This document shows, one piece after another, positions 1-64,000 of a DNA stretch of 64,000 bases. Position numbers and translations under genes: made by a program. The notes beneath the pieces are model-generated. The model searched no databases. It worked only from the letters and a program-made list of their open reading frames with translations, and had not been told where the DNA came from. Source of the DNA: Tetradesmus obliquus (Eukaryota > Chlorophyta > Chlorophyceae > Sphaeropleales > Scenedesmaceae); the NCBI GenBank assembly GCA_030272155.1, contig CP126203.1, positions 2,108,001 through 2,172,000 of the forward strand, read 5' to 3'. Within the stretch, counting starts at the first letter, position 1, and the number at the start of each line of letters is the position of its first letter.

Positions 1-329
1 AGAGTCAGTCATTGCCAAAACATTGCGCTGCTGCTCAGGCAACCTGGCAGGCGTCTCAACTCTGCATACATAGCTTTCATAGCGGCCAATGGCTATTGAC
101 GTGCAGTTCAGCACTTGAGCCGGCACGTCATACAGCAAGCTGGTAGCAACGCTGCTATATCAACACATGCTAACAGTCATGATCGTGCTGCACGGTCACA
201 ATATGCAAACCAGCAATCAAAGCACACAATGCAGGTGATGTATGGGCCAGCACAGAACCATTCTGCGTGGTGATGCATAGCACATGCACATATGGTAAAA
301 TTGTGCATAACACCTGCAGGTGCACTGCA
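1..329. other. No gene seen; left flank of satellite
   Basis: No supported coding region or RNA gene is visible. From about position 300 the sequence begins to resemble a diverged satellite unit (the stretch around the GCACTGCA...GACATTG block), so the satellite may decay gradually on this side. Confidence 0.4.
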
Positions 330-3300
330 TTTGATGCAATCTGCATCAACAGCACTGCAAGACATTGTTAAGAGACAAGACTGCCATAGCATGCTTGTAG
401 GGCTATCGCAACAAGCCTTCAACTTGAAGCCTGGCAGGTGCCGCTCACAAGAAAGCGCAAGTTGCAGCCGTGCTGCGCAGCGCGTGCTCCTGTTATGCCT
501 GTTGAGAGCAGCGCGGATCAGCCGTGCTGGTGAAGGAGGTGCCATCGCAGGCCGGCAGCTGCTGGCGGCGTGCACGCTTGAACACCGCTTGCTTACACAT
601 GCCCCTGCCACCTGCTGGCGTTGCGCAGCAGCTGCAGCGGCAACACTGCATCCACAGCACTGCTAGACACTCTTAGCACACCCGGCTGCCACAGCATGCA
701 CGCAACAAGCCTCCAAACAGGTGCCGCTCACAAGAAAGCACAAGCTGCAGCCGTGCTGCGCAGCGCGTGCTCCTGTTATGCCTGTTGAGAGCAGCACGGA
801 TCAGCCGTGCTGGTGAAGGAGGTGCCATCGCAGGCTGGCAGCTGCTGGCGGCGTGCACGCTTGAACACCGCTTGCTTACACATGCCCCTGCCACCTGCTG
901 GCGTTGCGCAGCAGCTGCAGCGGCAACACTGCATCCACAGCACTGCTAGACACTCTTAGCACACCCGGCTGCCACAGCATGCACGCAACAAGCCTCCAAA
1001 CAGGTGCCGCTCACAAGAAAGCGCAAGCTGCAGCCGTGCTGCGCAGCGCGTGCTCCTGTTATGCCTGTTGAGAGCAGCGCGGATCAGCCGTGCTGGTGAA
1101 GGAGGCGCCATGCAGGCCGGCAGCTGCTGGCGGCGTGCGCGCTTGAACACCGCTTGCTTACACATGCCCCTGCCACCTGCTGGCGTTGCGCAGCAGCTGC
1201 AGCGGCAACACTGCATCCACAGCACTGCTAGACACTCTTAGCACACCCGGCTGCCACAGCATGCACGCAACAAGCCTCCAAACAGGTGCCGCTCACAAGA
1301 AAGCGCAAGCTGCAGCCGTGCTGCGCAGCGCGTGCTCCTGTTATGCCTGTTGAGAGCAGCGCGGATCAGCCGTGCTGGTGAAGGAGGCGCCATGCAGGCC
1401 GGCAGCTGCTGGCGGCGTGCGCGCTTGAACACCGCTTGCTTACACATGCCCCTGCCACCTGCTGGCGTTGCGCAGCAGCTGCAGCGGCAACACTGCATCC
1501 ACAGCACTGCTAGACACTCTTAGCACACCCGGCTGCCACAGCATGCACGCAACAAGCCTCCAAACAGGTGCCGCTCACAAGAAAGCGCAAGCTGCAGCCG
1601 TGCTGCGCAGCGCGTGCTCCTGTTATGCCTGTTGAGAGCAGCGCGGATCAGCCGTGCTGGTGAAGGAGGCGCCATGCAGGCCGGCAGCTGCTGGCGGCGT
1701 GCGCGCTTGAACACCGCTTGCTTACACATGCCCCTGCCACCTGCTGGCGTTGCGCAGCAGCTGCAGCGGCAACACTGCATCCACAGCACTGCTAGACACT
1801 CTTAGCACACCCGGCTGCCACAGCATGCACGCAACAAGCCTCCATACAGGTGCCGCTCACAAGAAAGCGCAAGCTGCAGCCGTGCTGCGCAGCGCGTGCT
1901 CCTGTTATGCCTGTTGAGAGCAGCGCGGATCAGCCGTGCTGGTGAAGGAGGCGCCATGCAGGCCGGCAGCTGCTGGCGGCGTGCGCGCTTGAACACCGCT
2001 TGCTTACACATGCCCCTGCCACCTGCTGGCGTTGCGCAGCAGCTGCAGCGGCAACACTGCATCCACAGCACTGCTAGACACTCTTAGCACACCCGGCTGC
2101 CACAGCATGCACGCAACAAGCCTCCAAACAGGTGCCGCTCACAAGAAAGCGCAAGCTGCAGCCGTGCTGCGCAGCGCGTGCTCCTGTTATGCCTGTTGAG
2201 AGCAGCGCGGATCAGCCGTGCTGGTGAAGGAGGCGCCATGCAGGCCGGCAGCTGCTGGCGGCGTGCGCGCTTGAACACCGCTTGCTTACACATGCCCCTG
2301 CCACCTGCTGGCGTTGCGCAGCAGCTGCAGCGGCAACACTGCATCCACAGCACTGCTAGACACTCTTAGCACACCCGGCTGCCACAGCATGCACGCAACA
2401 AGCCTCCAAACAGGTGCCGCTCACAAGAAAGCGCAAGCTGCAGCCGTGCTGCGCAGCGCGTGCTCCTGTTATGCCTGTTGAGAGCAGCGCGGATCAGCCG
2501 TGCTGGTGAAGGAGGCGCCATGCAGGCCGGCAGCTGCTGGCGGCGTGCGCGCTTGAACACCGCTTGCTTACACATGCCCCTGCCACCTGCTGGCGTTGCG
2601 CAGCAGCTGCAGCGGCAACACTGCATCCACAGCACTGCTAGACACTCTTAGCACACCCGGCTGCCACAGCATGCACGCAACAAGCCTCCATACAGGTGCC
2701 GCTCACAAGAAAGCGCAAGCTGCAGCCGTGCTGCGCAGCGCGTGCTCCTGTTATGCCTGTTGAGAGCAGCGCGGATCAGCCGTGCTGGTGAAGGAGGCGC
2801 CATGCAGGCCGGCAGCTGCTGGCGGCGTGCGCGCTTGAACACCGCTTGCTTACACATGCCCCTGCCACCTGCTGGCGTTGCGCAGCAGCTGCAGCGGCAA
2901 CACTGCATCCACAGCACTGCTAGACACTCTTAGCACACCCGGCTGCCACAGCATGCACGCAACAAGCCTCCAAACAGGTGCCGCTCACAAGAAAGCGCAA
3001 GCTGCAGCCGTGCTGCGCAGCGCGTGCTCCTGTTATGCCTGTTGAGAGCAGCGCGGATCAGCCGTGCTGGTGAAGGAGGCGCCATGCAGGCCGGCAGCTG
3101 CTGGCGGCGTGCGCGCTTGAACACCGCTTGCTTACACATGCCCCTGCCACCTGCTGGCGTTGCGCAGCAGCTGCAGCGGCAACACTGCATCCACAGCACT
3201 GCTAGACACTCTTAGCACACCCGGCTGCCACAGCATGCACGCAACAAGCCTCCAAACAGGTGCCGCTCACAAGAAAGCGCAAGCTGCAGCCGTGCTGCGC

Positions 3301-3620
3301 AGCGCGTGCTCCTGTTATGCCTGTTGAGAGCAGCGCGGATCAGCCGTGCTGGTGAAGGAGGCGCCATGCAGGCCGGCAGCTGCTGGCGGCGTGCGCGCTT
3401 GAACACCGCTTGCTTACACATGCCCCTGCCACCTGCTGGCGTTGCGCAGCAGCTGCAGCGGCAACACTGCATCCACAGCACTGCTAGACACTCTTAGCAC
3501 ACCCGGCTGCCACAGCATGCACGCAACAAGCCTCCAAACAGGTGCCACTCACAAGAAAGCGCAAGCTGCAGCCGTGCTGCGCAGCGCGTGCTCCTGTTAT
3601 GCCTGTTGAGAGCAGCGCTG
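330..3620. repeat. 282-bp tandem satellite array, about 11-12 units
   Basis: Near-identical units recur with a period of exactly 282 bp (unit boundaries at about 956, 1238, 1520, 1802, 2084, 2366, 2648, 2930, 3212, 3494). Two more diverged units of slightly different length lie before them (about 330-672 and 673-955). The last unit breaks off at about 3620. Because 282 is a multiple of 3, each unit keeps the same short frames open on both strands (63 codons + and 89 codons -); these are by-products of periodicity, not genes. A single-base variant (CCTCCATACAGG instead of CCTCCAAACAGG) occurs only in the units at 1802 and 2648, three units apart, which suggests a trimer block was duplicated. 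Confidence 0.95.
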
Positions 3621-4078
3621 ATTTGCTGCTGTGGTGGAGCGGATGACCTGTTCATGGCTGCCTCACGCTTGTTGCATGCACACACACATGTGCAGCGGTA
3701 AGTTGGTGACACAGCTGCATAACAGCAGTGGGTTCTGCTGACAATTCCTTACAGATGTAGGTGCTGCATGTGCAGCTCGCGCAGGTGCAGCCCTTTGTGC
3801 ACAACTGAAGACGGCACATCATGTGAGAGGTACACTCAGACCAACTGTTCCAGCCACATGGGGATCAATTAACACCTTTGATATGCTAGTCTTCTTCTTC
3901 TACAAGGCAAAGCTGGCCATTTATGACTCGAGATGTTATGTAACTGCTCTGTAGTTCAAACCCCAGATCCAGATGGCGGATGCTTCCCCTCCTGGAGTCC
4001 CCCCCGCAGATGTGACCGGTTTGTTTCTCGCAGCACGTTTTGTTTCGGTTGCGTTGCTAATGATCGGTGGTGGAGATC
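3621..4078. other. Spacer and putative promoter upstream of the 4.1-kb gene
   Basis: Non-repetitive sequence between the satellite and the first gene. It must hold the promoter and 5' UTR of the gene starting near 4079. An ATG at 3973 opens a short plausible frame, but no splice in a matching phase joins it to the downstream exon, so it is not used here. No TATA box or other element could be assigned with confidence. Confidence 0.35.
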
Positions 4079-6705
4079 ATGGCAGGAACAATGATCAGGG
4101 AGATTGTGTTTGCCATCGACGGTGGCACTCCTTTCAAAATCGCTTGGCTTTACAATGATTCAGACACATTAGAAGAAGTTCTCGCGGAGGTGCTGTCCGT
4201 GATCAGGCAGGAAACAGGCGTAGAAAGCCAGGACGACATTCAGATCTCCAGCACAAACGGCGCAGTAATTCCCCTGCAGAGGTGCCTCAAGAACGTGCTG
4301 CAGGGTAACGCATTAGCGGTTTCCACAGTAGAAGAGGGTCAGCTGCGGCTGCAGCTGCAGGTGCTGGGCAAGGTGGCAAGCAAGGGGAGGGCCACAGCTG
4401 CGGCACCTGCAGGTGAAGGGCCTAGCTGCAGGCAGCTGCTCCACACAGCCAACCTCACCCACTGTAAAGTGCTGCTGTCGTTTGTACAACGTTCAGCGTC
4501 TTGTTGATACGATGCGCTGCAGGTGCCAGCAAGGCCGAAAGTAGAGGCAGGAGGGCCAGCAGCAGCACAGCAGCAGCACTGACAGGGCCGCCAACGCCAA
4601 ACAAGCTGCTCGACATAGCATTCAAGATGTGGCCGATGCACACAATGACTATTCGGGTGGGATCAGCTACATGATACACCTCTCTAGCATGCACGTCTAC
4701 AGATGTACGCCTGCAGCTGCAAAGAGACAGCAGCACACCCACCAGCTAGCAGAGCATTGATGGACAAGAGCGTATTCATGCGCAGTCCACTGGTATCCCC
4801 ACATGGTGTTGTGAACAGCAGCTGCAATGTCTTAGAACCCCACCATAAGTCGCGCAGTGAACAAGATGCAGCTGAAGTGGCAGCACTTGCATGTTACGGC
4901 ATGCGGGCAGCAACCTGTTTGCTTTGTGCCTTGCAGGTGCTCAAGACCAACGAAGACGATCTGGAGGACGAGGGCGAGAGCGAGAGCCAGCCCGAGATTG
5001 ACTATCCATCCAGCAGCTTCAAGGGGCAGTTCATCACGGCATCTGATGGCGAGGGCCTGCAGTGGGTGCCACTGAAGGATGCCATCAGCCTGGTGCTGCA
5101 GCGCGGCTGTGGCATGAGCCCCACGGATGCTGTGAGGTTGATTAACAGGCAAGTGACAAAAGGCCTGAAAACTAGATGTGGCAGGCATTCCCATGTGTCT
5201 TCTTGCTGTACAGTGCTAAGAGATGCGCAGTAGTAGTGGCGGCATGGGAAAGTGGCAGCCAGGGCAAGGGCATTTGTATCATCCCTACTTGCTATCTCAC
5301 TGCAGCAGCAGCGTACAGCACCTGGAGGACCACTGATGATCACAGAAAGGATTCCAAATACATCAATCGCTGCAAACCTCTTGCTGCTGCTGCTGCTGCT
5401 GCTGCAGGAAGGCCTGCCAGCAGGCCAAGAGCATCGAGAACGCCCATGCTGCCGCTGACGCTCTGACGGCAGGTGCTCTTGTAGCGGCAGCCAATGCACT
5501 CGAAGAGGGCAGCTTGGGCGAAGAGGCAGCAGAGGGTGTTCTGCAAGCAGCGAACGCAGCAGCGGCAGCAGCAGTGCCAGCTAGTGCCAACAAACGCAAG
5601 AACCTCAGCGAGGCTGAAGCAGCAGCAGATGCATGGAAGCAGAAGTATTGGGACCTCTACCAGCGGCGGCATGAGCAGCCTGCGCCGCTGCCAGATGAGT
5701 TCAGGCCGTTGGCCGAGTTTGCCGACAAACAGCATGCAGGCACAGCACAGGGTGTAACAGCACGTCAGCTGGCGGCAGCTGTCAGCGCAGAGGAGGCCAT
5801 GACCGGCCAGCAGCCAGGCCCAGTCAGCCTAGTTGACTGCTGGTTCCCAGTACAGGTGAAGTGATGAACAACCATGCTTGGACAGAAACTTGTTAACATG
5901 AGCCTGTTGGCAGCTTCATGGCTCTGCAAGGTTGACGAGGTGTACGTTGGTAGTTGCTGACGTTGAGGAAAGTGCACATTCTGCTTTGGCAGATACAGCA
6001 CCTTTGAGTCGGGCAGTCGGCAGCAATCGATGCAGCATAATCACCCTGTCGTTTGTACCCCGCTGAAGGACTTGAACAACTCATAACTCACACACTTGCT
6101 GAGCTTGCCGGTTTGTGTCGTCCTCCTCTGCACGTGACATGCATGCCATGCCCACTGTATGGCAGAAGGCACCAGACAGCACTGGAGGTGGCACAACACC
6201 CGCAGGCCAGCTTCAGGTGGGTAAACCCATGTTTGGCAGCATAGGCCAGGCAGAGGCGTTCAATGCCATGCAGAATGCAGCAATGATAGCAACCACAGCT
6301 ACTGCAGCCCCTGTGTTTTCAAGGATGCTCAGATCACATGACAATTGGTGTTCATCTGCACTTGTTCTTTCTTGGTGTATTGGCATTTGTTTAGCCAGCA
6401 GTGCGCTCTCTTGCAGTCGTCTTCGCTCATGTTCGTGAAAGTAACACGATGTGCCCTGTGCTATATTGATCAACCCCGCTTTAGGCACCTGGCAGCATGC
6501 AGGACTCAGGTGGTGGTGCAGTGACTGAGGCAGGGCTCGATTCGGCTCCCGGGGCAGCGCCAGCAGGCAGACTCAGCACTGCTAGTGTCAGCACCGGCAG
6601 CATGGCTGCTGTGGCGGCAGATGCAGGTGAAGAGCTAGATCCCCTAGATGCAGTGCTGGACAAGGCTCTTGAGAAGCAGCAGCGGCAGCTGCAGCAGCGG
6701 CAGCT

Positions 6706-6737
<32 letters not shown>

Positions 6738-6871
6738 CGCCAGCGTTGCAAACAAGCAGCAGCAGCAGCAGTGCGGCTCAGCAGCAGCAGCAGCTGCAGC
6801 AACAGCAGCAGCAGCAGCAGCTGCAGCAGGCGACACCATTGCAAACAAGCAGCAGCATCAGCCGTACTGTT

Positions 6872-6905
<34 letters not shown>

Positions 6906-7846
6906 TGCGCAGCGCTGACAGACAGTCGCAAGCATACCAGCAGCAGCAGCACCAGCAGCAGCAGGTGCAACAGCGTCAGACGCAGAGCTTCGCCAGCGGT
7001 GAGGCATCAGCTGCTACAGCTGCTGCAGGTGTAGGTCGCACCCCTAGCACAGCGCACAGCAGGCCTGCTGTGCATGACCAGCACCCACCGTCTTCAGCCA
7101 AGCCTGCCATAGCCAGCGAGGCTGGTGCTGACAAGGGCTCGCCAGGCGGTGCTGCTTGGAGTAGGATGGCTGAGATGCTGGGGAGGCGCAACATGGCTCC
7201 TGCAGCACGGGAGCGGCTGGGACTGTCGAGGGTAAGTGTTATTGTGTTTCAGGGTGCTGGTTTACTTGTTCGCTTTATCCTGGTATGCATTTTAGAATGC
7301 GCCCAATGAGCCTGTGAGCCAACCCTAAAGGGCTCGGTCCACATGATGTGATCCGCAGACAGCACGGGCGCGTATATTTTGGTTCAAGGAGGCGAAGGTA
7401 AGTGAAGTTGTGCACCGATGGCGTTTTGTTGCAGTTCAATGACAAAGTGTTGCAACATAACTGTCGCTCTTGCACAGTGCTCTTCACCAAGCTGTTCATT
7501 CAGGCAGCACTTGGCTTATGTGCATGCCGCTGCAGCTGCTGCTTCACCTGTTTCCCTGCAGGATACGCTGGTCGGGGCTCATGTTGCTCTGTGTACTTCA
7601 AGCTCATTCAACATGTCTGACAGGTATGCATGCCGCTGCATCTGCTGCTACTCATGGTGTCCTGCAGGGAACTGCGCTGGGCAAGGCCCTCGAGACAGGG
7701 GAGCGCGCAACTGTTGAGCAGCTGCGCAAGGACGCTGGAAAGGGCTTGTTGGCGATGCTGCCAACTGCAGAGGCCAAGGCAGCTCAGCAGCAGGGCAAGG
7801 ATCTGGAGGGCAGCAGTGTTGCAGCTAAGGCCCTGAAGAAGCGCAA

Positions 7847-7883
<37 letters not shown>

Positions 7884-8186
7884 CCAAAATCCGCTGCAGC
7901 GCCTGCTACAGACGCTGCAGCAGAGGCTGCACCAGCGAAGAAGCGCAAGGGGGGCAAGGGGGGAAAGCAGCCGCCCAGGAAGAAGAAGCAGTCTAAGGAG
8001 TCAGAAGAGGAGGCAGAAGCAGGCAGCAGCAGCAGCAGCGGCGGCGAAGAGGACGAGTTTGAAGCTGCAGCCAGTGACGGAGACGACTTGGATGCTACGG
8101 AAGCAGCAGCAACAGCAGCAGCAGGTGGAAGGCGTAGGAGGGCAGGGGCGGGAGTAAATAACAAGTTTGCAGAGTATGAGACGTAG
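4079..8186 (+). CDS. Large low-complexity, probably nuclear protein of unknown function
   Basis: Seven exons fit one continuous frame of about 801 codons: 4079-4372, 4937-5148, 5408-5855, 6166-6312, 6485-7231, 7359-7397 (39 nt, reads TARARIFWFKEAK) and 7668-8186. The first donor and exon 4 limits are the least certain. The N-terminal ~95 residues (begin MAGTMIREIVF) look like a compact folded domain. The middle is Ala-rich and helical. Exon 5 carries long poly-Gln runs. The C-terminus has Lys/Arg clusters (KKRKGGKGG, PPRKKKQ) followed by a Glu/Asp/Ser acidic tail, which suggests a nuclear, chromatin- or RNA-associated protein. The second intron is GC-AG (AG|GCAAGT at 5149), supported by the AG|G codon join. 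I do not recognise the family; function is open. Confidence 0.65.
7521..7670 (+). repeat. Duplicated 3' splice-site region (two copies)
   Basis: About 45 bp ending in CCTGCAGGA at 7567 is repeated about 104 bp downstream, ending in CCTGCAGGGA at 7670 (shared start ATGCCGCTGCA). Only the second acceptor keeps the reading frame into the last exon of the 4.1-8.2 kb gene. The first is a decoy: using it with the donor at about 7621 would insert 62 nt and break the frame. Confidence 0.6.
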
Positions 8187-8556
8187 GGTGTGTTGTTGAT
8201 TCGCAGGTACAGCGGTTGGTTCACACCTCTGGTGGATAGTACAAGTTGATGTGGAGTAGTTGCTGCTGGTTGATGGTAGCAGCAGGTGCTGCTGAGCAGT
8301 AGAGGTCTGTATCAGCTGCATTTGACTGTATGGCTGATGCTGCTGATTGTGTTTTGTGTGTCCTGCAAGCCTTTTATTTGCAGTCTGCTCTTGTGTACTG
8401 CATTCAAGCAAGTACTGCACAAGTGCAGTATTGTAGCAGCATGCATGACCGGTCACCAGTGCTAAGAGCCATCTATTGGCACGACAAAGGCATGCGGTTG
8501 CATGCTGTGGCTTCTTTTACCATGAACTATGCACGCATCAGCATCATTTTGTGTGC

Positions 8557-8561
8557 TGTAA
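8557..8561 (+). terminator. Candidate UGUAA polyadenylation signal
   Basis: TGTAA, the chlorophycean poly(A) motif, lies about 370 nt after the stop codon of the preceding gene. It is a single 5-mer match without transcript support. Confidence 0.25.
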
Positions 8562-8566
8562 TACAC

Positions 8567-8735
8567 GTCCAGTTGCGTGTCCAGTTGCATGTCCAGTTGA
8601 TTGTCCAGTCTACCACTTGATGTCCAGTCACACGCTGGACATGGCCATGTCCAGTCTCACACTGGACATGCCACTTGACATGTCCAGTTGCACCCCAGCA
8701 ACTGGACATGACTGGACATCCAGCTGGACATTTCA
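8567..8735. repeat. Cluster of TGTCCAG / CTGGACA inverted motifs
   Basis: Within about 165 bp there are about six copies of TGTCCAG followed by about five of its complement CTGGACA, often extended by TTGCATG or ACATGG. The arrangement can fold into several alternative stem-loops. It lies between the 3' end of one gene and the metalloprotease gene. It could be a decayed minisatellite, a protein-binding array or a structured 3' UTR. Confidence 0.7.
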
Positions 8736-9105
8736 GTGACCATAGTGCTTGTGCAGGAAACTGTTGTGTCCGACCTTCCTAGTGGGACTGGTGTATTGCT
8801 GCCGTGGGTCTGGTCTGGCTGCGCAACCATCAGTGTAGCGATTAGCACCACGTACAAGGCCTTGACGAGCCATTACGCAGGCGTGTGCAGTGCCCTGCTG
8901 GTGCCGGAAAAGGTTTTTTAGTCCTGATGAACATCCAGCTGAACAGTTCCGTCACACGCCAAACCGTTACTGCAAATTACTTTAATACAAAGACAATATA
9001 CACTAGCCTGCGATCGTGACACTGCAATCGGACCACAAAGCACTCGCAGCACCAGTGCCCAAGCGATGGCCGACTGATGGAGTGCGCAATTCACAAATAA
9101 GCGTG
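8736..9105. other. Intergenic; upstream region of metalloprotease gene
   Basis: No gene seen. It should contain the promoter and 5' UTR of the metalloprotease gene starting at 9106. An AT-richer patch (8960-9000, with TTTAATACAAAG) is the only compositional feature noted. Confidence 0.3.
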
Positions 9106-10334
9106 ATGAGAAGCACCACGGCTGCCTTACTGATTGTTACTCTGCTTGGCACATGCCTAGCTCAGCTAGAGGCAGACGAACCCCCGAGCCTGTTCATGCC
9201 GCTGGCAGACGGTGCAGCTGTAGCTGCTGCAACAGCAGCAGCACGTGTTCCACCGGACATCACGCTAGCTAGCTTGCACACCACTTCTGGTGAGCAGGCT
9301 GCCCTTTGATCAGGTTGCTGCTTGCGCAGTTGTACTAGTACCTGCAGTACTGCTCTGGCGAGGCTACTGTCAGCAGCTGAGATTGTGGAGAGCCAATCGC
9401 ACAGTTGTTACGCACCTACTCTAATACAGATGACTGATCAATAGTTTCTTGAATGACGATGCCAATGTACAGCCTGTCAGGGTACGGCTGTTGTGTCACT
9501 ACCCACAGTGGCAGTGTGGTGTCCCACACCAGTTGGCTGCATCCACAGTTTGCTGCACTGCACCGAGCTTGGGTGAAATCAATGACATCAGAGATGTACT
9601 CTTGCACCATTGCTACCACGCACAGCACACCACAGTGCAGTGTAAGCAGCTACAGTCATCGCTGCAATGCCATTTTCTGCTGCAGCAAGTCGGTAAGCTC
9701 GTGCTCATGGTTGCTGAAGCTGGCCAAGCACAAGCGCATGATACTACAGCAATGAATAGCCATGCTGGGAAATCCTTATGCAAGGCCGTGCAGCAGCAGC
9801 AGCTGGCAACTCTGCTCCAATGCCGCTACTGCTCGCAGGACGGCAGCAGGCACATCTGCAAGTGATGGCTGTGAACAGAGCGCTGCTCAGCACCAGCCCG
9901 CAAGCACTGGCATTGCAGCTGCCGGGTGAGTAGTTTTGTGCGTGTTGATGGCTGCTGATGGTGTTAATGCTGGTGTCTTAGATCACATTGGCAGTTCAGC
10001 ATTGGTTTGTGTGGTTGCATGGATGTGGAGAGCTGCTTTGCTGCAATACACTCTACTGGATTTGATCAGACTGACAATCCAGCACTGGTGCTACACGACG
10101 CTCCATGACAGCAGCAGCAGCAGCAGCGGCGGCATTTGTAACTGCTCACAGGTTGATCTGTCAGCAGCAGTACCACAGCTAGAACACCACAGGGACACAC
10201 CACAACGACACCTGACTGCCTAGTTGCTACTATGGTGGCCTTACAGGTGTGAGCACTCGCTTGACAGGGGTACAACGCGCAGAGCTGTCAAGCGACGCCA
10301 GCAACACCGCTAAGGGTGCAGCAGCTGCAACCTT

Positions 10335-10375
<41 letters not shown>

Positions 10376-12674
10376 CCACCTGGGTCGGCGAGGTGGCAGG
10401 CCTGCCAGGTGGCCTCAGCAGCATAGTGCTGTTGCAGCTGCGGCCCGGTGGTGCTGTGCATGGCAATGTGCGCTACTGGGATGGTGAAGAACAGCGCTTC
10501 CGTGCTTTCAGGGTGAGCTAGGAATGCATTTGCTGGAAGGGTGTGCTTGCTGCTGTAGGTGTTGCAAAAGAATGCAGTGCAATTGAGGCAGTGGTGCAAG
10601 TTGCTGGAGCGGCAGCAGCATGGGCAGTGGGTGCGTGCAGAACAGCTGTCACGCTACATATGCAGTAGTAACTCTGACAGCAGTTGCCAGTCCTGCTGCG
10701 AGAAAGGGTGATTACATCAGGGTCCTGGCTGTGCAGGTTGAGGGCAGCACTACTGCTGAGGGTGCCTCTACCCGCAGCAAACTCCTCAGTGCTGTGCATA
10801 CAACCAGTTTGTGGTTGCAATTGTGGTTACATGGTTGGATGAAAGCAGCACGGGCCAGGAAGTGTCCCCGCAGGGGTCAGCTCGGCAGCGGTGCCGCCTC
10901 TGCCTGTTGCGAGCTGCCAGTCTGCTGCCTGTTCTGCCGTGGTTGCTCTGCAGATTACACCCGTTCCACAAGATGCAGCTGCTGCAGGCGCTTCTGCATC
11001 TCTTCTAGCCATTCCTACCATGGCGGTAGAATATGAGGAGCCAAGTGCTCCCAGAAAGGCAGCAGTGCCACCCCTAGCTGCAGGCAGTACTGCAGATCAT
11101 TCCACGGCCCTTGTAGCGCCAGCAGCAGAGCAGCAAGCAGGCGAGACGCTGCAATGCCAGCAGGCAAACGAAAACGTGGCACATGATCTTCTGGTGCTGT
11201 ACACTCCTGCAGCGCTTGCGATGATTGGCGGCGCTGTCAGCAGTGTGGAAGCGGCAGCGCGGATAAGTGTAGAAATGGCAAACAAGGCGTATGCGGACTC
11301 AATGATACCTATCACACTGAGCTTGATGGCAGTGCGGCAGGTAAGTCCCCAGCCGCAGCCACCTAGCTGTTGTTGGGATGTTTGGATGTGATGCACAGGG
11401 TTTCACATTGCTGCCTGCAGCATGCATGCACACAGCATGTTGCATTGATGGTGATGCATGCTTCTTGCTACCACCTGCAGGAAACTGGCGCTGCAAAACT
11501 GTGTGCAGGCAGCGGCAGTATGAGCATGCTGCCTTTTGAACTGCGGTCCACTCACCAAGCAGTCCACTCACCGTCATGGTTGGTGCTGTGTCCGCTGCAT
11601 GCACACCCATTGTCAACGCCACCATCGCCGGCAGTTTGATTTCGCTGAGAGCAGCAACAGCACCGAGATGCTGGCGATGCTGACTTCGAATCCACTCGTG
11701 CAGCACTGGCGAAATGAGGTAGGTGCCAAACCATGACACACAACAGCAAGCAGAGGCTGCTGCCAACGCCTGGCCAGCTAGCACTGCAAATTTTGAATAA
11801 TGTGTGCTTCATTGGCATGCATGCATTGCGCCAGCACTGCAGGCAAAATGACCGTACCTGTGCTTCATTGGCATGCATGCTTAGCGCCAGCACTGCAGGC
11901 AAAATGGCGCACTTGTGCTTCATTGGCATGCATGCATTGCGACAGCACTGCAGGCAAAATGACGTACTTGAGCTTTCTTGGCATGCATGCTTAGCGCCAG
12001 CACTGCAGGCAAAATGGCGCACTTGTGCTTCATTGGCATGCATGCATTGCGACAGCACTGCAGGCAAAATGGCGTACTTGTGCTTCATTGGCATGCATGC
12101 TTAGCGCCAGCACTGCAGGCAAAATGGCGCACTTGTGCTTCATTGGCATGCATGCATTGCGACAGCACTGCAGGCAAAATGGCGTACTTGTGCTTTATTG
12201 GCATGCATGCATTGCGCCAGCACTGCAGGCAGTAGCAAGCCATGGCTGCTAGCCAGATTCATCACGCAGCATAAGCAGCAGTGCTGTGCCGGCAGGCCTA
12301 AGTTCCTTGGCCTATGTCAGTACAGTCTCATCAGCTTGCGGGACGGCGCCAAAACTGTTGCAGTTCCCTGCCGGCACGAGGAGGCAAACAGCCGCATGCA
12401 ATGTGCAACTGCTGCTGCTGCTGCTGCTGCTGCTGCAGGTTGGGGCTGATTTGGTCATTGTGTTCACGGGCTTGCACCAGTCACAGTTCAAATTGCTGCT
12501 GCTGCTGCTGCTGCTGCTGTTGCAGGTTGGGGCTGACCTGGTCAGCGTGTTCACTCGCCTGCACCAGTCACAGCCGCATGCAATGTGCAACTGCTGCTGC
12601 TGCTGCTGCTGGTGCTGAAGGTTGGGGCTGACCTGGTCAGTGTGTTCACTGGCCTTCACCAGTCACAGATCAAC

Positions 12675-12726
<52 letters not shown>

Positions 12727-13473
12727 AGGTTGGGGCTGACCTGGTCAGCGTGTTCACTGGCCTGCACCAGTCACAGCCGCATGCAATGTGCAACTACTGC
12801 TGCTGCTGCTGCTGCTGCTGTCGTAGGTTGGGGCTGACCTGGTCAGCGTGTTCACGGGCCTGCACCAGTCACAGTTAAACTTGCTGCTGCTGCTGCTGCT
12901 GCTGCTGTTGTAGGTTGGGGCTGACCTGGTCAGCGTGTTCATGGGCCTGCACCAGTCACAGTTCAAACTGCTGCTGCTGCTGCTGCTGCTGCTGCAGGCT
13001 GAAGCTGACCTGGTCAGTGTGTTTACTGGCCTGCACCAGTCACAGATCAACTTGCTGCTGCTGCTGCTGCTGTAGGTTGGGGCTGACTTGGTCAGCGTGT
13101 TTACTGGCCTGCACCAGTCACAGATCAAAGAGTGCGGCAGGGGCTATGTTGGGGGAGGGCAGCGCTTCGCTGTGTCTGTCATTGCAGGGGGCTGCTACCC
13201 AGGGTACACCCTGGCGCATGAGGTGAGCTGCACTGCTGCTGCTGTAGCTGCCATGCAAGCAGCTTGTTAGCTGAGCACTCCTTGATTGCGGAGCGTGTAG
13301 CAAGGCGATAGAATGTCAGGACTTGCAGATGTGACAGATTTATCAGTGGTTGAAGAACGGCATAAGCCGCGTCAGCACAAGGAAGCTGCATGGCGGTCGA
13401 CTTGTTCAGGGCAGCCGCTGAAGGGATTGTCAGAGGTGTCTTGGGTATCGCTACTGCTACCAAATCAACTGAC

Positions 13474-13506
<33 letters not shown>

Positions 13507-15995
13507 GTGCTGTCTCCTGCTGCTGCCATTGTCGCCTCAGATCGGCCACAACCAAGGTGAGCAGCCAGCATTCATATGATTTAAGCGTGTGCTGATGATA
13601 ATTGTTGTGCTGCAGCAGCAGCCGCTCTCACTGCACCAAGCTCAAGTGCAGGCTGCAGTTTGATTCAAATGCACACCTGACTGGCAGGCAGTGGTTGTGA
13701 CTTTGTGCATAACAAACCTCTCACACCTAAATGTTTCTATTCCTTTTCACTCCGCATGCTGCGTTGCAGGCTGTCACCACAACTACAATGACGCTGACGC
13801 AGCGGTGTATGCGCGCTACATGGCAGGGCCCTACGCCTGGGGATGGAGGAGGTGAGGGCAGCAGCTGCCGAATGAGGTGATTCATGCATACATGCTTTCA
13901 TTCAAACCAGTAGTTCACACCAAGGAGCCTCACGTTGCAGCAGCCAGCTGCTGCAAACACACACGTGCAGCTTCGCAGGCCAGCACCTGTGCAGCCTCTG
14001 CTGCTGTGGCACGCCCTTATGCGTGCTGCAATCGAGGCACACAATGGCAGGCTGCACCCCTGCACATGCAGTGGCATGCTGTGGTGGCTGCAGCACGCAG
14101 TGTGCATTTTGTGGTGGCTGTAGCACGCAGAAAGCCGGTGATTTGACGCAACTTCCATTGATGACTGCTGCTCTCTGTTGCTGTGTGCTGCAGATGTACA
14201 TCTGGTGATACGGTGAGCACAACATGCACGTGTTTTGTTATGGTGCAGTCCATCAGACCCTGCTTCTCACATCGCTTGGTCACATTTGCAGCTGCACAGC
14301 AACGATGTGGCGGCAGGCACACTTGCATCATGCCACGCTGCGCTGCCTGCTGCTCTTTTCAAGCATTCACATGACCCCCTGTCTGCTGCTGCCTCACTAC
14401 CTGCAACCTTGTCATTTTGTTGCTACATATCCAAAACCCCAGGCCTTCAAAACCATCATGTCGTACCGCTGCGTCGGCGACAGCCGCGCCCGCAACGAGG
14501 TCGGCCTGTTTTCCAACCCCTCTGTCGAGTCCCGCCCAGGCAGCGGCATCCCTAGCGGCGACCCTTCCCAGGGCGATTGCGCACGCGGCATTCGCGAAAC
14601 AGCCTGCAAAATAGCAGCATACCGGACGCGCAAGGGCCCGTCACCAAGCCCATCACCTAGCAGCAGCCCGGAACCAGCACCCAGCCCTTCCCCTAGTCCG
14701 TCACCGTCTGCCGCCCCTACTCTGGCACTTATCAGCAGCCTACCTGCAGGGTATCCAGGCCTGACTGGCAACTTGAGTGCCGTCAGTGAAGATGGCACTG
14801 TCGCCTGCAGCATATCAGTGCTACCGCAGCTGGACGTGGATGGCGTGACAATCATGGATCCGGGACCTGGGCGGTGTAACGGCAATGGTGATGTTCCCGC
14901 CGGCACGTACAAGCTGCTGCAAGTGACGCCGGAGGGCTTGTTATTTAAGCGCTGGGACTGTTATTCAACCGCCAGGGGATTCCCGGCAGGGCCGGCCATT
15001 CAGGTGGCAGTGACGCTACGCGCCGGCTCTGCTGTCACGTGTGTGGCAGTGTATGCAGCAGATGGCAGCAGCCAACCTTCACCCAGGTGCGATGGTTTCT
15101 GTTTCTTAACATGCTAGTTGGACTTATTTGATTGGGCTGCCTGCACATCAACAGCCATGTTTGGCTGCAGCAGCAGGGGTGTATCTTGCTTTTGATCAGT
15201 CGAAGGCATGTGACACCGTTCAAGATTGAGCGCGCAGCAAGTTCAAGCCCTGCAGCCATGTCACTGCAGTTGTTGCTTCTGACAGCTCCTCGCTTCTGCT
15301 GCTGCTGTGCCAGCCCCGACCTATCACCATCACTTGATCCGTCACCATCACCCGATGAATCACCCAGCCCATCCCCCGACCCAAGCCCCAGCCCATCCTC
15401 ATCACCATCAGCCAGCCCCAGCCCTAGCCCCAGTCCTCAGCTACCGGTCAACTCCACGCAGCTTGCGCTGCTTGCTCACCTGCCTGCTGTATACCCAGCA
15501 GATGCTGCTTCAGCCAACCTCACCGCAAACAGCACTAAGCTGCGCTGTCGCAAGTCCCCAGCACCCCGGCTAGGTTTGAAAGGAGTGAGCCTGCTAAACC
15601 CAAAGAGTGGCAGCTGCAAGGGTTCAGAGGGTGCTGTCCCTGAGGGGCTTTACAACCTGCAGCAAGTGCCGCCAGCTGGCGTGGAGTTTCGCAGATGGGA
15701 TTGCTACCAGAATACCAACGGCACCAGGGCGGGCTTGATACCTGTCACAGTCAGCAGGAGCAAAAATGTGACCAGTGTGATTATTAGGAGTGACATGGTG
15801 GTCGTGTGCACGTCGCTGTATGTGATGAGCAAGCAGCTCAGCAGCCACGCGGGGCCGATGCTGGATGAGATCAAAGAGCCAGCCCCTAACCACAGCTGTG
15901 CCAGAGTTTATAGCTTACTGCAGGGTTGGCAGTATGGCAGGCATGCGGTGCACTGCAGACCTTGTGTTCAACCTGTTGTGGCTCATACCATCTAA
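9106..15995 (+). CDS. Secreted reprolysin-like zinc metalloprotease with Pro-Ser linkers and two Cys modules
   Basis: Exons 9106-9289, 10247-10512, 10954-11340, 11635-11718, 13076-13222, 13541-13556 (16 nt), 13770-13851, 14194-14212 (19 nt), 14443-15086 and 15314-15995 join in frame to 836 residues; one extra exon near 10.69-10.74 kb (reads GDYIRVLAV) is possible. A signal peptide (MRSTTAALLIVTLLGTCLA) is followed by a propeptide. The catalytic domain starts at DLLVLYTPAAL and contains WRNE-VGADLVSVFTG. The metzincin motif HEIGHNQGCHH (HExxHxxGxxH) is assembled from three exons, and the Met-turn is TIMSY (about residue 401). These features are typical of M12B/reprolysin-like enzymes; the chlamydomonad gametolysins I know are M11, so this is a different family. 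Two (SP)n linkers each precede a ~110-residue module sharing P-x-G-x-Y-x-L-x-Q-V and F-x-R-W-D-C-Y. A role in wall or matrix processing is inferred. Confidence 0.85.
11804..12231 (+). repeat. 55-bp minisatellite, 8 copies, in metalloprotease intron
   Basis: Eight units of 55-56 bp each contain TTGGCATGCATGC and GCCAGCACTGCAGGCAAAATG. Two unit types alternate (CATTGCG...GTACTT and CTTAGCG...GCACTT), giving a 110-bp dimer repeat. The array lies in the intron between the WRNE exon and the VGADLV exon. It is periodic without unique spacers, so it is not a CRISPR array. Confidence 0.9.
12386..13075 (+). repeat. Seven decoy copies of the 5' end of a catalytic-domain exon, each with a (CTG)n tract
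   Basis: The first 48 nt of the exon at 13076 (encoding VGADLVSVFTGLHQSQ) recur upstream at 12439, 12526, 12621, 12729, 12827, 12914 and 12998. Each copy is preceded by a (CTG)n tract and an AG acceptor. After the shared 48 nt each copy runs into ATCAACTTG, TTCAAATTG or CCGCATGCAATG and the next CTG tract, with no donor GT at that point. Only the eighth copy continues into the complete exon ending at the HE of the zinc motif. Spacing is 78-108 bp and varies with CTG-tract length. Confidence 0.9.
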
Positions 15996-17295
15996 GATGG
16001 TGCCAGGACCCACATGTAGCCATCCTCTCTCATTGCAGCAGCCTCGCAATGAATTAAAGGTGTTGACCAGTGACACCAGGTCAACAAACTTTATGCGGCA
16101 TTATCCTGTGTGAAGAGAAAAGTCACAAGGCTGCTCTTGCACTCGATTGCTGCGGTGCCAATAGAGTTGCCATTCTATTGACTTGTTTGCCAAGTTTTTT
16201 CAGTTGTGCCGTGCTTGGCTGCAGCCCTGGCCATAACAGCACCAGCATCATCATCATGTTACCATTTAAGCCATAGCAACGTCGCCATCGGCACCAGCAT
16301 GTGTTACTGGTAGAATGTAGCGCTGCCGTGATGCCACTTGTATCCTGCAGTGAAAGGAATGTCCTTGTACAATGTCAGCAAGCATCTGTACATACCAGCA
16401 CCAGCATGTGCACATGCCCCACGTGGGGTCGCATTGACCTGTGTTGATACGTATAAGAACGAATTTAGACACGACCGCGTCCTGATCTGTGTTGCAACAT
16501 CTGGGTGATTTCAAAGCATATGTTACAGCAATTCTTGAGGTCCGCATGCATTGCACTTGGGCTGAGGTGTGCCCGCAATAGACTGCATCACCATGCTACT
16601 GTTTGCGTAGCCAGGATGCTGATGGTCTTTTTATGGATTTGCTTGGACTGAGCTCCGAGCGACAGCTCCAACAGCTGCTTTCCACGCGTCAGCTGTACTG
16701 AAATGGGCCTGAACTTGATTCAAAAGCCAAGGTGGGATGCCCTAACGTGCGCTTTGGTGCTTCAAGCAAGGTGTAATCTTTGTGCTGTTTGAGACTGCAA
16801 TGGACAGCCAAGGATGGCCCATTTTGTCGGATAGCAACATAGTAGTCACTACGGTCGGCAGCATTGTTAGTACAACAGTGATTGGCTGGTCAGTGCGCAT
16901 GCTGGCCAGCTCTGCACAGCAAAGTGCAGGCATGTGTCTGATGAGCTGCCAGCTCAAGGCGCTGGCTGGCAGCCTGAGGGTTTGAATTCAAACTTGTGTT
17001 TTGACTTTCAACAGCGCGTCGGCGCCCGTGCATGCAAGAACAGGCCTCCAAAGAAGATCAGCACACTGCTACAACCAAAGGTGCTGACCTACCAACATTG
17101 CATCCCTGCAGTGCAATACAGCCAAACCCTTGTTGAGTAACATGGTGGTGATCAGTACACCCCAAACCCTACTATCCTGCTGTACAGCTAGTGCAGCAGA
17201 GCACCTTAGCAGCGCAGGCCAGTCACGCTGCATACAGCCTCTCATTGGTCGATTAAGTCCTTACTGTTGACTGTTTGCACACCCTGCAGCCCAGC
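15996..17295. other. Intergenic region; one dispersed repeat
   Basis: No supported gene. It holds the metalloprotease 3' UTR, a TGTAA motif near 16768, and the 47-bp dispersed repeat at 16246-16292. The last few hundred bases should include the promoter of the DUF4286 gene. Confidence 0.4.
16246..16292 (+). repeat. 47-bp dispersed repeat, copy 1
   Basis: The segment starting (CAT)4 G TTACCATTTAAGCC and ending GTCGCCATCGGC is identical to 33518-33564 in an intron of collagen-like gene C. Shorter matches to the (CAT)n-GTTACCA part occur near 54480 and 54530. It may be an end of a small mobile element. Confidence 0.8.
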
Positions 17296-17715
17296 ATGGC
17301 AGACCCGCAGAGCTCAAACGTCAAGGTCATCCAGCCTCATGACCCCGCTGTGGACCGACGCGTGATTTACGAGTGCAACTTTAGCGTAGACCAGAGCGTT
17401 GTGCCGGAGTTTGCAGCCTACCTGCGCCAGCACATGCGGGAGATTGTGGAGTTGGACGGGGGCAAGCTGTTCGACAGGGCCACTCTGTGCATCGCTGAGC
17501 ATGAAGGCCAACACGACGGGGACCGATACCATTTGTGCGCCAGGTACAGGGCACGCAGCCGCTTCAGGCTGCAGGAGTACTTTGATAAGGCAGGAGACAG
17601 GCTGCGCAGGGACATGCTGGAGAAGTGGGCAGGACGCTTTGAGGTGCAGCGGCGCATCCTCGTGATTGATTCTGTCATCGAGGCCGGCGGTGAGAGCATG
17701 GCGATCGAGGCATGA
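17296..17715 (+). CDS. DUF4286 family protein
   Basis: Single-exon frame of 139 residues starting at the ATG in CAGCATGGCA (reads MADPQSSNVKVIQPHD) and ending in TGA. The core runs from VIYECNFSVD through a conserved Tyr/Arg-rich stretch (RYHLCARYRARSR, LQEYFDKAGDRLR) to RFEVQRRILV. This matches the small DUF4286 ferredoxin-like-fold family, whose biochemical role is unknown. The family is usually about 100 residues; the extra ~18 N-terminal residues here are unstructured. No signal peptide is visible. It is the only intron-free cellular gene in the window. Assignment is from recognised pattern, not from a search. Confidence 0.8.
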   Translation: MADPQSSNVKVIQPHDPAVDRRVIYECNFSVDQSVVPEFAAYLRQHMREIVELDGGKLFDRATLCIAEHEGQHDGDRYHLCARYRARSRFRLQEYFDKAGDRLRRDMLEKWAGRFEVQRRILVIDSVIEAGGESMAIEA

Positions 17716-19884
17716 GCGGGCTACAGCACTCCTGCTAGGCATGCAGCAGATGGACAGCAGCAGCAGCTGCTGCTGCTCCTGCAGTGTTGCTGGCAGCTGC
17801 TACATGCTGCGCGCTGCATGGTCAGCTAGAATGCTGCGTTGGTGTGAGCAGGAATGCTACTTGTTTCATTATGCCAGACAGGCAGCATGAGCGTGCAGCC
17901 AGCAGTCTGGTGATAGTTTGTGCACACCTCGCTCCTCCTGCAAACACGCGCGTGTTGCGTGCGCTTGCGTGCGCTGGTGTGTCAATGGGGTGATGTCAAA
18001 TGGGCAAATCTAGGGTTGTACAAAAACCGGGCCATCATTTGTATGCCTGTGCACCTGCTGTGCTGAGTTTCCGAGGCAGCTTTGCGACGCCTGTGCTGTG
18101 CTTGGCGTGTGCTCCTTTTTGTATTCCCTGCTTCTCGCAATCGTGCGTCTCAAGGCGTGTACCAGCAGCACACCTGCGCGTCAGCTTTGCATTGTGTGCA
18201 GCAGCAGCTTCTACAGAATACTTGTATAGTCAGCTGCACCTGGCTGCACTGCAGTTTTATGGTCAGATCAGCGTCACTTGTTTTTGTGCGCGAGCAGCGC
18301 AGGGGTGGGGGCGCCTGGTGTCTGAATAGGTAGCCGAGCAGTGGTGAGGAGAGCTTGGGATGCAGCACCGACATTGTGGCACAGCAGTTGTGTGCACATC
18401 TATCAGCGCGGTGCATATCTGAAGAGGCAGCAGTGGTTCGGCGCGCTGCTGCGCGCTGTGGGAGTGCTGTGGCGCTTTCTGGTGCACGACACAAGCCTGT
18501 GTCTGTGCTTCGACGCTGGCAGTGGAGTGTGTGATGCTAGCACGTGACAATAACAGCTAGCATTTGGGTGACATGGCTGGTAGTTGACAGCATTCATATG
18601 CAGAAAGACTGGTCTGTGTGTCAGGGGCGTTGTCTGCATTGAGCGGTCGTACTGTGCTGACTGGAAGCAGCGGCAGTTTGCACAGGACAGCATGCGAGCT
18701 GCTCATGGTGTGCCGGCAGCTGTGCATGCTGCAGTATCCGCTGTTGCAGTAAAGATAATACTTGAATGTTATGACTTAGGCCTGCTGTACTATCTATGGA
18801 CCCGGTTTCCCGTACTGGCGAGCGATTCACATAGTGGTGCCACGATTGTGCAAGCAGAGGGAGTTGAGATGCATGTCTGTGTCAGGTATGCTGTCCCTGC
18901 GCGTGTGCGTGGTGCTGTTGTTGCGGCCGTTGATATGTATGGTTGCATGCGTTACGTTGTGACATGCCAGCGAGGGTCTGGTTGCATGCCAGTTGATTGC
19001 ACCCCACCGAGCGTGAGCGGCAACCTGCGCTGCCGTAGAACTTTGAGGTTGTAGCTTTCCTGCAAGTTGTGAGATGTGAGCTGCTGTCAGCCAGCATGCA
19101 GTCGCGTGTTCAGGTGGAGTCCTGACAGTGTTCTGAGTTTGTGTTGACAGCTGTCATTGACGGCAACTGGCCGAGCTGCTGTTTTGGTTTTCGCATGAGT
19201 TGAGGGCGGGAGCGGCAGATATCGTATAGGGAACTTTCTTAGGAAGTTCTTGGTGTTCTGCAGGGCTTGCTGGCAGGGGAATGTTGTCGGTGCAAAGAAG
19301 GCACAGCGTTCCTGCTTTTCTAAGCATTTTGTTTGCATATGTTGGCTGGTGATGCATGTATCCTACCCAGCCTGTTGCACTGCTCAGCAGGCACAGCAGT
19401 ACAGTGGGCCTGTTGTTGATGGGCCTGCCATCGTGACTGCTGGCATTGGCCTGTGATCACGTGGGAATAGTACTCACGGTGTGTTGATTGTATGAGTTTT
19501 CAAGGAACACATGATGTGGACGCCACAGCAGGACATAGCAGCAGGCGATGTGACAGGCACTGGCGTGACGCCTTATGGTTCTGTTTGGCAGCAGCGTTTG
19601 ATGAACTTGAGCATACATTATTTACCTTGCTGGATCACGTATTGTAATCAACTGTGTGATGTTCCTGTACTGCGTACTTGTCACCATGAGCTGTGCTGCC
19701 TAGTGCTAGTTCGCTTGATGCTTCACGCTAGACAGGCCGCGACGGGCAGCCAATAGGGAGCACACGCGTTCAAAGCGTCTGATCGATAAACGCATCGGCT
19801 GCCAGTTGTTGAAGCCGTCAGCTGCTGCCTTCGAAAATGCACCTTCCATAGCTCGTCGTGCACTGTGCATCAACACACGCCAGC
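17716..19884. other. Long intergenic stretch without recognised genes
   Basis: About 2.2 kb with only short frames lacking domain-like sequence or consistent splicing. It should contain the 3' UTR of the DUF4286 gene and the promoter of the TBCCD1 gene. No repeats, RNA genes or obvious elements were seen. Confidence 0.4.
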
Positions 19885-22800
19885 ATGAGTGAAACGTACA
19901 ACCTGCAGCCACGGGACGTGGTTGTTGGCTTTGGGCTATTGAAGGTGCTGGCTCCAGAGCTTGAGTCCGTTCAGGCCGTGCAGGCGCTGCACCGCAGCCT
20001 GGCGTCTGTTGCCACCACGGGCAACGATGGGAACAGTGAGTTACATAGTTTCGCGGGTTGATCATGCAACCCGAGGCCCGGAAGATGCGCGCAACGTGTA
20101 GGCAGCAGGAGTTTGCAAGCAGCAGCTACTGCCCCTGGTGTACACTGCACATCATGTAGGGCACCAGCTGACCACTCCTGACTTGGCTACTGCGTGCGTT
20201 GACTTGCAGAGTATGTATCTGCTTCAGCAGCAGCTGCTGCACTGGAGATACCTGCAGAGCAGTGCCAGCTGCTGCTGTACACGCTCGCTGCAGTGGGCGG
20301 CAAAGCTGGCGCAGCAGCAGCAGCAGAATCAGCAGGCAGGACTCCTGAGGAGGGAGGCGCAAGCATCTTTGACCTCTCGCTGTTTCTGATGGCTCAGCTG
20401 TACAACCGCGAAGCGCAGAAGCACGAGACGCAGGATCACTGGCCTGATCCCAATGGCAGCAGCGCAGCGCAGCAGCAGGATGCCTTCAAAGCAGGCGGCA
20501 GAGCAGTGCAGCCAGGTACAGAATCGGGTTCTTTCTGATGTGATCTGCAGTGTGCATGTTTGTAGTAAGCTGCTACACGCGTGGGAACAGCAGCGCGTGC
20601 ATGCTCTATCGACTGTGATGTTGCTGCTCGCTGCGTCACAGTAAGCGGTGCTTGCAGGATCGCGCGTGTCTGATTGCAGAGCGCGCGGGCTTGCAGGGCC
20701 TTCGACACGTGTCTGTATGCATGAACCATGTGATTATGGCCTGTGAATGCCTGCAGGACACTGGCGGTATGTCTGCATGCATGGTTCATGAATGCTTGCA
20801 GGTCCCAGCCACGTGCCTGTATGCACAGCCTGTCAATGCGTGATGACACTGCATGGGTCGCTGTATGCAATGCGCGTGGGTGCTTGCAGGGCACCAGTTG
20901 TGTGCCTGTTTGCATGACGCGTCGATGGGTGTGCTCATCAAACTCCAACGCTCCTGTATCGGCATGACAGGGCGTGCATCGCTAGGCACACATATGGCCT
21001 CGTCTGCAGCGTTTCCTCCGCTTTTGACCCTCGGCCCTCCCTCTATAACTCTATGCTGCGCCTGTGTTTCTTCCACTGCACATGCACCTGCAGCATGCAC
21101 ACATCTGACCACCCGGCTGCATCCTTTCACTCGACATGGCACAATCTGTTGTACATGTCCTGCAAGCACCTGTGCTGCCCAATTGCTGCAACAGCAGCAA
21201 CCAGGCTGTGATGCTGCTGCAGCGTGCCTACTGATAACAGCACACTAGCGGAGCATCACATCCTTGTTCTGTTCTGAGCTCTTGTGCAACTGTTTCTGCG
21301 CTGCATGTGGCGCTCTTCCATCCATCCCGCAGGCTCGCCTGGCGGCGGCAACTCCCGAATGCTGGTCAAGAGCCAGATCCAGCAGCAGCAGCGGCAGCAG
21401 CAGGCCTACTGCAGGGGCTACTCGGAGTTCCTGCAGAAGCACCAGCGAGTGCTGCTGGAGCTTGTGATGAATGACAGCAGCGCGGCAGAGGCCTGGCAGC
21501 AGCAGCGCACAGCCACCATCCAGCAGCACAAGGCGGTGCAGCTGCAGCTGCAGCAGCCGCAGCAGCAGGCGCAGCTGCAGCAGCAGCAGGAGCCAGCAGC
21601 AGCAGCAGCTGGTGATAGCGAGATGCTGCCTGCGGACGAAGATGCAGCAGCAGGTGCAGCAGCAGCAGCAGCAACTAGTGAAGCGCCAGAGGAGTCGATG
21701 CAATCATCGCCGCCACGTCAGGCCACTGATGATGGCGCCAGCAGCCAGCAGCAGCCGCTGCCCGGCTTCTTGCAGGAACGCAGGCAGCAGCAGCCGGCAG
21801 ATCCAGCAGCAGCAGCTCGCAGCAGCAGCGGCGGCGGTGGCTGTGCCTCGCTTGTGCGGTCAGGCAGTGCGGTGCCGCCTGTTACACTTAGTGCTGCTGA
21901 GTTCGACCGGCTAGGGTTCTTGCTTGAGGTTGTGCCGGCTGCTGGCAGCAGCTCAGCGGCAGCAGCAGCAGCAGATCCTGCAGCAGATGGCTCAGGCATG
22001 CAGATAGATTCCAGCAGCATACCATCGGCAGAGGCAGCAGGGGATGCGGCTGACAGCAGCAGCAGCAGCAGCAGCAAGCGCCTGAGCAGCTGTGTGCCTG
22101 GCTATGCCAGCAGCTCCAGTTGCCTAATGGAGGAGCTGCTGTCATGGATGAATGCAAACTGGGTTCAGGAGCAGCAACAGCAGCAGCAGCAGCAGAAGGC
22201 GGCGGCTGCCGGCGTCGCTGCGCTGCTTGCCAGCCCACTCGCAGGGCAGCAGCATAGCACGCCAACAGCAGCAGCAGCAGCAGCAACGCTGGCTGGGGAG
22301 GCTGTTGCTAGCCCTGCTGCTGCTGGTGGTGGTGCTGCTGAGCCAGCAGGTAGTGAGAAAGGCTCCCCAGCCCCCGCAGCAGCAGCAGCAGCAGCAGCAG
22401 GCGATGCAGCAGCAGCAGCAGCAGCATGGCAAGGCATGGCTTCTTCACCTCCTAGCAGTTCCATGCTTGGCGGTATGGGGCAGCTGAGCTCACCACCGCC
22501 GAGTGCTCTGATTGGTGCTGCTGGTGCAGCTGGCATGAATGGATTGCAGGGCAATGTAGCAGCAGCAGGCGCTAGCCCCATCACGCCGCCAGGCCCGGCA
22601 GCAGCAGCAGCAGCAGGTGGTGCTGCTGGCACCGGCCTAGGGCTTAGCAGCATTTGGCTGAACCCTATCAACACCAGCAGCAGCAGCAGGGGGTTAGTGG
22701 CCGTTGCAGCAGGCAGCGTAGGGGAGCGGCGAGTGAGTGGTGTGTATCGGGGCACAGTGGTGCGGGGCCCTGGTGATGTTGGGGACGAGATAACAATCGA

Positions 22801-23175
22801 CAACTGCATCGAGTGCCACATCTACGTGCTGGCACCAGTCAGGTGAGTGTGGCAAGGAGTGTTGCAGTGTTGCACTATCCATTGTCGTGTTGTGTTGTGG
22901 TCTTCTTTTGCCGTTGAGGGCCCGGATGCCCAAACATCCTGAGTTTGAGGAGCAGTGTGGGCCAGTGTGCGTCACCAGGGGCGCCCAGAGGCTGGCTTGC
23001 AGGAACCCGCTTGGGCAGCGTTTGCAGGACAGCATTTGCAGGACAGCACCAGCAGGAGAATGTGCCTCCAAGCATGCATGGCAGTGTCGTTGCATTGTGG
23101 TGTGCTTATATGCCAAACACGGTTCTTGTGCAGCCGTTACAAGCAATCTTACTCTGCTGCTGGTGCTGCTGCTGG

Positions 23176-23232
<57 letters not shown>

Positions 23233-24562
23233 AGGCTTGCCCGCATCACCAACTGCATGGACTGCACTGTGTGCATCGGCGCTGTGGGCACGCTGCTGCG
23301 CGTAGACAGCTGCGAGCGGCTGCAGCTGACTGCTGCTGCGGGGCAGGTGCTGGTGGTGTCCTGCCACAGCTGCTGCTTGCACCTGGGCACTCCGCGGCAG
23401 CCGGCACTGCTGGGAGACTGCAGGTGTGTAGGCTTTGCGGCTTTCTTATGCTGGCCTGCAGTTTATGGTTGAGCAGCTGTCCTGCAAGCTGGTGTAGATC
23501 TTGCTGTTTGTGGTGTTCATGGGATTTCATGGGATGTTGCTGTTTGTCATGTTCATAGGTGTAGGGTTTGATTGTTTGGCGGCGGGGCTCACTGACACAT
23601 GGCTTAGCTGAGCTGCTTGCTTCTGCAAGCTGGGGTGGCAGGCATTTTCGCGGCATCTCCTGCTCGTGCTTTCTTGCATTTCTGCTGCTGCCAACCATCA
23701 GCACCTGCTGCTGCTGCTGCTGCTGCTGGACCTCAATTGTTACCCTGCTGCAGGTTTGTCAAGCTGGCCCCATTCAACACCCGCTACGAAACCCTTCTGG
23801 AGCACATGGCAGCAGCAGGCCTCACCCCCAACCAGCCCAGCTTGTGGGACCAGCCAGCCATCATCCCCTGCAGCATGAGCAGCAGCAGCGGCGCTGGCAG
23901 CAGCGGCGGCGCCGGCAGCGGCGGCGGCGCGTCGCCTGCGCAGCAGCTGCAGCGGCAGCGGCCGGGCGCGGCGACGCCGAGCAGCCCGCACACGCACGGC
24001 AGCAGCGGCGGCGGCAGCGAGCGGCGCGGCAGCAGCAGCGGCCTGGGCCAGAAGCCGGTGCTGCTGATGTCACCGGAGGAGTTCCTGCCGCTGGTGGTGC
24101 CCTTCAGGTGGGACAGGACAGCAAGTAGCTCTTGCTGAGCGTAGCTTGTGAACGAGGTGTTTGTTTGGTTACAGAGTGCCGACAGGGCCGGTGGCAGCTG
24201 TCTTGTGTAGTCGCATCTTCCTGTGTGAGGTGTGCAATGGCAAAAGGGTTATCCGGGTGGGCTGGGCTAGAAGCCGGTGCTGCTGATGTCACCTGAGGAG
24301 TTTTGCCGCTGGTGGTGCCCTTCAGGTGGGGGTCTGTGTGTGTGGCTGTGGCTGGCATGGCGTGGTATGGCAGCAAACTGTTATCTTGTAGGCGAGCTTC
24401 GCGTGTGGAACAGGTGGTAGTTTCCACAGGGAGTGTCGGTGCTGTGGGCGGCTGCGGTGCCGCGTATGCAGTGCCAGCGCATGCAGGAGCTCCGACTGTC
24501 ACTGTTGCTCTGCCCTACAGCCACCCACCACGATCACAAAGATCAAGCATTAACATTTGAGA

Positions 24563-24594
<32 letters not shown>

Positions 24595-25395
24595 GTGGCT
24601 GCAGGGGCACAGCTGGGCCGCTGGCAGGCGGCGCAGCGCACAACGCGTCCACGCAGTGGCTGCCAGGCATCCACAAGCAGCAGGCCGGGCCGCTGCCGCC
24701 GCTGCCGTTTCCGCTACCAGATGCGTTTGATGCCGCGCTGCAGCAGCAGTATGCGGTTGTGACGGAGCTGCGCTCCAGGATCAGAGGCAGCGGCCTGGAT
24801 GAGGGGCGCAGGAACCAGCTGCAGGGATGCATCCAGAGCTTCTTCAGGGAGTGGCTGCACAGCAGCGGCGCGATCCGGCAGGTGAGTTGCGTGCTGCGGC
24901 GTGTGCATCGGTGTGTAGTGGCGTGTGGCAGCTGTACTGTGCACTGGTGTACCGTGGCGTGCGGCATGCATGCTGTTGCGGCTACGCGCGTTAGTGTGGT
25001 GTGTGGCGTGCGGCAGGCGCGCTGCAGCGGCTCTGCGCATTGGTGTTTTGTGGCTTGCAGCAGCGGCCTGGATGAGGGGCGCAGGACCAGCTGCAGGGAT
25101 GCATCCAGAGCTGTTTCAGGGAGTGGCTGCACAGCAGCGGCGCCATCCGGCAGGTGGGCGTGGGATGCTGCGAGAGAGTTCATGTGGTGTGGGTTGGTGT
25201 GCTGTGGCGGGCGTGTTCTGTGGCGGGTGTGCTCTGTGGCAGGCAGTGGCAGCCTGCGCCCGGGCACTCACACACAGCTGCTAAGTGTTGTGACGGGCTG
25301 TTACTGTTTGTGGTGTGTCAGCAGACAATGACAGCTTGCACCAGGGCATGGGCGCATGCCAGCTGCACGTATGCCCTGCGATTTGGTCTGTTCTC

Positions 25396-25426
<31 letters not shown>

Positions 25427-25518
25427 AGGTGTACGACCTGTCCAAGCTGGAGGGTGACGAGTACGGGCCTGCAGGAGGCAGCCCGCCAGCAGCATTCAGG
25501 GACCACTCGCAGCTGTAG
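19885..25518 (+). CDS. TBCCD1: TBCC domain-containing protein 1 (TBCCD1; Chlamydomonas ASQ2-type)
   Basis: Seven exons join in frame to 958 residues: 19885-20035, 20210-20515, 21333-22842, 23235-23423, 23754-24107, 24605-24881 and 25429-25518. The start MSETYNLQPRDVV and the exon-2 N-terminal domain are followed by exon 3, which is mostly poly-Q/A/S filler. The C-CAP/TBCC beta-helix runs from VYRGTVVRGPGDVG and IDNCIECHIYVLAPVR through LARITNCMDCTVCIG to FVKLAPFNTRYETL, about residues 628-750. Where cofactor C has its Q-x-R arginine finger this protein reads LLRVDSC, consistent with TBCCD1 lacking tubulin-GAP activity. A C-terminal helical region follows. TBCCD1 acts at centrosomes/basal bodies, and ASQ2 affects basal body number and linkage in Chlamydomonas. 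It is much longer than human TBCCD1 (about 557 residues) because of the low-complexity insert. Confidence 0.85.
24269..24330 (+). repeat. Decoy copy of TBCCD1 exon 5 3' end with its donor
   Basis: Sequence from AGAAGCCGGTGCTGC to GCCCTTCAGGTGGG repeats the last ~57 nt of exon 5 plus its donor (original about 24050-24113), displaced by about 219 bp. The copy carries small changes, including a TGA and a lost base at GAGTTTTGCC, so it cannot substitute in frame. Confidence 0.8.
25061..25158 (+). repeat. Decoy copy of TBCCD1 exon 6 3' end with its donor
   Basis: 93 bp beginning CAGCGGCCTGGATG and ending ATCCGGCAGGTGGG repeat the 3' end of exon 6 (24788-24881), displaced by about 273 bp. One A is missing (AGGACCAG for AGGAACCAG), which shifts the frame. 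An AG acceptor (TTGCAG) directly precedes the copy and a GT donor follows, so it could be recognised as a cassette pseudo-exon. Confidence 0.85.
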
Positions 25519-25875
25519 CGTGGTGCGTAACAATGTGCGGCATTCCGGCGGCAGCAGCAGCAACAGCATGTGCTGTGTGTGGCGACCAGCAGCAGCCATG
25601 GCACACCTGCTGCTGGAGCAGCAGCAGCAGCGCAGCAGCAGGTGGCGTCCTGCATGCTGCTCTGCTGCAGGAGTAAAGGAGGGTATGGGAATTCAAAAGC
25701 AGAGCTGTAGAACGGCAGCATCGGATATTGGAGTTGGCGCTGCCGCAGCAGTTCGGGAACGTGTTGGGGAAAGGTGGGATGTGGGGCGTCATGCATTGGC
25801 CTTGGTGTGTTTGTGTGTTGGATGGCTTGCGGGTTGTGCCAGCGAACTGCAGGGCTCGCCGCGCTTGGTTGTTCA

Positions 25876-25880
25876 TGTAA
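25876..25880 (+). terminator. Candidate UGUAA polyadenylation signal of TBCCD1
   Basis: TGTAA lies 358 nt after the TBCCD1 stop codon in otherwise non-coding sequence. Motif match only. Confidence 0.3.
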
Positions 25881-26001
25881 ATGCTGTGCAGGTGTAGTCA
25901 GTGTTTAGTTTTTTGTGTCTGTGGGTGTGGCGGCAACCACACGGCAGCATTGATTCAGGAGTTTGTTTTGGCATGGCTGGTGCATGCTGCTGCACAGCAG
26001 C

Positions 26002-26040
26002 GGCTGGCTAGCCGGCTGGCTAGCCGGCTGGCTAGCTGGC
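26002..26040. repeat. Short GGCTGGCTAGCC tandem repeat
   Basis: Three copies of a 12-bp unit (GGCTGGCTAGCC type) follow one another. The GGCTAGCC core is palindromic. Function unknown; likely simple slippage. Confidence 0.75.
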
Positions 26041-27064
26041 ATTGCTATCTTCTGTCAGTATGCTGGTTCCAGCGCACTGGTTTGCAGTGCCAGGGGCGCA
26101 AGGCTTGCCGGAGCGCGGCAGCAGGCGAGCTGTTGCTGCCTGCATGGTGTGAATTGCACTGACGCCTCGTTGGTAGCTGACTGAAGCTGGCGAGTCAGCA
26201 GCAGCTGCAGCAGCAGCTGCACTGTTGTCGAACAGGCCGCCTGCAGCCCGGCCCTCCCTGCATTGACGTGCCCTGAGCTCCTGTGCACATCGCGGCATGC
26301 CAGTGGCACTTTGTTTTCTGTCGCATTATGTTGCAAATCTAGGCTCCGGGCCTGTGCCTGCCAGTGCGCAAGCTGTGGCTGCCTTATGCTACTGGCTAGC
26401 ATGCAGTGGTGTGCACTCAGTGCAGGGGGCTGCACTGCACGGCTGTTACGGTGGTATGCAGCTGCTCATGGCTGTTTTCTGTGCCAGTGCAGGCACATGC
26501 ATGTCGAGCAACAGTAACAGATTCCACACTGCTTGCAGGCTTAATTGCTTCCGCTCTTGGTGACTTCTGCTGCCCCGCTGGCAAGGGTGTAAGCAAAAGA
26601 TTGCTTGCTACATCAGGTGTCAAGCAAAGCAATGATTGACCTGCAATGATTGACCTGCTTGCACTTTGTACCAATCAAATACAAAGGCACCCAAAAACCC
26701 CGTCAGAGAGTGACGCTCTGCCAGTACGACTGAGGTGACATATCACACCATCCCAGGCGCGCAAGAAAAGCATGCCGCTTTTGCACTCCACTTTGTAAAT
26801 CCCTTGTTGTGCAGTGTGATCTGATCACGGTTTGTTTGTGGCGTGAACAGTCAACCACCTACGGTCGAGTTGGTTGTACCAGCGTGCGACCCTAGGAAAG
26901 CCGCAAGGCAGCAGAGTATCGGTTACAAAGCATTATCTGCTCTCAAAATACCAATCTAGCACTTACAGACCGCAACCGCGAACTCACGTGCAGGTGGGGC
27001 TGCGGCTGGGTTGTCGACTGCTGCTGCAGGTACAAAGACAGAGATAGTTGTACACACCTAGCCA

Positions 27065-27281
27065 TCAGACCACGATTGAGTCGCCTGAAACGGCCTTTGC
27101 AGCACCTGATGCACCGCTGCCACTACCAGCAAGGCGTTCTGCGGCAACAGCAACCCTCACAGGCACTGCATGTGGTGCACATGACGGACCCAAACCAACT
27201 GCATTGAGATATCTCGCCATGTAGCAACGCACCGACTCAACAGCTTCAATTGCTGCCAATGCAGGAACATGGTGCAACATT
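27065..27281 (-). CDS. Possible small antisense protein or exon, hypothetical
   Basis: An open frame of 71 codons runs from an ATG at 27281 to a TGA at 27065, overlapping the first codons of collagen-like gene C on the other strand. It starts MLHHVPALAAIEAVES and ends GDSIVV. Its codon use looks protein-like (few low-complexity runs), but no domain is recognised and no splice partner was found. It may be a chance frame within the shared upstream region. Confidence 0.2.
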
Positions 27282-27704
27282 TTAACATCAGTCTGCTGCA
27301 GGCCATTGCTTGCGTACTGCTGGCGACGCACAGCATTGGTGCTGCTGGCGCCAACAGTAAAGCTGCAGCTTCAGCAGCAGCTGGCAGCGGAAGCATCACA
27401 GTGGCTGGACACAAGCTCGAGCTGCAGGGAATAGCAGCGGAGGCCATGTTTGCTTCAACCATCAACACGCAGCTGTCCTGCAAGTGGGCAGGCTTCTACT
27501 GGCATGGGAATTACTGCAGCCCCTGTCCTGCAAACTATTACTGGGAGGATGCTGCGGGCGCCTGTGCACCACGTGAGACCACATGTTTTGTAACAAGTTA
27601 TTGACGTTTCAACATCCACATAACATGTCACAGTGCATGGGCATTGCAGTGACGGTGCCTGCGGAGCGCTTTAACTGCTCACACTCAGCCATCAGCACCC
27701 ACCA

Positions 27705-27751
<47 letters not shown>

Positions 27752-28125
27752 TGCAGGTCAAGCCGTTGAGTGCCTTGAGCAATATGGCTGCAAGCCCCTC
27801 AACAATGGCAAAAAGGAACTAACCGAATGCGCCATAGAGCCGGAGCCGCCCAGCTGCTGCCCCAATGCAACAGGGCCTCCTGGCCCGCAAGGCATCCAAG
27901 GTACGGCAGTTGCTGCATCAACCTGAACACCAGCAGCTGCAGCCCCTGCACTGCCTGGTGCTGGCAGCTCACCACATACATCGCAACAGCAGCTTGTGCG
28001 TCACTACCGGTCATTTCGCAGCATGCTTCCACGCACGTAGCTGTTGAGCTCTCGGCTGACCTGCCTTTGCTGTGCGCTGCTGTGTGGTGCTGCTGCGCAG
28101 GCCCTCAAGGTGTGACACATGCACT

Positions 28126-28173
<48 letters not shown>

Positions 28174-28871
28174 ACAGCAGCATAGTACAAGCAGTGGCTT
28201 GCTTGACGCTGATCGCACAACTGTTGTTGGGGGCTAGGCATCAGTACGCGCCGGCTGCTGCAAGCCTTCTGCCGCAGCATCCGGATGCATTGTGTGCCAA
28301 GCAAGTAGCTTGCTGTAGCTTGTTGGTCATGTAGGGCCAGCTCTGTGTGGTTATGCTGCAGCTGCTGCATGTTATCCTAACAGCAGTACAGGCTGTCATT
28401 ATAACGGGCGATACAACCTGACCGCAAGTGCAGTAGGTTTGTGGGACTTTGTCGTAGAGGCCGAGCAGCAGGAATTACACCATGCACATGCTCTGCCCAA
28501 CCCAACAAACCCTCATGTGCTCTGCTGCTGCTGTTGCTGTGCTGTGCAGGAGTTGGGGGCTTGGCAGGTGAGAGTCGCACTGCCTTGATGCAGAACCAGC
28601 GGAAGCAAAGCTGCTGAGTGTGCGCGTGTGTCCTTTGGTACACATGCAGCGCCTGCCACAGCCATATGTGCATGCAGCTGCTCCCATCCAATGCACCTGC
28701 CACCCGCTGATTTCCTGTGGCGATGTGCTTTTGTTTGTTTGTGTTTACATGCACAGGAGCGCCAGGAAGGAACGGCACTGGTGGTGTTGACGGTAGTGAT
28801 GGCCGCAATGGGCTGAGGGGCCCAGCCGGCCCCACAGGGCCTTCCGGTGAGCGCCAGCTGGCAGCCTGTGG

Positions 28872-28910
<39 letters not shown>

Positions 28911-31639
28911 AAGATGCAATCGCCATACAGCAGTTGCCTTGCTCATGAGCTGCAGCGTGACAGCACAGGTTAGCTGCGCTGCGGCGGCTGGCGCTGAAGC
29001 AGCGGCTGGTTGCAGATAGACAGCAGTAAGCTATGTCATCACCAGCTACAGCAAGACTGCGCTGTTATGCTGCAGCCAGAGCATGAGGCGCAGCTGATTC
29101 CCTTTTGTTGTTACTATGGCGGGTCTGCTGGTGCAGCATGTGGTGCAGGTGTTTGAAGTTCAGCTGCATGTAGTGTCACCGCTTCTACCCGCCTGGTGGC
29201 AGCAGCTGAGGCAGAACTAACAGGGCAGCTGCAGCAGCATCATGCCGGTGTGCATGGGCGCAGCCGATCCTGGTGCAGAGCTGTACTTTCCTGACAGTGC
29301 TGCAAGTCCCAAGCATCTGAATCAGAAATCCACTGCTGCTGCCACTTCTACTGCTGCTGCTGCTGGCATGTGTACGTGTGCGTGTACATGCGTGCGTGCA
29401 TGCAGGTGCTGTGGGTGCTCCTGGCCAGCAAGGGAAGGATGGATCTGATGGTGCAGTGGGGCCAGCAGGTGGGGCATGAATGAATAAATGAGCTACGCGT
29501 GGTGTGTTCACACTTAACACCCGCGTATATTAAGGAAGGGGACGTGTGTGGCGATGAGGAAACCTCATGCGCCACCAGGTGAGGCACATGCTGTGGTTTG
29601 CGTGTCAGCTGTTGTCTGCGTATCAGCTGTTGTCAACCCAAGCAAGATAGATGTACAGAGTGTCAGCTGTTGTCTGCGTGTCAGATGATGTCAACCCAAG
29701 CAAGATGTACAGAGACCTATCGATGCTACCGGTGGAATGTTTGCCTGTTGACTGTTGTTGCTTGGCTCAGGTTGTACTGAGGCATGCTGCTGCTGGTGGA
29801 TCCTGCCTTGTGGTTTGCCTGTTGGCTGTTGTTTGGTTCAGAATGGAAGGTGCTGATGGCGCAGTGGGGCCACCAGGTGGGGACGGCCCTGTGGTTTGCC
29901 TGTCAGATGTTGTTTGGCTCGGTTTCAACTTTACGGTTGTGGGATTGGGCGTGGCTGACTTGCTGTGCCTGGCATATTTGAATCTGGGGTGCATAGTCAG
30001 GATGCTGCCATCTGTCGTTGTGCTCAACATGTATGAAGACACATTGCTGCTGCTGATGATGTTACACAAGCTGTGCACAGCTCGGGTTGCAGGGAGTTGC
30101 CGCGTTTGCACACACCCATGCTCTGCTGGCAATAATGCATGCATCTGGCACTTGGTGCTACCGCGCCTGCACTGCCGAAAGGTAGCAGCCCCTTACCAAG
30201 TCACATATGAAGCTCACTGTGTAATGGTCCCGCTTCTCACGCTGTTCAGGATTGAAACACTTCAATTATCAACATCAAGGAGTACTCTAAGCACCAAGCG
30301 TGAAATTTTCTGAACACCTGGCTATGTTGCTGCCTGGCTGTTTTGCCCTGCAGGCCCCCAGGGCCCAGCCGGCCAGTCCATCCCAGGCCCAACCGGCCCC
30401 ATTGGAGTGGCAGGCCCGCAAGGTGATTACTCTATTGTTATAACATTGTTACATTTTAATTTATAGCACCTGGCCAGGCCGTGCCTGGGTCAACAGGGCC
30501 CGCTGGAGTGGCAGGCCTGCAAGGTGATTTCTCTGCTGTTATAACATTGTTACAATTTATATTGTTACACCCGGCCAGGCCGTGCCAGGGCCAACAGGGC
30601 CCGCTGGAGTGGCAGGCCTGCAAGGTGATTACGACGTTGTTATAACCTTGTTATGATTCAAATTGTAACACCAGGCCAGGCCGTGCCAGGGCTAATAGGC
30701 CCCGCTGGAGTTGCTGAACCTCAAGGTAAATACTTTGTCGTACTGCAATACGTTGTTAACTGTGATTGTAACAACCGGCCAGGCTGTGCCACGGCCAACC
30801 GGCCCCTGGGGTGGCTGGGCTGCAAGGTGACACCCAGCAGGCGCAGCACCCACCCCACCAGCACATGCGGGAGCCACCGCAGCCCAAAAAACTGCGCCTG
30901 TCCAAGGTTCACACCTAGAGGGTGGCTACCTGCTGTGTGCCAAATGCTGGGCCACGGGCATTGCAGCTGGGCTGCTGCCGCAATAGGTTAAAGCAGCAAG
31001 CTGCATGCAGCTGCGCCCTTGACTGCAGCTGCTGCACGTGCCATGCCGTGCACCAGGGCCGCTATCTATGCTGCTTTGTTGGCAAATCCGTGGGTTCTCC
31101 TGCAGCTGCTGCTGCTGTTGCTGCTGCTGCAGGGCCTGCTGGGCAAGAGACACCTGGAGTTGGAATCACAGGGCCCACTGGCCCACCAGGTGTTGGCCCC
31201 ACAGGGCCACAGGGACTGTTTGGTGAGCTGCAGCTGATGTTACGATTTCTTTCTGGACCTTATGAGCCTTGTTATGGTTTTCGACTGGACCCCATGAGCC
31301 TTGTCTGGCTCCTTAGTGGGTGGGCCTGTGGCCCTACTCTGGTAACTTGGGCAACCTCATATTGAAAGTCGTTGAGTGCTGGACATGTTGTGGGACAGTT
31401 ACAGAGTTGTTGACAGAATAAGCGCCTGCATGCACGCATGGATACACACGCAAGACAGCAGCGTATGGCACACAGCTGCACTGGATTGCATGGACGCTTG
31501 GTCACAATGCCGCATATACAGGCGCCTTTACAGCGCTACTGCACCATGAGGGCGTTAAACACTGAGAGGGCCATGCATGGCTTGATTGAGTGGCGGCCCT
31601 GTAGCACACTCGCACGGCATGTCCCTCCACTAATCAACA

Positions 31640-31691
<52 letters not shown>

Positions 31692-33202
31692 TCTACCTTG
31701 CTTGCAGGCCCAAGAGGTAGGTACTGTGGATCTCCCAACACCCAATGCTATCACCTTAGCTTTTGAAAGTCAGCAGAAATGCAGTGCAACACAGATGGTA
31801 TGCACTGTGATGCAAGAAGCAACAGCAGCAGCAGCAGCACGACTATCAGGTATCACTGCGACGAGCAACACATGCGGCTTCTGCTGATGCAGCTTGCGTA
31901 CATTCGTTTGGACACGTCACCGCCAGCATGGGCCATGCACACGCAGAACAGTAACACAGCACGCTGACTTTGAGCGTTGGTGGAGGGGTCGAAATTTCCT
32001 GCTGTTGCTGCTGGTGCCGCTGCTGACGCCGCCGTTGTCTGTGTTGCCTTTGCTGGCAGGCGCTGATGGGGCAGCAGGTGAGGCATGCAGCAGTGTTTCA
32101 CCTGCGCCTCAGGCAGATTGTTACATGTTACACCTTACATGTTACACCAAGAAGAGGCCTTGAGCACGACACCACAAGGTTTTCAGAGATGCTGTTGATT
32201 GCAGCAATGCAGCCGCAAGCTTGAGCTATAGCAGGCAGTGTCACCTTGCTCTGCATCTGGCAGGTGTGTGTCACCGGCACAAATATGTCTGCTACATAGC
32301 AGGCTGACGTTTTTAGAGCTGGCGTGTTACTAGCAAAGCAAGCTGCATCCGGCTTAATGCAAAAACGCAGTGGTGAGGTCCAAATTTGCCATGCAAGGCG
32401 TAGGTGCCTCGTTGAGGCTCCTTGTTTTGACTCTCTGCCGCACCATCCTCTCCTAAATTCCCTCTTTTCTTTTGTTCAGGTGCCCCTGGTCCTGATGGCC
32501 CTGATGGTGAGTGAGGGCTGTTGCTGCGCTTGTAGAGTAGGGGCTGCTTTGCATACAAAAAAGGGACAGACCGCACTGCATTGCTCGTCTGGGCACTCTG
32601 TTGCATGCCTGTTGCAGCATTCTTCATGCGCACCCACCACACGCAACAGCAGAGCATCAGGGCCAGTTAGTTCAGCCTGCATTCTGCTGCGGACAGATAT
32701 AATGGGTACGTTGCGCCCTGTCACGTCGCATGCTGTGTCACATGGTAACCCCATTCAGCAGCCAACGAGAGCCCCAAGAAACACTGCATAGCACACGGAA
32801 TGCAATCTTGAGGTGTGCACATTTAGCTGACGTGTTGACAAATGCGACAATGCTGACTCACCCTGTTGTGCTGCTGCTCACCCATGCAGGCAAAAATGGC
32901 AACCCAGGTGACGCATCATGCCAGCAGCTGTCCTCGCATGTTCAAGATGGCATACATTCCGTTGAATTCCATGCTGTGTGTTTTGGAGTCTGCACACAGC
33001 TGGGCCGCACAGCAGCGTCAGTCACACCATATACTGCTATGTCATTGTTCATCACCCTGGCCAGCAAGTAGGGAACAGGCATCAGCAGATCACTCATATC
33101 TGCACGCTGCCAGGCCTGCTGCAGCACATGTGGTTGTGTCAAGGCAACCAGCTGCTGTACTTGGGGCTGACATAGCACGCCTGCCTGTGCTGAGCGCCTC
33201 TG

Positions 33203-33237
<35 letters not shown>

Positions 33238-34255
33238 GTGTTTTTTTGTTGGTCGTTGTAACTATACATAGGGCCACGAGGCGTGGGAGGTGAGGTGCTG
33301 CAGAACCTTGCACATATCTTGCAGCAGTTCTTGACTGGCATTCCACATGCTGCCTGATTCCTCATCTGGACACTCTCATGCTGGCAGCTGACACACCAAA
33401 CGCACCCAACATATACATGCGGCGGAATGCTGCTGGCCAGCCTGCAAAGTAATAAAAAAAAGCGCAAACAGCCTAGATATCCTGCACAGCATGTAACCAG
33501 CAGAGCCACCTGGTGATCATCATCATCATGTTACCATTTAAGCCATAGCAACGTCGCCATCGGCCCCGCGCCCCACAGGAGCGGCTGAATGAACAGCCAC
33601 CTGGTGATGTGAGTTGGCTCACATGCAGTCACGTGATGTGAAGTTGTGATCTGCTGGGCTGCTTGTCATTCTGAACATTGATGCGTGGTGGCTGCAGGCC
33701 TCTTCATGATGCAGCATAGCAGTACTAGTGTGCTGCCGCGCTACATCATTGTGGTGCATGACAGCACCTGCAAGCCATTGTTGCTCATGTGTATGTGCTT
33801 ACTTCCGCTTGTCTTTCCTGTCGTCTGCACGATTCCTGTTTGCAGCTATGCAAGCCTGCACGAATGTGGAGTTCCGGCCAGTGAATCCAACCGCCCCCAA
33901 CCTCTGGGTAATCAGCTCCGACGGGACCTTTCCCTCCATCGGTGATACATCCGAGGACCTGTGGTTTGATTGCAGCAGCACTGGCGCACCAGCCGCGCAA
34001 GTGTATGGCGGGATGTGCTACATGGTGTGTCAATGCAACAACCCAAATAGCAACGGCTGCGTGGCGGAGGGCCCGGCAAACATACGCAACTTCTACGTGA
34101 GGCAGTTTGTGAACGTCGCGCCAGCCAACCCTGCCTCAGTCTTGCCTTCAGCCGAAAACAAGGGGTTATATTGCAGTTCGACGCTGACCACGCAGCTGAC
34201 GCAATTAGACATAACCTGCTTTTTGAGGGCCACTGTGTCTTGCTGTCTGCCGTAG
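27269..34255 (+). CDS. Secreted collagen-like protein C
   Basis: Exons 27269-27572, 27757-27900, 28101-28109, 28550-28567, 28757-28846, 29406-29468, 29850-29876, 30354-30422, 30497-30523, 30589-30624, 30690-30725, 31133-31222, 31708-31716, 32060-32077, 32480-32506, 32890-32907, 33272-33289 and 33846-34255 join in frame to about 470 residues. The N-terminus is hydrophobic (signal peptide, ending near SIGAAG). A Cys motif follows (CKWAGFYWHGNYCSPC, then ACAPR), then a CCPNATGPPGPQG transition into Gly-X-Y repeats with interruptions of the form GQxxPG. The C-terminal domain contains WFDC, YGGMCYMVCQC and a terminal CCLP. Every collagen exon begins and ends inside a Gly codon (phase 1). Some acceptors in the 30.4-30.8 kb tandem block are a choice among alternatives. 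An extracellular structural role is inferred. Confidence 0.8.
29476..29577 (+). repeat. Dispersed repeat flanked by GAAT tetranucleotides, copy 1
   Basis: GAATGAATAAATG is followed by AGCTACGCGTGGTGTGTT, then weaker homology ending CGATGAGGAAACCTCATGCGCC. The same order recurs at 55357-55490 in collagen-like gene E, and the inverted GTGAACACACCACGCGTAGC with (TCAT)n recurs at 56333 and 56656. It is likely a small mobile or amplified element. Confidence 0.7.
29603..29714 (+). repeat. 58-bp direct repeat, two copies, intronic
   Basis: Two copies of a unit starting TGTCAGCTGTTGTCTGCG and ending in the AAGCAAGAT...GTACAGAG stretch lie head to tail (about 29603 and 29661) in an intron of gene C. 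Related TTTGCCTGTTG(G)CTGTTGTTTGG stretches recur to about 29920, around the 27-nt exon at 29850. Confidence 0.7.
30423..30826 (+). repeat. Four tandem 101-bp intron-plus-exon units in collagen-like gene C
   Basis: Units 30423-30523, 30524-30624, 30625-30725 and 30726-30826 are each exactly 101 bp. Each consists of a short AT-rich intron (GTGATT...GTTATAACATTGTTA) and a collagen exon ending GGCCTGCAAG or similar. The first three keep an AG acceptor and an in-frame Gly-X-Y exon. The fourth has lost a base and no longer encodes Gly-X-Y, so it is probably a dead exon. The parent exon is 30354-30422. Confidence 0.85.
33518..33564 (+). repeat. 47-bp dispersed repeat, copy 2
   Basis: Identical over 47 bp to 16246-16292. 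Here it lies in the last intron of collagen-like gene C. The flanks differ between copies. Confidence 0.8.
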
Positions 34256-35605
34256 CCGGCGCAAGCTGCTGCTATGCATTGTATGCTAGGTGGTGCTTAC
34301 AAAGAAGCCAAGTGCACCTGCACGTGCAGGCATGCCGGTTGCTGTTGCTGTGCTGCGGCAGCAGGACTTGCAGCAGGGAGCTTCACAAAATATGCAGTGA
34401 CTTTGCATGCTTGCTGGTTTGGTTCTTTTTTATGCAGCAGCGACATGTCGCTGTACAGGCGATGCATGTAATTTGTTGTGCTCATGATGTTGTCTTTGCC
34501 GAATGAACTTGTCATGGGCTCCCAAAGGGCGCGGTTTACCCGTGCGTAACTTCCAACATGTGAATCTGTGTCAAAAAATTTGGGGTCGGGGCGCAGGGGT
34601 TGCAACCCCTCAATTGAGGCGGATTGTTGGGTGACTGGGGCGCTGAGTGACTGAAGCAGCGCTGATCATGAAGCGTCCAGCCTAGTGGGGTTTTTCCTAC
34701 TGTAATGAGTTTAGGTATGATTGCGCGCTAAACAGCACCATCAATGTGCCCAATAGTTGTGGTTGGGGTGAGGGTTTATTAAAATACAAAGTTGTTAGCG
34801 GCGGACGTGTCACCATTTGCACATGCAAGCCGACTGCAGCTGTTGTCAACTTGACAAATGATACGTCAAAGGACAATAGACGAATGCACATGCAAGTGTA
34901 TTGCCTGCGCATCCCCTTTGGTGTCTCAGTTGTCCCCCGGCTTCCACATTACGCTCATCCCCTCACTCCATCGCCATTATTGTCGTTACATTGCGGTGCA
35001 TACTCAAGTGAATCAAGGACTTCACAAAGTAAAGGTAGCCCATGGGGTAGCCTCGTTTGTTGGGGCGCCAACGCAGGGTTGTCATAAACAGACCCAAACA
35101 CCTGTCCTCTGCACCACAGCATCTGCTGCAGTGCTAAGAACCGCTGTCCAATTGCACGTGCATGCCATTGCTGCTGTGCACAAGGCGCATGCATGCCGCC
35201 AGGCAGCATGTGCATATGCATGACACGAACTCCCCCGCTTCTCCCTTTATTTGGGGACAGGGACAGGCATTGATGATCATATCACCCCTGTGATAATAAT
35301 ATTGTCGATCAAGACATAGCAACAGCGGTTGGCGCCGCACCCCACTGGAGCGGAAGAGAGAGTGAGCACTACGCAGTGCTCCATCTTGTCTGCAACATGG
35401 CGCACACCTCAAATCAGCGCCAGCTCCTCAGAGAGCGTGCAATTGCGCTGTGCATCATGCTGTTGAGTGCTGCAAGGCGGGAGCAATGCCTGCTCGAAGC
35501 CAATTCCAGGCGCATCATGGTTTATGTGTTCAAACCACGGGGAGACAGCCCGTTGTTGAGCCAATGACAGGCTCATTGTGCAAATCAGGCAGCTGCTGCA
35601 TCCGT
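34256..35605. other. Spacer between convergent genes C and D
   Basis: About 1.3 kb shared by the 3' ends of gene C (+) and gene D (-). No gene seen. A TGTAA on the + strand at 34467-34471 and a TTACA (minus-strand TGTAA) near 34986 are candidate poly(A) signals for C and D. Confidence 0.45.
34467..34471 (+). terminator. Candidate UGUAA polyadenylation signal of gene C
   Basis: TGTAA about 210 nt after the stop codon of gene C. Motif match only. Confidence 0.3.
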
Positions 35606-38600
35606 TCAAGTGAACCTTAGGCAGCAAGCCGCCCTGCCCCGCACGGTGCAGCCTCCTGCAGTAGACCCAAAGCTTTCCGTGACCATGTAGCTGCATTGAA
35701 TTGCCTTGGCAACGGAGGGCGGCGCGTCTTGTGGCATGACCCCCGTCAGCTGCTGTAAGGTGATCTTTTGGTAATATGCCTCGTCTGTGCAATCCAAGTA
35801 GCACTCGCCTCCCATGGTATAGTACTTGCCTTCCAACGACACGATAAAAGTAGAGGTATCTCTGCATTTCAAGCAGATGCATGATTGCGGCGGGCAGTAC
35901 GGTGAGGTTTGAGCACATCCTGTGTGCACATGCTTCGCCTCACAGCAGCTGACCCTAGCGTCACATGCACTGCTGTGTAGCCTACATGTTGTTGCTGCTG
36001 CTGCTGCTATGATCACGTGGAGTGTGTCTAATCCAACACAGCGCAGATACATCCGTCGTGCGCTTCTGAGCAACCTTGAAGTATGATAAAGTTGACGGCA
36101 GCAGGCTGACTCGCGGCCCGTGGTCTGTCCTGTCACATGTAACAACATGGTCTGTCCTGTCACATGTAACAACATGGTCTGTCCTGTCACATGTAACAAC
36201 ATGGTCTGTCCTGTCACATGTAACAACATGGTCTGTCCTGTCACATGTAACAACATGCCCTTCTGGCATGTCTCAAACTTTCTGACATGGTGACTTGACC
36301 CACACTTGGCTAATAAGCGTCAGCACCTGTGGGTCTGCATGTAAGAGCACACAGCCAGTTACAAGCTTTGACGGGCCATCACTGCACATTGTCATTCCAT
36401 CAGCAGTGGCAGCCATCTAGCAGCATCATACAACAACTGCTCTGCAACAGAGCCAGAGCAGCCAGCTGAACATTTTCACCTTCCTACCTGCAGTCGAAAC
36501 CTGCCAGAACAGTTGTCGCTGGAGGACCACTCCCGCCAATGCCACCAGCAGAAGAGGTGCTGCCCGCTGTGAATGTTGCCAGGGTCGCCGTAGCGAATTG
36601 AACGTCAGCACACTGTATGCCTGCAGGACAGCGGCAACAGTTTTGTGTCTAAAAGCAAATCCAGATTGGCAAACTCAGCGCATCTGGCAACGGTACAGAT
36701 GCAGTACAGGGTGAGTGCACATCACTGCTCTGCAAACTGCTGAATGCATGCAGCTGCTGACCATGTAGCTGGCTGAGCAGGCAGCAGGCATGGGCAGCAT
36801 ACAGATCTCTAGCTGCTCTGCAAACTGCGGCTAGATGCACACAGATGCTGACCACATCGTTGACTCTGCAGGCAGCAGGCATAGGCAGCTAACAGATCTA
36901 GCTGCTCTGCAAACTGCTGCTGAATGCACACAGATGCTGACCACATTGCTTACTCAGTAGGCATGGCAGCAAATAGATCTCTAGCTTGAGCATGCAGCTG
37001 CTGGCGGCATGCAAGGTGCTGGATGGAAGCGCCAGCAGCAGCTCAAGCTGCGGCATTGTTGGAAATGCTGACTCAGTTGATGATGAGCTGAACCCTCTGT
37101 GAAGCCGCACCGCAGTGTGAGACAGCTGTTGCGCGGCCACTGCTGCCTCGGGTGGCCCCTGTGACACATATGATGCACATGTGCTGCTGCGAAATTCTCT
37201 CTACAGCTTGATGGCTCTGCAACTTGTTCAAGTACTGTCAAAACGTGTTGAAAAATGGCTCGCTGCTACAATGCAGCCACTAGCAGGCCTTGAATGACAT
37301 ACACCAAGCTCCATATACCTGGGCCTCCAGGACCTGCAGTCACGACAGTGACAGCATTTGCAAGCACACAACAAGTCAGCCACAAATCATTTGCAGCAGC
37401 AATCTAGCACATTGTCAAAACACAACAGTAACTGCGAGCATGCCCAGTACGCAGTGAGGATAAACATGCGAAGCTGCGGACAGTGATGCAACAGCAGCAG
37501 TGAAGTCCAAATGCCTGGTTGCTGGCAACAACTTGCGTTTTTCACAATTGTGCGGCGCACAGCAGCAAGCATGTCAAAAGGCTGTGTAGCTGCGCAGCTC
37601 ACAGTGGCAGCAACATCATGTTGATGGACATGCGTCTGCTCTCTCACCTGGAGGTCCGTTCAGGCCTGTGCGCACATGCCCGTACGTGTTATGTAGCGTG
37701 CAGCAAGCAGCGGAGCAAGCAAGCATGGACAGGTAAGACGTTGATGCTGTTTGCTTGATGTATGTGCTTGAACATGTGCTTGAGATTCTGCTTTGGCCTG
37801 CAGGTGAACACTGTTCTTGAAGCCAGACTCAATCTGGAGCGTGCAGTGTGGGAGGCCCTGTCAGTCCTCATGATCCCTGCAGCACAAAACGTGCTTACCA
37901 GATCATGATTGCCTTAGGTGTGTTACAATATCCCCGTCTTGACGTAACATAACAACAGACACGCCAGCAATGAGTGAGGTTGGGCCAGAAGCGGGCAGGC
38001 TACGCGTGTGCCGCGCACACAGCAGCCGCCAGAGCAGTGACAGCCCAGCATTCTCAGCTGAGCAGCACACAGCACACATCCCAACCCACTCCCCACCTCA
38101 CTCAAATTGCTGCACCAGGCAGGCTTGCGATCTTCTCCTGCATCACACGCGTGACAGCACACTTCTGTGCTGCCGACATGCCGACATACAGCAGCCACGT
38201 GTCAGACTGCCAGTCACCTTGTATGCGAATGAACAGCGGATGCACCCCGCATTGAAAGGCCCACGTGGCGCCGCCTCGCCGCAGCGAGTGCCCACCATAT
38301 GCGGAGGGGTCCAGGCCACACGCCTTAATCAAATCCTTCAGACCCACCAGCAGACGAGAGTATGTCAGGGGCACATACACACCACCCTGCACATGACCAA
38401 ACGCCGGTGCATCCCCATCCGCAGGATGCAACGTGAACAGCTTCTGCAGCCAGGCGTATGGGTCCAACACGTGTCCCTTCACCCCTTGAATGGTGATGAC
38501 CTGCTGCCGCTGCCGAAACTGGTTGGTCTTTGACATGGTAACTGTAATATGTACACAGTAAGCCGCATGGTCAAACACAAAGTTTTTGCGCCGCAGCACT

Positions 38601-41600
38601 GCCATAGACACAGGGCCAAGCCCAACACCGTCCACACACAAATGCCCTTTGCGGAGAAAGCCAAAGAATCCCACCAGTATTGCTGCCCACAGAGCAAGTG
38701 CAGGGCCGCCCAGCGGCAGCGCCCGCACAAACTGGAGTAACAGGGCCGGGGTGATGGGCAGCTTGGGCTTTGCCACATCGCCTTTCACACGCTTCACCCC
38801 CCTCAACAGCCTTGGCAGCAGCTGCCAACCTTGCCACACACTCACATCCCAGCCATGCACGCCCAGGAAGTATTTCCAGGCCTTCAAGTAGTTCACAATG
38901 GACTTGTAAGACGCGGACCGCGCAAAAAACGCCACTACCCAACACACTACCAGCTCCTGTGGGGCCCACAGCATCGGCAGTAAACCCAGCAGTAGCAGCA
39001 CGCGCACCACATACTTCAGCGACTGCTGATACTGCCCCAGGGTGGAGTCAGCCAAGTCATGCTTCAAATAGCCCAGCGCCTCCTGATGCAGCGCCAGCCT
39101 CGGTTGTGTCGCCGCCACTCCCGGCGGGAAGCACTCCGCCCCTGTAGGTCAAAGGAGGCGCAACAGCGTCAGGTACCAGCAGCCAATTTTCTGACTGTGA
39201 AACAACCCAGCGCTGCAGTAGCGTATGCACCACACTCCAAGCACATCGACTCAACGCGTCTGCCATACAGTTAACAGCACCAGGGATGTGCTTCGCCCCG
39301 ATACGGAACCTGAGCTGCACGGACAGTGTGGCCATCTCCTTCAGCCACAAAGACACTAGGTGAGGCGGCGCATCACCTTTCATGAACCATGCCACCACCT
39401 GGCTATTATCCGTCCGCACCCGCCAGTAGCGGCCTGCCATGTAATCTCCATACAACCGCACACACACCACCACCGCATACATTTCCCACACAGAGATATG
39501 CGCAGTCTTCTCTGGTACATCAGCAAAGCAGCTGCAGAGCTGCGTGTACGACAATGAGTTGTACGCACCCTGCAGCCAAATGCCCACACATGGCTCACCG
39601 CCTGCACCTGTCAAAGACGCATCCGTCTGAAACTGCGCCCACTTCACAGGCATAGCCGGCAAGATCTGATGTTTGCCATTCAGTGACGGCGCCACATTCA
39701 ACCACCACAGTAGCTCAGAGCGCAGCCATGCTGACACGCGCACGCGGTGTGACGGCTTGCGTAGTCGGTGCATTGTCACCTGCAGGTTATGACAAAAGGT
39801 TCTGCCTGCATATACGACACGGCTCACCCACATCAAGAAACCCAGAAGCTTCTCCAGTTGCTTGCGCGTCACAAACTTAGACGCCAGACACTGTTGGCAT
39901 ACATCACGTAACTTTGCCAACTTAACCGGGCACAAGCCCACCGTCATTGAGACAGAATCAATCTCTAAACCCAAAGACACTTTGACATGAGCAGGCGGCT
40001 CAGTCTTGCCTGGCCCTTGGCTGAGTTTGAAGCCAAGACCTTCCAACCTGCTGCAAGAGCCACGCCACGCCGCCAAGCACTTGTCCTGCTTGGGGCTGAT
40101 GATTGTAAAATCATCCATGACCGCTGTCACAGACGCATCAAACTCGGACATCAGGCGCCGTTGCAGCGCCGCCGAGAAACGCCCAGCCACCTCAGGGGCC
40201 ATCCTATGCCCAAACTGCAAACGGCTGTCCACCATCAGCCGCCCCTCAGCATCTCTGTAACACTGTAAGGGCCAACATACCGGGTTCACAGGGAAGTTCC
40301 GATAGTACTCCTGTATATCAATGCCTGCCATCCAACACGATGGGGTCACTTCCTGCAGAATGCTGTCAACGGACGCCCAGGGCAAGTACAAGTAAGACTG
40401 TGCGTCATTGAGAGACGCACCGCGAGGATACGAACAGTCGTGTATTATCCGGACACCTCCATTCTTCTTTGGCACTGCACCCAATGGATGCACCCACTGT
40501 GACGCAAACCACTCGGGGGCTGCTGTAATCAAGCCACGCTCAAGCTCTGACGCAAACACCGCACCACAGGCGGCCGCGCACTCGTTAAAAGACGCATAGT
40601 TTTGAGCCACAGAAACCCTTGGCACATTCTGCGGGTGAACAATTGACACACCTTCAGTCAACACCGCCGACAAGAAAGACCAATCATGGTCACCACCCAG
40701 CACAGGCTGCCACACATGGACCGACAACGGCCACCGGCTTCGCATTTGGTCCACAAATTGCTGCTGATGTGGCAGCAACCTGCGCCACCAACCAGACATG
40801 TTGACCGCACTGGTCACACAGGCAGGGTCTGTGATACGTTTCACAGATGCATCGCAATCTGGCAAGCCCCAGCCTGCCCAACTGATGTCCCAGACTTTTT
40901 GCACGGGCTGCACGCCCCACAACGCCTGCACAAAGGTGGTGGCTGCTCCAGCATCCTTGCAGGTGTCAGTGACGCTACCTTCACCACCAACAACACTGGC
41001 AACTCCACGCACCACACCCGACCCAGCAGGTGTTGCACCTGACCCAGCAGATGGCGCACCAATCTCACCCATAGTACCTGACACAGCAGGCACAACGCAC
41101 ATCTCACCCACAGCACCTGACCCAGCAGGCGCGACCAAAATCTCACCAACAGCACCTGACACAGCAGGCGTGACACGAGTCTCACCAACAGCACCTGACG
41201 CAGCAGGCGTGACACAAATCTCACCAACAGCACCTGACACAGCAGGCGTGACACAACTCTCACCCACAGCACCTGACACAGCAGGCGTGATACATGCAGT
41301 ACAGCTGGCGGGTACATTCCCACACCGGCCAAAGTCCGCACACGAACTCCCGGGAGCACTGCTCGCAGCATCCAAGAAAACAGCAGCCACAACCTGACTG
41401 CAGCGCGCATCTGCTGCCCTGGACGCAGTTCCAGGCATGCCAAAGTCCTTCACATAACCTGACACAGCAGGAGTGACATCAGCAGTAGCAGCATTCGCAG
41501 CTGCTACCACCGCCAGCAGCGCGCAGCACACCAGTGCTGCCAACGCACTGCCGGCCAACATACCTCCACCCCAAGAACCCTGAAACTCCTCCACCGACGG

Positions 41601-44600
41601 GCCGCACCCCTAGAACGCACCGCCCCTCCTGCGGCACTGGCTGCCGCCATGGTTGGCCGCCCCACACAGCATGCAGCAGTGGCCCTTGCTCGCAAACTTG
41701 CACTCGGGCCTGTTGCAGGACCCATGCAGCCAGAAGTTCAGGCACACATCATTGCGGCCCACACCAGCCGGCAGCAGCTGCTCAATCTCCTGCATCAATC
41801 CTGCCGTGCCTCCACCGCTGGCACCGCGCCGGAAGCGCTGTGGCTGCTGTGGTTGACCCAGCAGCTGCTGCAGCATGTCCTTGATCCCTGACATCTGCAG
41901 CTGCGGTGCCTGCCGCGGCGGCGCGGCAGGGCTGGGCTGCTTGCTGCTGACTGCAGCCTTGGCTGCCTCAAGCGCATACTGGTGCCTGACCAGCAGCCTA
42001 TAGTCAATCACCCCATCCAGCGTGCCCCAGCTGAAGACGCTTTGCGTACTCCCAAACATCAGCTTGCTGTTTTCATTGAACACCTTCAGCCGCACATCTC
42101 TGTCATACAAGAGGAACAGCAGCCACGTGCTGCTGGACCCCGTCATGTACTCCGCAGCGGCCTGCCGCATACGGGGCCGGAACACAGTCTCGTATGCCAC
42201 CAGCTCGCTGCCCTGCAGGTAACCCGCCGCCTTGAAACTAGTGACCCAACGCTGCTCCGCATCCTCCCAGCACACAAAGTTAGGCAGCTTGCGCAGCAGC
42301 TCCGCCTCGGAGCACACACTCGTGCGTGCTGGCAGAGACCCCAGCGACTGCTCCGCAATGAGCCTACCGCTGCCCTGCTCCACGCGCAGCACGCTCTCAA
42401 CATGACCAGCCCTCTCAAGCCCGCTACCAGCAAAATGCTCCACCCCATAGAACGCCTTCTGACTCCTAACCCCATCCCTGCAGGCGCTGCTGCAGGCGAA
42501 AGCCGCAGCAGCACCGCTGTCAGCCACGCCACGCCCACCAGCAGCCAGGTGCTGCACACCCACACCAGACACTCCACCATCACCGCAAACCACACCAGCC
42601 CCCAGCTCATGCCCCTGCAGCAGATCACACAACCCACCAGCAGAGACGCCGCTTGCAGGAAGCCCTGTTGCCAGCAATCCCTTGGCCTGCTCTTCAATCT
42701 CCGGCATGGACTTGGCGATGTTGCCGTTGGTTGTGTCCGTTGGCAGGAAGTCCGGCCCAGTAGCTGCCTCAGCGCCAGGCGCGGCCGCTGCTGCTGCTGA
42801 AGAGGAGGCAGGCGGGAAAAAGGACTGCGTGGACAGCAGCCGCTCCATGACTGCCTGCTGCCGCCCAAACATGGCCTGCTGCTGCCCAAACACGGCCTGC
42901 TGCTGCCCTACCAATACCTTGATATCAGATATTTCCTTGCGTAAGAGTTCCAGCTCAGCTTGACCCTCGGGGCTGCAGCTGTACTCCTGCATGGTTTCCA
43001 GCGTCGGTGCTGCTGCTCCTGACGCACCGCCAGGCGCGGTCAGCTCGTCCAAAGCTGTAGCCATTAACGATAGCTTATCGTCCGGCACCATGACACCGTG
43101 CTCCGCAAACAGCTTCAGCACTGCAATTCCATTTGCCATGGCCGGAGGTGAAGCTATTGTGGTCACAGGAACCTCTACGGGAAGCGGCACCACCGAATAT
43201 ATGTGACTATAGTGTCTTTCTACATCGAAGTCGCTCGTGCCGGACAGCATCCACACGCAGGACGATGAATCACCGGCACCCAAACGACACACGGGCAAAC
43301 GCGCATGCACAAACGTTGCTCCCGTACAATCAAACAGCTGGCATTCAAGCCAAGCTGTATCTGCTCTAATAGAGCGAAATCACACTACCATGCACTTGAA
43401 CCCTGATGACAACAGCCTAGTCAAACTAACACCTGTCAGTCCTCATGATCCCTGCAGCACAAAACGTGCTTACCAGCATGCACGGTAGCTGCAGCTGGCC
43501 CCTCAAACACTGCTCGCCTAACTGAATTCTTCACCATCAAGCAGCAGTTGCCACATCTTACGGCCTCTGCAGCTCACATATATGTGTGTTAATACACACA
43601 TGCTGAGTATTACACTCATACTGGCTGTGCCAGACAGCATGCTGCCAAGCGCAGCGCAATCACCTGGCTTGCCCGGCGCACCATCAGCTCCTGCGTAGCA
43701 CAAGAGCAGCAAGCATCAGCATAATGATACTACATGTAACAGCAAGGTCAGGAATTAAAGTTCGCAAAGATCTGCTGCCGAACACGCTGCCTTTGGCATT
43801 GAGGCCAGTCCGCTGCTGCTGATGCATGTAAGCAGCAGCACAGGTTTTCACATGTATGTTTCTGGTGGCATGATGTTCCCAAGAACAACCCTGGATAGCT
43901 GCTGAGCTTAGGCTAGCCGTGCAACACAGCTGCACGTGTGTTGCATCTCCTTTCTGTACTGCTTGTGGTGGGTGGATACCCCTTACCTGGCGGGCCATCA
44001 GCGCCTGCAGGCACAAGCACAGCATGTAGATCAGCAGCAGCACATGAGTCAAGAGGTAAATGACGCCAATTGCGCTTGCAAGCAACCGTTGTTATGCAAG
44101 AGCCAGGCGCACTGACCTTGGCAGTGTGCAGCACGCCACGCAACAGAACTGCTGTGCTTTGCATCGGCGCCCCTGGCCACACACACCCTCTTAGCCTGAA
44201 CTTACCCAGGAGCTGCAGAACTGCCTGGGTAGCCACTCACTCACTCACTGCTTTGCATGCATAATTTGGCCATGATTGTGTAACTTGCTCCACACAACGA
44301 ACAGCGCTGCTGCGCTGCCTGCTGGCACGTTTCTCAGGCTGGCATGTGAGCAGGAAATGAACTTTGCAGCAGCTTCGACACTGCTCGTGGACATTCATGT
44401 ATGCTAGATGAATCTACAACAGCTACCAAACAGACGGCACATTGACTGGCCACATGCAACTTGTAGTAGAACTGGCGCGGCTGTGTGCAGCCAAGCGCGG
44501 CGGCAACAGTTGCGGCTGCGGCGGCAGCACAAGCGCATCACCTGAAAGGCCTGCAGAGACAGTGGACAGGCAGAACAGAAGGCAGGACGTGGGAAGGGAG

Positions 44601-47600
44601 ACGAGCAAGGCGCGTGTTGGTGCAAGCAGCAGAAAGAACTCGCAGACGTGCCACATGGCCACTGCCTGCAAGGGCCAGAACACAGCCCTCACACACTCAA
44701 TTGTAGCTGGCATGACTGATGACGATCTGGCCACGCTCTGCAGCGTCCTGCTGTATGAACAGCAGGCGCATGCATGCACACGCTCTCTTTCACCGTCTGC
44801 TGCTGCAAAACATACATCACCATGGCAATCCTGCGGGTGCCTCAGCACTGCAGCTAAAGACCATCTGCCTTGCAGCCGCTGTACAGCATGCTCCGTGTCA
44901 CATGTGGGTGCACATTTGTTACGTTACGTTACATTACTCCATTCAACCAAGGAGCGGGAACCCCAAACAGGAGCCAACAAGAGGCTCGTTTGTGTTGCAC
45001 ACTGCACATCATTGCAGCTTCTTGCAAGTGCCTGCTGATCATTGACCGGTTGCATCAGCAAGGCAGGCAGCAAGCAACAGGCTGTACAAGACAGCATACC
45101 TCCTGGACCAGGGGGGCCTATAGGGCCCACACCGGGAGGCCCGGGGGGACCTGTTGCACCTGTGACAACTGCACAGCAGAGCAGCAACAGCAGATACAGC
45201 AGCTAATGTTTATGTGTTGGCCTTGACGTTTGTGGCAGGCAGCAACCACACATGTGTGCAAGTCATGCGCGGGGTGTGGGGCGCATGTAAATGGACACTG
45301 GACAGGCCGAGAGCAACAGTCCCCATCCACAAGAAATCATGGATTTAAGAGTGAACTTCCCCTCCAAAACTGTAACGGATACCATCAGCAAAGATCTGTC
45401 TGCCATGCAGCAGACGTGCATTGCAAAGAGACACAGGCAGTGCTGCTGCTCGTGGGAAGCTGGCTATATGCAATATTCAAAGCAGTGGCTGGCAGGATCT
45501 ATAGTATATCATCAGCAGCTTGCATTGCACTGATTCACAGCTTGCAGGAACTTGTATGATGTCTTGCAGGAGCACCCCCAACAGCGCTAGGTTTAAACTT
45601 GTGCAGACATTGCTACGCAAGAAGGCTAGCTGGATGGGCAGGGGGCATGGCAGCAGCAGCAGCACTCACCAATGACCGCTCCAGGAATGCCTGCAACCAG
45701 CAGATCATTGATGGCACATTTGGTCAAACATAGTTGACCAATATGCCAGATGGTCAACGAGTGGAGGCACGGCTAGAAAAGAGATGATGGACTGTGCGGC
45801 AGCTGCTCCTCGAGTGCTGATTCAAGCAGTCTGCTGCTGTTCGTGCATTAGTATGTGCTAAATGCACATCATGTGAAGCGCGCCTGAGACTGCGGAACAG
45901 CTCTACAGCAACTGCAGCTGCCAGTTTAAACTTTGGTCGAAATATGTCGCCGCCCAGACACTGCCAGCAAAAGGAGGTGGCCAGCATTGGATGCCAACAA
46001 TGTATCTGCAAGTCAGCACTGCTGACAGCAGTAAGGTGGCTTACCCAGCGGGCCTTGGGGGCCTGGGGGACCTGGTGCAGCAGCAACAGCAGCAGCGTCA
46101 GCAGCAGCGTCGTCAGCAGCAGTACAATAGCACAATTTTGGTTGTGAAACCAATGCTTGCAGACTTGTTACAACTATACTGATTTATACAGGCTTTCCTG
46201 CAGACCAAAGCCACTGCCATTGTGTGTGTGCTGCGACGCATTGATTAATGCTGTTTCTCGCCAGCGCAAGGCAGCTGGCGCCTTTGCATTGCTGCTCGGC
46301 ACATGTCACAACATTGAACATATCAGCTGCTGCATGCATGAGCTACTGCTGAAACCATGCAGGGCTGCCGAATAGTTTGTGAAAGCTGCAGAAGTCTTGC
46401 GCAGCATGCAACACAATGACTTTGCTGCTACATATGCCAGACAGACGTGATTGCTGTGTACAGCTGAGCATTCAAGTTGCTTAAACCTAGTCCTGCCAAG
46501 TGTATGAGCACATGCACAGCAATTGTACAACTTGCAGGGCTGTCACAAAGTGTGACGCACACGCGCAAGGCCAGCGCTTTACCAGAGCAGCAGCAGTTGC
46601 ACATACCTGTGGGCCCTACCAGGAGACTGGGGTCCACACCATCAGGCCCTCTAGGACCTGCAGCACAGACGTGGCAACACATCGCCCTCTCTAATACGGC
46701 TGTGAGTGCATCTGACTTTACAGACACACCTGCTGCAGCCGCTGCTCAGTTAACATAACATAGCATGCTGTGGTTGTCCTGTGTGTTGAAAACCGGTTTC
46801 ATCCATGGCATGGATGGGAATCTCAACTTCGATGTACATTTGCAGCAGTGCTAGCAGGAGTACAGCAGCTAGCAGATTGTGCAACCACGCGTCCCTACAC
46901 TGACCCTTCTCTGCACTGACAGGCAAGCTCTGTGTTTACATAGGCATGAATGGAATCTTCAACTTGGGCGCATGAATGCACCAAGTGCCAGCAACATATG
47001 GCAACAAGCAGAATGTGCTACCACGCGCGCCTACACCAACCTGCTGGCCCCGGTGCTCCATTTGCGCCTGGCTTGCCATCTGCCCCTTTTGCACCTTGCA
47101 GCCCTGCAGCACAGCAGCAAAACAGAAAGCACATGACATGGCCACATGCCATGAGTGGTGCCAGGTGTCCGCAAGGTTAAATAAATATTGGAATCTTTGA
47201 AACTATGTATCCTGCAGCACACATCGGCAACATCATGCAGCCGACTAGTGCATGGTGCATACGCAGGTTGAGCATGTGCTGAGTCAGGCGTCAGGACCCT
47301 GCATGTCCTGAGTCAGGCGTCAGGACCCTGCACAAGCACCCCCTCATGATACACCCGCATGCATGTCTGCTGCCCTGTCTGCCTTTCCTGTCACACCAAT
47401 GCACCACAGCAAGAGGAGCTGCAGCAGCAGGCAGACCACAGGCCCAGAGTACGCTGTCGCGCTGCAGGCTGTGTTACATAACATGCCACACATGTCACTT
47501 CCTGTGTTACAAATGCAAAACCGCACCTGCAGGGCCTTGCGGGCCGCGCGGACCATCTGTGCCATCTTTTCCGTCTTTCCCATCCACTCCGTCTTTGCCG

Positions 47601-48239
47601 GCGTAACCAGCAGCACCTGCATCACAGCAACACCTTGCTGTGAAACTTTAAACACCTTTATGTTGCAGCACATTGGTGAATGCAGGTACCCCTTGTCTGC
47701 TGACAAAGCACGCAAGCAGTTGAGAAAATGTGATTGTGCATGTGAGCGGCAAGGGATAGCGAAATGGGCATTGCTGCGTTGCCTCTCCTGCCAAGTGTGC
47801 ATTGGAACTACAGCTGCAAGACGTTGCTGGTGTGTCTGGGCTGCAGTCACAGCAGTATCCTGTTGCAGAGATGTGCGGCAGGTCCCGGCCTACAACACAC
47901 ATGTTGTTGTTGGTGATGGCAGGTGACTCACCATCAGGCCCCGCAACGCCTGCAGCAAAACCCCACAACGGCCGGCCAGTGTTGCAGTGTCCATTATGGT
48001 ATACAGCACGGCGCGATTGTTTGCAGTATTAGAAGTGTAAAGCACGTGCTGCAATAGTGTGCATGTACTTGGCAAGCCGCCTGGATTTTGCTGTAATGCA
48101 ATGCCAGCTGCCAATTGATGCACTGTATGCAGCCAACAGAAGCATGGCCATCAATTGAACACAAGCGGAGCTGCAGCGCACCTGGCGGGCCAGGCTTTCC
48201 TAAAGGTCAAAAGCGTCGGAGCGCCATAGTTGATACAGT

Positions 48240-48278
<39 letters not shown>

Positions 48279-48420
48279 GCAGCGGCGGCAGCATTAGCAG
48301 CAGAAGCATATGGTGATTTGAAGGCTTACATGTTGTCAGGACAGCTCAGCCAGCCGGTTGGATGCTGAGCATGGATGCATGCATGGATCAGTCATGATGC
48401 ACAATTCTGAATCAGACGAC

Positions 48421-48462
<42 letters not shown>

Positions 48463-48811
48463 TGCTGCTGTTGGTGAATGCACTTCATTGCCAGCGGCTC
48501 GGGTAATGAAAAGCAGGCAACTGCTACCTTGTGTTCAAAAGCTGAGACGGTCAGTGCAGCACATGCTGTCCGGCATGTACAACAAAACATCTCATTTAGA
48601 TAGCATCAACCCATGTGAGTCAAGGTTGCAGCTGCTAGCTGCACTGCATCTCACCTGCAGGGCCTGCCACTCCAGGGCTGCACCAGTCGGCTGGGCATGT
48701 GCTCTCTGGCATGTTGTTGCTGCTGCTGCGGCCTTTCTTGCTGCTGCTTGTGTGGTTCTTTTTGCTGGTTGCTGGTGAGCAGCCGGCCACAGGACCTGTC
48801 CTCAGCAAACA

Positions 48812-48847
<36 letters not shown>

Positions 48848-49399
48848 CTTCCAGAGAGCTTGTTGCTGCGAAGCAGTGTGCTGCCACGGTGTGCGCCAGC
48901 AACACAATGGATGCTGCTTTGATCCATGATCTTGGCCCAGCAATGCACATTGTGTCCATCAAGCTGTTGACAACACAATCAGCTTCCTCTGTGCTGCTGA
49001 TTGGCGCAAAAACTTGCTTGCAGCATCTCCTGGTGAAGTGTCGCTGTCCTATGCAGTGCACACAATGCAACAGCACAAAACAATTGGCATGCCATTAAGC
49101 TCTGCGATGCAACAGCACAGCAATGTAACAGGCACAGCCAGCATGTGTGAACCTTAACCCTCACGTGGGGCACATGCGCCGTCAACAAAGTACAAGTCGG
49201 TTGGGCATGCGCTGCAGCAGTCGCCATGCCAGTGGAAGCCTCCACGCTTGCACACGCCTTGGTCATCTATGGTGGTTGCAAACTTGTGCACAGCTGTCAG
49301 TGAAACTGGCTTGTCAGTAGATTTGCTGCTGCTGCTGATGGGTGCGGCCAGCAGCGTGGCAGCTCCCAGCAGCACCAGTAGCGCCACCTGGCGATGCAT
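35606..49399 (-). CDS. Secreted collagen-like protein D, intron holds a retrotransposon
   Basis: Read on the minus strand, exons 49399-49165, 48795-48655, 48199-48182, 47949-47932, 47616-47527, 47094-47041, 46657-46607, 46071-46045, 45690-45670, 45159-45100, 44550-44542 (9 nt), 44004-43987, 43690-43664, 37665-37648, 37333-37319, 36620-36488 and 35861-35606 join in frame to about 396 residues. A signal peptide (MHRQVALLVLLGAATLLAA) is followed by the Cys motif CKRGGFHWHGDCCSAC and ACAPR, interrupted Gly-X-Y triplets (for example GKDGVDGKDGKDGTDG), and the C-terminal domain (GFDCR, MGGECYLDCTD, AACCLRFT). Introns inside the collagen part are all phase 1; the last intron is phase 2, splitting the Arg codon after GFDC. 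The intron 43663-37666 contains the 5.6-kb retroelement in the same orientation. Transcription must traverse it if the gene is active. Confidence 0.78.
36121..36255. repeat. 27-bp minisatellite, 5 copies, intron of gene D
   Basis: Five nearly perfect copies of a 27-bp unit starting TGGTCTGTCCTGTCACATG lie in the last intron of gene D. The period is a multiple of three, so one frame on each strand stays open across the array; those frames are not considered genes. Confidence 0.95.
37857..37901 (+). repeat. 45-bp direct repeat, left copy (element 3' side)
   Basis: Begins CCTGTCAGTCCTCATGATCC and ends AACGTGCTTACCAG; identical to 43432-43476. It probably represents one of the split direct repeats of the retroelement. 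No additional matching B-repeat was recognised beside it. Confidence 0.9.
38102..39118 (-). CDS. Retroelement tyrosine recombinase
   Basis: 338-codon frame whose C-terminal half carries the tyrosine-recombinase residues: Arg156 (FGFLRKG), the H-x-x-R box at 277-280 (GGHSLRRGGAT), Trp303 (GDWQSD) in the third-box position, and Tyr311 (WLLYVG) as nucleophile. The N-terminal part (about 15-110) resembles a SAM-like core-binding region. The first codon of the frame is GTG and the first internal ATG lies about 49 codons in, so the protein is more likely made by frameshift from the upstream RT/RNase H frame, which it overlaps by 62 nt. Its role would be to integrate the circular cDNA copy. Confidence 0.85.
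   Translation of the reverse strand: MAATQPRLALHQEALGYLKHDLADSTLGQYQQSLKYVVRVLLLLGLLPMLWAPQELVVCWVVAFFARSASYKSIVNYLKAWKYFLGVHGWDVSVWQGWQLLPRLLRGVKRVKGDVAKPKLPITPALLLQFVRALPLGGPALALWAAILVGFFGFLRKGHLCVDGVGLGPVSMAVLRRKNFVFDHAAYCVHITVTMSKTNQFRQRQQVITIQGVKGHVLDPYAWLQKLFTLHPADGDAPAFGHVQGGVYVPLTYSRLLVGLKDLIKACGLDPSAYGGHSLRRGGATWAFQCGVHPLFIRIQGDWQSDTWLLYVGMSAAQKCAVTRVMQEKIASLPGAAI
39057..41609 (-). CDS. Retroelement reverse transcriptase-RNase H polyprotein
   Basis: About 850 codons in the same frame as the gag-like frame, separated from it only by a TAG at 41612-41610. The N-terminal ~200 residues include a hydrophobic stretch (GSALAALVCCALLAVVAAA) and six 13-residue repeats of the TPAVSGAVGEICV type. 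The RT domain (about 355-600) shows GAVPKKNGGVRIIHDCSYPR, the palm-A Asp in AGIDIQEYY and the catalytic pair in AVMDDF (V-M-D-D in place of the usual Y-x-D-D). RNase H residues are visible in QTDAS, WEMYAVV, RTDNSQ and MADALS. No protease or integrase domain is recognised. Confidence 0.9.
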   Translation of the reverse strand, partial: GCGPSVEEFQGSWGGGMLAGSALAALVCCALLAVVAAANAATADVTPAVSGYVKDFGMPGTASRAADARCSQVVAAVFLDAASSAPGSSCADFGRCGNVPASCTACITPAVSGAVGESCVTPAVSGAVGEICVTPAASGAVGETRVTPAVSGAVGEILVAPAGSGAVGEMCVVPAVSGTMGEIGAPSAGSGATPAGSGVVRGVASVVGGEGSVTDTCKDAGAATTFVQALWGVQPVQKVWDISWAGWGLPDCDASVKRITDPACVTSAVNMSGWWRRLLPHQQQFVDQMRSRWPLSVHVWQPVLGGDHDWSFLSAVLTEGVSIVHPQNVPRVSVAQNYASFNECAAACGAVFASELERGLITAAPEWFASQWVHPLGAVPKKNGGVRIIHDCSYPRGASLNDAQSYLYLPWASVDSILQEVTPSCWMAGIDIQEYYRNFPVNPVCWPLQCYRDAEGRLMVDSRLQFGHRMAPEVAGRFSAALQRRLMSEFDASVTAVMDDFTIISPKQDKCLAAWRGSCSRLEGLGFKLSQGPGKTEPPAHVKVSLGLEIDSVSMTVGLCPVKLAKLRDVCQQCLASKFVTRKQLEKLLGFLMWVSRVVYAGRTFCHNLQVTMHRLRKPSHRVRVSAWLRSELLWWLNVAPSLNGKHQILPAMPVKWAQFQTDASLTGAGGEPCVGIWLQGAYNSLSYTQLCSCFADVPEKTAHISVWEMYAVVVCVRLYGDYMAGRYWRVRTDNSQVVAWFMKGDAPPHLVSLWLKEMATLSVQLRFRIGAKHIPGAVNCMADALSRCAWSVVHTLLQRWVVSQSENWLLVPDAVAPPLTYRGGVLPAGSGGDTTEAGAASGGAGLFEA
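41055..41288 (-). repeat. 39-bp coding minisatellite (13-residue repeats) in the pol frame
   Basis: Six near-complete copies of a 39-bp unit encode TPAVSGAVGE(S/I)CV variants at about residues 103-180 of the RT frame. All copies preserve the frame; substitutions are mostly in the last three residues of each unit. Confidence 0.9.
41610..43139 (-). CDS. Retroelement gag-like protein
   Basis: About 509 residues from an ATG in good context (GCCATGG, minus strand) to the TAG at 41612-41610. The frame is open upstream to 43310, with an alternative ATG at 43250. Near the N-terminus a coiled region carries three 7-residue repeats (QQQAVFG, QQQAMFG, RQQAVME). The C-terminus is a Cys/His nucleocapsid-like zinc region (CLNFWLHGSCNRPEC followed by CCMLCG and QCRRR). 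The middle (RWVTSFKAAGYL to HQYALEAAKAAV) looks like a capsid-type helical domain. Assignment as gag rests on position and the zinc region. Confidence 0.75.
   Translation of the reverse strand: MANGIAVLKLFAEHGVMVPDDKLSLMATALDELTAPGGASGAAAPTLETMQEYSCSPEGQAELELLRKEISDIKVLVGQQQAVFGQQQAMFGRQQAVMERLLSTQSFFPPASSSAAAAAAPGAEAATGPDFLPTDTTNGNIAKSMPEIEEQAKGLLATGLPASGVSAGGLCDLLQGHELGAGVVCGDGGVSGVGVQHLAAGGRGVADSGAAAAFACSSACRDGVRSQKAFYGVEHFAGSGLERAGHVESVLRVEQGSGRLIAEQSLGSLPARTSVCSEAELLRKLPNFVCWEDAEQRWVTSFKAAGYLQGSELVAYETVFRPRMRQAAAEYMTGSSSTWLLFLLYDRDVRLKVFNENSKLMFGSTQSVFSWGTLDGVIDYRLLVRHQYALEAAKAAVSSKQPSPAAPPRQAPQLQMSGIKDMLQQLLGQPQQPQRFRRGASGGGTAGLMQEIEQLLPAGVGRNDVCLNFWLHGSCNRPECKFASKGHCCMLCGAANHGGSQCRRRGGAF
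43432..43476 (+). repeat. 45-bp direct repeat, right copy (element 5' side)
   Basis: Identical to 37857-37901. It lies about 290 bp upstream of the preferred gag start on the minus strand and probably marks the 5' end of the element. Confidence 0.9.
47279..47332. repeat. 25-bp direct repeat, two copies
   Basis: CTGAGTCAGGCGTCAGGACC...TGCA occurs at 47279-47303 and 47308-47332 inside an intron of gene D. Confidence 0.85.
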
Positions 49400-50419
49400 C
49401 CTGCAAAGGGTCATGTCATGGCGTTGAGCAGCTGCACAGCAGCATCCTCTCACGTCCAAACCATTTTGAAACCTAGAATGAATCACATAAGTGTCAATCG
49501 TATCACTTATCACCTTGTTGGGCCAATGCTCGTTGAAGGGCTTCTGGTGGTTGGCAATAGTTTTGCCACACAGGCGGACTGCCCTTGATATCTGGCGGGT
49601 CACGATGCCGCACTACGTCTGAATTTAATGTTGAGGTGTGATTGGACCTCTACGTTCAGCACAGCACTGGATCGTCCTTTGCGACCGGATCACACAAGGA
49701 AACCAGCATGTCACGTAGGTACCAAAGGCACAAAAGTTGAAGACGTAAAAGTCATATACCAGAATTTTTACAGTTTATATGCTCGGGCCGATGTTCAAGA
49801 ATTTCGACTCTCCAGACTGACGGTTGAGTCGCACATGTTGTTGGAGTAACCGCGACAGTGGCAGCGTGCTTGCTGTGAAACAAAACAAATATCTGTCTAG
49901 CTGTAACCTGCAAGCGTTGATGTGCAGCTACAGCAGACAGCAGCGAAGCCACAGCCTTGGTTGAGGCACTTGGGCAGTCCTCCGCTCGGCCGGCTGGACC
50001 ACTATCTGGGCTGAAAATTTTCAAACAGGTTACTTTAGGCCGCTTTCAACACTCTAGCCTGACGTCACCGCAGCATGAACCACCTTTCAGCACCATCGGA
50101 CACCAGCAGAGCGTACGCGAGCTTCAGCGGTTGTACTGCAGACGTACACATTCCAGCACATATCAGCATTGATTGGTGACAAGTGTGGTACTGAAATTGC
50201 ATCGTGGCTGTGCTTGACCCCATGAGCAGAGCTGCTCATGCCTGCCGCACTGCAACAGCAGCACAGTTGCTGCTGCAGCTGGCATTGCTGCTGCGTATCC
50301 TTCTGCTCATGTCTGCCTGGCATTGCTCAGCAGAAACTCAATTTATGATGGATTCTTGCTGATGCAGGGTTGAGTGAGGGAAGCTGGTGGGGTGCACACC
50401 AGTCAACAGAAGTGTCATC
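49400..50419. promoter_or_regulatory. Shared divergent promoter region of genes D and E
   Basis: The 1,020 bp between the start codons of gene D (-, ATG at 49399) and gene E (+, ATG at 50420) must hold both promoters and 5' UTRs. No other gene is seen. An AT-rich stretch occurs near 49745-49790. No specific factor-binding site could be named. Confidence 0.5.
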
Positions 50420-53400
50420 ATGCGCGCCTGGGTCATCGCGCTGGCAGCGCTGCTGCTTGCAGGAACATGCAGCCGCACCCCTGCTACAGCACACGCAGTC
50501 AACCTCGACGCCTGGAGCGTCGCTGCAGAAACCACACCAGCAGCAGCGCAGCCAGCTGATACTCTGGACATCAATGCTGCATGGCCCACAGAAGCAGTAG
50601 CCACAGTGCCTGAGCCACGCAGCATTCAAATTGCTTGGCCGTCAAGGGGAAGCCAGCCGCCAGATGCAGCTCAGATTGACAGCCCCCGCGAATGCAAGAA
50701 GTTGGGCATGCAATGGCATGATGCCTTCTGCAGCCCCTGCGCGTTTGACTTCTACTATGACAATGCTGCAGCGCGCTGCATGCCTCGTGAGTTGTGCTGT
50801 TGTCATTGGAGCAGCACAGCGCGAGCCAGGGCCTGCAGATATATGATCAACCTCTTCTTTGAAACAGCACATGCTTTGTGTTGCATCCGTGCTCAGAAAG
50901 CTGCCTAGCCTGCTGCAGCTACAGCTACAGCTCACTTGAATTGAGCTGCACCACGCAGTTGACTACAGAGGGTATGTTGCACTGCTGTGTGATGAGGCCC
51001 TCCCAGTGCCAGGACCCCGCTTTTCTGTGTGCGCTTGCAGCCGCTGTGCTGCTCTGTAGTTCACAGCACGCTCAGCCTGTGACGCCAACGAGCTTACAAC
51101 ACATGCGGCTATGCTGTTGCGTCCGCAGGGCCCGTGGCAGCACTCACTGCCGCTGCTGGCAAGAAGGGAAAGGCAGTGCACGTTCCCCAGCCCCCGCCAC
51201 CACCACCACCCCTCAACTGCAGCTGCACAGTCCCTGGGCCAACCGGACCGCCAGGGCCCCAAGGAATTGCAGGCGAGGCTGTGCATGCGCATGCTGCTTG
51301 CTGATGCCTTAATGCATTGCCCAAACAGCATCTCGTGGAAAGTCCTGAGCATGCCGCTTTCGGCAGCAATGCCAACAGCAGCAGAAGGGGGTGGGGTGCA
51401 GCAGCATGCAGCTGGGAGCAGTGAGCTTGGGTGCAGTGTGCAGGACTGTGCCTTGCTGGCTAGGTGCCAGCAAGGCACAGCCTGCATCAACATCATCGTC
51501 ATAAGCATCATCATCATCAGCAGCAGCAGCAGCAGCAAGGAAGCATATCCTTGCCCCACATCCTCCAGCACCTTACGTGATGTGGTTGTGGCAAATGCAC
51601 TTGTGTACATCAGCGACAGATGTGCGTGTAGTGGTTCAGGCAAAACAATAGGATGCAAGGAGAGGCCTGCCTTACAACTTCTGTACCTTCGTGCTGCACC
51701 ATATGCAGGTCCTGCCGGCAAGCGAGGTGTTGATGGTCCTGATGGGGTCAATGGCACCAATGGCAAGGATGGGAAAGATGGCATGCCAGGCCCAACAGGT
51801 CCCACAGGTGCAGACGCCAGAACATGAACAGGCTGCTCATTGCCTCGGCCCGTCGGCCCATAAACTTTAGGGTTTTGGGTTCAGGTTCACTACTAGATAG
51901 TTTAGGATTTAGGGTTTAGGTTTATTATACTACTCCCTGGGCTCCCCAAAGTCCTTCAGCGTTGACCTACACCTATACCTACGGCTGCACAAGCTATGCA
52001 CCTGCTGCTTCAACGCCCGTGCTACAGATGCAGCCGCAGCATGTCTGCTCCATCAAAAGCCAATGCATAATGGCTTGCTGGATCCACTGCTGTTGCTGCT
52101 GCTGCTGCCTCTGCAGGCCCACGTGGGTTGCCAGGGCCGAATGGTCACGACGGTCCTGACGGTTTGATGGGGCCAACTGGTGGGTGTGCAGTGAACAGTT
52201 CTGCAGGTGTAGCGCTTCTTGAGGTTGGCAGCGCACTGGGTTGCATTGTATGGACATTACAGCTAACAGGTGATGCCAATACTCTGCAGTGGATCTCAGC
52301 TCATCTTGTTGCAAATCCGCTTACATACAGCTGGCCTTGTCAGTCCAAACAAAGTATTGACAGCACAGCGCCACCAGTAAGCATACTCTTCGTGTGCAGT
52401 CATCGGTGCTGTATGGATGACTTTAGTTGGGTGTTCGACGTGCTGTCTGCATGTGCTGCCTGTTGTGCATGTCTTGTTTGCAGGCCCTACTGGTGCTCCT
52501 GGGGCAGACACCTTTGGCACCACAGGGCCGCAAGGTATGGCTGTGCGTTGCCTACTGCAGCCATGTGCATGTGCGTCAGCTGCTGCAGCATTGCAAATTC
52601 CCTCTCTGCTTGTGCTTTTTTTACCAAAGTTTCACTTGACGCTAGCAGCAGTGTCTTTGGGCTCGGACCTGTGCTTCCAGAACCCTGTGTGTGGTGCTTG
52701 CTTCACTGTTATTAACAGTAGTACCCCACTTTGCAAGTCAGAGGGGGGAGAACAGGTTCTGCAGTTGCTTACAGAGCTGAGCATGTCACGCGCTGGGCTG
52801 ACTGTTCACACAGTTATGAATCATATCTATCATTTTCGTGTATATCTGTGTATCTATCCACACACAGTATGAGTCGTATCTCTATTCATCCATCCATCGC
52901 TATCTTTACAATACACGTACTGCTTTGTTGCTGCAGGCCGCCCTGGCCCTGCCGGCCTTCCAGGTGGGAGCTGTGAGGCAGGCTGAGGAGCTGTGCAAGA
53001 CCTTGCACTGTAGCACTGTTTAGCAGCAGCAGCAGCATTGGTTGCAGTGGCAGCAAAAGATAAAATACTGTTGCGGCTGCAACTAGGCCCTCTGCACATG
53101 CAGCGGGACCACAGCTGCTTGGAATGCTGCAGCAACCAGCTTCAGTTGGCAGGCTCCTGCTGCATATCTCGAGCGTGGCATGCACAGCAGATTGAGCAAT
53201 CAGTACGATATGCTAGTGTTCTTTGCCTGGGCACTGCTGCTGCTGCTACTGCAGCTTACCAACGTGCTGCCGCTAGCACTGCTGCTTCTACTGTTGCTGC
53301 TCACCCCTCCAATACTGCCCCTACCACTGCTGCTGCTGCTGCTGCCACCTCCCGTCAGGCCCTGATGGCCAGCCAGGCGCAGCAGTGCCCGGCCCTGCTG

Positions 53401-56400
53401 GGCCGCCTGGTGAGCTCTGGCTGGCATTACTCACGCTGCTTGGAACGACAGCAAACATGCACTCATGGCATAGCATTGGTAGCTGCATTGGTAGCATGCT
53501 ACGATACGTTACGTTGCTTGCAACAACAGCAACCATGCAGCCATGCCACCGGATCTGTTGCACCATGCATCAGCAGCCTCATACAGCGACACGCAGCATC
53601 ATGCATACGCAGTCCTCAGCGGCATGCGTAGTACGCAGGCTGCAGCATCCGAAGACATGAGCATGCGGATGGAATTGCAGCATAACACAGCGGCATGCAG
53701 CACCGCTCTGCCAAGCATGCGTTGCGCTGCTGACAGCACTTCCAGTGCGCTCGCAGCTATGATCAGATCATGCAGGCCTACAACAATCAGTTTGCTGCTG
53801 AGTGAGCAGCACGTGGGTGGTGAACACATGGAGCTGCACAGCTGTACGTTACACACTCCTCACGTCTGACGTAGTGTGTATGCACGCTGCTGTCGATGTC
53901 ATTTGCTGCTTTCATGACGCTGCAGGCCCCGGCATCACTGGACCGCAAGGTGGGGCAGCTCAGCAGATCTTGGAATGTATAGTTTGTTTGCGCCTGGTCA
54001 GCTGCCACTGACTAGAAAACAAAAAAATCGTACAAAGGATAGATATGTTTTGCAACCCCGCCTGAGCAAGAACACAATAAGCTTGTTGTAGGAAGTTCTG
54101 CCTGATGCATAGCAATGCCAGCGTATATCAGTTAAAGTGGCGCAAAAGTGGCGCACCTGGTGCTCTGCTGAATCCAGGCCCTACCTGACCTTTTGACCCC
54201 AACGATTTCTGCTGTCCTTCTGCTTGCAGGTCCCCAAGGAGGGCGAGGTGGGGCACAGCAGCAGTGCTGGACATTTTCAGCCAGCCATCAAGCATTCTGG
54301 GCATTGCAGCCTCATTGCAGCCGCAAGATGATAAAGACACCAGCAGCGTTCCAGCTGCTGGTGTAGGTTTTCAGTTCTTGCGCACGTGTGATGACTAAGC
54401 GGCTGTGGCGATGGCACAAGAGCCTGCTGCTGCCAGCTCCCTCGCACCCAACAGCCGCGGCTCATCATCATCATTATCATGTTACCACTTATATGAAACC
54501 ATTTTTATCATCATCATCGTCATATCATCATGTTACCATTGAAGCAGCCGCAGCTCGTACATTGGATGCCAGCAAGCACTGACTTGGCAAGGCAGCAAGG
54601 CAGTGTATGCTGTCGAGGTTGTTGGCAGACTGCACAATTGCTGGATTTTGTTTTGTGAGCTGCCTTGGGGTGGAGTTGATGTGTGGACACCATGCTGCTT
54701 TTGCACCTCTGCAGGCTTCCCAGGACAGGATGGGCCGCCGGGGAATCAAGGGCCAGCAGGTAACAGTTCACGCAGCAGCAGCAGCAGCACTGGGTGCACC
54801 TTGCTAGTTGCACTTCAATGACTTCGCCGCAGAGCAGGGCCGCAGCAGCCGCCAGCGCAGTTGAGTTGCCGCTTTCAAACAGCAACAAAAAACCGCACAT
54901 GCCGGGCATGCAGGTTCTCAGCTCCCTTTTCTGAAAACTAAACTACGATTGCACCCTTCTGGGTGTGTTGGTTTGACATCAAGGGCTAGACCTGCCATGC
55001 ATGGCACCTAAAGCAGTGCTAGGCGAACAGCAGGCGGGGAATGTGGAGCCAAACCAGGCCGCATACTTGGCGCATGCTGCTGCCTTATCTTTTCAGAGTG
55101 CCTAAGCTCTTCCAGCAACGCACACCATACCATCAGTCAAGCTCAAGCTCGCCTTTCCATGCAACTGCACATACTACAGCGCATTGCGAGAATGGAATAC
55201 GTCAACATGCGACCTGTTCTCCTCAACCCCCAAGCACTGACAGCACCGCTGCTGGTCTGTTGCTGTTGTCTATCGGTTGCTGCTGCGCAGGGCCTGACGG
55301 AGCTGACGGCGCCCGCGGCCCAAATGGTAAGCCTTGCCGCAGCTGCAGCCAAGCCTGAATGAATGAATAAATGAATGAATGAATGAATGAATGAATGAAT
55401 GAATAGCTACGCGTGGTGTGTTTTTACTCGCCACCTGCGGAGGGCGTTGTGTGTGACGATGAGGATACCCCATGCGCCTTCACACCTCCTACCATTCCAA
55501 GCCTGATACACTAATGCCACACACGCATATGACTTGTAAAGTGTCATGCATGCTGCTGGTTACATGTGCGTACATGCTAGCAGGCTGGCATCAGCAACAC
55601 AAGCACTGGCTGTTATGTCGAAACATGAACAAGCGCATGCAATGCGCATTGCGCAGTTGTGGCTGAGTATAGCAGCAAGCTTCTGCATTGGTGGCAGGAG
55701 TCATGTGTGAACAAACATCTGTTACCATGTGTCCGCACCTGTCTGCAGGGAAGTTTTGCAATAACATCAGGGTGATTGACATATACACGAGCGCTGCCCC
55801 TTTGGATACGCTGGATCCAACTGACGGCGTGGGTTACGCCAACGCGGATGCGTTTGACTGCCGCTTGCCGTTTCTTACCAAACTGCCGGGCCCTGCTGCC
55901 ACCTTGGGAGGAGAGTGCTGGCTCGAGTGCACGTGAGTGCAACTAGGCTTTCGTATGATAGCGTGCTGGTTGTATTGATGCAGTGTGATACAACAGGTTG
56001 ATTTTGAGGAATTGGTGGAGGTGTGAACTGAGTTGGAGGCACCTGCCGCTGCAACCTGACAAGCAGTGCAAGGCCCAGATGCATGCATAATGTGGGCTGT
56101 CAAAGGTTGAATGGTGGTTTGAGTTAACTTGGAAGCATTTGCTGTTGTGGCAAGGAGTGCAAGGCCCCAAGTGCTTGCACAATGCTCAGCGTGGGTGCAG
56201 CATGCAGCGAACGATCTCTGCCGAAGCATCTACATGCATACAATGATCTCAGCAATGCGTTTTCTGCGCCTACAGGTGCCCTGGCGGCGCTGGCAGCTGC
56301 TCAGGCGACCCTTACCGGAGCATCTACATGCAGTGAACACACCACGCGTAGCTCATTCATTCATTCATGCATTCATGCATTCATTCATTCATGCATTCAT

Positions 56401-56943
56401 TCATGCATTCATTCATGCATTCATTCATGCATTCATTCATGCATGCATTCATTCATTTATGCATTCATGCATGCATTCATTCATTCATTCATTCATTCAT
56501 TCATTCATTCATTCATTCATTCATTCATTCATTCATTCATTCATTTATTCATTCATTCATTCATGCAATGATCCCGGCAATGCGTTTTCTGCGCCTGCAG
56601 GTGCCCTGGTGGCGGCTGCTCCAGCGACCCCTACCGCAGCATCTACATGCAGTGAACACACCACCCGTAGCTCATTCATTCATTCATTCATTCATTCATT
56701 CATTCATTCATGCAATGATCCCGGCAATGCGTTTTCTGCGCCTACAGGTGCCCTGGTGCCCCTGTCGGCTGCTCAGGCGACCCTTACCGCAGCATCTACA
56801 TCCGTGCATTGTCCAGTATGGCCCCTGCCACGCCTTATACTGGTGGCGACGGTGCATTCCAGTGCAGGTGGCACGTTGTGCAGCAGCTGGCTGGGTACCA
56901 GTGCACGGTGAATGCGCGCCTGACGTGCTGCGTGGACCCATGA
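50420..56943 (+). CDS. Secreted collagen-like protein E
   Basis: Exons 50420-50786, 51129-51272, 51709-51807, 52117-52179, 52484-52534, 52937-52963, 53359-53409, 53926-53949, 54230-54247, 54715-54759, 55291-55326, 55749-55932 and 56748-56943 join in frame to 434 residues. A signal peptide (MRAWVIALAALLLAGTCS) is followed by a longer spacer than in C or D, the Cys motif CKKLGMQWHDAFCSPC, a Pro-rich hinge and Gly-X-Y repeats (for example GVDGPDGVNGTNGKDG). The C-terminal domain has AFDCR, LGGECWLECTCPG, FQCRWH and a terminal LTCCVDP. Exon 2 is 144 nt, the same as in gene C. Its donor is GC (AG|GCGAGG), required by the phase of exon 3. Two decoy copies of the last exon's 5' end lie just upstream of it. 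Confidence 0.82.
51866..51926. repeat. Degenerate telomere-like TTTAGGG stretch
   Basis: About 60 bp in an intron of gene E contains TTTAGGGTTTTGGGTTCAGG and TTTAGGATTTAGGGTTTAGG, close to the plant-type TTTAGGG telomere repeat. A shorter GGGTTTAGGGTTTA occurs at about 57105. It may be an interstitial telomeric remnant or simple sequence. Confidence 0.5.
55357..55490 (+). repeat. Dispersed repeat flanked by GAAT tetranucleotides, copy 2
   Basis: (GAAT)n with one AAAT variant is followed by AGCTACGCGTGGTGTGTTT and a tail ending CGATGAGGATACCCCATGCGCC. Order and sequence match 29476-29577 in gene C. The GAAT tract is longer here. It lies in an intron of gene E. Confidence 0.75.
56221..56747 (+). 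repeat. Decoy copies of the last-exon 5' end of gene E with (TCAT)n tracts
   Basis: The unit holds (TCAT)n, then CAATGATC...GCAATGCGTTTTCTGCGCC(T/G), an AG acceptor, and the first ~55 nt of the last exon (starting GTGCCCTGG). It recurs with acceptors ending at 56275, about 56600 and 56747; a further remnant starts the block near 56221. In the first two copies the exon copy reaches ATGCAGTGA, a stop, and then the GAACACACCAC-GTAGC element. Only the third copy continues into the real C-terminal exon. Confidence 0.85.
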
Positions 56944-59902
56944 GGCAGGCAGGCTGTTGCAGTACAGTCGCGTGGCTTTCAAGCACACAACAGCAACAGT
57001 GCATGCATGCATGCACTTGTGGCAGCGGCAGGCGTCCTGCAGAGCGTGCTTCTGGTACCTGCAAGCAGCACCACTTCAGCAGGCGTGCAGCTATATATAG
57101 CTATGGGTTTAGGGTTTACAAATAGCGTGTTTGTGCCGGGCAAAGCCAGAAGGGGTAGTAGGGCTGCGCAGCATTTGTGCTGCTGCAGCCATCGGCGGCT
57201 GATCTGATCTCGGCGCAACATAGTAACAGCCGCTACGTATGCGTGATGAAGTATGGTGTTCTGACGGTGTATGTGTCAGGTATACGTGTGAAACCGGGCT
57301 TCTGTGGACCACCAAACGATCTGTGTGTTGCTGTGCACCACCCGTGTGATCAGGGAGTGCATGGGTGGGTTTGCAGACACGGCATGGCTATGCAGACAGG
57401 TGTGGGAGGGGCTGTCGGGCTGAGGTGAAAGGTTGTGGGTATGTGTGTTATGTGCGGGGATGCTCTTCAGTAATGTGTGAATACGCATGCATGTATTGCT
57501 TTTGTGAAAGAGGCAGCTGCTTAGGGTGAACGCTGCCAGCAATCAGCTGCTGCAGTGTGAGGGCTGCTTTTGATGCTCATGACTTTGGGCTTAGTGGGTC
57601 GCGTGTTTGATTCGCCTGCACCCAAGGGCACTGGAGCAGGATCGCCCCATGTGCATATGTTGACCCTGGTTCTTTGATCAAACCGCGAGGCTTGTGTATG
57701 CATGCTGGGCCCCACAAAATATCCAGGTCATATGAGGTGATAGGATGCATCAGCCTGCCACTTTGATTTTGGCGGTGTGTGTCTGTTTGGGCTGCTGCTC
57801 ACTGGGAATCCAGGTCATCAGTGCCTGCAGCTGGCAGTTTCTGTTTTGGCGATGGGTGTTACCTTTGGGCTGCTGCTGGCTGGGGATCATAAAAAGCTGC
57901 AGCCTGGAAGGTGTTTTGTCACCTGCCATATGACAGTGGTGCTGGACTTGCATTTGAGTCGAGGGGGAGGGGCGGCAACCTGCATCCGATGCTTGTTTTG
58001 CGGTGCATGCCAACTCCCTCTCAGGACATTCTGCAGCATGTTGCACACATTGAGTGCCAAAATGGCAGAATTATGCAAAATGCACACTTTGGGTGCATAC
58101 TTGGCAGCATCAGGCGACCTGTTATAGCTCAGCAGGTGACCAGTTCTTATTTGCCATCCCATGCCATGGTGCCCACAAGGGACATTTGTCACCTGTGTTC
58201 TGCGGCAACTGCTTACAGAACACATCAATAACGCATAAAAATGCTAGGGTCTTTCACAGGCATGCATGCTGCATGCTTTTAAAGACGTCTTATGCATTGA
58301 ATATTAAATCATGTTACAAACTACACAGCGCAGGTACCAGCACACGTACCACCAGTGGCATGTTCAGTACAACGTGCATACATGTGCGAGCGCTAGGGTG
58401 GTACATCTCAGGAAGTTGCTGTTGTGTGTCTGGAGTTGAGGTGCTGTGGTCTGCCACTGCTGTCGCATGTTTGTGTAGCAGCAGCACCCACACCTATGGA
58501 CACTGCATATATGCATCTTACCTATCACAAGTACTTACTTATACCCCTGTAGCCCTAAGCCAGGGCAAGTGCCTTGTCCGCTGCTTACTACTGCTTGGGT
58601 GCGCTGCCAGATTGTGCATGTGTACTACCTCATCCTCTTGGCCCTGAGGCCGGCCAAGTGCCTTGTGGGCGCTTCTTGCTGCTGCAAAGCGTGCTTCAGG
58701 CCTGTGCTGCTTGGGAGGGCTCTGCGCAGCAGCTGCAACCTCCTCATATTTAGGTGTAAACCTGAACCTGAATTGCCAGCAGCCTGATGGTGTGGTTGGG
58801 GCATGATGCCTCCAGGCTTGTGCATGGGGTTTTGTTGGGCTGGTGCGTCAGGAGACATGCACGCACGGCATCCACAGCTGCGGCAGCAGACATGCACGCA
58901 CGGCATCCACAGCTGCGTCAGCAGACATGCACGCACGGCATCCACAGCTGCGGCAGCAGCTGTTGCCACAGCTGTGAAGGTGACCTGGAATGCTGCATGC
59001 GCTCTCAAAGCAGCCAGAGATGTGCGCTTGCTTGGGCTTCACGCTATGCCCCAGGAGTGTCGGCGCAGCGGCGCCCTCACGCTGGGTGGTGCATTTGGAT
59101 TGTGTGAATGGCTGGTCGACTGCTGCTGCACATGTAGGTGGCGGCACTGCCATGCTGTGTGTCCTTTGTGTGTACTATTTCATCTACAAAATCCAAATGC
59201 ACGACCCAGCACTTCCTTGCTGTGTGTCCCTTGTGTGTACTTTATCTACCCTGTGGTACCTCGCCAAGGACGTTGTTTGGATCGTTAACTTGGCAGCAAA
59301 GTGTGTTTGCACGGCCGCAGCAGCAGCAGGCAGGGTCACTGTGGGCCTTGAGCTGTCAAACAGCTTTGTTACAGAATGCAATACGTCACTTGTCTGAAAG
59401 TGAAACACATTGCGGCATGTCAGGCATGCAGCTGCTTGTACTGTGATTCGGCTAGTAGACTGTAACAACCGCCTGTTCCCCTATCGGCCTGTAAGAGTCT
59501 TACGTAAGCATCCCTTTACCTGGCGTCAACCACAGCCTGCTCAGCAGGCTGCTCATCATCATCATCATCATGACAAACCAATTAAGCGTTCAGCAACCTC
59601 TTGTTGCCATGCTAGCGCGGCATGACCCAGCCACACAGCATCATCTGGCCATCAGCAAATTCCCCATCATGCCACAGCAACGACGACAATATTGCAGCAG
59701 CTGCTGCTTGCACGGAGTGCAATGAATGCAGACTGGAGGCCAACATTCACCCACTCATGCAAGCTACTAGCTTCTCCCGAGGAGAAATGTGCCATATGCA
59801 ACTCCTGGCCATCGGACGCACAAGGTGTGAGAAACGCACAGACTGCAGCTGACAGTGCGCGCAGCACCGGCAGCAATAATCAATTGCTGATGCAAAGCTG
59901 CG
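56944..59902. other. Long intergenic stretch, no recognised gene
   Basis: About 3 kb holding the 3' UTRs of gene E (+) and, on the right, of the ankyrin gene (-). No frame with domain-like sequence or consistent splicing was found. A 35-bp minisatellite lies at 58853-58957. Confidence 0.4.
58853..58957. repeat. 35-bp minisatellite, 3 copies
   Basis: Three copies of a unit starting AGACATGCACGCACGGCATC and ending CTGCGGCAGC, with one G/T difference in the second copy. Intergenic. Confidence 0.9.
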
Positions 59903-61927
59903 TCACATGTTCACACGCTTGTCTACAGCAGGGTAAAACTTGTACTGCTCATTTTCGGGGTACACAACAAGCTGCCCTGCTAGCCGCCCCGCCTGCTGCT
60001 GTTGCTGTATGCTGCCGCGCGCTGCTATAGCCGCTGCCACTGCTGCTGTCGGCGTGGATGGTTCTGACGACGCACCCGACCCGCTCGGCGCTGCTGCTGC
60101 TGCTGCTGGTGGTGCTGCTGCTGCTGCATTTCGCAGCACCTGTACCACAGTGTGGTGCTGCTCTGCCCTCGCCAGGTCCAGGGCTGACTTCTGCTCTGCG
60201 TTTCTGGCAGCAGGGTTCAGCCCCGCTTGCAGCAGCCACTGAACCGCTGCTACCTGCCCTTGTGCTGCTGCCTCATGTAGCAGCGTTGTCATGTCGAGTG
60301 TGTCTGAGCGCAGGTCGAAGCCGTGAGCAGCAAGGACTGCTAAAACTTGCACATGGCCTCCTCGTGCTGCTAGATGGCCGATCGTAACTCGCCCCTGCCA
60401 CAAATGTGACAAAAGCACAGCAACAGATGGGGCCAGCGTCAGGGAGCAAACGGCTTAAAGCAACAAACAACGCGCAGCGTCAGTTGAGGAGGCTTTAGCG
60501 CTTTCAGTGCATGCTGTGCAAGCAGCGCAACACCAGCAGCAGGCTGATGGCCCACTGTATGCTGCACTACCTGCACACATGTGCACTTACAACCTGACAA
60601 GCCATGCAACTGGCAGCCTGTCAGTTGCTGTAGCAGCTTCCCCCAGTGCATTCTTTTTTATTTATTCCTGATACAATGCTGTGCATGCTCAGGGATTACC
60701 AGCAGCATTGCAACACATATTCTGCCTTGGGTCAGCTGTCTTGCTGTTCATCCCAATACACAGCTCCTGCCATAGCTCGCTACAAGAATGTACTGTTGTT
60801 ACGGCAGCAATACAAACGCTTGATTTGCAGCATAGAATGCGATTCCGACGCACCTGCAGCACGCCGCTGTGCATGTCTGCTCCTGCAAGCAGCATCACAT
60901 CCACAACCTGGGCATGCCCTGCTGCTGCTGCTGCCATGAGTGGGGTGTAGCCCGCTGCGCTGCGCAGCTGCAGCTGCTGCTGCCTGCTGCGCTGGTCGCT
61001 GTTGCGACTACCCATCAGCAGCTGCACGCAGCGCGTGTGGCCTCCGGCAGCTGCCAAGTGCAGCGGAGTGTTGCCGTCCTGCAAGTAACCGGAGTGCCAG
61101 GTGATAGGCGAGTAACAGCGGCTTGCGGCGCAGCGCTTGCTTTTTTGGAATGACGGTGCTGCAGTGCTACATGCAACATGGTCTCTAGGTGCAGTGGCAC
61201 CTGTGCAAGCAGCGGGCATGATGTGCGTTGCTCTGTGATGCTGCAGGAAGTAACACAGTGCAGGCCCTACTGCAGGTGCTAGCTTGTCCAACTGCAAAAC
61301 CCTGGCAAGGCAACTGCAACTGCAACTCAACCACAAAAAAGTTTGGTTGTTGCTGCATGCGGATGCCAGCTGCAGCTGCTGCCGTGCACACAACCAGCGT
61401 GTTTGCTGAAATTCCAACGTTTGATGCAGATGCAGCATACACAGGCCGCGCTTGTGCATGCAGGCGTGCACGTACTGTGTCCTGCAAGCCTGCTGCCTTC
61501 GACCGTCTGTCCAGCAGCTCTCCTAAGATGACATCGAAGCCAGCTGCTGCAGCAACATGCAGCGGGCTTCTGCCATTTTGCTGCAGGACATTGCACATGG
61601 GCACTGTCGGTGAAAGCAAAAGGCAGGCACTCAGCTTGCAGGTGACTTTCTGGCATGCAAGCGGGCTTGAACGGGATTCACACGAGTCAGTGCAATCAGT
61701 ATTTGCTGTCGAGCTGTGAGGGCTGCACGCTGCACATAGCAGAGAGCTGCAGACAGGGCATGCTGTAGATTACTGCTGCTGTTGCTGGGAAGCCTGCTGA
61801 AGCTCACTTTGTCCGCCTGGTCGATATCCGTACACTTCTGTAGCATCACTCGCACATCTGAAATCTCCCCGGACTGCACTGCCTTGTGCAGCGCTGGCTG
61901 CTTGCTCAATCCAAACAGCTTATGCAT
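59903..61927 (-). CDS. Ankyrin-repeat protein
   Basis: Four minus-strand exons, all joined in phase 0, give a complete 313-residue protein: 61927-61808, 61580-61476, 61078-60854 and 60394-59903. The start codon has a strong context (GCCACCATGC). About seven ankyrin repeats are visible in order: PALHKAVQSGEISDVRVMLQ, GRSPLHVAAAAGFDVILGEL, GNTPLHLAAAGGHTRCVQLL, GYTPLMAAAAAGHAQVVDVM, VTIGHLAARGGHVQVLAVLA, TTLLHEAAAQGQVAAVQWLL and SALDLARAEQHHTVVQVL. An Ala/Pro/Ser-rich tail with a short poly-Gln run follows, ending AVDKRVNM. There is no signal peptide, membrane segment or second domain, so it is probably a soluble interaction adaptor. Its partners cannot be told from sequence. Confidence 0.85.
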
Positions 61928-62880
61928 GGTGGCGGAAGCAGCAGCGGAACGCAGGTCAAGTACCAACAGCTCGCCGTAAGCTACACGATCCTAACTTAGT
62001 GACGGGGAATGCCGCGAAGGGTGCAGGAACTGGATACCAGCAGCAGTACACGGCAGTTGCATGCAGGTGATGCAGACCCTTGGATAACCATTCACAGGCA
62101 CGATGTAATTCGAAGCTCAAGAACGACACCATACGATTGCGAATCAGCAACACTGTCCGGTGGCGCGCAAGTTAAACCGCTGTGGAGTGAGCTGACCTGT
62201 CGACTGGTGATTTTGAACCCAGCTGTCATTCATGTGGTCAACACATCACAGCCACGGTGGCTGAGCCACCAGAACCGCTGAAAAAGACCACATCACTGCA
62301 TGCTTGCAGTTGCAAGCCTCAAAATGGCATATCGCAAGCCACAACGGGTTGCTGGCAGTGAGTTGCACTGCACGACACCCTGATCCAAGCATCTGCAGTC
62401 GCTGGGTGTACACAAGGACAACGTGTGAACACCTTGAACTGACAAAACACCATCAGCGTTTTGGCTGGACCAAGCAACAGCACCTAAGCAACAGTACTTG
62501 CGTCAAAGCCGATACCACTGTCTCTGGCATGCTGACTACAGCATGGCAGGCCGATTCACCGCCATAATGGGCCAATAAAAGAAGCCACCAGGCATGTGCC
62601 TCAGAATGGGGTTTGCTACTTAGCCAAGCGCCGACCACAACAAAAATGTGCCTTTGAAAGTCGCCAGTCTGACTATGGTACATGTGACTTGAGGCGCAGC
62701 CAGCCTGGCAGGAACGGTCAGGGGCCCTGAGCGGGTTGCTTGCAGGATGATGTCGTCGTTGTGTTGTGTGTTTTGTGTAGTCCATTCTTGCCAATGGCAT
62801 GACATGAAATCCAGTCTCAATCCTTGGTTGTCATCTCGCCATACTGCGACGCAGTGCAGAACACGGCAGGTGTTTATGGT
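61928..62880. other. Upstream region of the ankyrin gene and 3' region of the next minus-strand gene
   Basis: No supported exon. The part next to 61927 should hold the ankyrin gene promoter. The part near 62.6-62.9 kb may include the unresolved last exon(s) and 3' UTR of the gene entering from the right. Confidence 0.35.
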
Positions 62881-63016
62881 GAGGCGAAGCCCAGCACATA
62901 GACTTCAGGTGACTAGAGTGCTGTGTGGACTGCCAAATTGTGTCAGCAAAGAACCTGTGCACGTGTCCACATGCAGTGCAGCCATTAAAGCACTCCCATC
63001 CGCAATGTGTTCTTAC

Positions 63017-63271
63017 CAAATCGCCTGACAGCCGTAACACCTGACATTGAGGTGGCATGAGAAGCACGCAGATGGCAGAGCAGCAACGCAGGCCAACAAC
63101 TTGCTTGATTGAAGCAGGCAAGGACCACACGAGCACATGCGCATCCACACACGCGTGCATCAGAACCGATGCAGTGCGCGTATTGCCGCACCTCCGCAGA
63201 GTCCTCCACGTTGCTCTCCCCCAGATTGAGCAGTATCTGGGGGTTTTCCTGCAGCAGCGCAACAGGGTCCT

Positions 63272-63334
<63 letters not shown>

Positions 63335-63978
63335 ATGTCAGCACCACTCAAGCTGTTGCTGTGCAGGCTGATCCCACCCAGCATGATCGCGAGCCTCAGA
63401 TGTTTGCGCTACGCGTGCAGCTGCTGAGCAGCACACAAAAGTGTCACAATTTGCCATCCAAACACATGACATGCTGCCACCGCTGCTTCCTCACACCTTG
63501 CCCCTGAATGACCTTGCTAGGAAGCGGCTGGGTCACTGCACAACACAGCCGCTGCTGCACCGTCATAGTATGCTAGCAGACATACGACAGCGCTGCAACC
63601 CGCCTTGCTCCTGCATGAACTGATCAGGAAAGCGCATGGAGCAACCCTCCTGCGCTTACCCTGCTACTGCCCAACCCTCAGCATACACCCCAAACATAAC
63701 AGCTGCCACCACACCTTGCCCCTAAAAGAGCTTGCCAAGAAAAACAAGCTCCTGCTGAGGGTGGCTGGGTCAGTCGTGTCACACGTGCTGCTGCTTGATC
63801 ACTTGCAACTGCAGCATGCTACTACCGGCTGCTGCCACTCGCTGCTTCCACACACCTTGCCCCTGAATGAGCTTGCCAGGAATGCCAGGCTCCTGCTGAG
63901 AGTGGCCGGGTCAATCAACTCAGGCACAGCCTGGATGATGGCATCGATGTCCTTGGCTGCGCTAAGCAGTGTTTTGAC
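63017..63978 (-). CDS. Partial gene of unknown function, continues beyond the right edge
   Basis: Three minus-strand exons fit in phase 0: 63978-63856 (reads VKTLLSAAKDIDAIIQAVPE onward, ending FRGK), 63269-63192 (DPVALLQENPQILLNLGES onward) and 63040-63017 (VLRLSGDL). The first two acceptors follow CTG/CAG tracts. The amphipathic segments with recurring Pro-x-Leu-Leu/Ile suggest an all-helical repeat protein, but no family is recognised. The 5' part lies beyond 64000 and the 3' end was not resolved. Additional in-frame exon-end copies at 63715 and 63497 may be decoys or alternative exons. Confidence 0.5.
63270..63333 (-). repeat. (CTG)n tract at a 3' splice site
   Basis: About 20 CTG triplets on the minus strand run directly into the AG acceptor of the exon at 63269. 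The same arrangement is seen on the + strand before exons at 5408, 13076, 23235, 25429, 27757 and 31133. The window ends (63979-64000) in another such tract before the exon at 63978. Confidence 0.85.
63497..63910 (-). repeat. Three copies of an exon 3' end with its donor, in the gene at the right edge
   Basis: The stretch encoding D-P-A-T-L-S-R-S-L-x-F-L-A-S-S-F-R-G-K plus the donor GTGTG(T/G) occurs at 63856-63910. It recurs, diverged but open, at 63715-63775 and, shortened, at 63497-63535. Intron sequence next to each donor (GCTGCCAC...CGCTGCTTCC) is repeated too. Confidence 0.75.
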
Positions 63979-64000
63979 CTGCAGCAGCAGCAGCAGCAGC

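What the first reader, a model, noticed from the sequence alone, without database searches (positions are those of the whole stretch)
27269..56943. Cluster of three paralogous algal collagen-like genes with a shared three-part architecture
Genes C, D and E each encode a signal peptide, an N-terminal Cys motif (C-K-x-x-G-x-x-W-H then C-S-x-C and A/R-C-x-P-R), an interrupted Gly-X-Y region and a homologous C-terminal Cys-rich domain. Collagen-type proteins with dedicated terminal domains are poorly described in green algae. N- and C-domains could act in secretion and trimer registration, as propeptides do in animal collagens; that part is inference. Arrangement as convergent plus divergent pairs points to local duplication.
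Basis: partly seen in the sequence, partly recalled or inferred. Interest (0 to 1): 0.88.

Follow-up and report, generated by a model that had tools for sequence, protein, structure and literature searches.

The report
Green-alga collagen genes with matching ends
A freshwater green alga carries a cluster of three related genes for collagen-like, probably secreted proteins that share undescribed cysteine-rich end pieces, and two more genes elsewhere in its genome share one of those ends, so this plant-lineage organism seems to have a small collagen family of its own.

Summary
At 27269-56943 three multi-exon genes (C +, D -, E +) each encode a hydrophobic leader, the stated N-terminal Cys motif, an interrupted Gly-X-Y rod and a C-terminal domain with 8-10 cysteines and a CC near its end. 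The window lies in a 104.7 Mb genome of Tetradesmus obliquus or a close relative. Annotated T. obliquus proteins reproduce most exon joins of C and E. Four exons of C and one of E lack that support; D has no outside support.

Beyond the finding: two further collagen genes (contig 15; contig 13, about 130 kb before the window) carry a related C-domain. For the contig-15 gene, a protein from contigs of at most 1745 nt matches my splice model over 409 of 409 residues. Neither terminal domain matched Pfam or a PDB sequence. Most introns split a Gly codon after its first base, so exons can be duplicated or skipped in frame.

Trimer registration by the ends is plausible but unshown. The one usable C-domain model (pLDDT 68.7, of another family member) is all-beta with only weak fold matches. 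Prior art: collagen-like proteins predicted in Volvox.

The parts
27269..27572 (+). Gene C exon 1: leader peptide and W-H Cys motif (CKWAGFYWH..CSPC..CAPR)
   Evidence: 42 of 101 residues aligned to P0001, which starts later
27757..27900 (+). Gene C exon 2: rest of N-domain (5 Cys) and first Gly-X-Y triplets
   Evidence: 48 of 48 residues aligned to P0001
28101..33289 (+). Gene C Gly-X-Y exons: 28101-28109, 28550-28567, 28757-28846, 29406-29468, 29850-29876 (uncertain), 30354-30422, 30467-30523, 30589-30624 and 30690-30725 (these three uncertain), 31133-31222, 31708-31716, 32060-32077, 32480-32506, 32890-32907, 33272-33289
   Evidence: the four uncertain exons are absent, or in effect absent, from P0001
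30369..30830 (+). Tandem array of a 101-bp unit carrying a Gly-X-Y exon (4.6 copies, 76% match)
33846..34255 (+). Gene C single-exon C-domain, 10 Cys, ends CCLP-stop
   Evidence: 92 of 136 residues aligned to P0001, 63 identical
49165..49399 (-). Gene D exon 1: leader peptide and W-H Cys motif
48655..48795 (-). Gene D exon 2: rest of N-domain (CPADWC before Gly-X-Y)
37319..48199 (-). Gene D Gly-X-Y exons: 48182-48199, 47932-47949, 47527-47616, 47041-47103, 46607-46657, 46045-46071, 45670-45690, 45100-45159, 44542-44550, 43987-44004, 43664-43690, 37648-37665, 37319-37333
   Evidence: no outside protein seen for D
36488..36620 (-). Gene D C-domain exon a (ends after FDC, phase-2 intron)
35606..35861 (-). 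Gene D C-domain exon b, ends CCLRFT-stop; 8 Cys in the whole domain
50420..50786 (+). Gene E exon 1: leader peptide and W-H Cys motif
   Evidence: 122 of 122 residues identical to P0002
51129..51272 (+). Gene E exon 2: rest of N-domain (Pro-rich, CSC) and first triplets; GC donor
   Evidence: 47 of 48 identical to P0002
51709..55326 (+). Gene E Gly-X-Y exons: 51709-51807, 52117-52179, 52484-52534, 52937-52963, 53359-53409, 53926-53949, 54230-54247, 54715-54759 (uncertain), 55291-55326
   Evidence: 8 of 9 present in P0002
55749..55932 (+). Gene E C-domain exon a
   Evidence: 56 of 61 identical to P0002
56748..56943 (+). Gene E C-domain exon b, ends CCVDP-stop; 10 Cys in the whole domain
   Evidence: 59 of 65 identical to P0002
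56276..56655 (+). Two extra upstream copies of the start of gene E's last exon (56276-56336 and 56601-56655), each behind an AG acceptor and running into an early stop: possible alternative last exons with a cut C-domain
   Evidence: read by eye; repeats; matches
49400..50419 (.). Head-to-head interval between the start codons of D and E

Best explanation
C, D and E are real, duplicated genes for extracellular collagen-like proteins of a Scenedesmaceae green alga. Shown by sequence: hydrophobic leader; Cys-rich N-domain ending in a short Cys motif just before the rod; 45-58 complete Gly-X-Y triplets with 3-5 interruptions; a C-domain of 126-136 aa with a conserved Cys pattern that is also found on two further collagen genes of the genome. 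Inferred: three chains meet through the C-domain, which folds as a disulfide-bonded beta unit and nucleates and registers the triple helix from the C-end; the Cys motif next to the rod locks the N-end; the trimer is built into the wall or the matrix between cells. Because rod exon borders split a Gly codon after its first base, the exons are symmetric, so rod length can change by exon duplication or skipping without loss of frame.
For: Gene models and phases (43 of 45 introns phase 1, the other 2 phase 2 inside the C-domain; 44 of 45 GT-AG, 1 GC-AG; junctions were chosen by eye, so the uniform phase is independent evidence only where other proteins agree). Such agreement: P0002 aligns over 12 of 13 exons of E, 407 of 434 residues identical; P0001 aligns over 12 of 18 exons of C in full or all but two residues, including exons of 9 and 18 nt, and over exons 1 and 18 in part; P0003 aligns over 409 of 409 residues of the contig-15 gene B1 without gap, 392 identical, and comes from contigs no longer than 1745 nt, whereas that gene spans 1250075-1255328 with 10 introns, so those contigs are most likely transcript-derived. 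Homology of the ends. Pfam Collagen. No second membrane-like stretch (19-residue hydropathy maximum beyond residue 40 is 0.95 or less in C, D and E). Cys numbers in the C-domains are even: 10, 8, 10, 8, 8 (C, D, E, B1, B2), and the members with 8 lack the same CxC...GC pair. Tandem exon array in C.
Against: No transcript or protein evidence for C, D or E themselves; P0001 and P0002 are annotated proteins whose RNA support I could not see. P0001 loses the second half of the C-domain. No trimer was predicted or measured; the structure model of C's own C-domain failed (mean pLDDT 42.4). The link of C's C-domain to B1 and B2 is weak on its own (22 and 231 of 1000 shuffles reach the score), as is E-B1 (62 of 1000), and C's domain found nothing but itself in the genome at E 10. 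The order of rod exon lengths is only modestly conserved (363 of 20000 shuffles reach the C-D value, 1669 if the uncertain C exons are left out, 4095 for D-E, 18287 for C-E). Wall location is not tested.
Confidence: 0.5

Rival explanations
1. Stalk-and-head recognition proteins, working like collectins and ficolins: the rod is a trimeric stalk and the C-domain a ligand-binding, possibly lectin-like head for bacteria, sugars or neighbouring cells, not a structural assembly domain.
Confidence: 0.25
2. The Gly-X-Y rod was taken from bacteria or algal viruses and joined to host ends; the proteins work as surface adhesins like bacterial Scl or Lcl.
For: Rod composition is bacterial-like (comparison from recall): Pro in X over Y, many Asp, Ala, Gln, Thr in Y; NCBIfam SclB, Lcl and SclA models match the rods of P0001-P0004, far below their cut-offs; 11 bacterial loci match P0002 between residues 136 and 306 only.
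Against: 10-17 introns in the four complete gene models; the ends found no relative in the scans that ran: viral contigs with the N-domain alignment and with P0003, bacterial contigs with P0002. The C-domains of C, D and E were not scanned against viral contigs. Similar rods can arise by convergence.
Confidence: 0.12
3. Some or all copies are decaying: C with its tandem exon array and alternative C-end, D with a retroelement in an intron, E with partial copies of its last exon.
For: Array and extra exons, element, shortened C-domain in P0001.
Against: The three spliced frames are open over 18, 17 and 13 exons; E agrees with P0002 at 407 of 419 aligned residues.
Confidence: 0.1

Closest known systems
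OEZ85_000676 (named Collagen-like protein in UniRef) and OEZ85_000678 (hypothetical protein) of Tetradesmus obliquus
   Same: Orthologues or alleles of C and E; both records list a longest contig of 3,900,477 bases and one tag number lies between them
   Different: P0001 lacks four of my rod exons and diverges in the C-domain; P0002 lacks one rod exon; neither record describes the ends
Predicted collagen IV- and XIII-like proteins of Volvox carteri (PMC10923841, passages seen)
   Same: Green-algal predicted proteins, some with Gly-X-Y rhythm
   Different: Not compared in sequence here; the passages seen describe no shared terminal domains; a few carry RGD, absent from the rods of C, D, E and B1
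Animal collagen IV and fibrillar collagens
   Same: Interrupted rod (IV), Cys-rich C-terminal assembly domain (IV NC1: PMC5395295, passages seen), exons of whole triplets (recalled), head-to-head gene order (IV); works-like comparison only
   Different: No Pfam match to any of their C-terminal domains at E 0.1; Pro less frequent in Y than in X
Bacterial collagen-like adhesins Scl1, Scl2, Lcl
   Same: Rod composition
   Different: 36-70.5 bits against cut-offs of 325-500 (run on P0001-P0004); introns; other ends
Collectins, ficolins, H-type lectins
   Same: Short collagen stalk plus C-terminal head (collectins, recalled); six-stranded beta model (H-type, weak)
   Different: No sequence match

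Membership tests
Collagen-like (triple-helix repeat) proteins, PF01391 | Tandem Gly-X-Y repeat over the curated cut-off | tested here: met
   69.3, 55.3 and 68 bits against 27.2
Collagen-like (triple-helix repeat) proteins, PF01391 | Actual triple helix | not testable with these tools
   needs circular dichroism or protease resistance of the protein
Collagen-like (triple-helix repeat) proteins, PF01391 | Secretion | tested here: inconclusive
   hydrophobic N-terminus, best 12-residue hydropathy mean 2.5-2.7; no signal-peptide program at hand
Fibrillar collagen | COLF1 C-propeptide and long uninterrupted rod | tested here: not met
   only Collagen matched at E 0.1; longest unbroken runs 25-29 triplets
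Collagen IV | NC1 (C4) domain | tested here: not met
   no Pfam match at E 0.1, nor for the C-domains at E 10
Collectin or ficolin | C-type lectin or fibrinogen-like head | tested here: not met
   no Pfam match, sequence level only
H-type lectin | H_lectin sequence profile PF09458 | tested here: not met
   0 matches in the own genome at E 10; not listed for the five C-domains
H-type lectin | Six-stranded antiparallel sandwich forming trimers | tested here: inconclusive
Pherophorins of volvocine algae | Pherophorin domain | tested here: not met
   no Pfam match
Bacterial Scl/Lcl adhesins | Family score over the curated cut-off | tested here: not met
   36-70.5 bits against 325-500 (run on P0001-P0004, not on C, D, E themselves)

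The most novel reading that the evidence does not exclude
Scenedesmaceae evolved a collagen family of their own: a Cys-rich beta C-domain unlike known animal, bacterial or viral collagen ends acts as trimer-forming (or lectin-like) head, an N-terminal Cys domain locks the other end, and rod length is tuned by shuffling of symmetric split-Gly exons. That would be an independent invention of the N-lock, rod, C-register design in the plant lineage, perhaps serving the wall of the coenobium.
Probability: 0.3. Interest if true: 0.82.

Novelty: new variant of a known kind. Interest (0 to 1): 0.57.

Why it matters
Collagens with dedicated assembly domains are usually told as an animal story. A family of at least five genes in a walled green alga, with its own conserved ends and frame-safe exons, would be an independent test of what a collagen needs in order to assemble. 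It also names candidate structural or recognition proteins for the scenedesmacean wall, in which glycine is reported to be among the most abundant amino acids (PMC9372998, passages seen), and short collagens with native terminal domains from a culturable alga.

Tried and rejected
Chance Gly-X-Y runs: rejected. The Pfam Collagen search of the genome gave 21 matches: 3 are C, D and E, 1 is B1; of the other 17, Gly-X-Y runs were printed for 11 loci: eight look like simple repeats, L017 is a Gln-rich repeat, L018 had no run and L024 a short run in a long frame. L005, L010, L011, L013, L014 and L015 were not inspected; five of these overlap inspected ones, L005 does not. B2 was missed by that search, so five genes is a lower bound. 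Weak E C-domain matches on C14 (E 0.29) and C12 (E 1.0) were fetched and read: no collagen gene seen there. Matches of D's C-domain on C7, C17 and C11 (E 0.13-1.9) and rod matches on C6 (E 2.9 and 5.5) were not followed. Exon-length order as proof of paralogy: only modest for C-D and nil for the other pairs. Structure of C's own C-domain: too poor to use, so not searched. Fold of B2's C-domain: no reliable match in PDB or viral models; lectin resemblance kept as a lead only. No literature on these genes: searches list no paper that, by title and abstract start, is about collagens of Tetradesmus, Scenedesmus or Sphaeropleales, 12 of 36 papers were listed, 15 of 202; most papers of subscription journals are not held.
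Full report
WHERE IT IS. The window is G000:C13:2108001-2172000 of a 104,662,953-base genome in 17 contigs, given without a name. Proteins of Tetradesmus obliquus match the genes here closely (122 of 122 residues in exon 1 of E), so the organism is T. obliquus or a very close relative (Chlorophyceae, Sphaeropleales, Scenedesmaceae).

THE OBSERVATION. I modelled the three genes exon by exon. C (27269-34255, +) gives 480 aa, D (49399-35606, -) 399 aa, E (50420-56943, +) 434 aa. Each begins with a hydrophobic stretch and shows no second one of membrane strength. Pfam sees only Collagen at E 0.1. The number of Gly-X-Y runs is far above simulation: 16 against a mean of 0.29, maximum 2 in 100.

HOW GOOD ARE THE SPLICE MODELS. 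Junctions were chosen by eye so as to keep the Gly rhythm, so the uniform phase (43 of 45 introns phase 1) is not by itself evidence. Independent evidence is the comparison. OEZ85_000678 (P0002) aligns over 12 of 13 exons of E and lacks one, 54715-54759. OEZ85_000676 (P0001) aligns over 12 of 18 exons of C in full or all but two residues, including those of 9 and 18 nt, and over exons 1 and 18 in part; it lacks 29850-29876, 30467-30523, 30589-30624 and in effect 30690-30725 (2 of 12 residues), starts later, and differs in the C-domain from CYMV onward. Introns of 44, 65 and 65 nt in the repeat stretch of C, against 184-559 elsewhere in C, add doubt there. For D no outside sequence was found or looked for.

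THE FAMILY IS LARGER. The W-H N-domain was found only in C, D and E (3 matches each). The C-domain is not so confined. A collagen gene on contig 15 (B1, 1250075-1255328, -; 409 aa, 11 exons) ends in a related domain, and a search with it found another at C13:1976392-1976765 (B2, -), about 130 kb before the window, again after Gly-X-Y exons. Shuffle tests link B1 to B2 and B1 to D (0 of 1000, also with cysteines fixed), D to B2 (1 of 1000; 13 with cysteines fixed) and E to B2 (3; 16), and C, D and E to one another; C-B1, C-B2 and E-B1 are not significant alone (22, 231 and 62 of 1000). B1 has no W-H motif; the N-end of B2 was not found. P0003 (source lgn, 7 contigs, the longest 1745 nt) aligns to B1 over all 409 residues with 392 identical and no gap, which the 5.3 kb gene with ten introns could hardly give except as a transcript; so this member is very likely expressed. 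Scenedesmus sp. NREL 46B-D3 has a B1 relative (P0004, 300 residues aligned, 194 identical).

ANATOMY. The rods have 58, 45 and 46 complete triplets with 5, 3 and 3 interruptions; the longest unbroken runs are 29, 26 and 25. Pro is in X more than in Y. Lys in Y is 0, 1 and 0. No RGD. Rod exons with phase-1 borders explain how C can carry a 101-bp exon array and how annotated relatives can lack single exons without losing frame. C-domains hold 10, 8, 10, 8 and 8 cysteines (C, D, E, B1, B2); the members with 8 lack the same CxC...GC pair, as expected if these two are bonded to each other (inference).

ORIGIN. The N-domain alignment and P0003 found nothing in viral contigs; the C-domains of C, D and E were not scanned there. 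One bacterial scan, with P0002, gave 11 loci that match between query residues 136 and 306 only, that is the rod and its edges. Among about 5.8 billion proteins, three C-terminal queries (C, E, B1) gave 1, 1 and 2 proteins at E 1: Tetradesmus, Scenedesmus and the lgn cluster. The search needs shared exact words, so more distant algae may have been missed.

MECHANISM. Most likely: secreted trimers held by C-domain assembly and Cys bonds at both rod ends, placed in the wall or between cells of the coenobium (0.5). Shown: architecture, homology, likely expression of one relative. Inferred: trimer, register, place. The main rival is a stalk-and-head recognition protein (0.25).

KNOWN WORK. In Volvox ten potential proteins related to collagens IV and XIII are mentioned, some with Gly-X-Y rhythm (PMC10923841, passages seen). 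Gly-X-Y repeats without collagen IV are noted in choanoflagellates and amoebozoa (PMC5395295, passages seen). Searches for green-algal, Scenedesmus, Sphaeropleales and Tetradesmus collagens listed no paper on this family in the held library (titles and abstract starts seen). UniRef already names one T. obliquus protein Collagen-like protein, so the existence of that gene is on record; the shared ends, the five-gene family and the exon logic are not described in anything I saw.

Noticed in passing
38102-43379 (-): A retroelement with a gag-like frame, a reverse transcriptase/RNase H frame (Pfam RVT_1 and RT_RNaseH below cut-off) and a frame that looks, from recall, like a tyrosine recombinase (DIRS-like) lies inside the 5998-nt intron of gene D. 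By eye, a stretch of some 44 nt recurs near both ends.
   Followed up: partly
56276-56336 and 56601-56655 (+): Two partial copies of gene E's last exon, with TCAT microsatellites between copies, each behind an acceptor and with an early stop: possible alternative last exons that cut the C-domain.
   Followed up: partly
435-3622: Tandem array of a 282-bp unit, 11.3 copies, 99% match.
   Followed up: no
34686-34860 (+): Open frame with a Cys-containing stretch (NSCGWGEGLLKYKVVSGGRVTICTCKP) just downstream of gene C, not explained.
   Followed up: no
59903-60454 (-): Ankyrin-repeat frame downstream of gene E (Pfam Ank_2 E 7.1e-16).
   Followed up: no
L036/L037 (C15:1252374-1253120) and L049 (C13:1977099-1977615): B1 and B2 share an Asn-X-Ser/Thr-rich segment between rod and C-domain and, before it, a segment with two close cysteines and a helix-like pattern.
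   Followed up: partly
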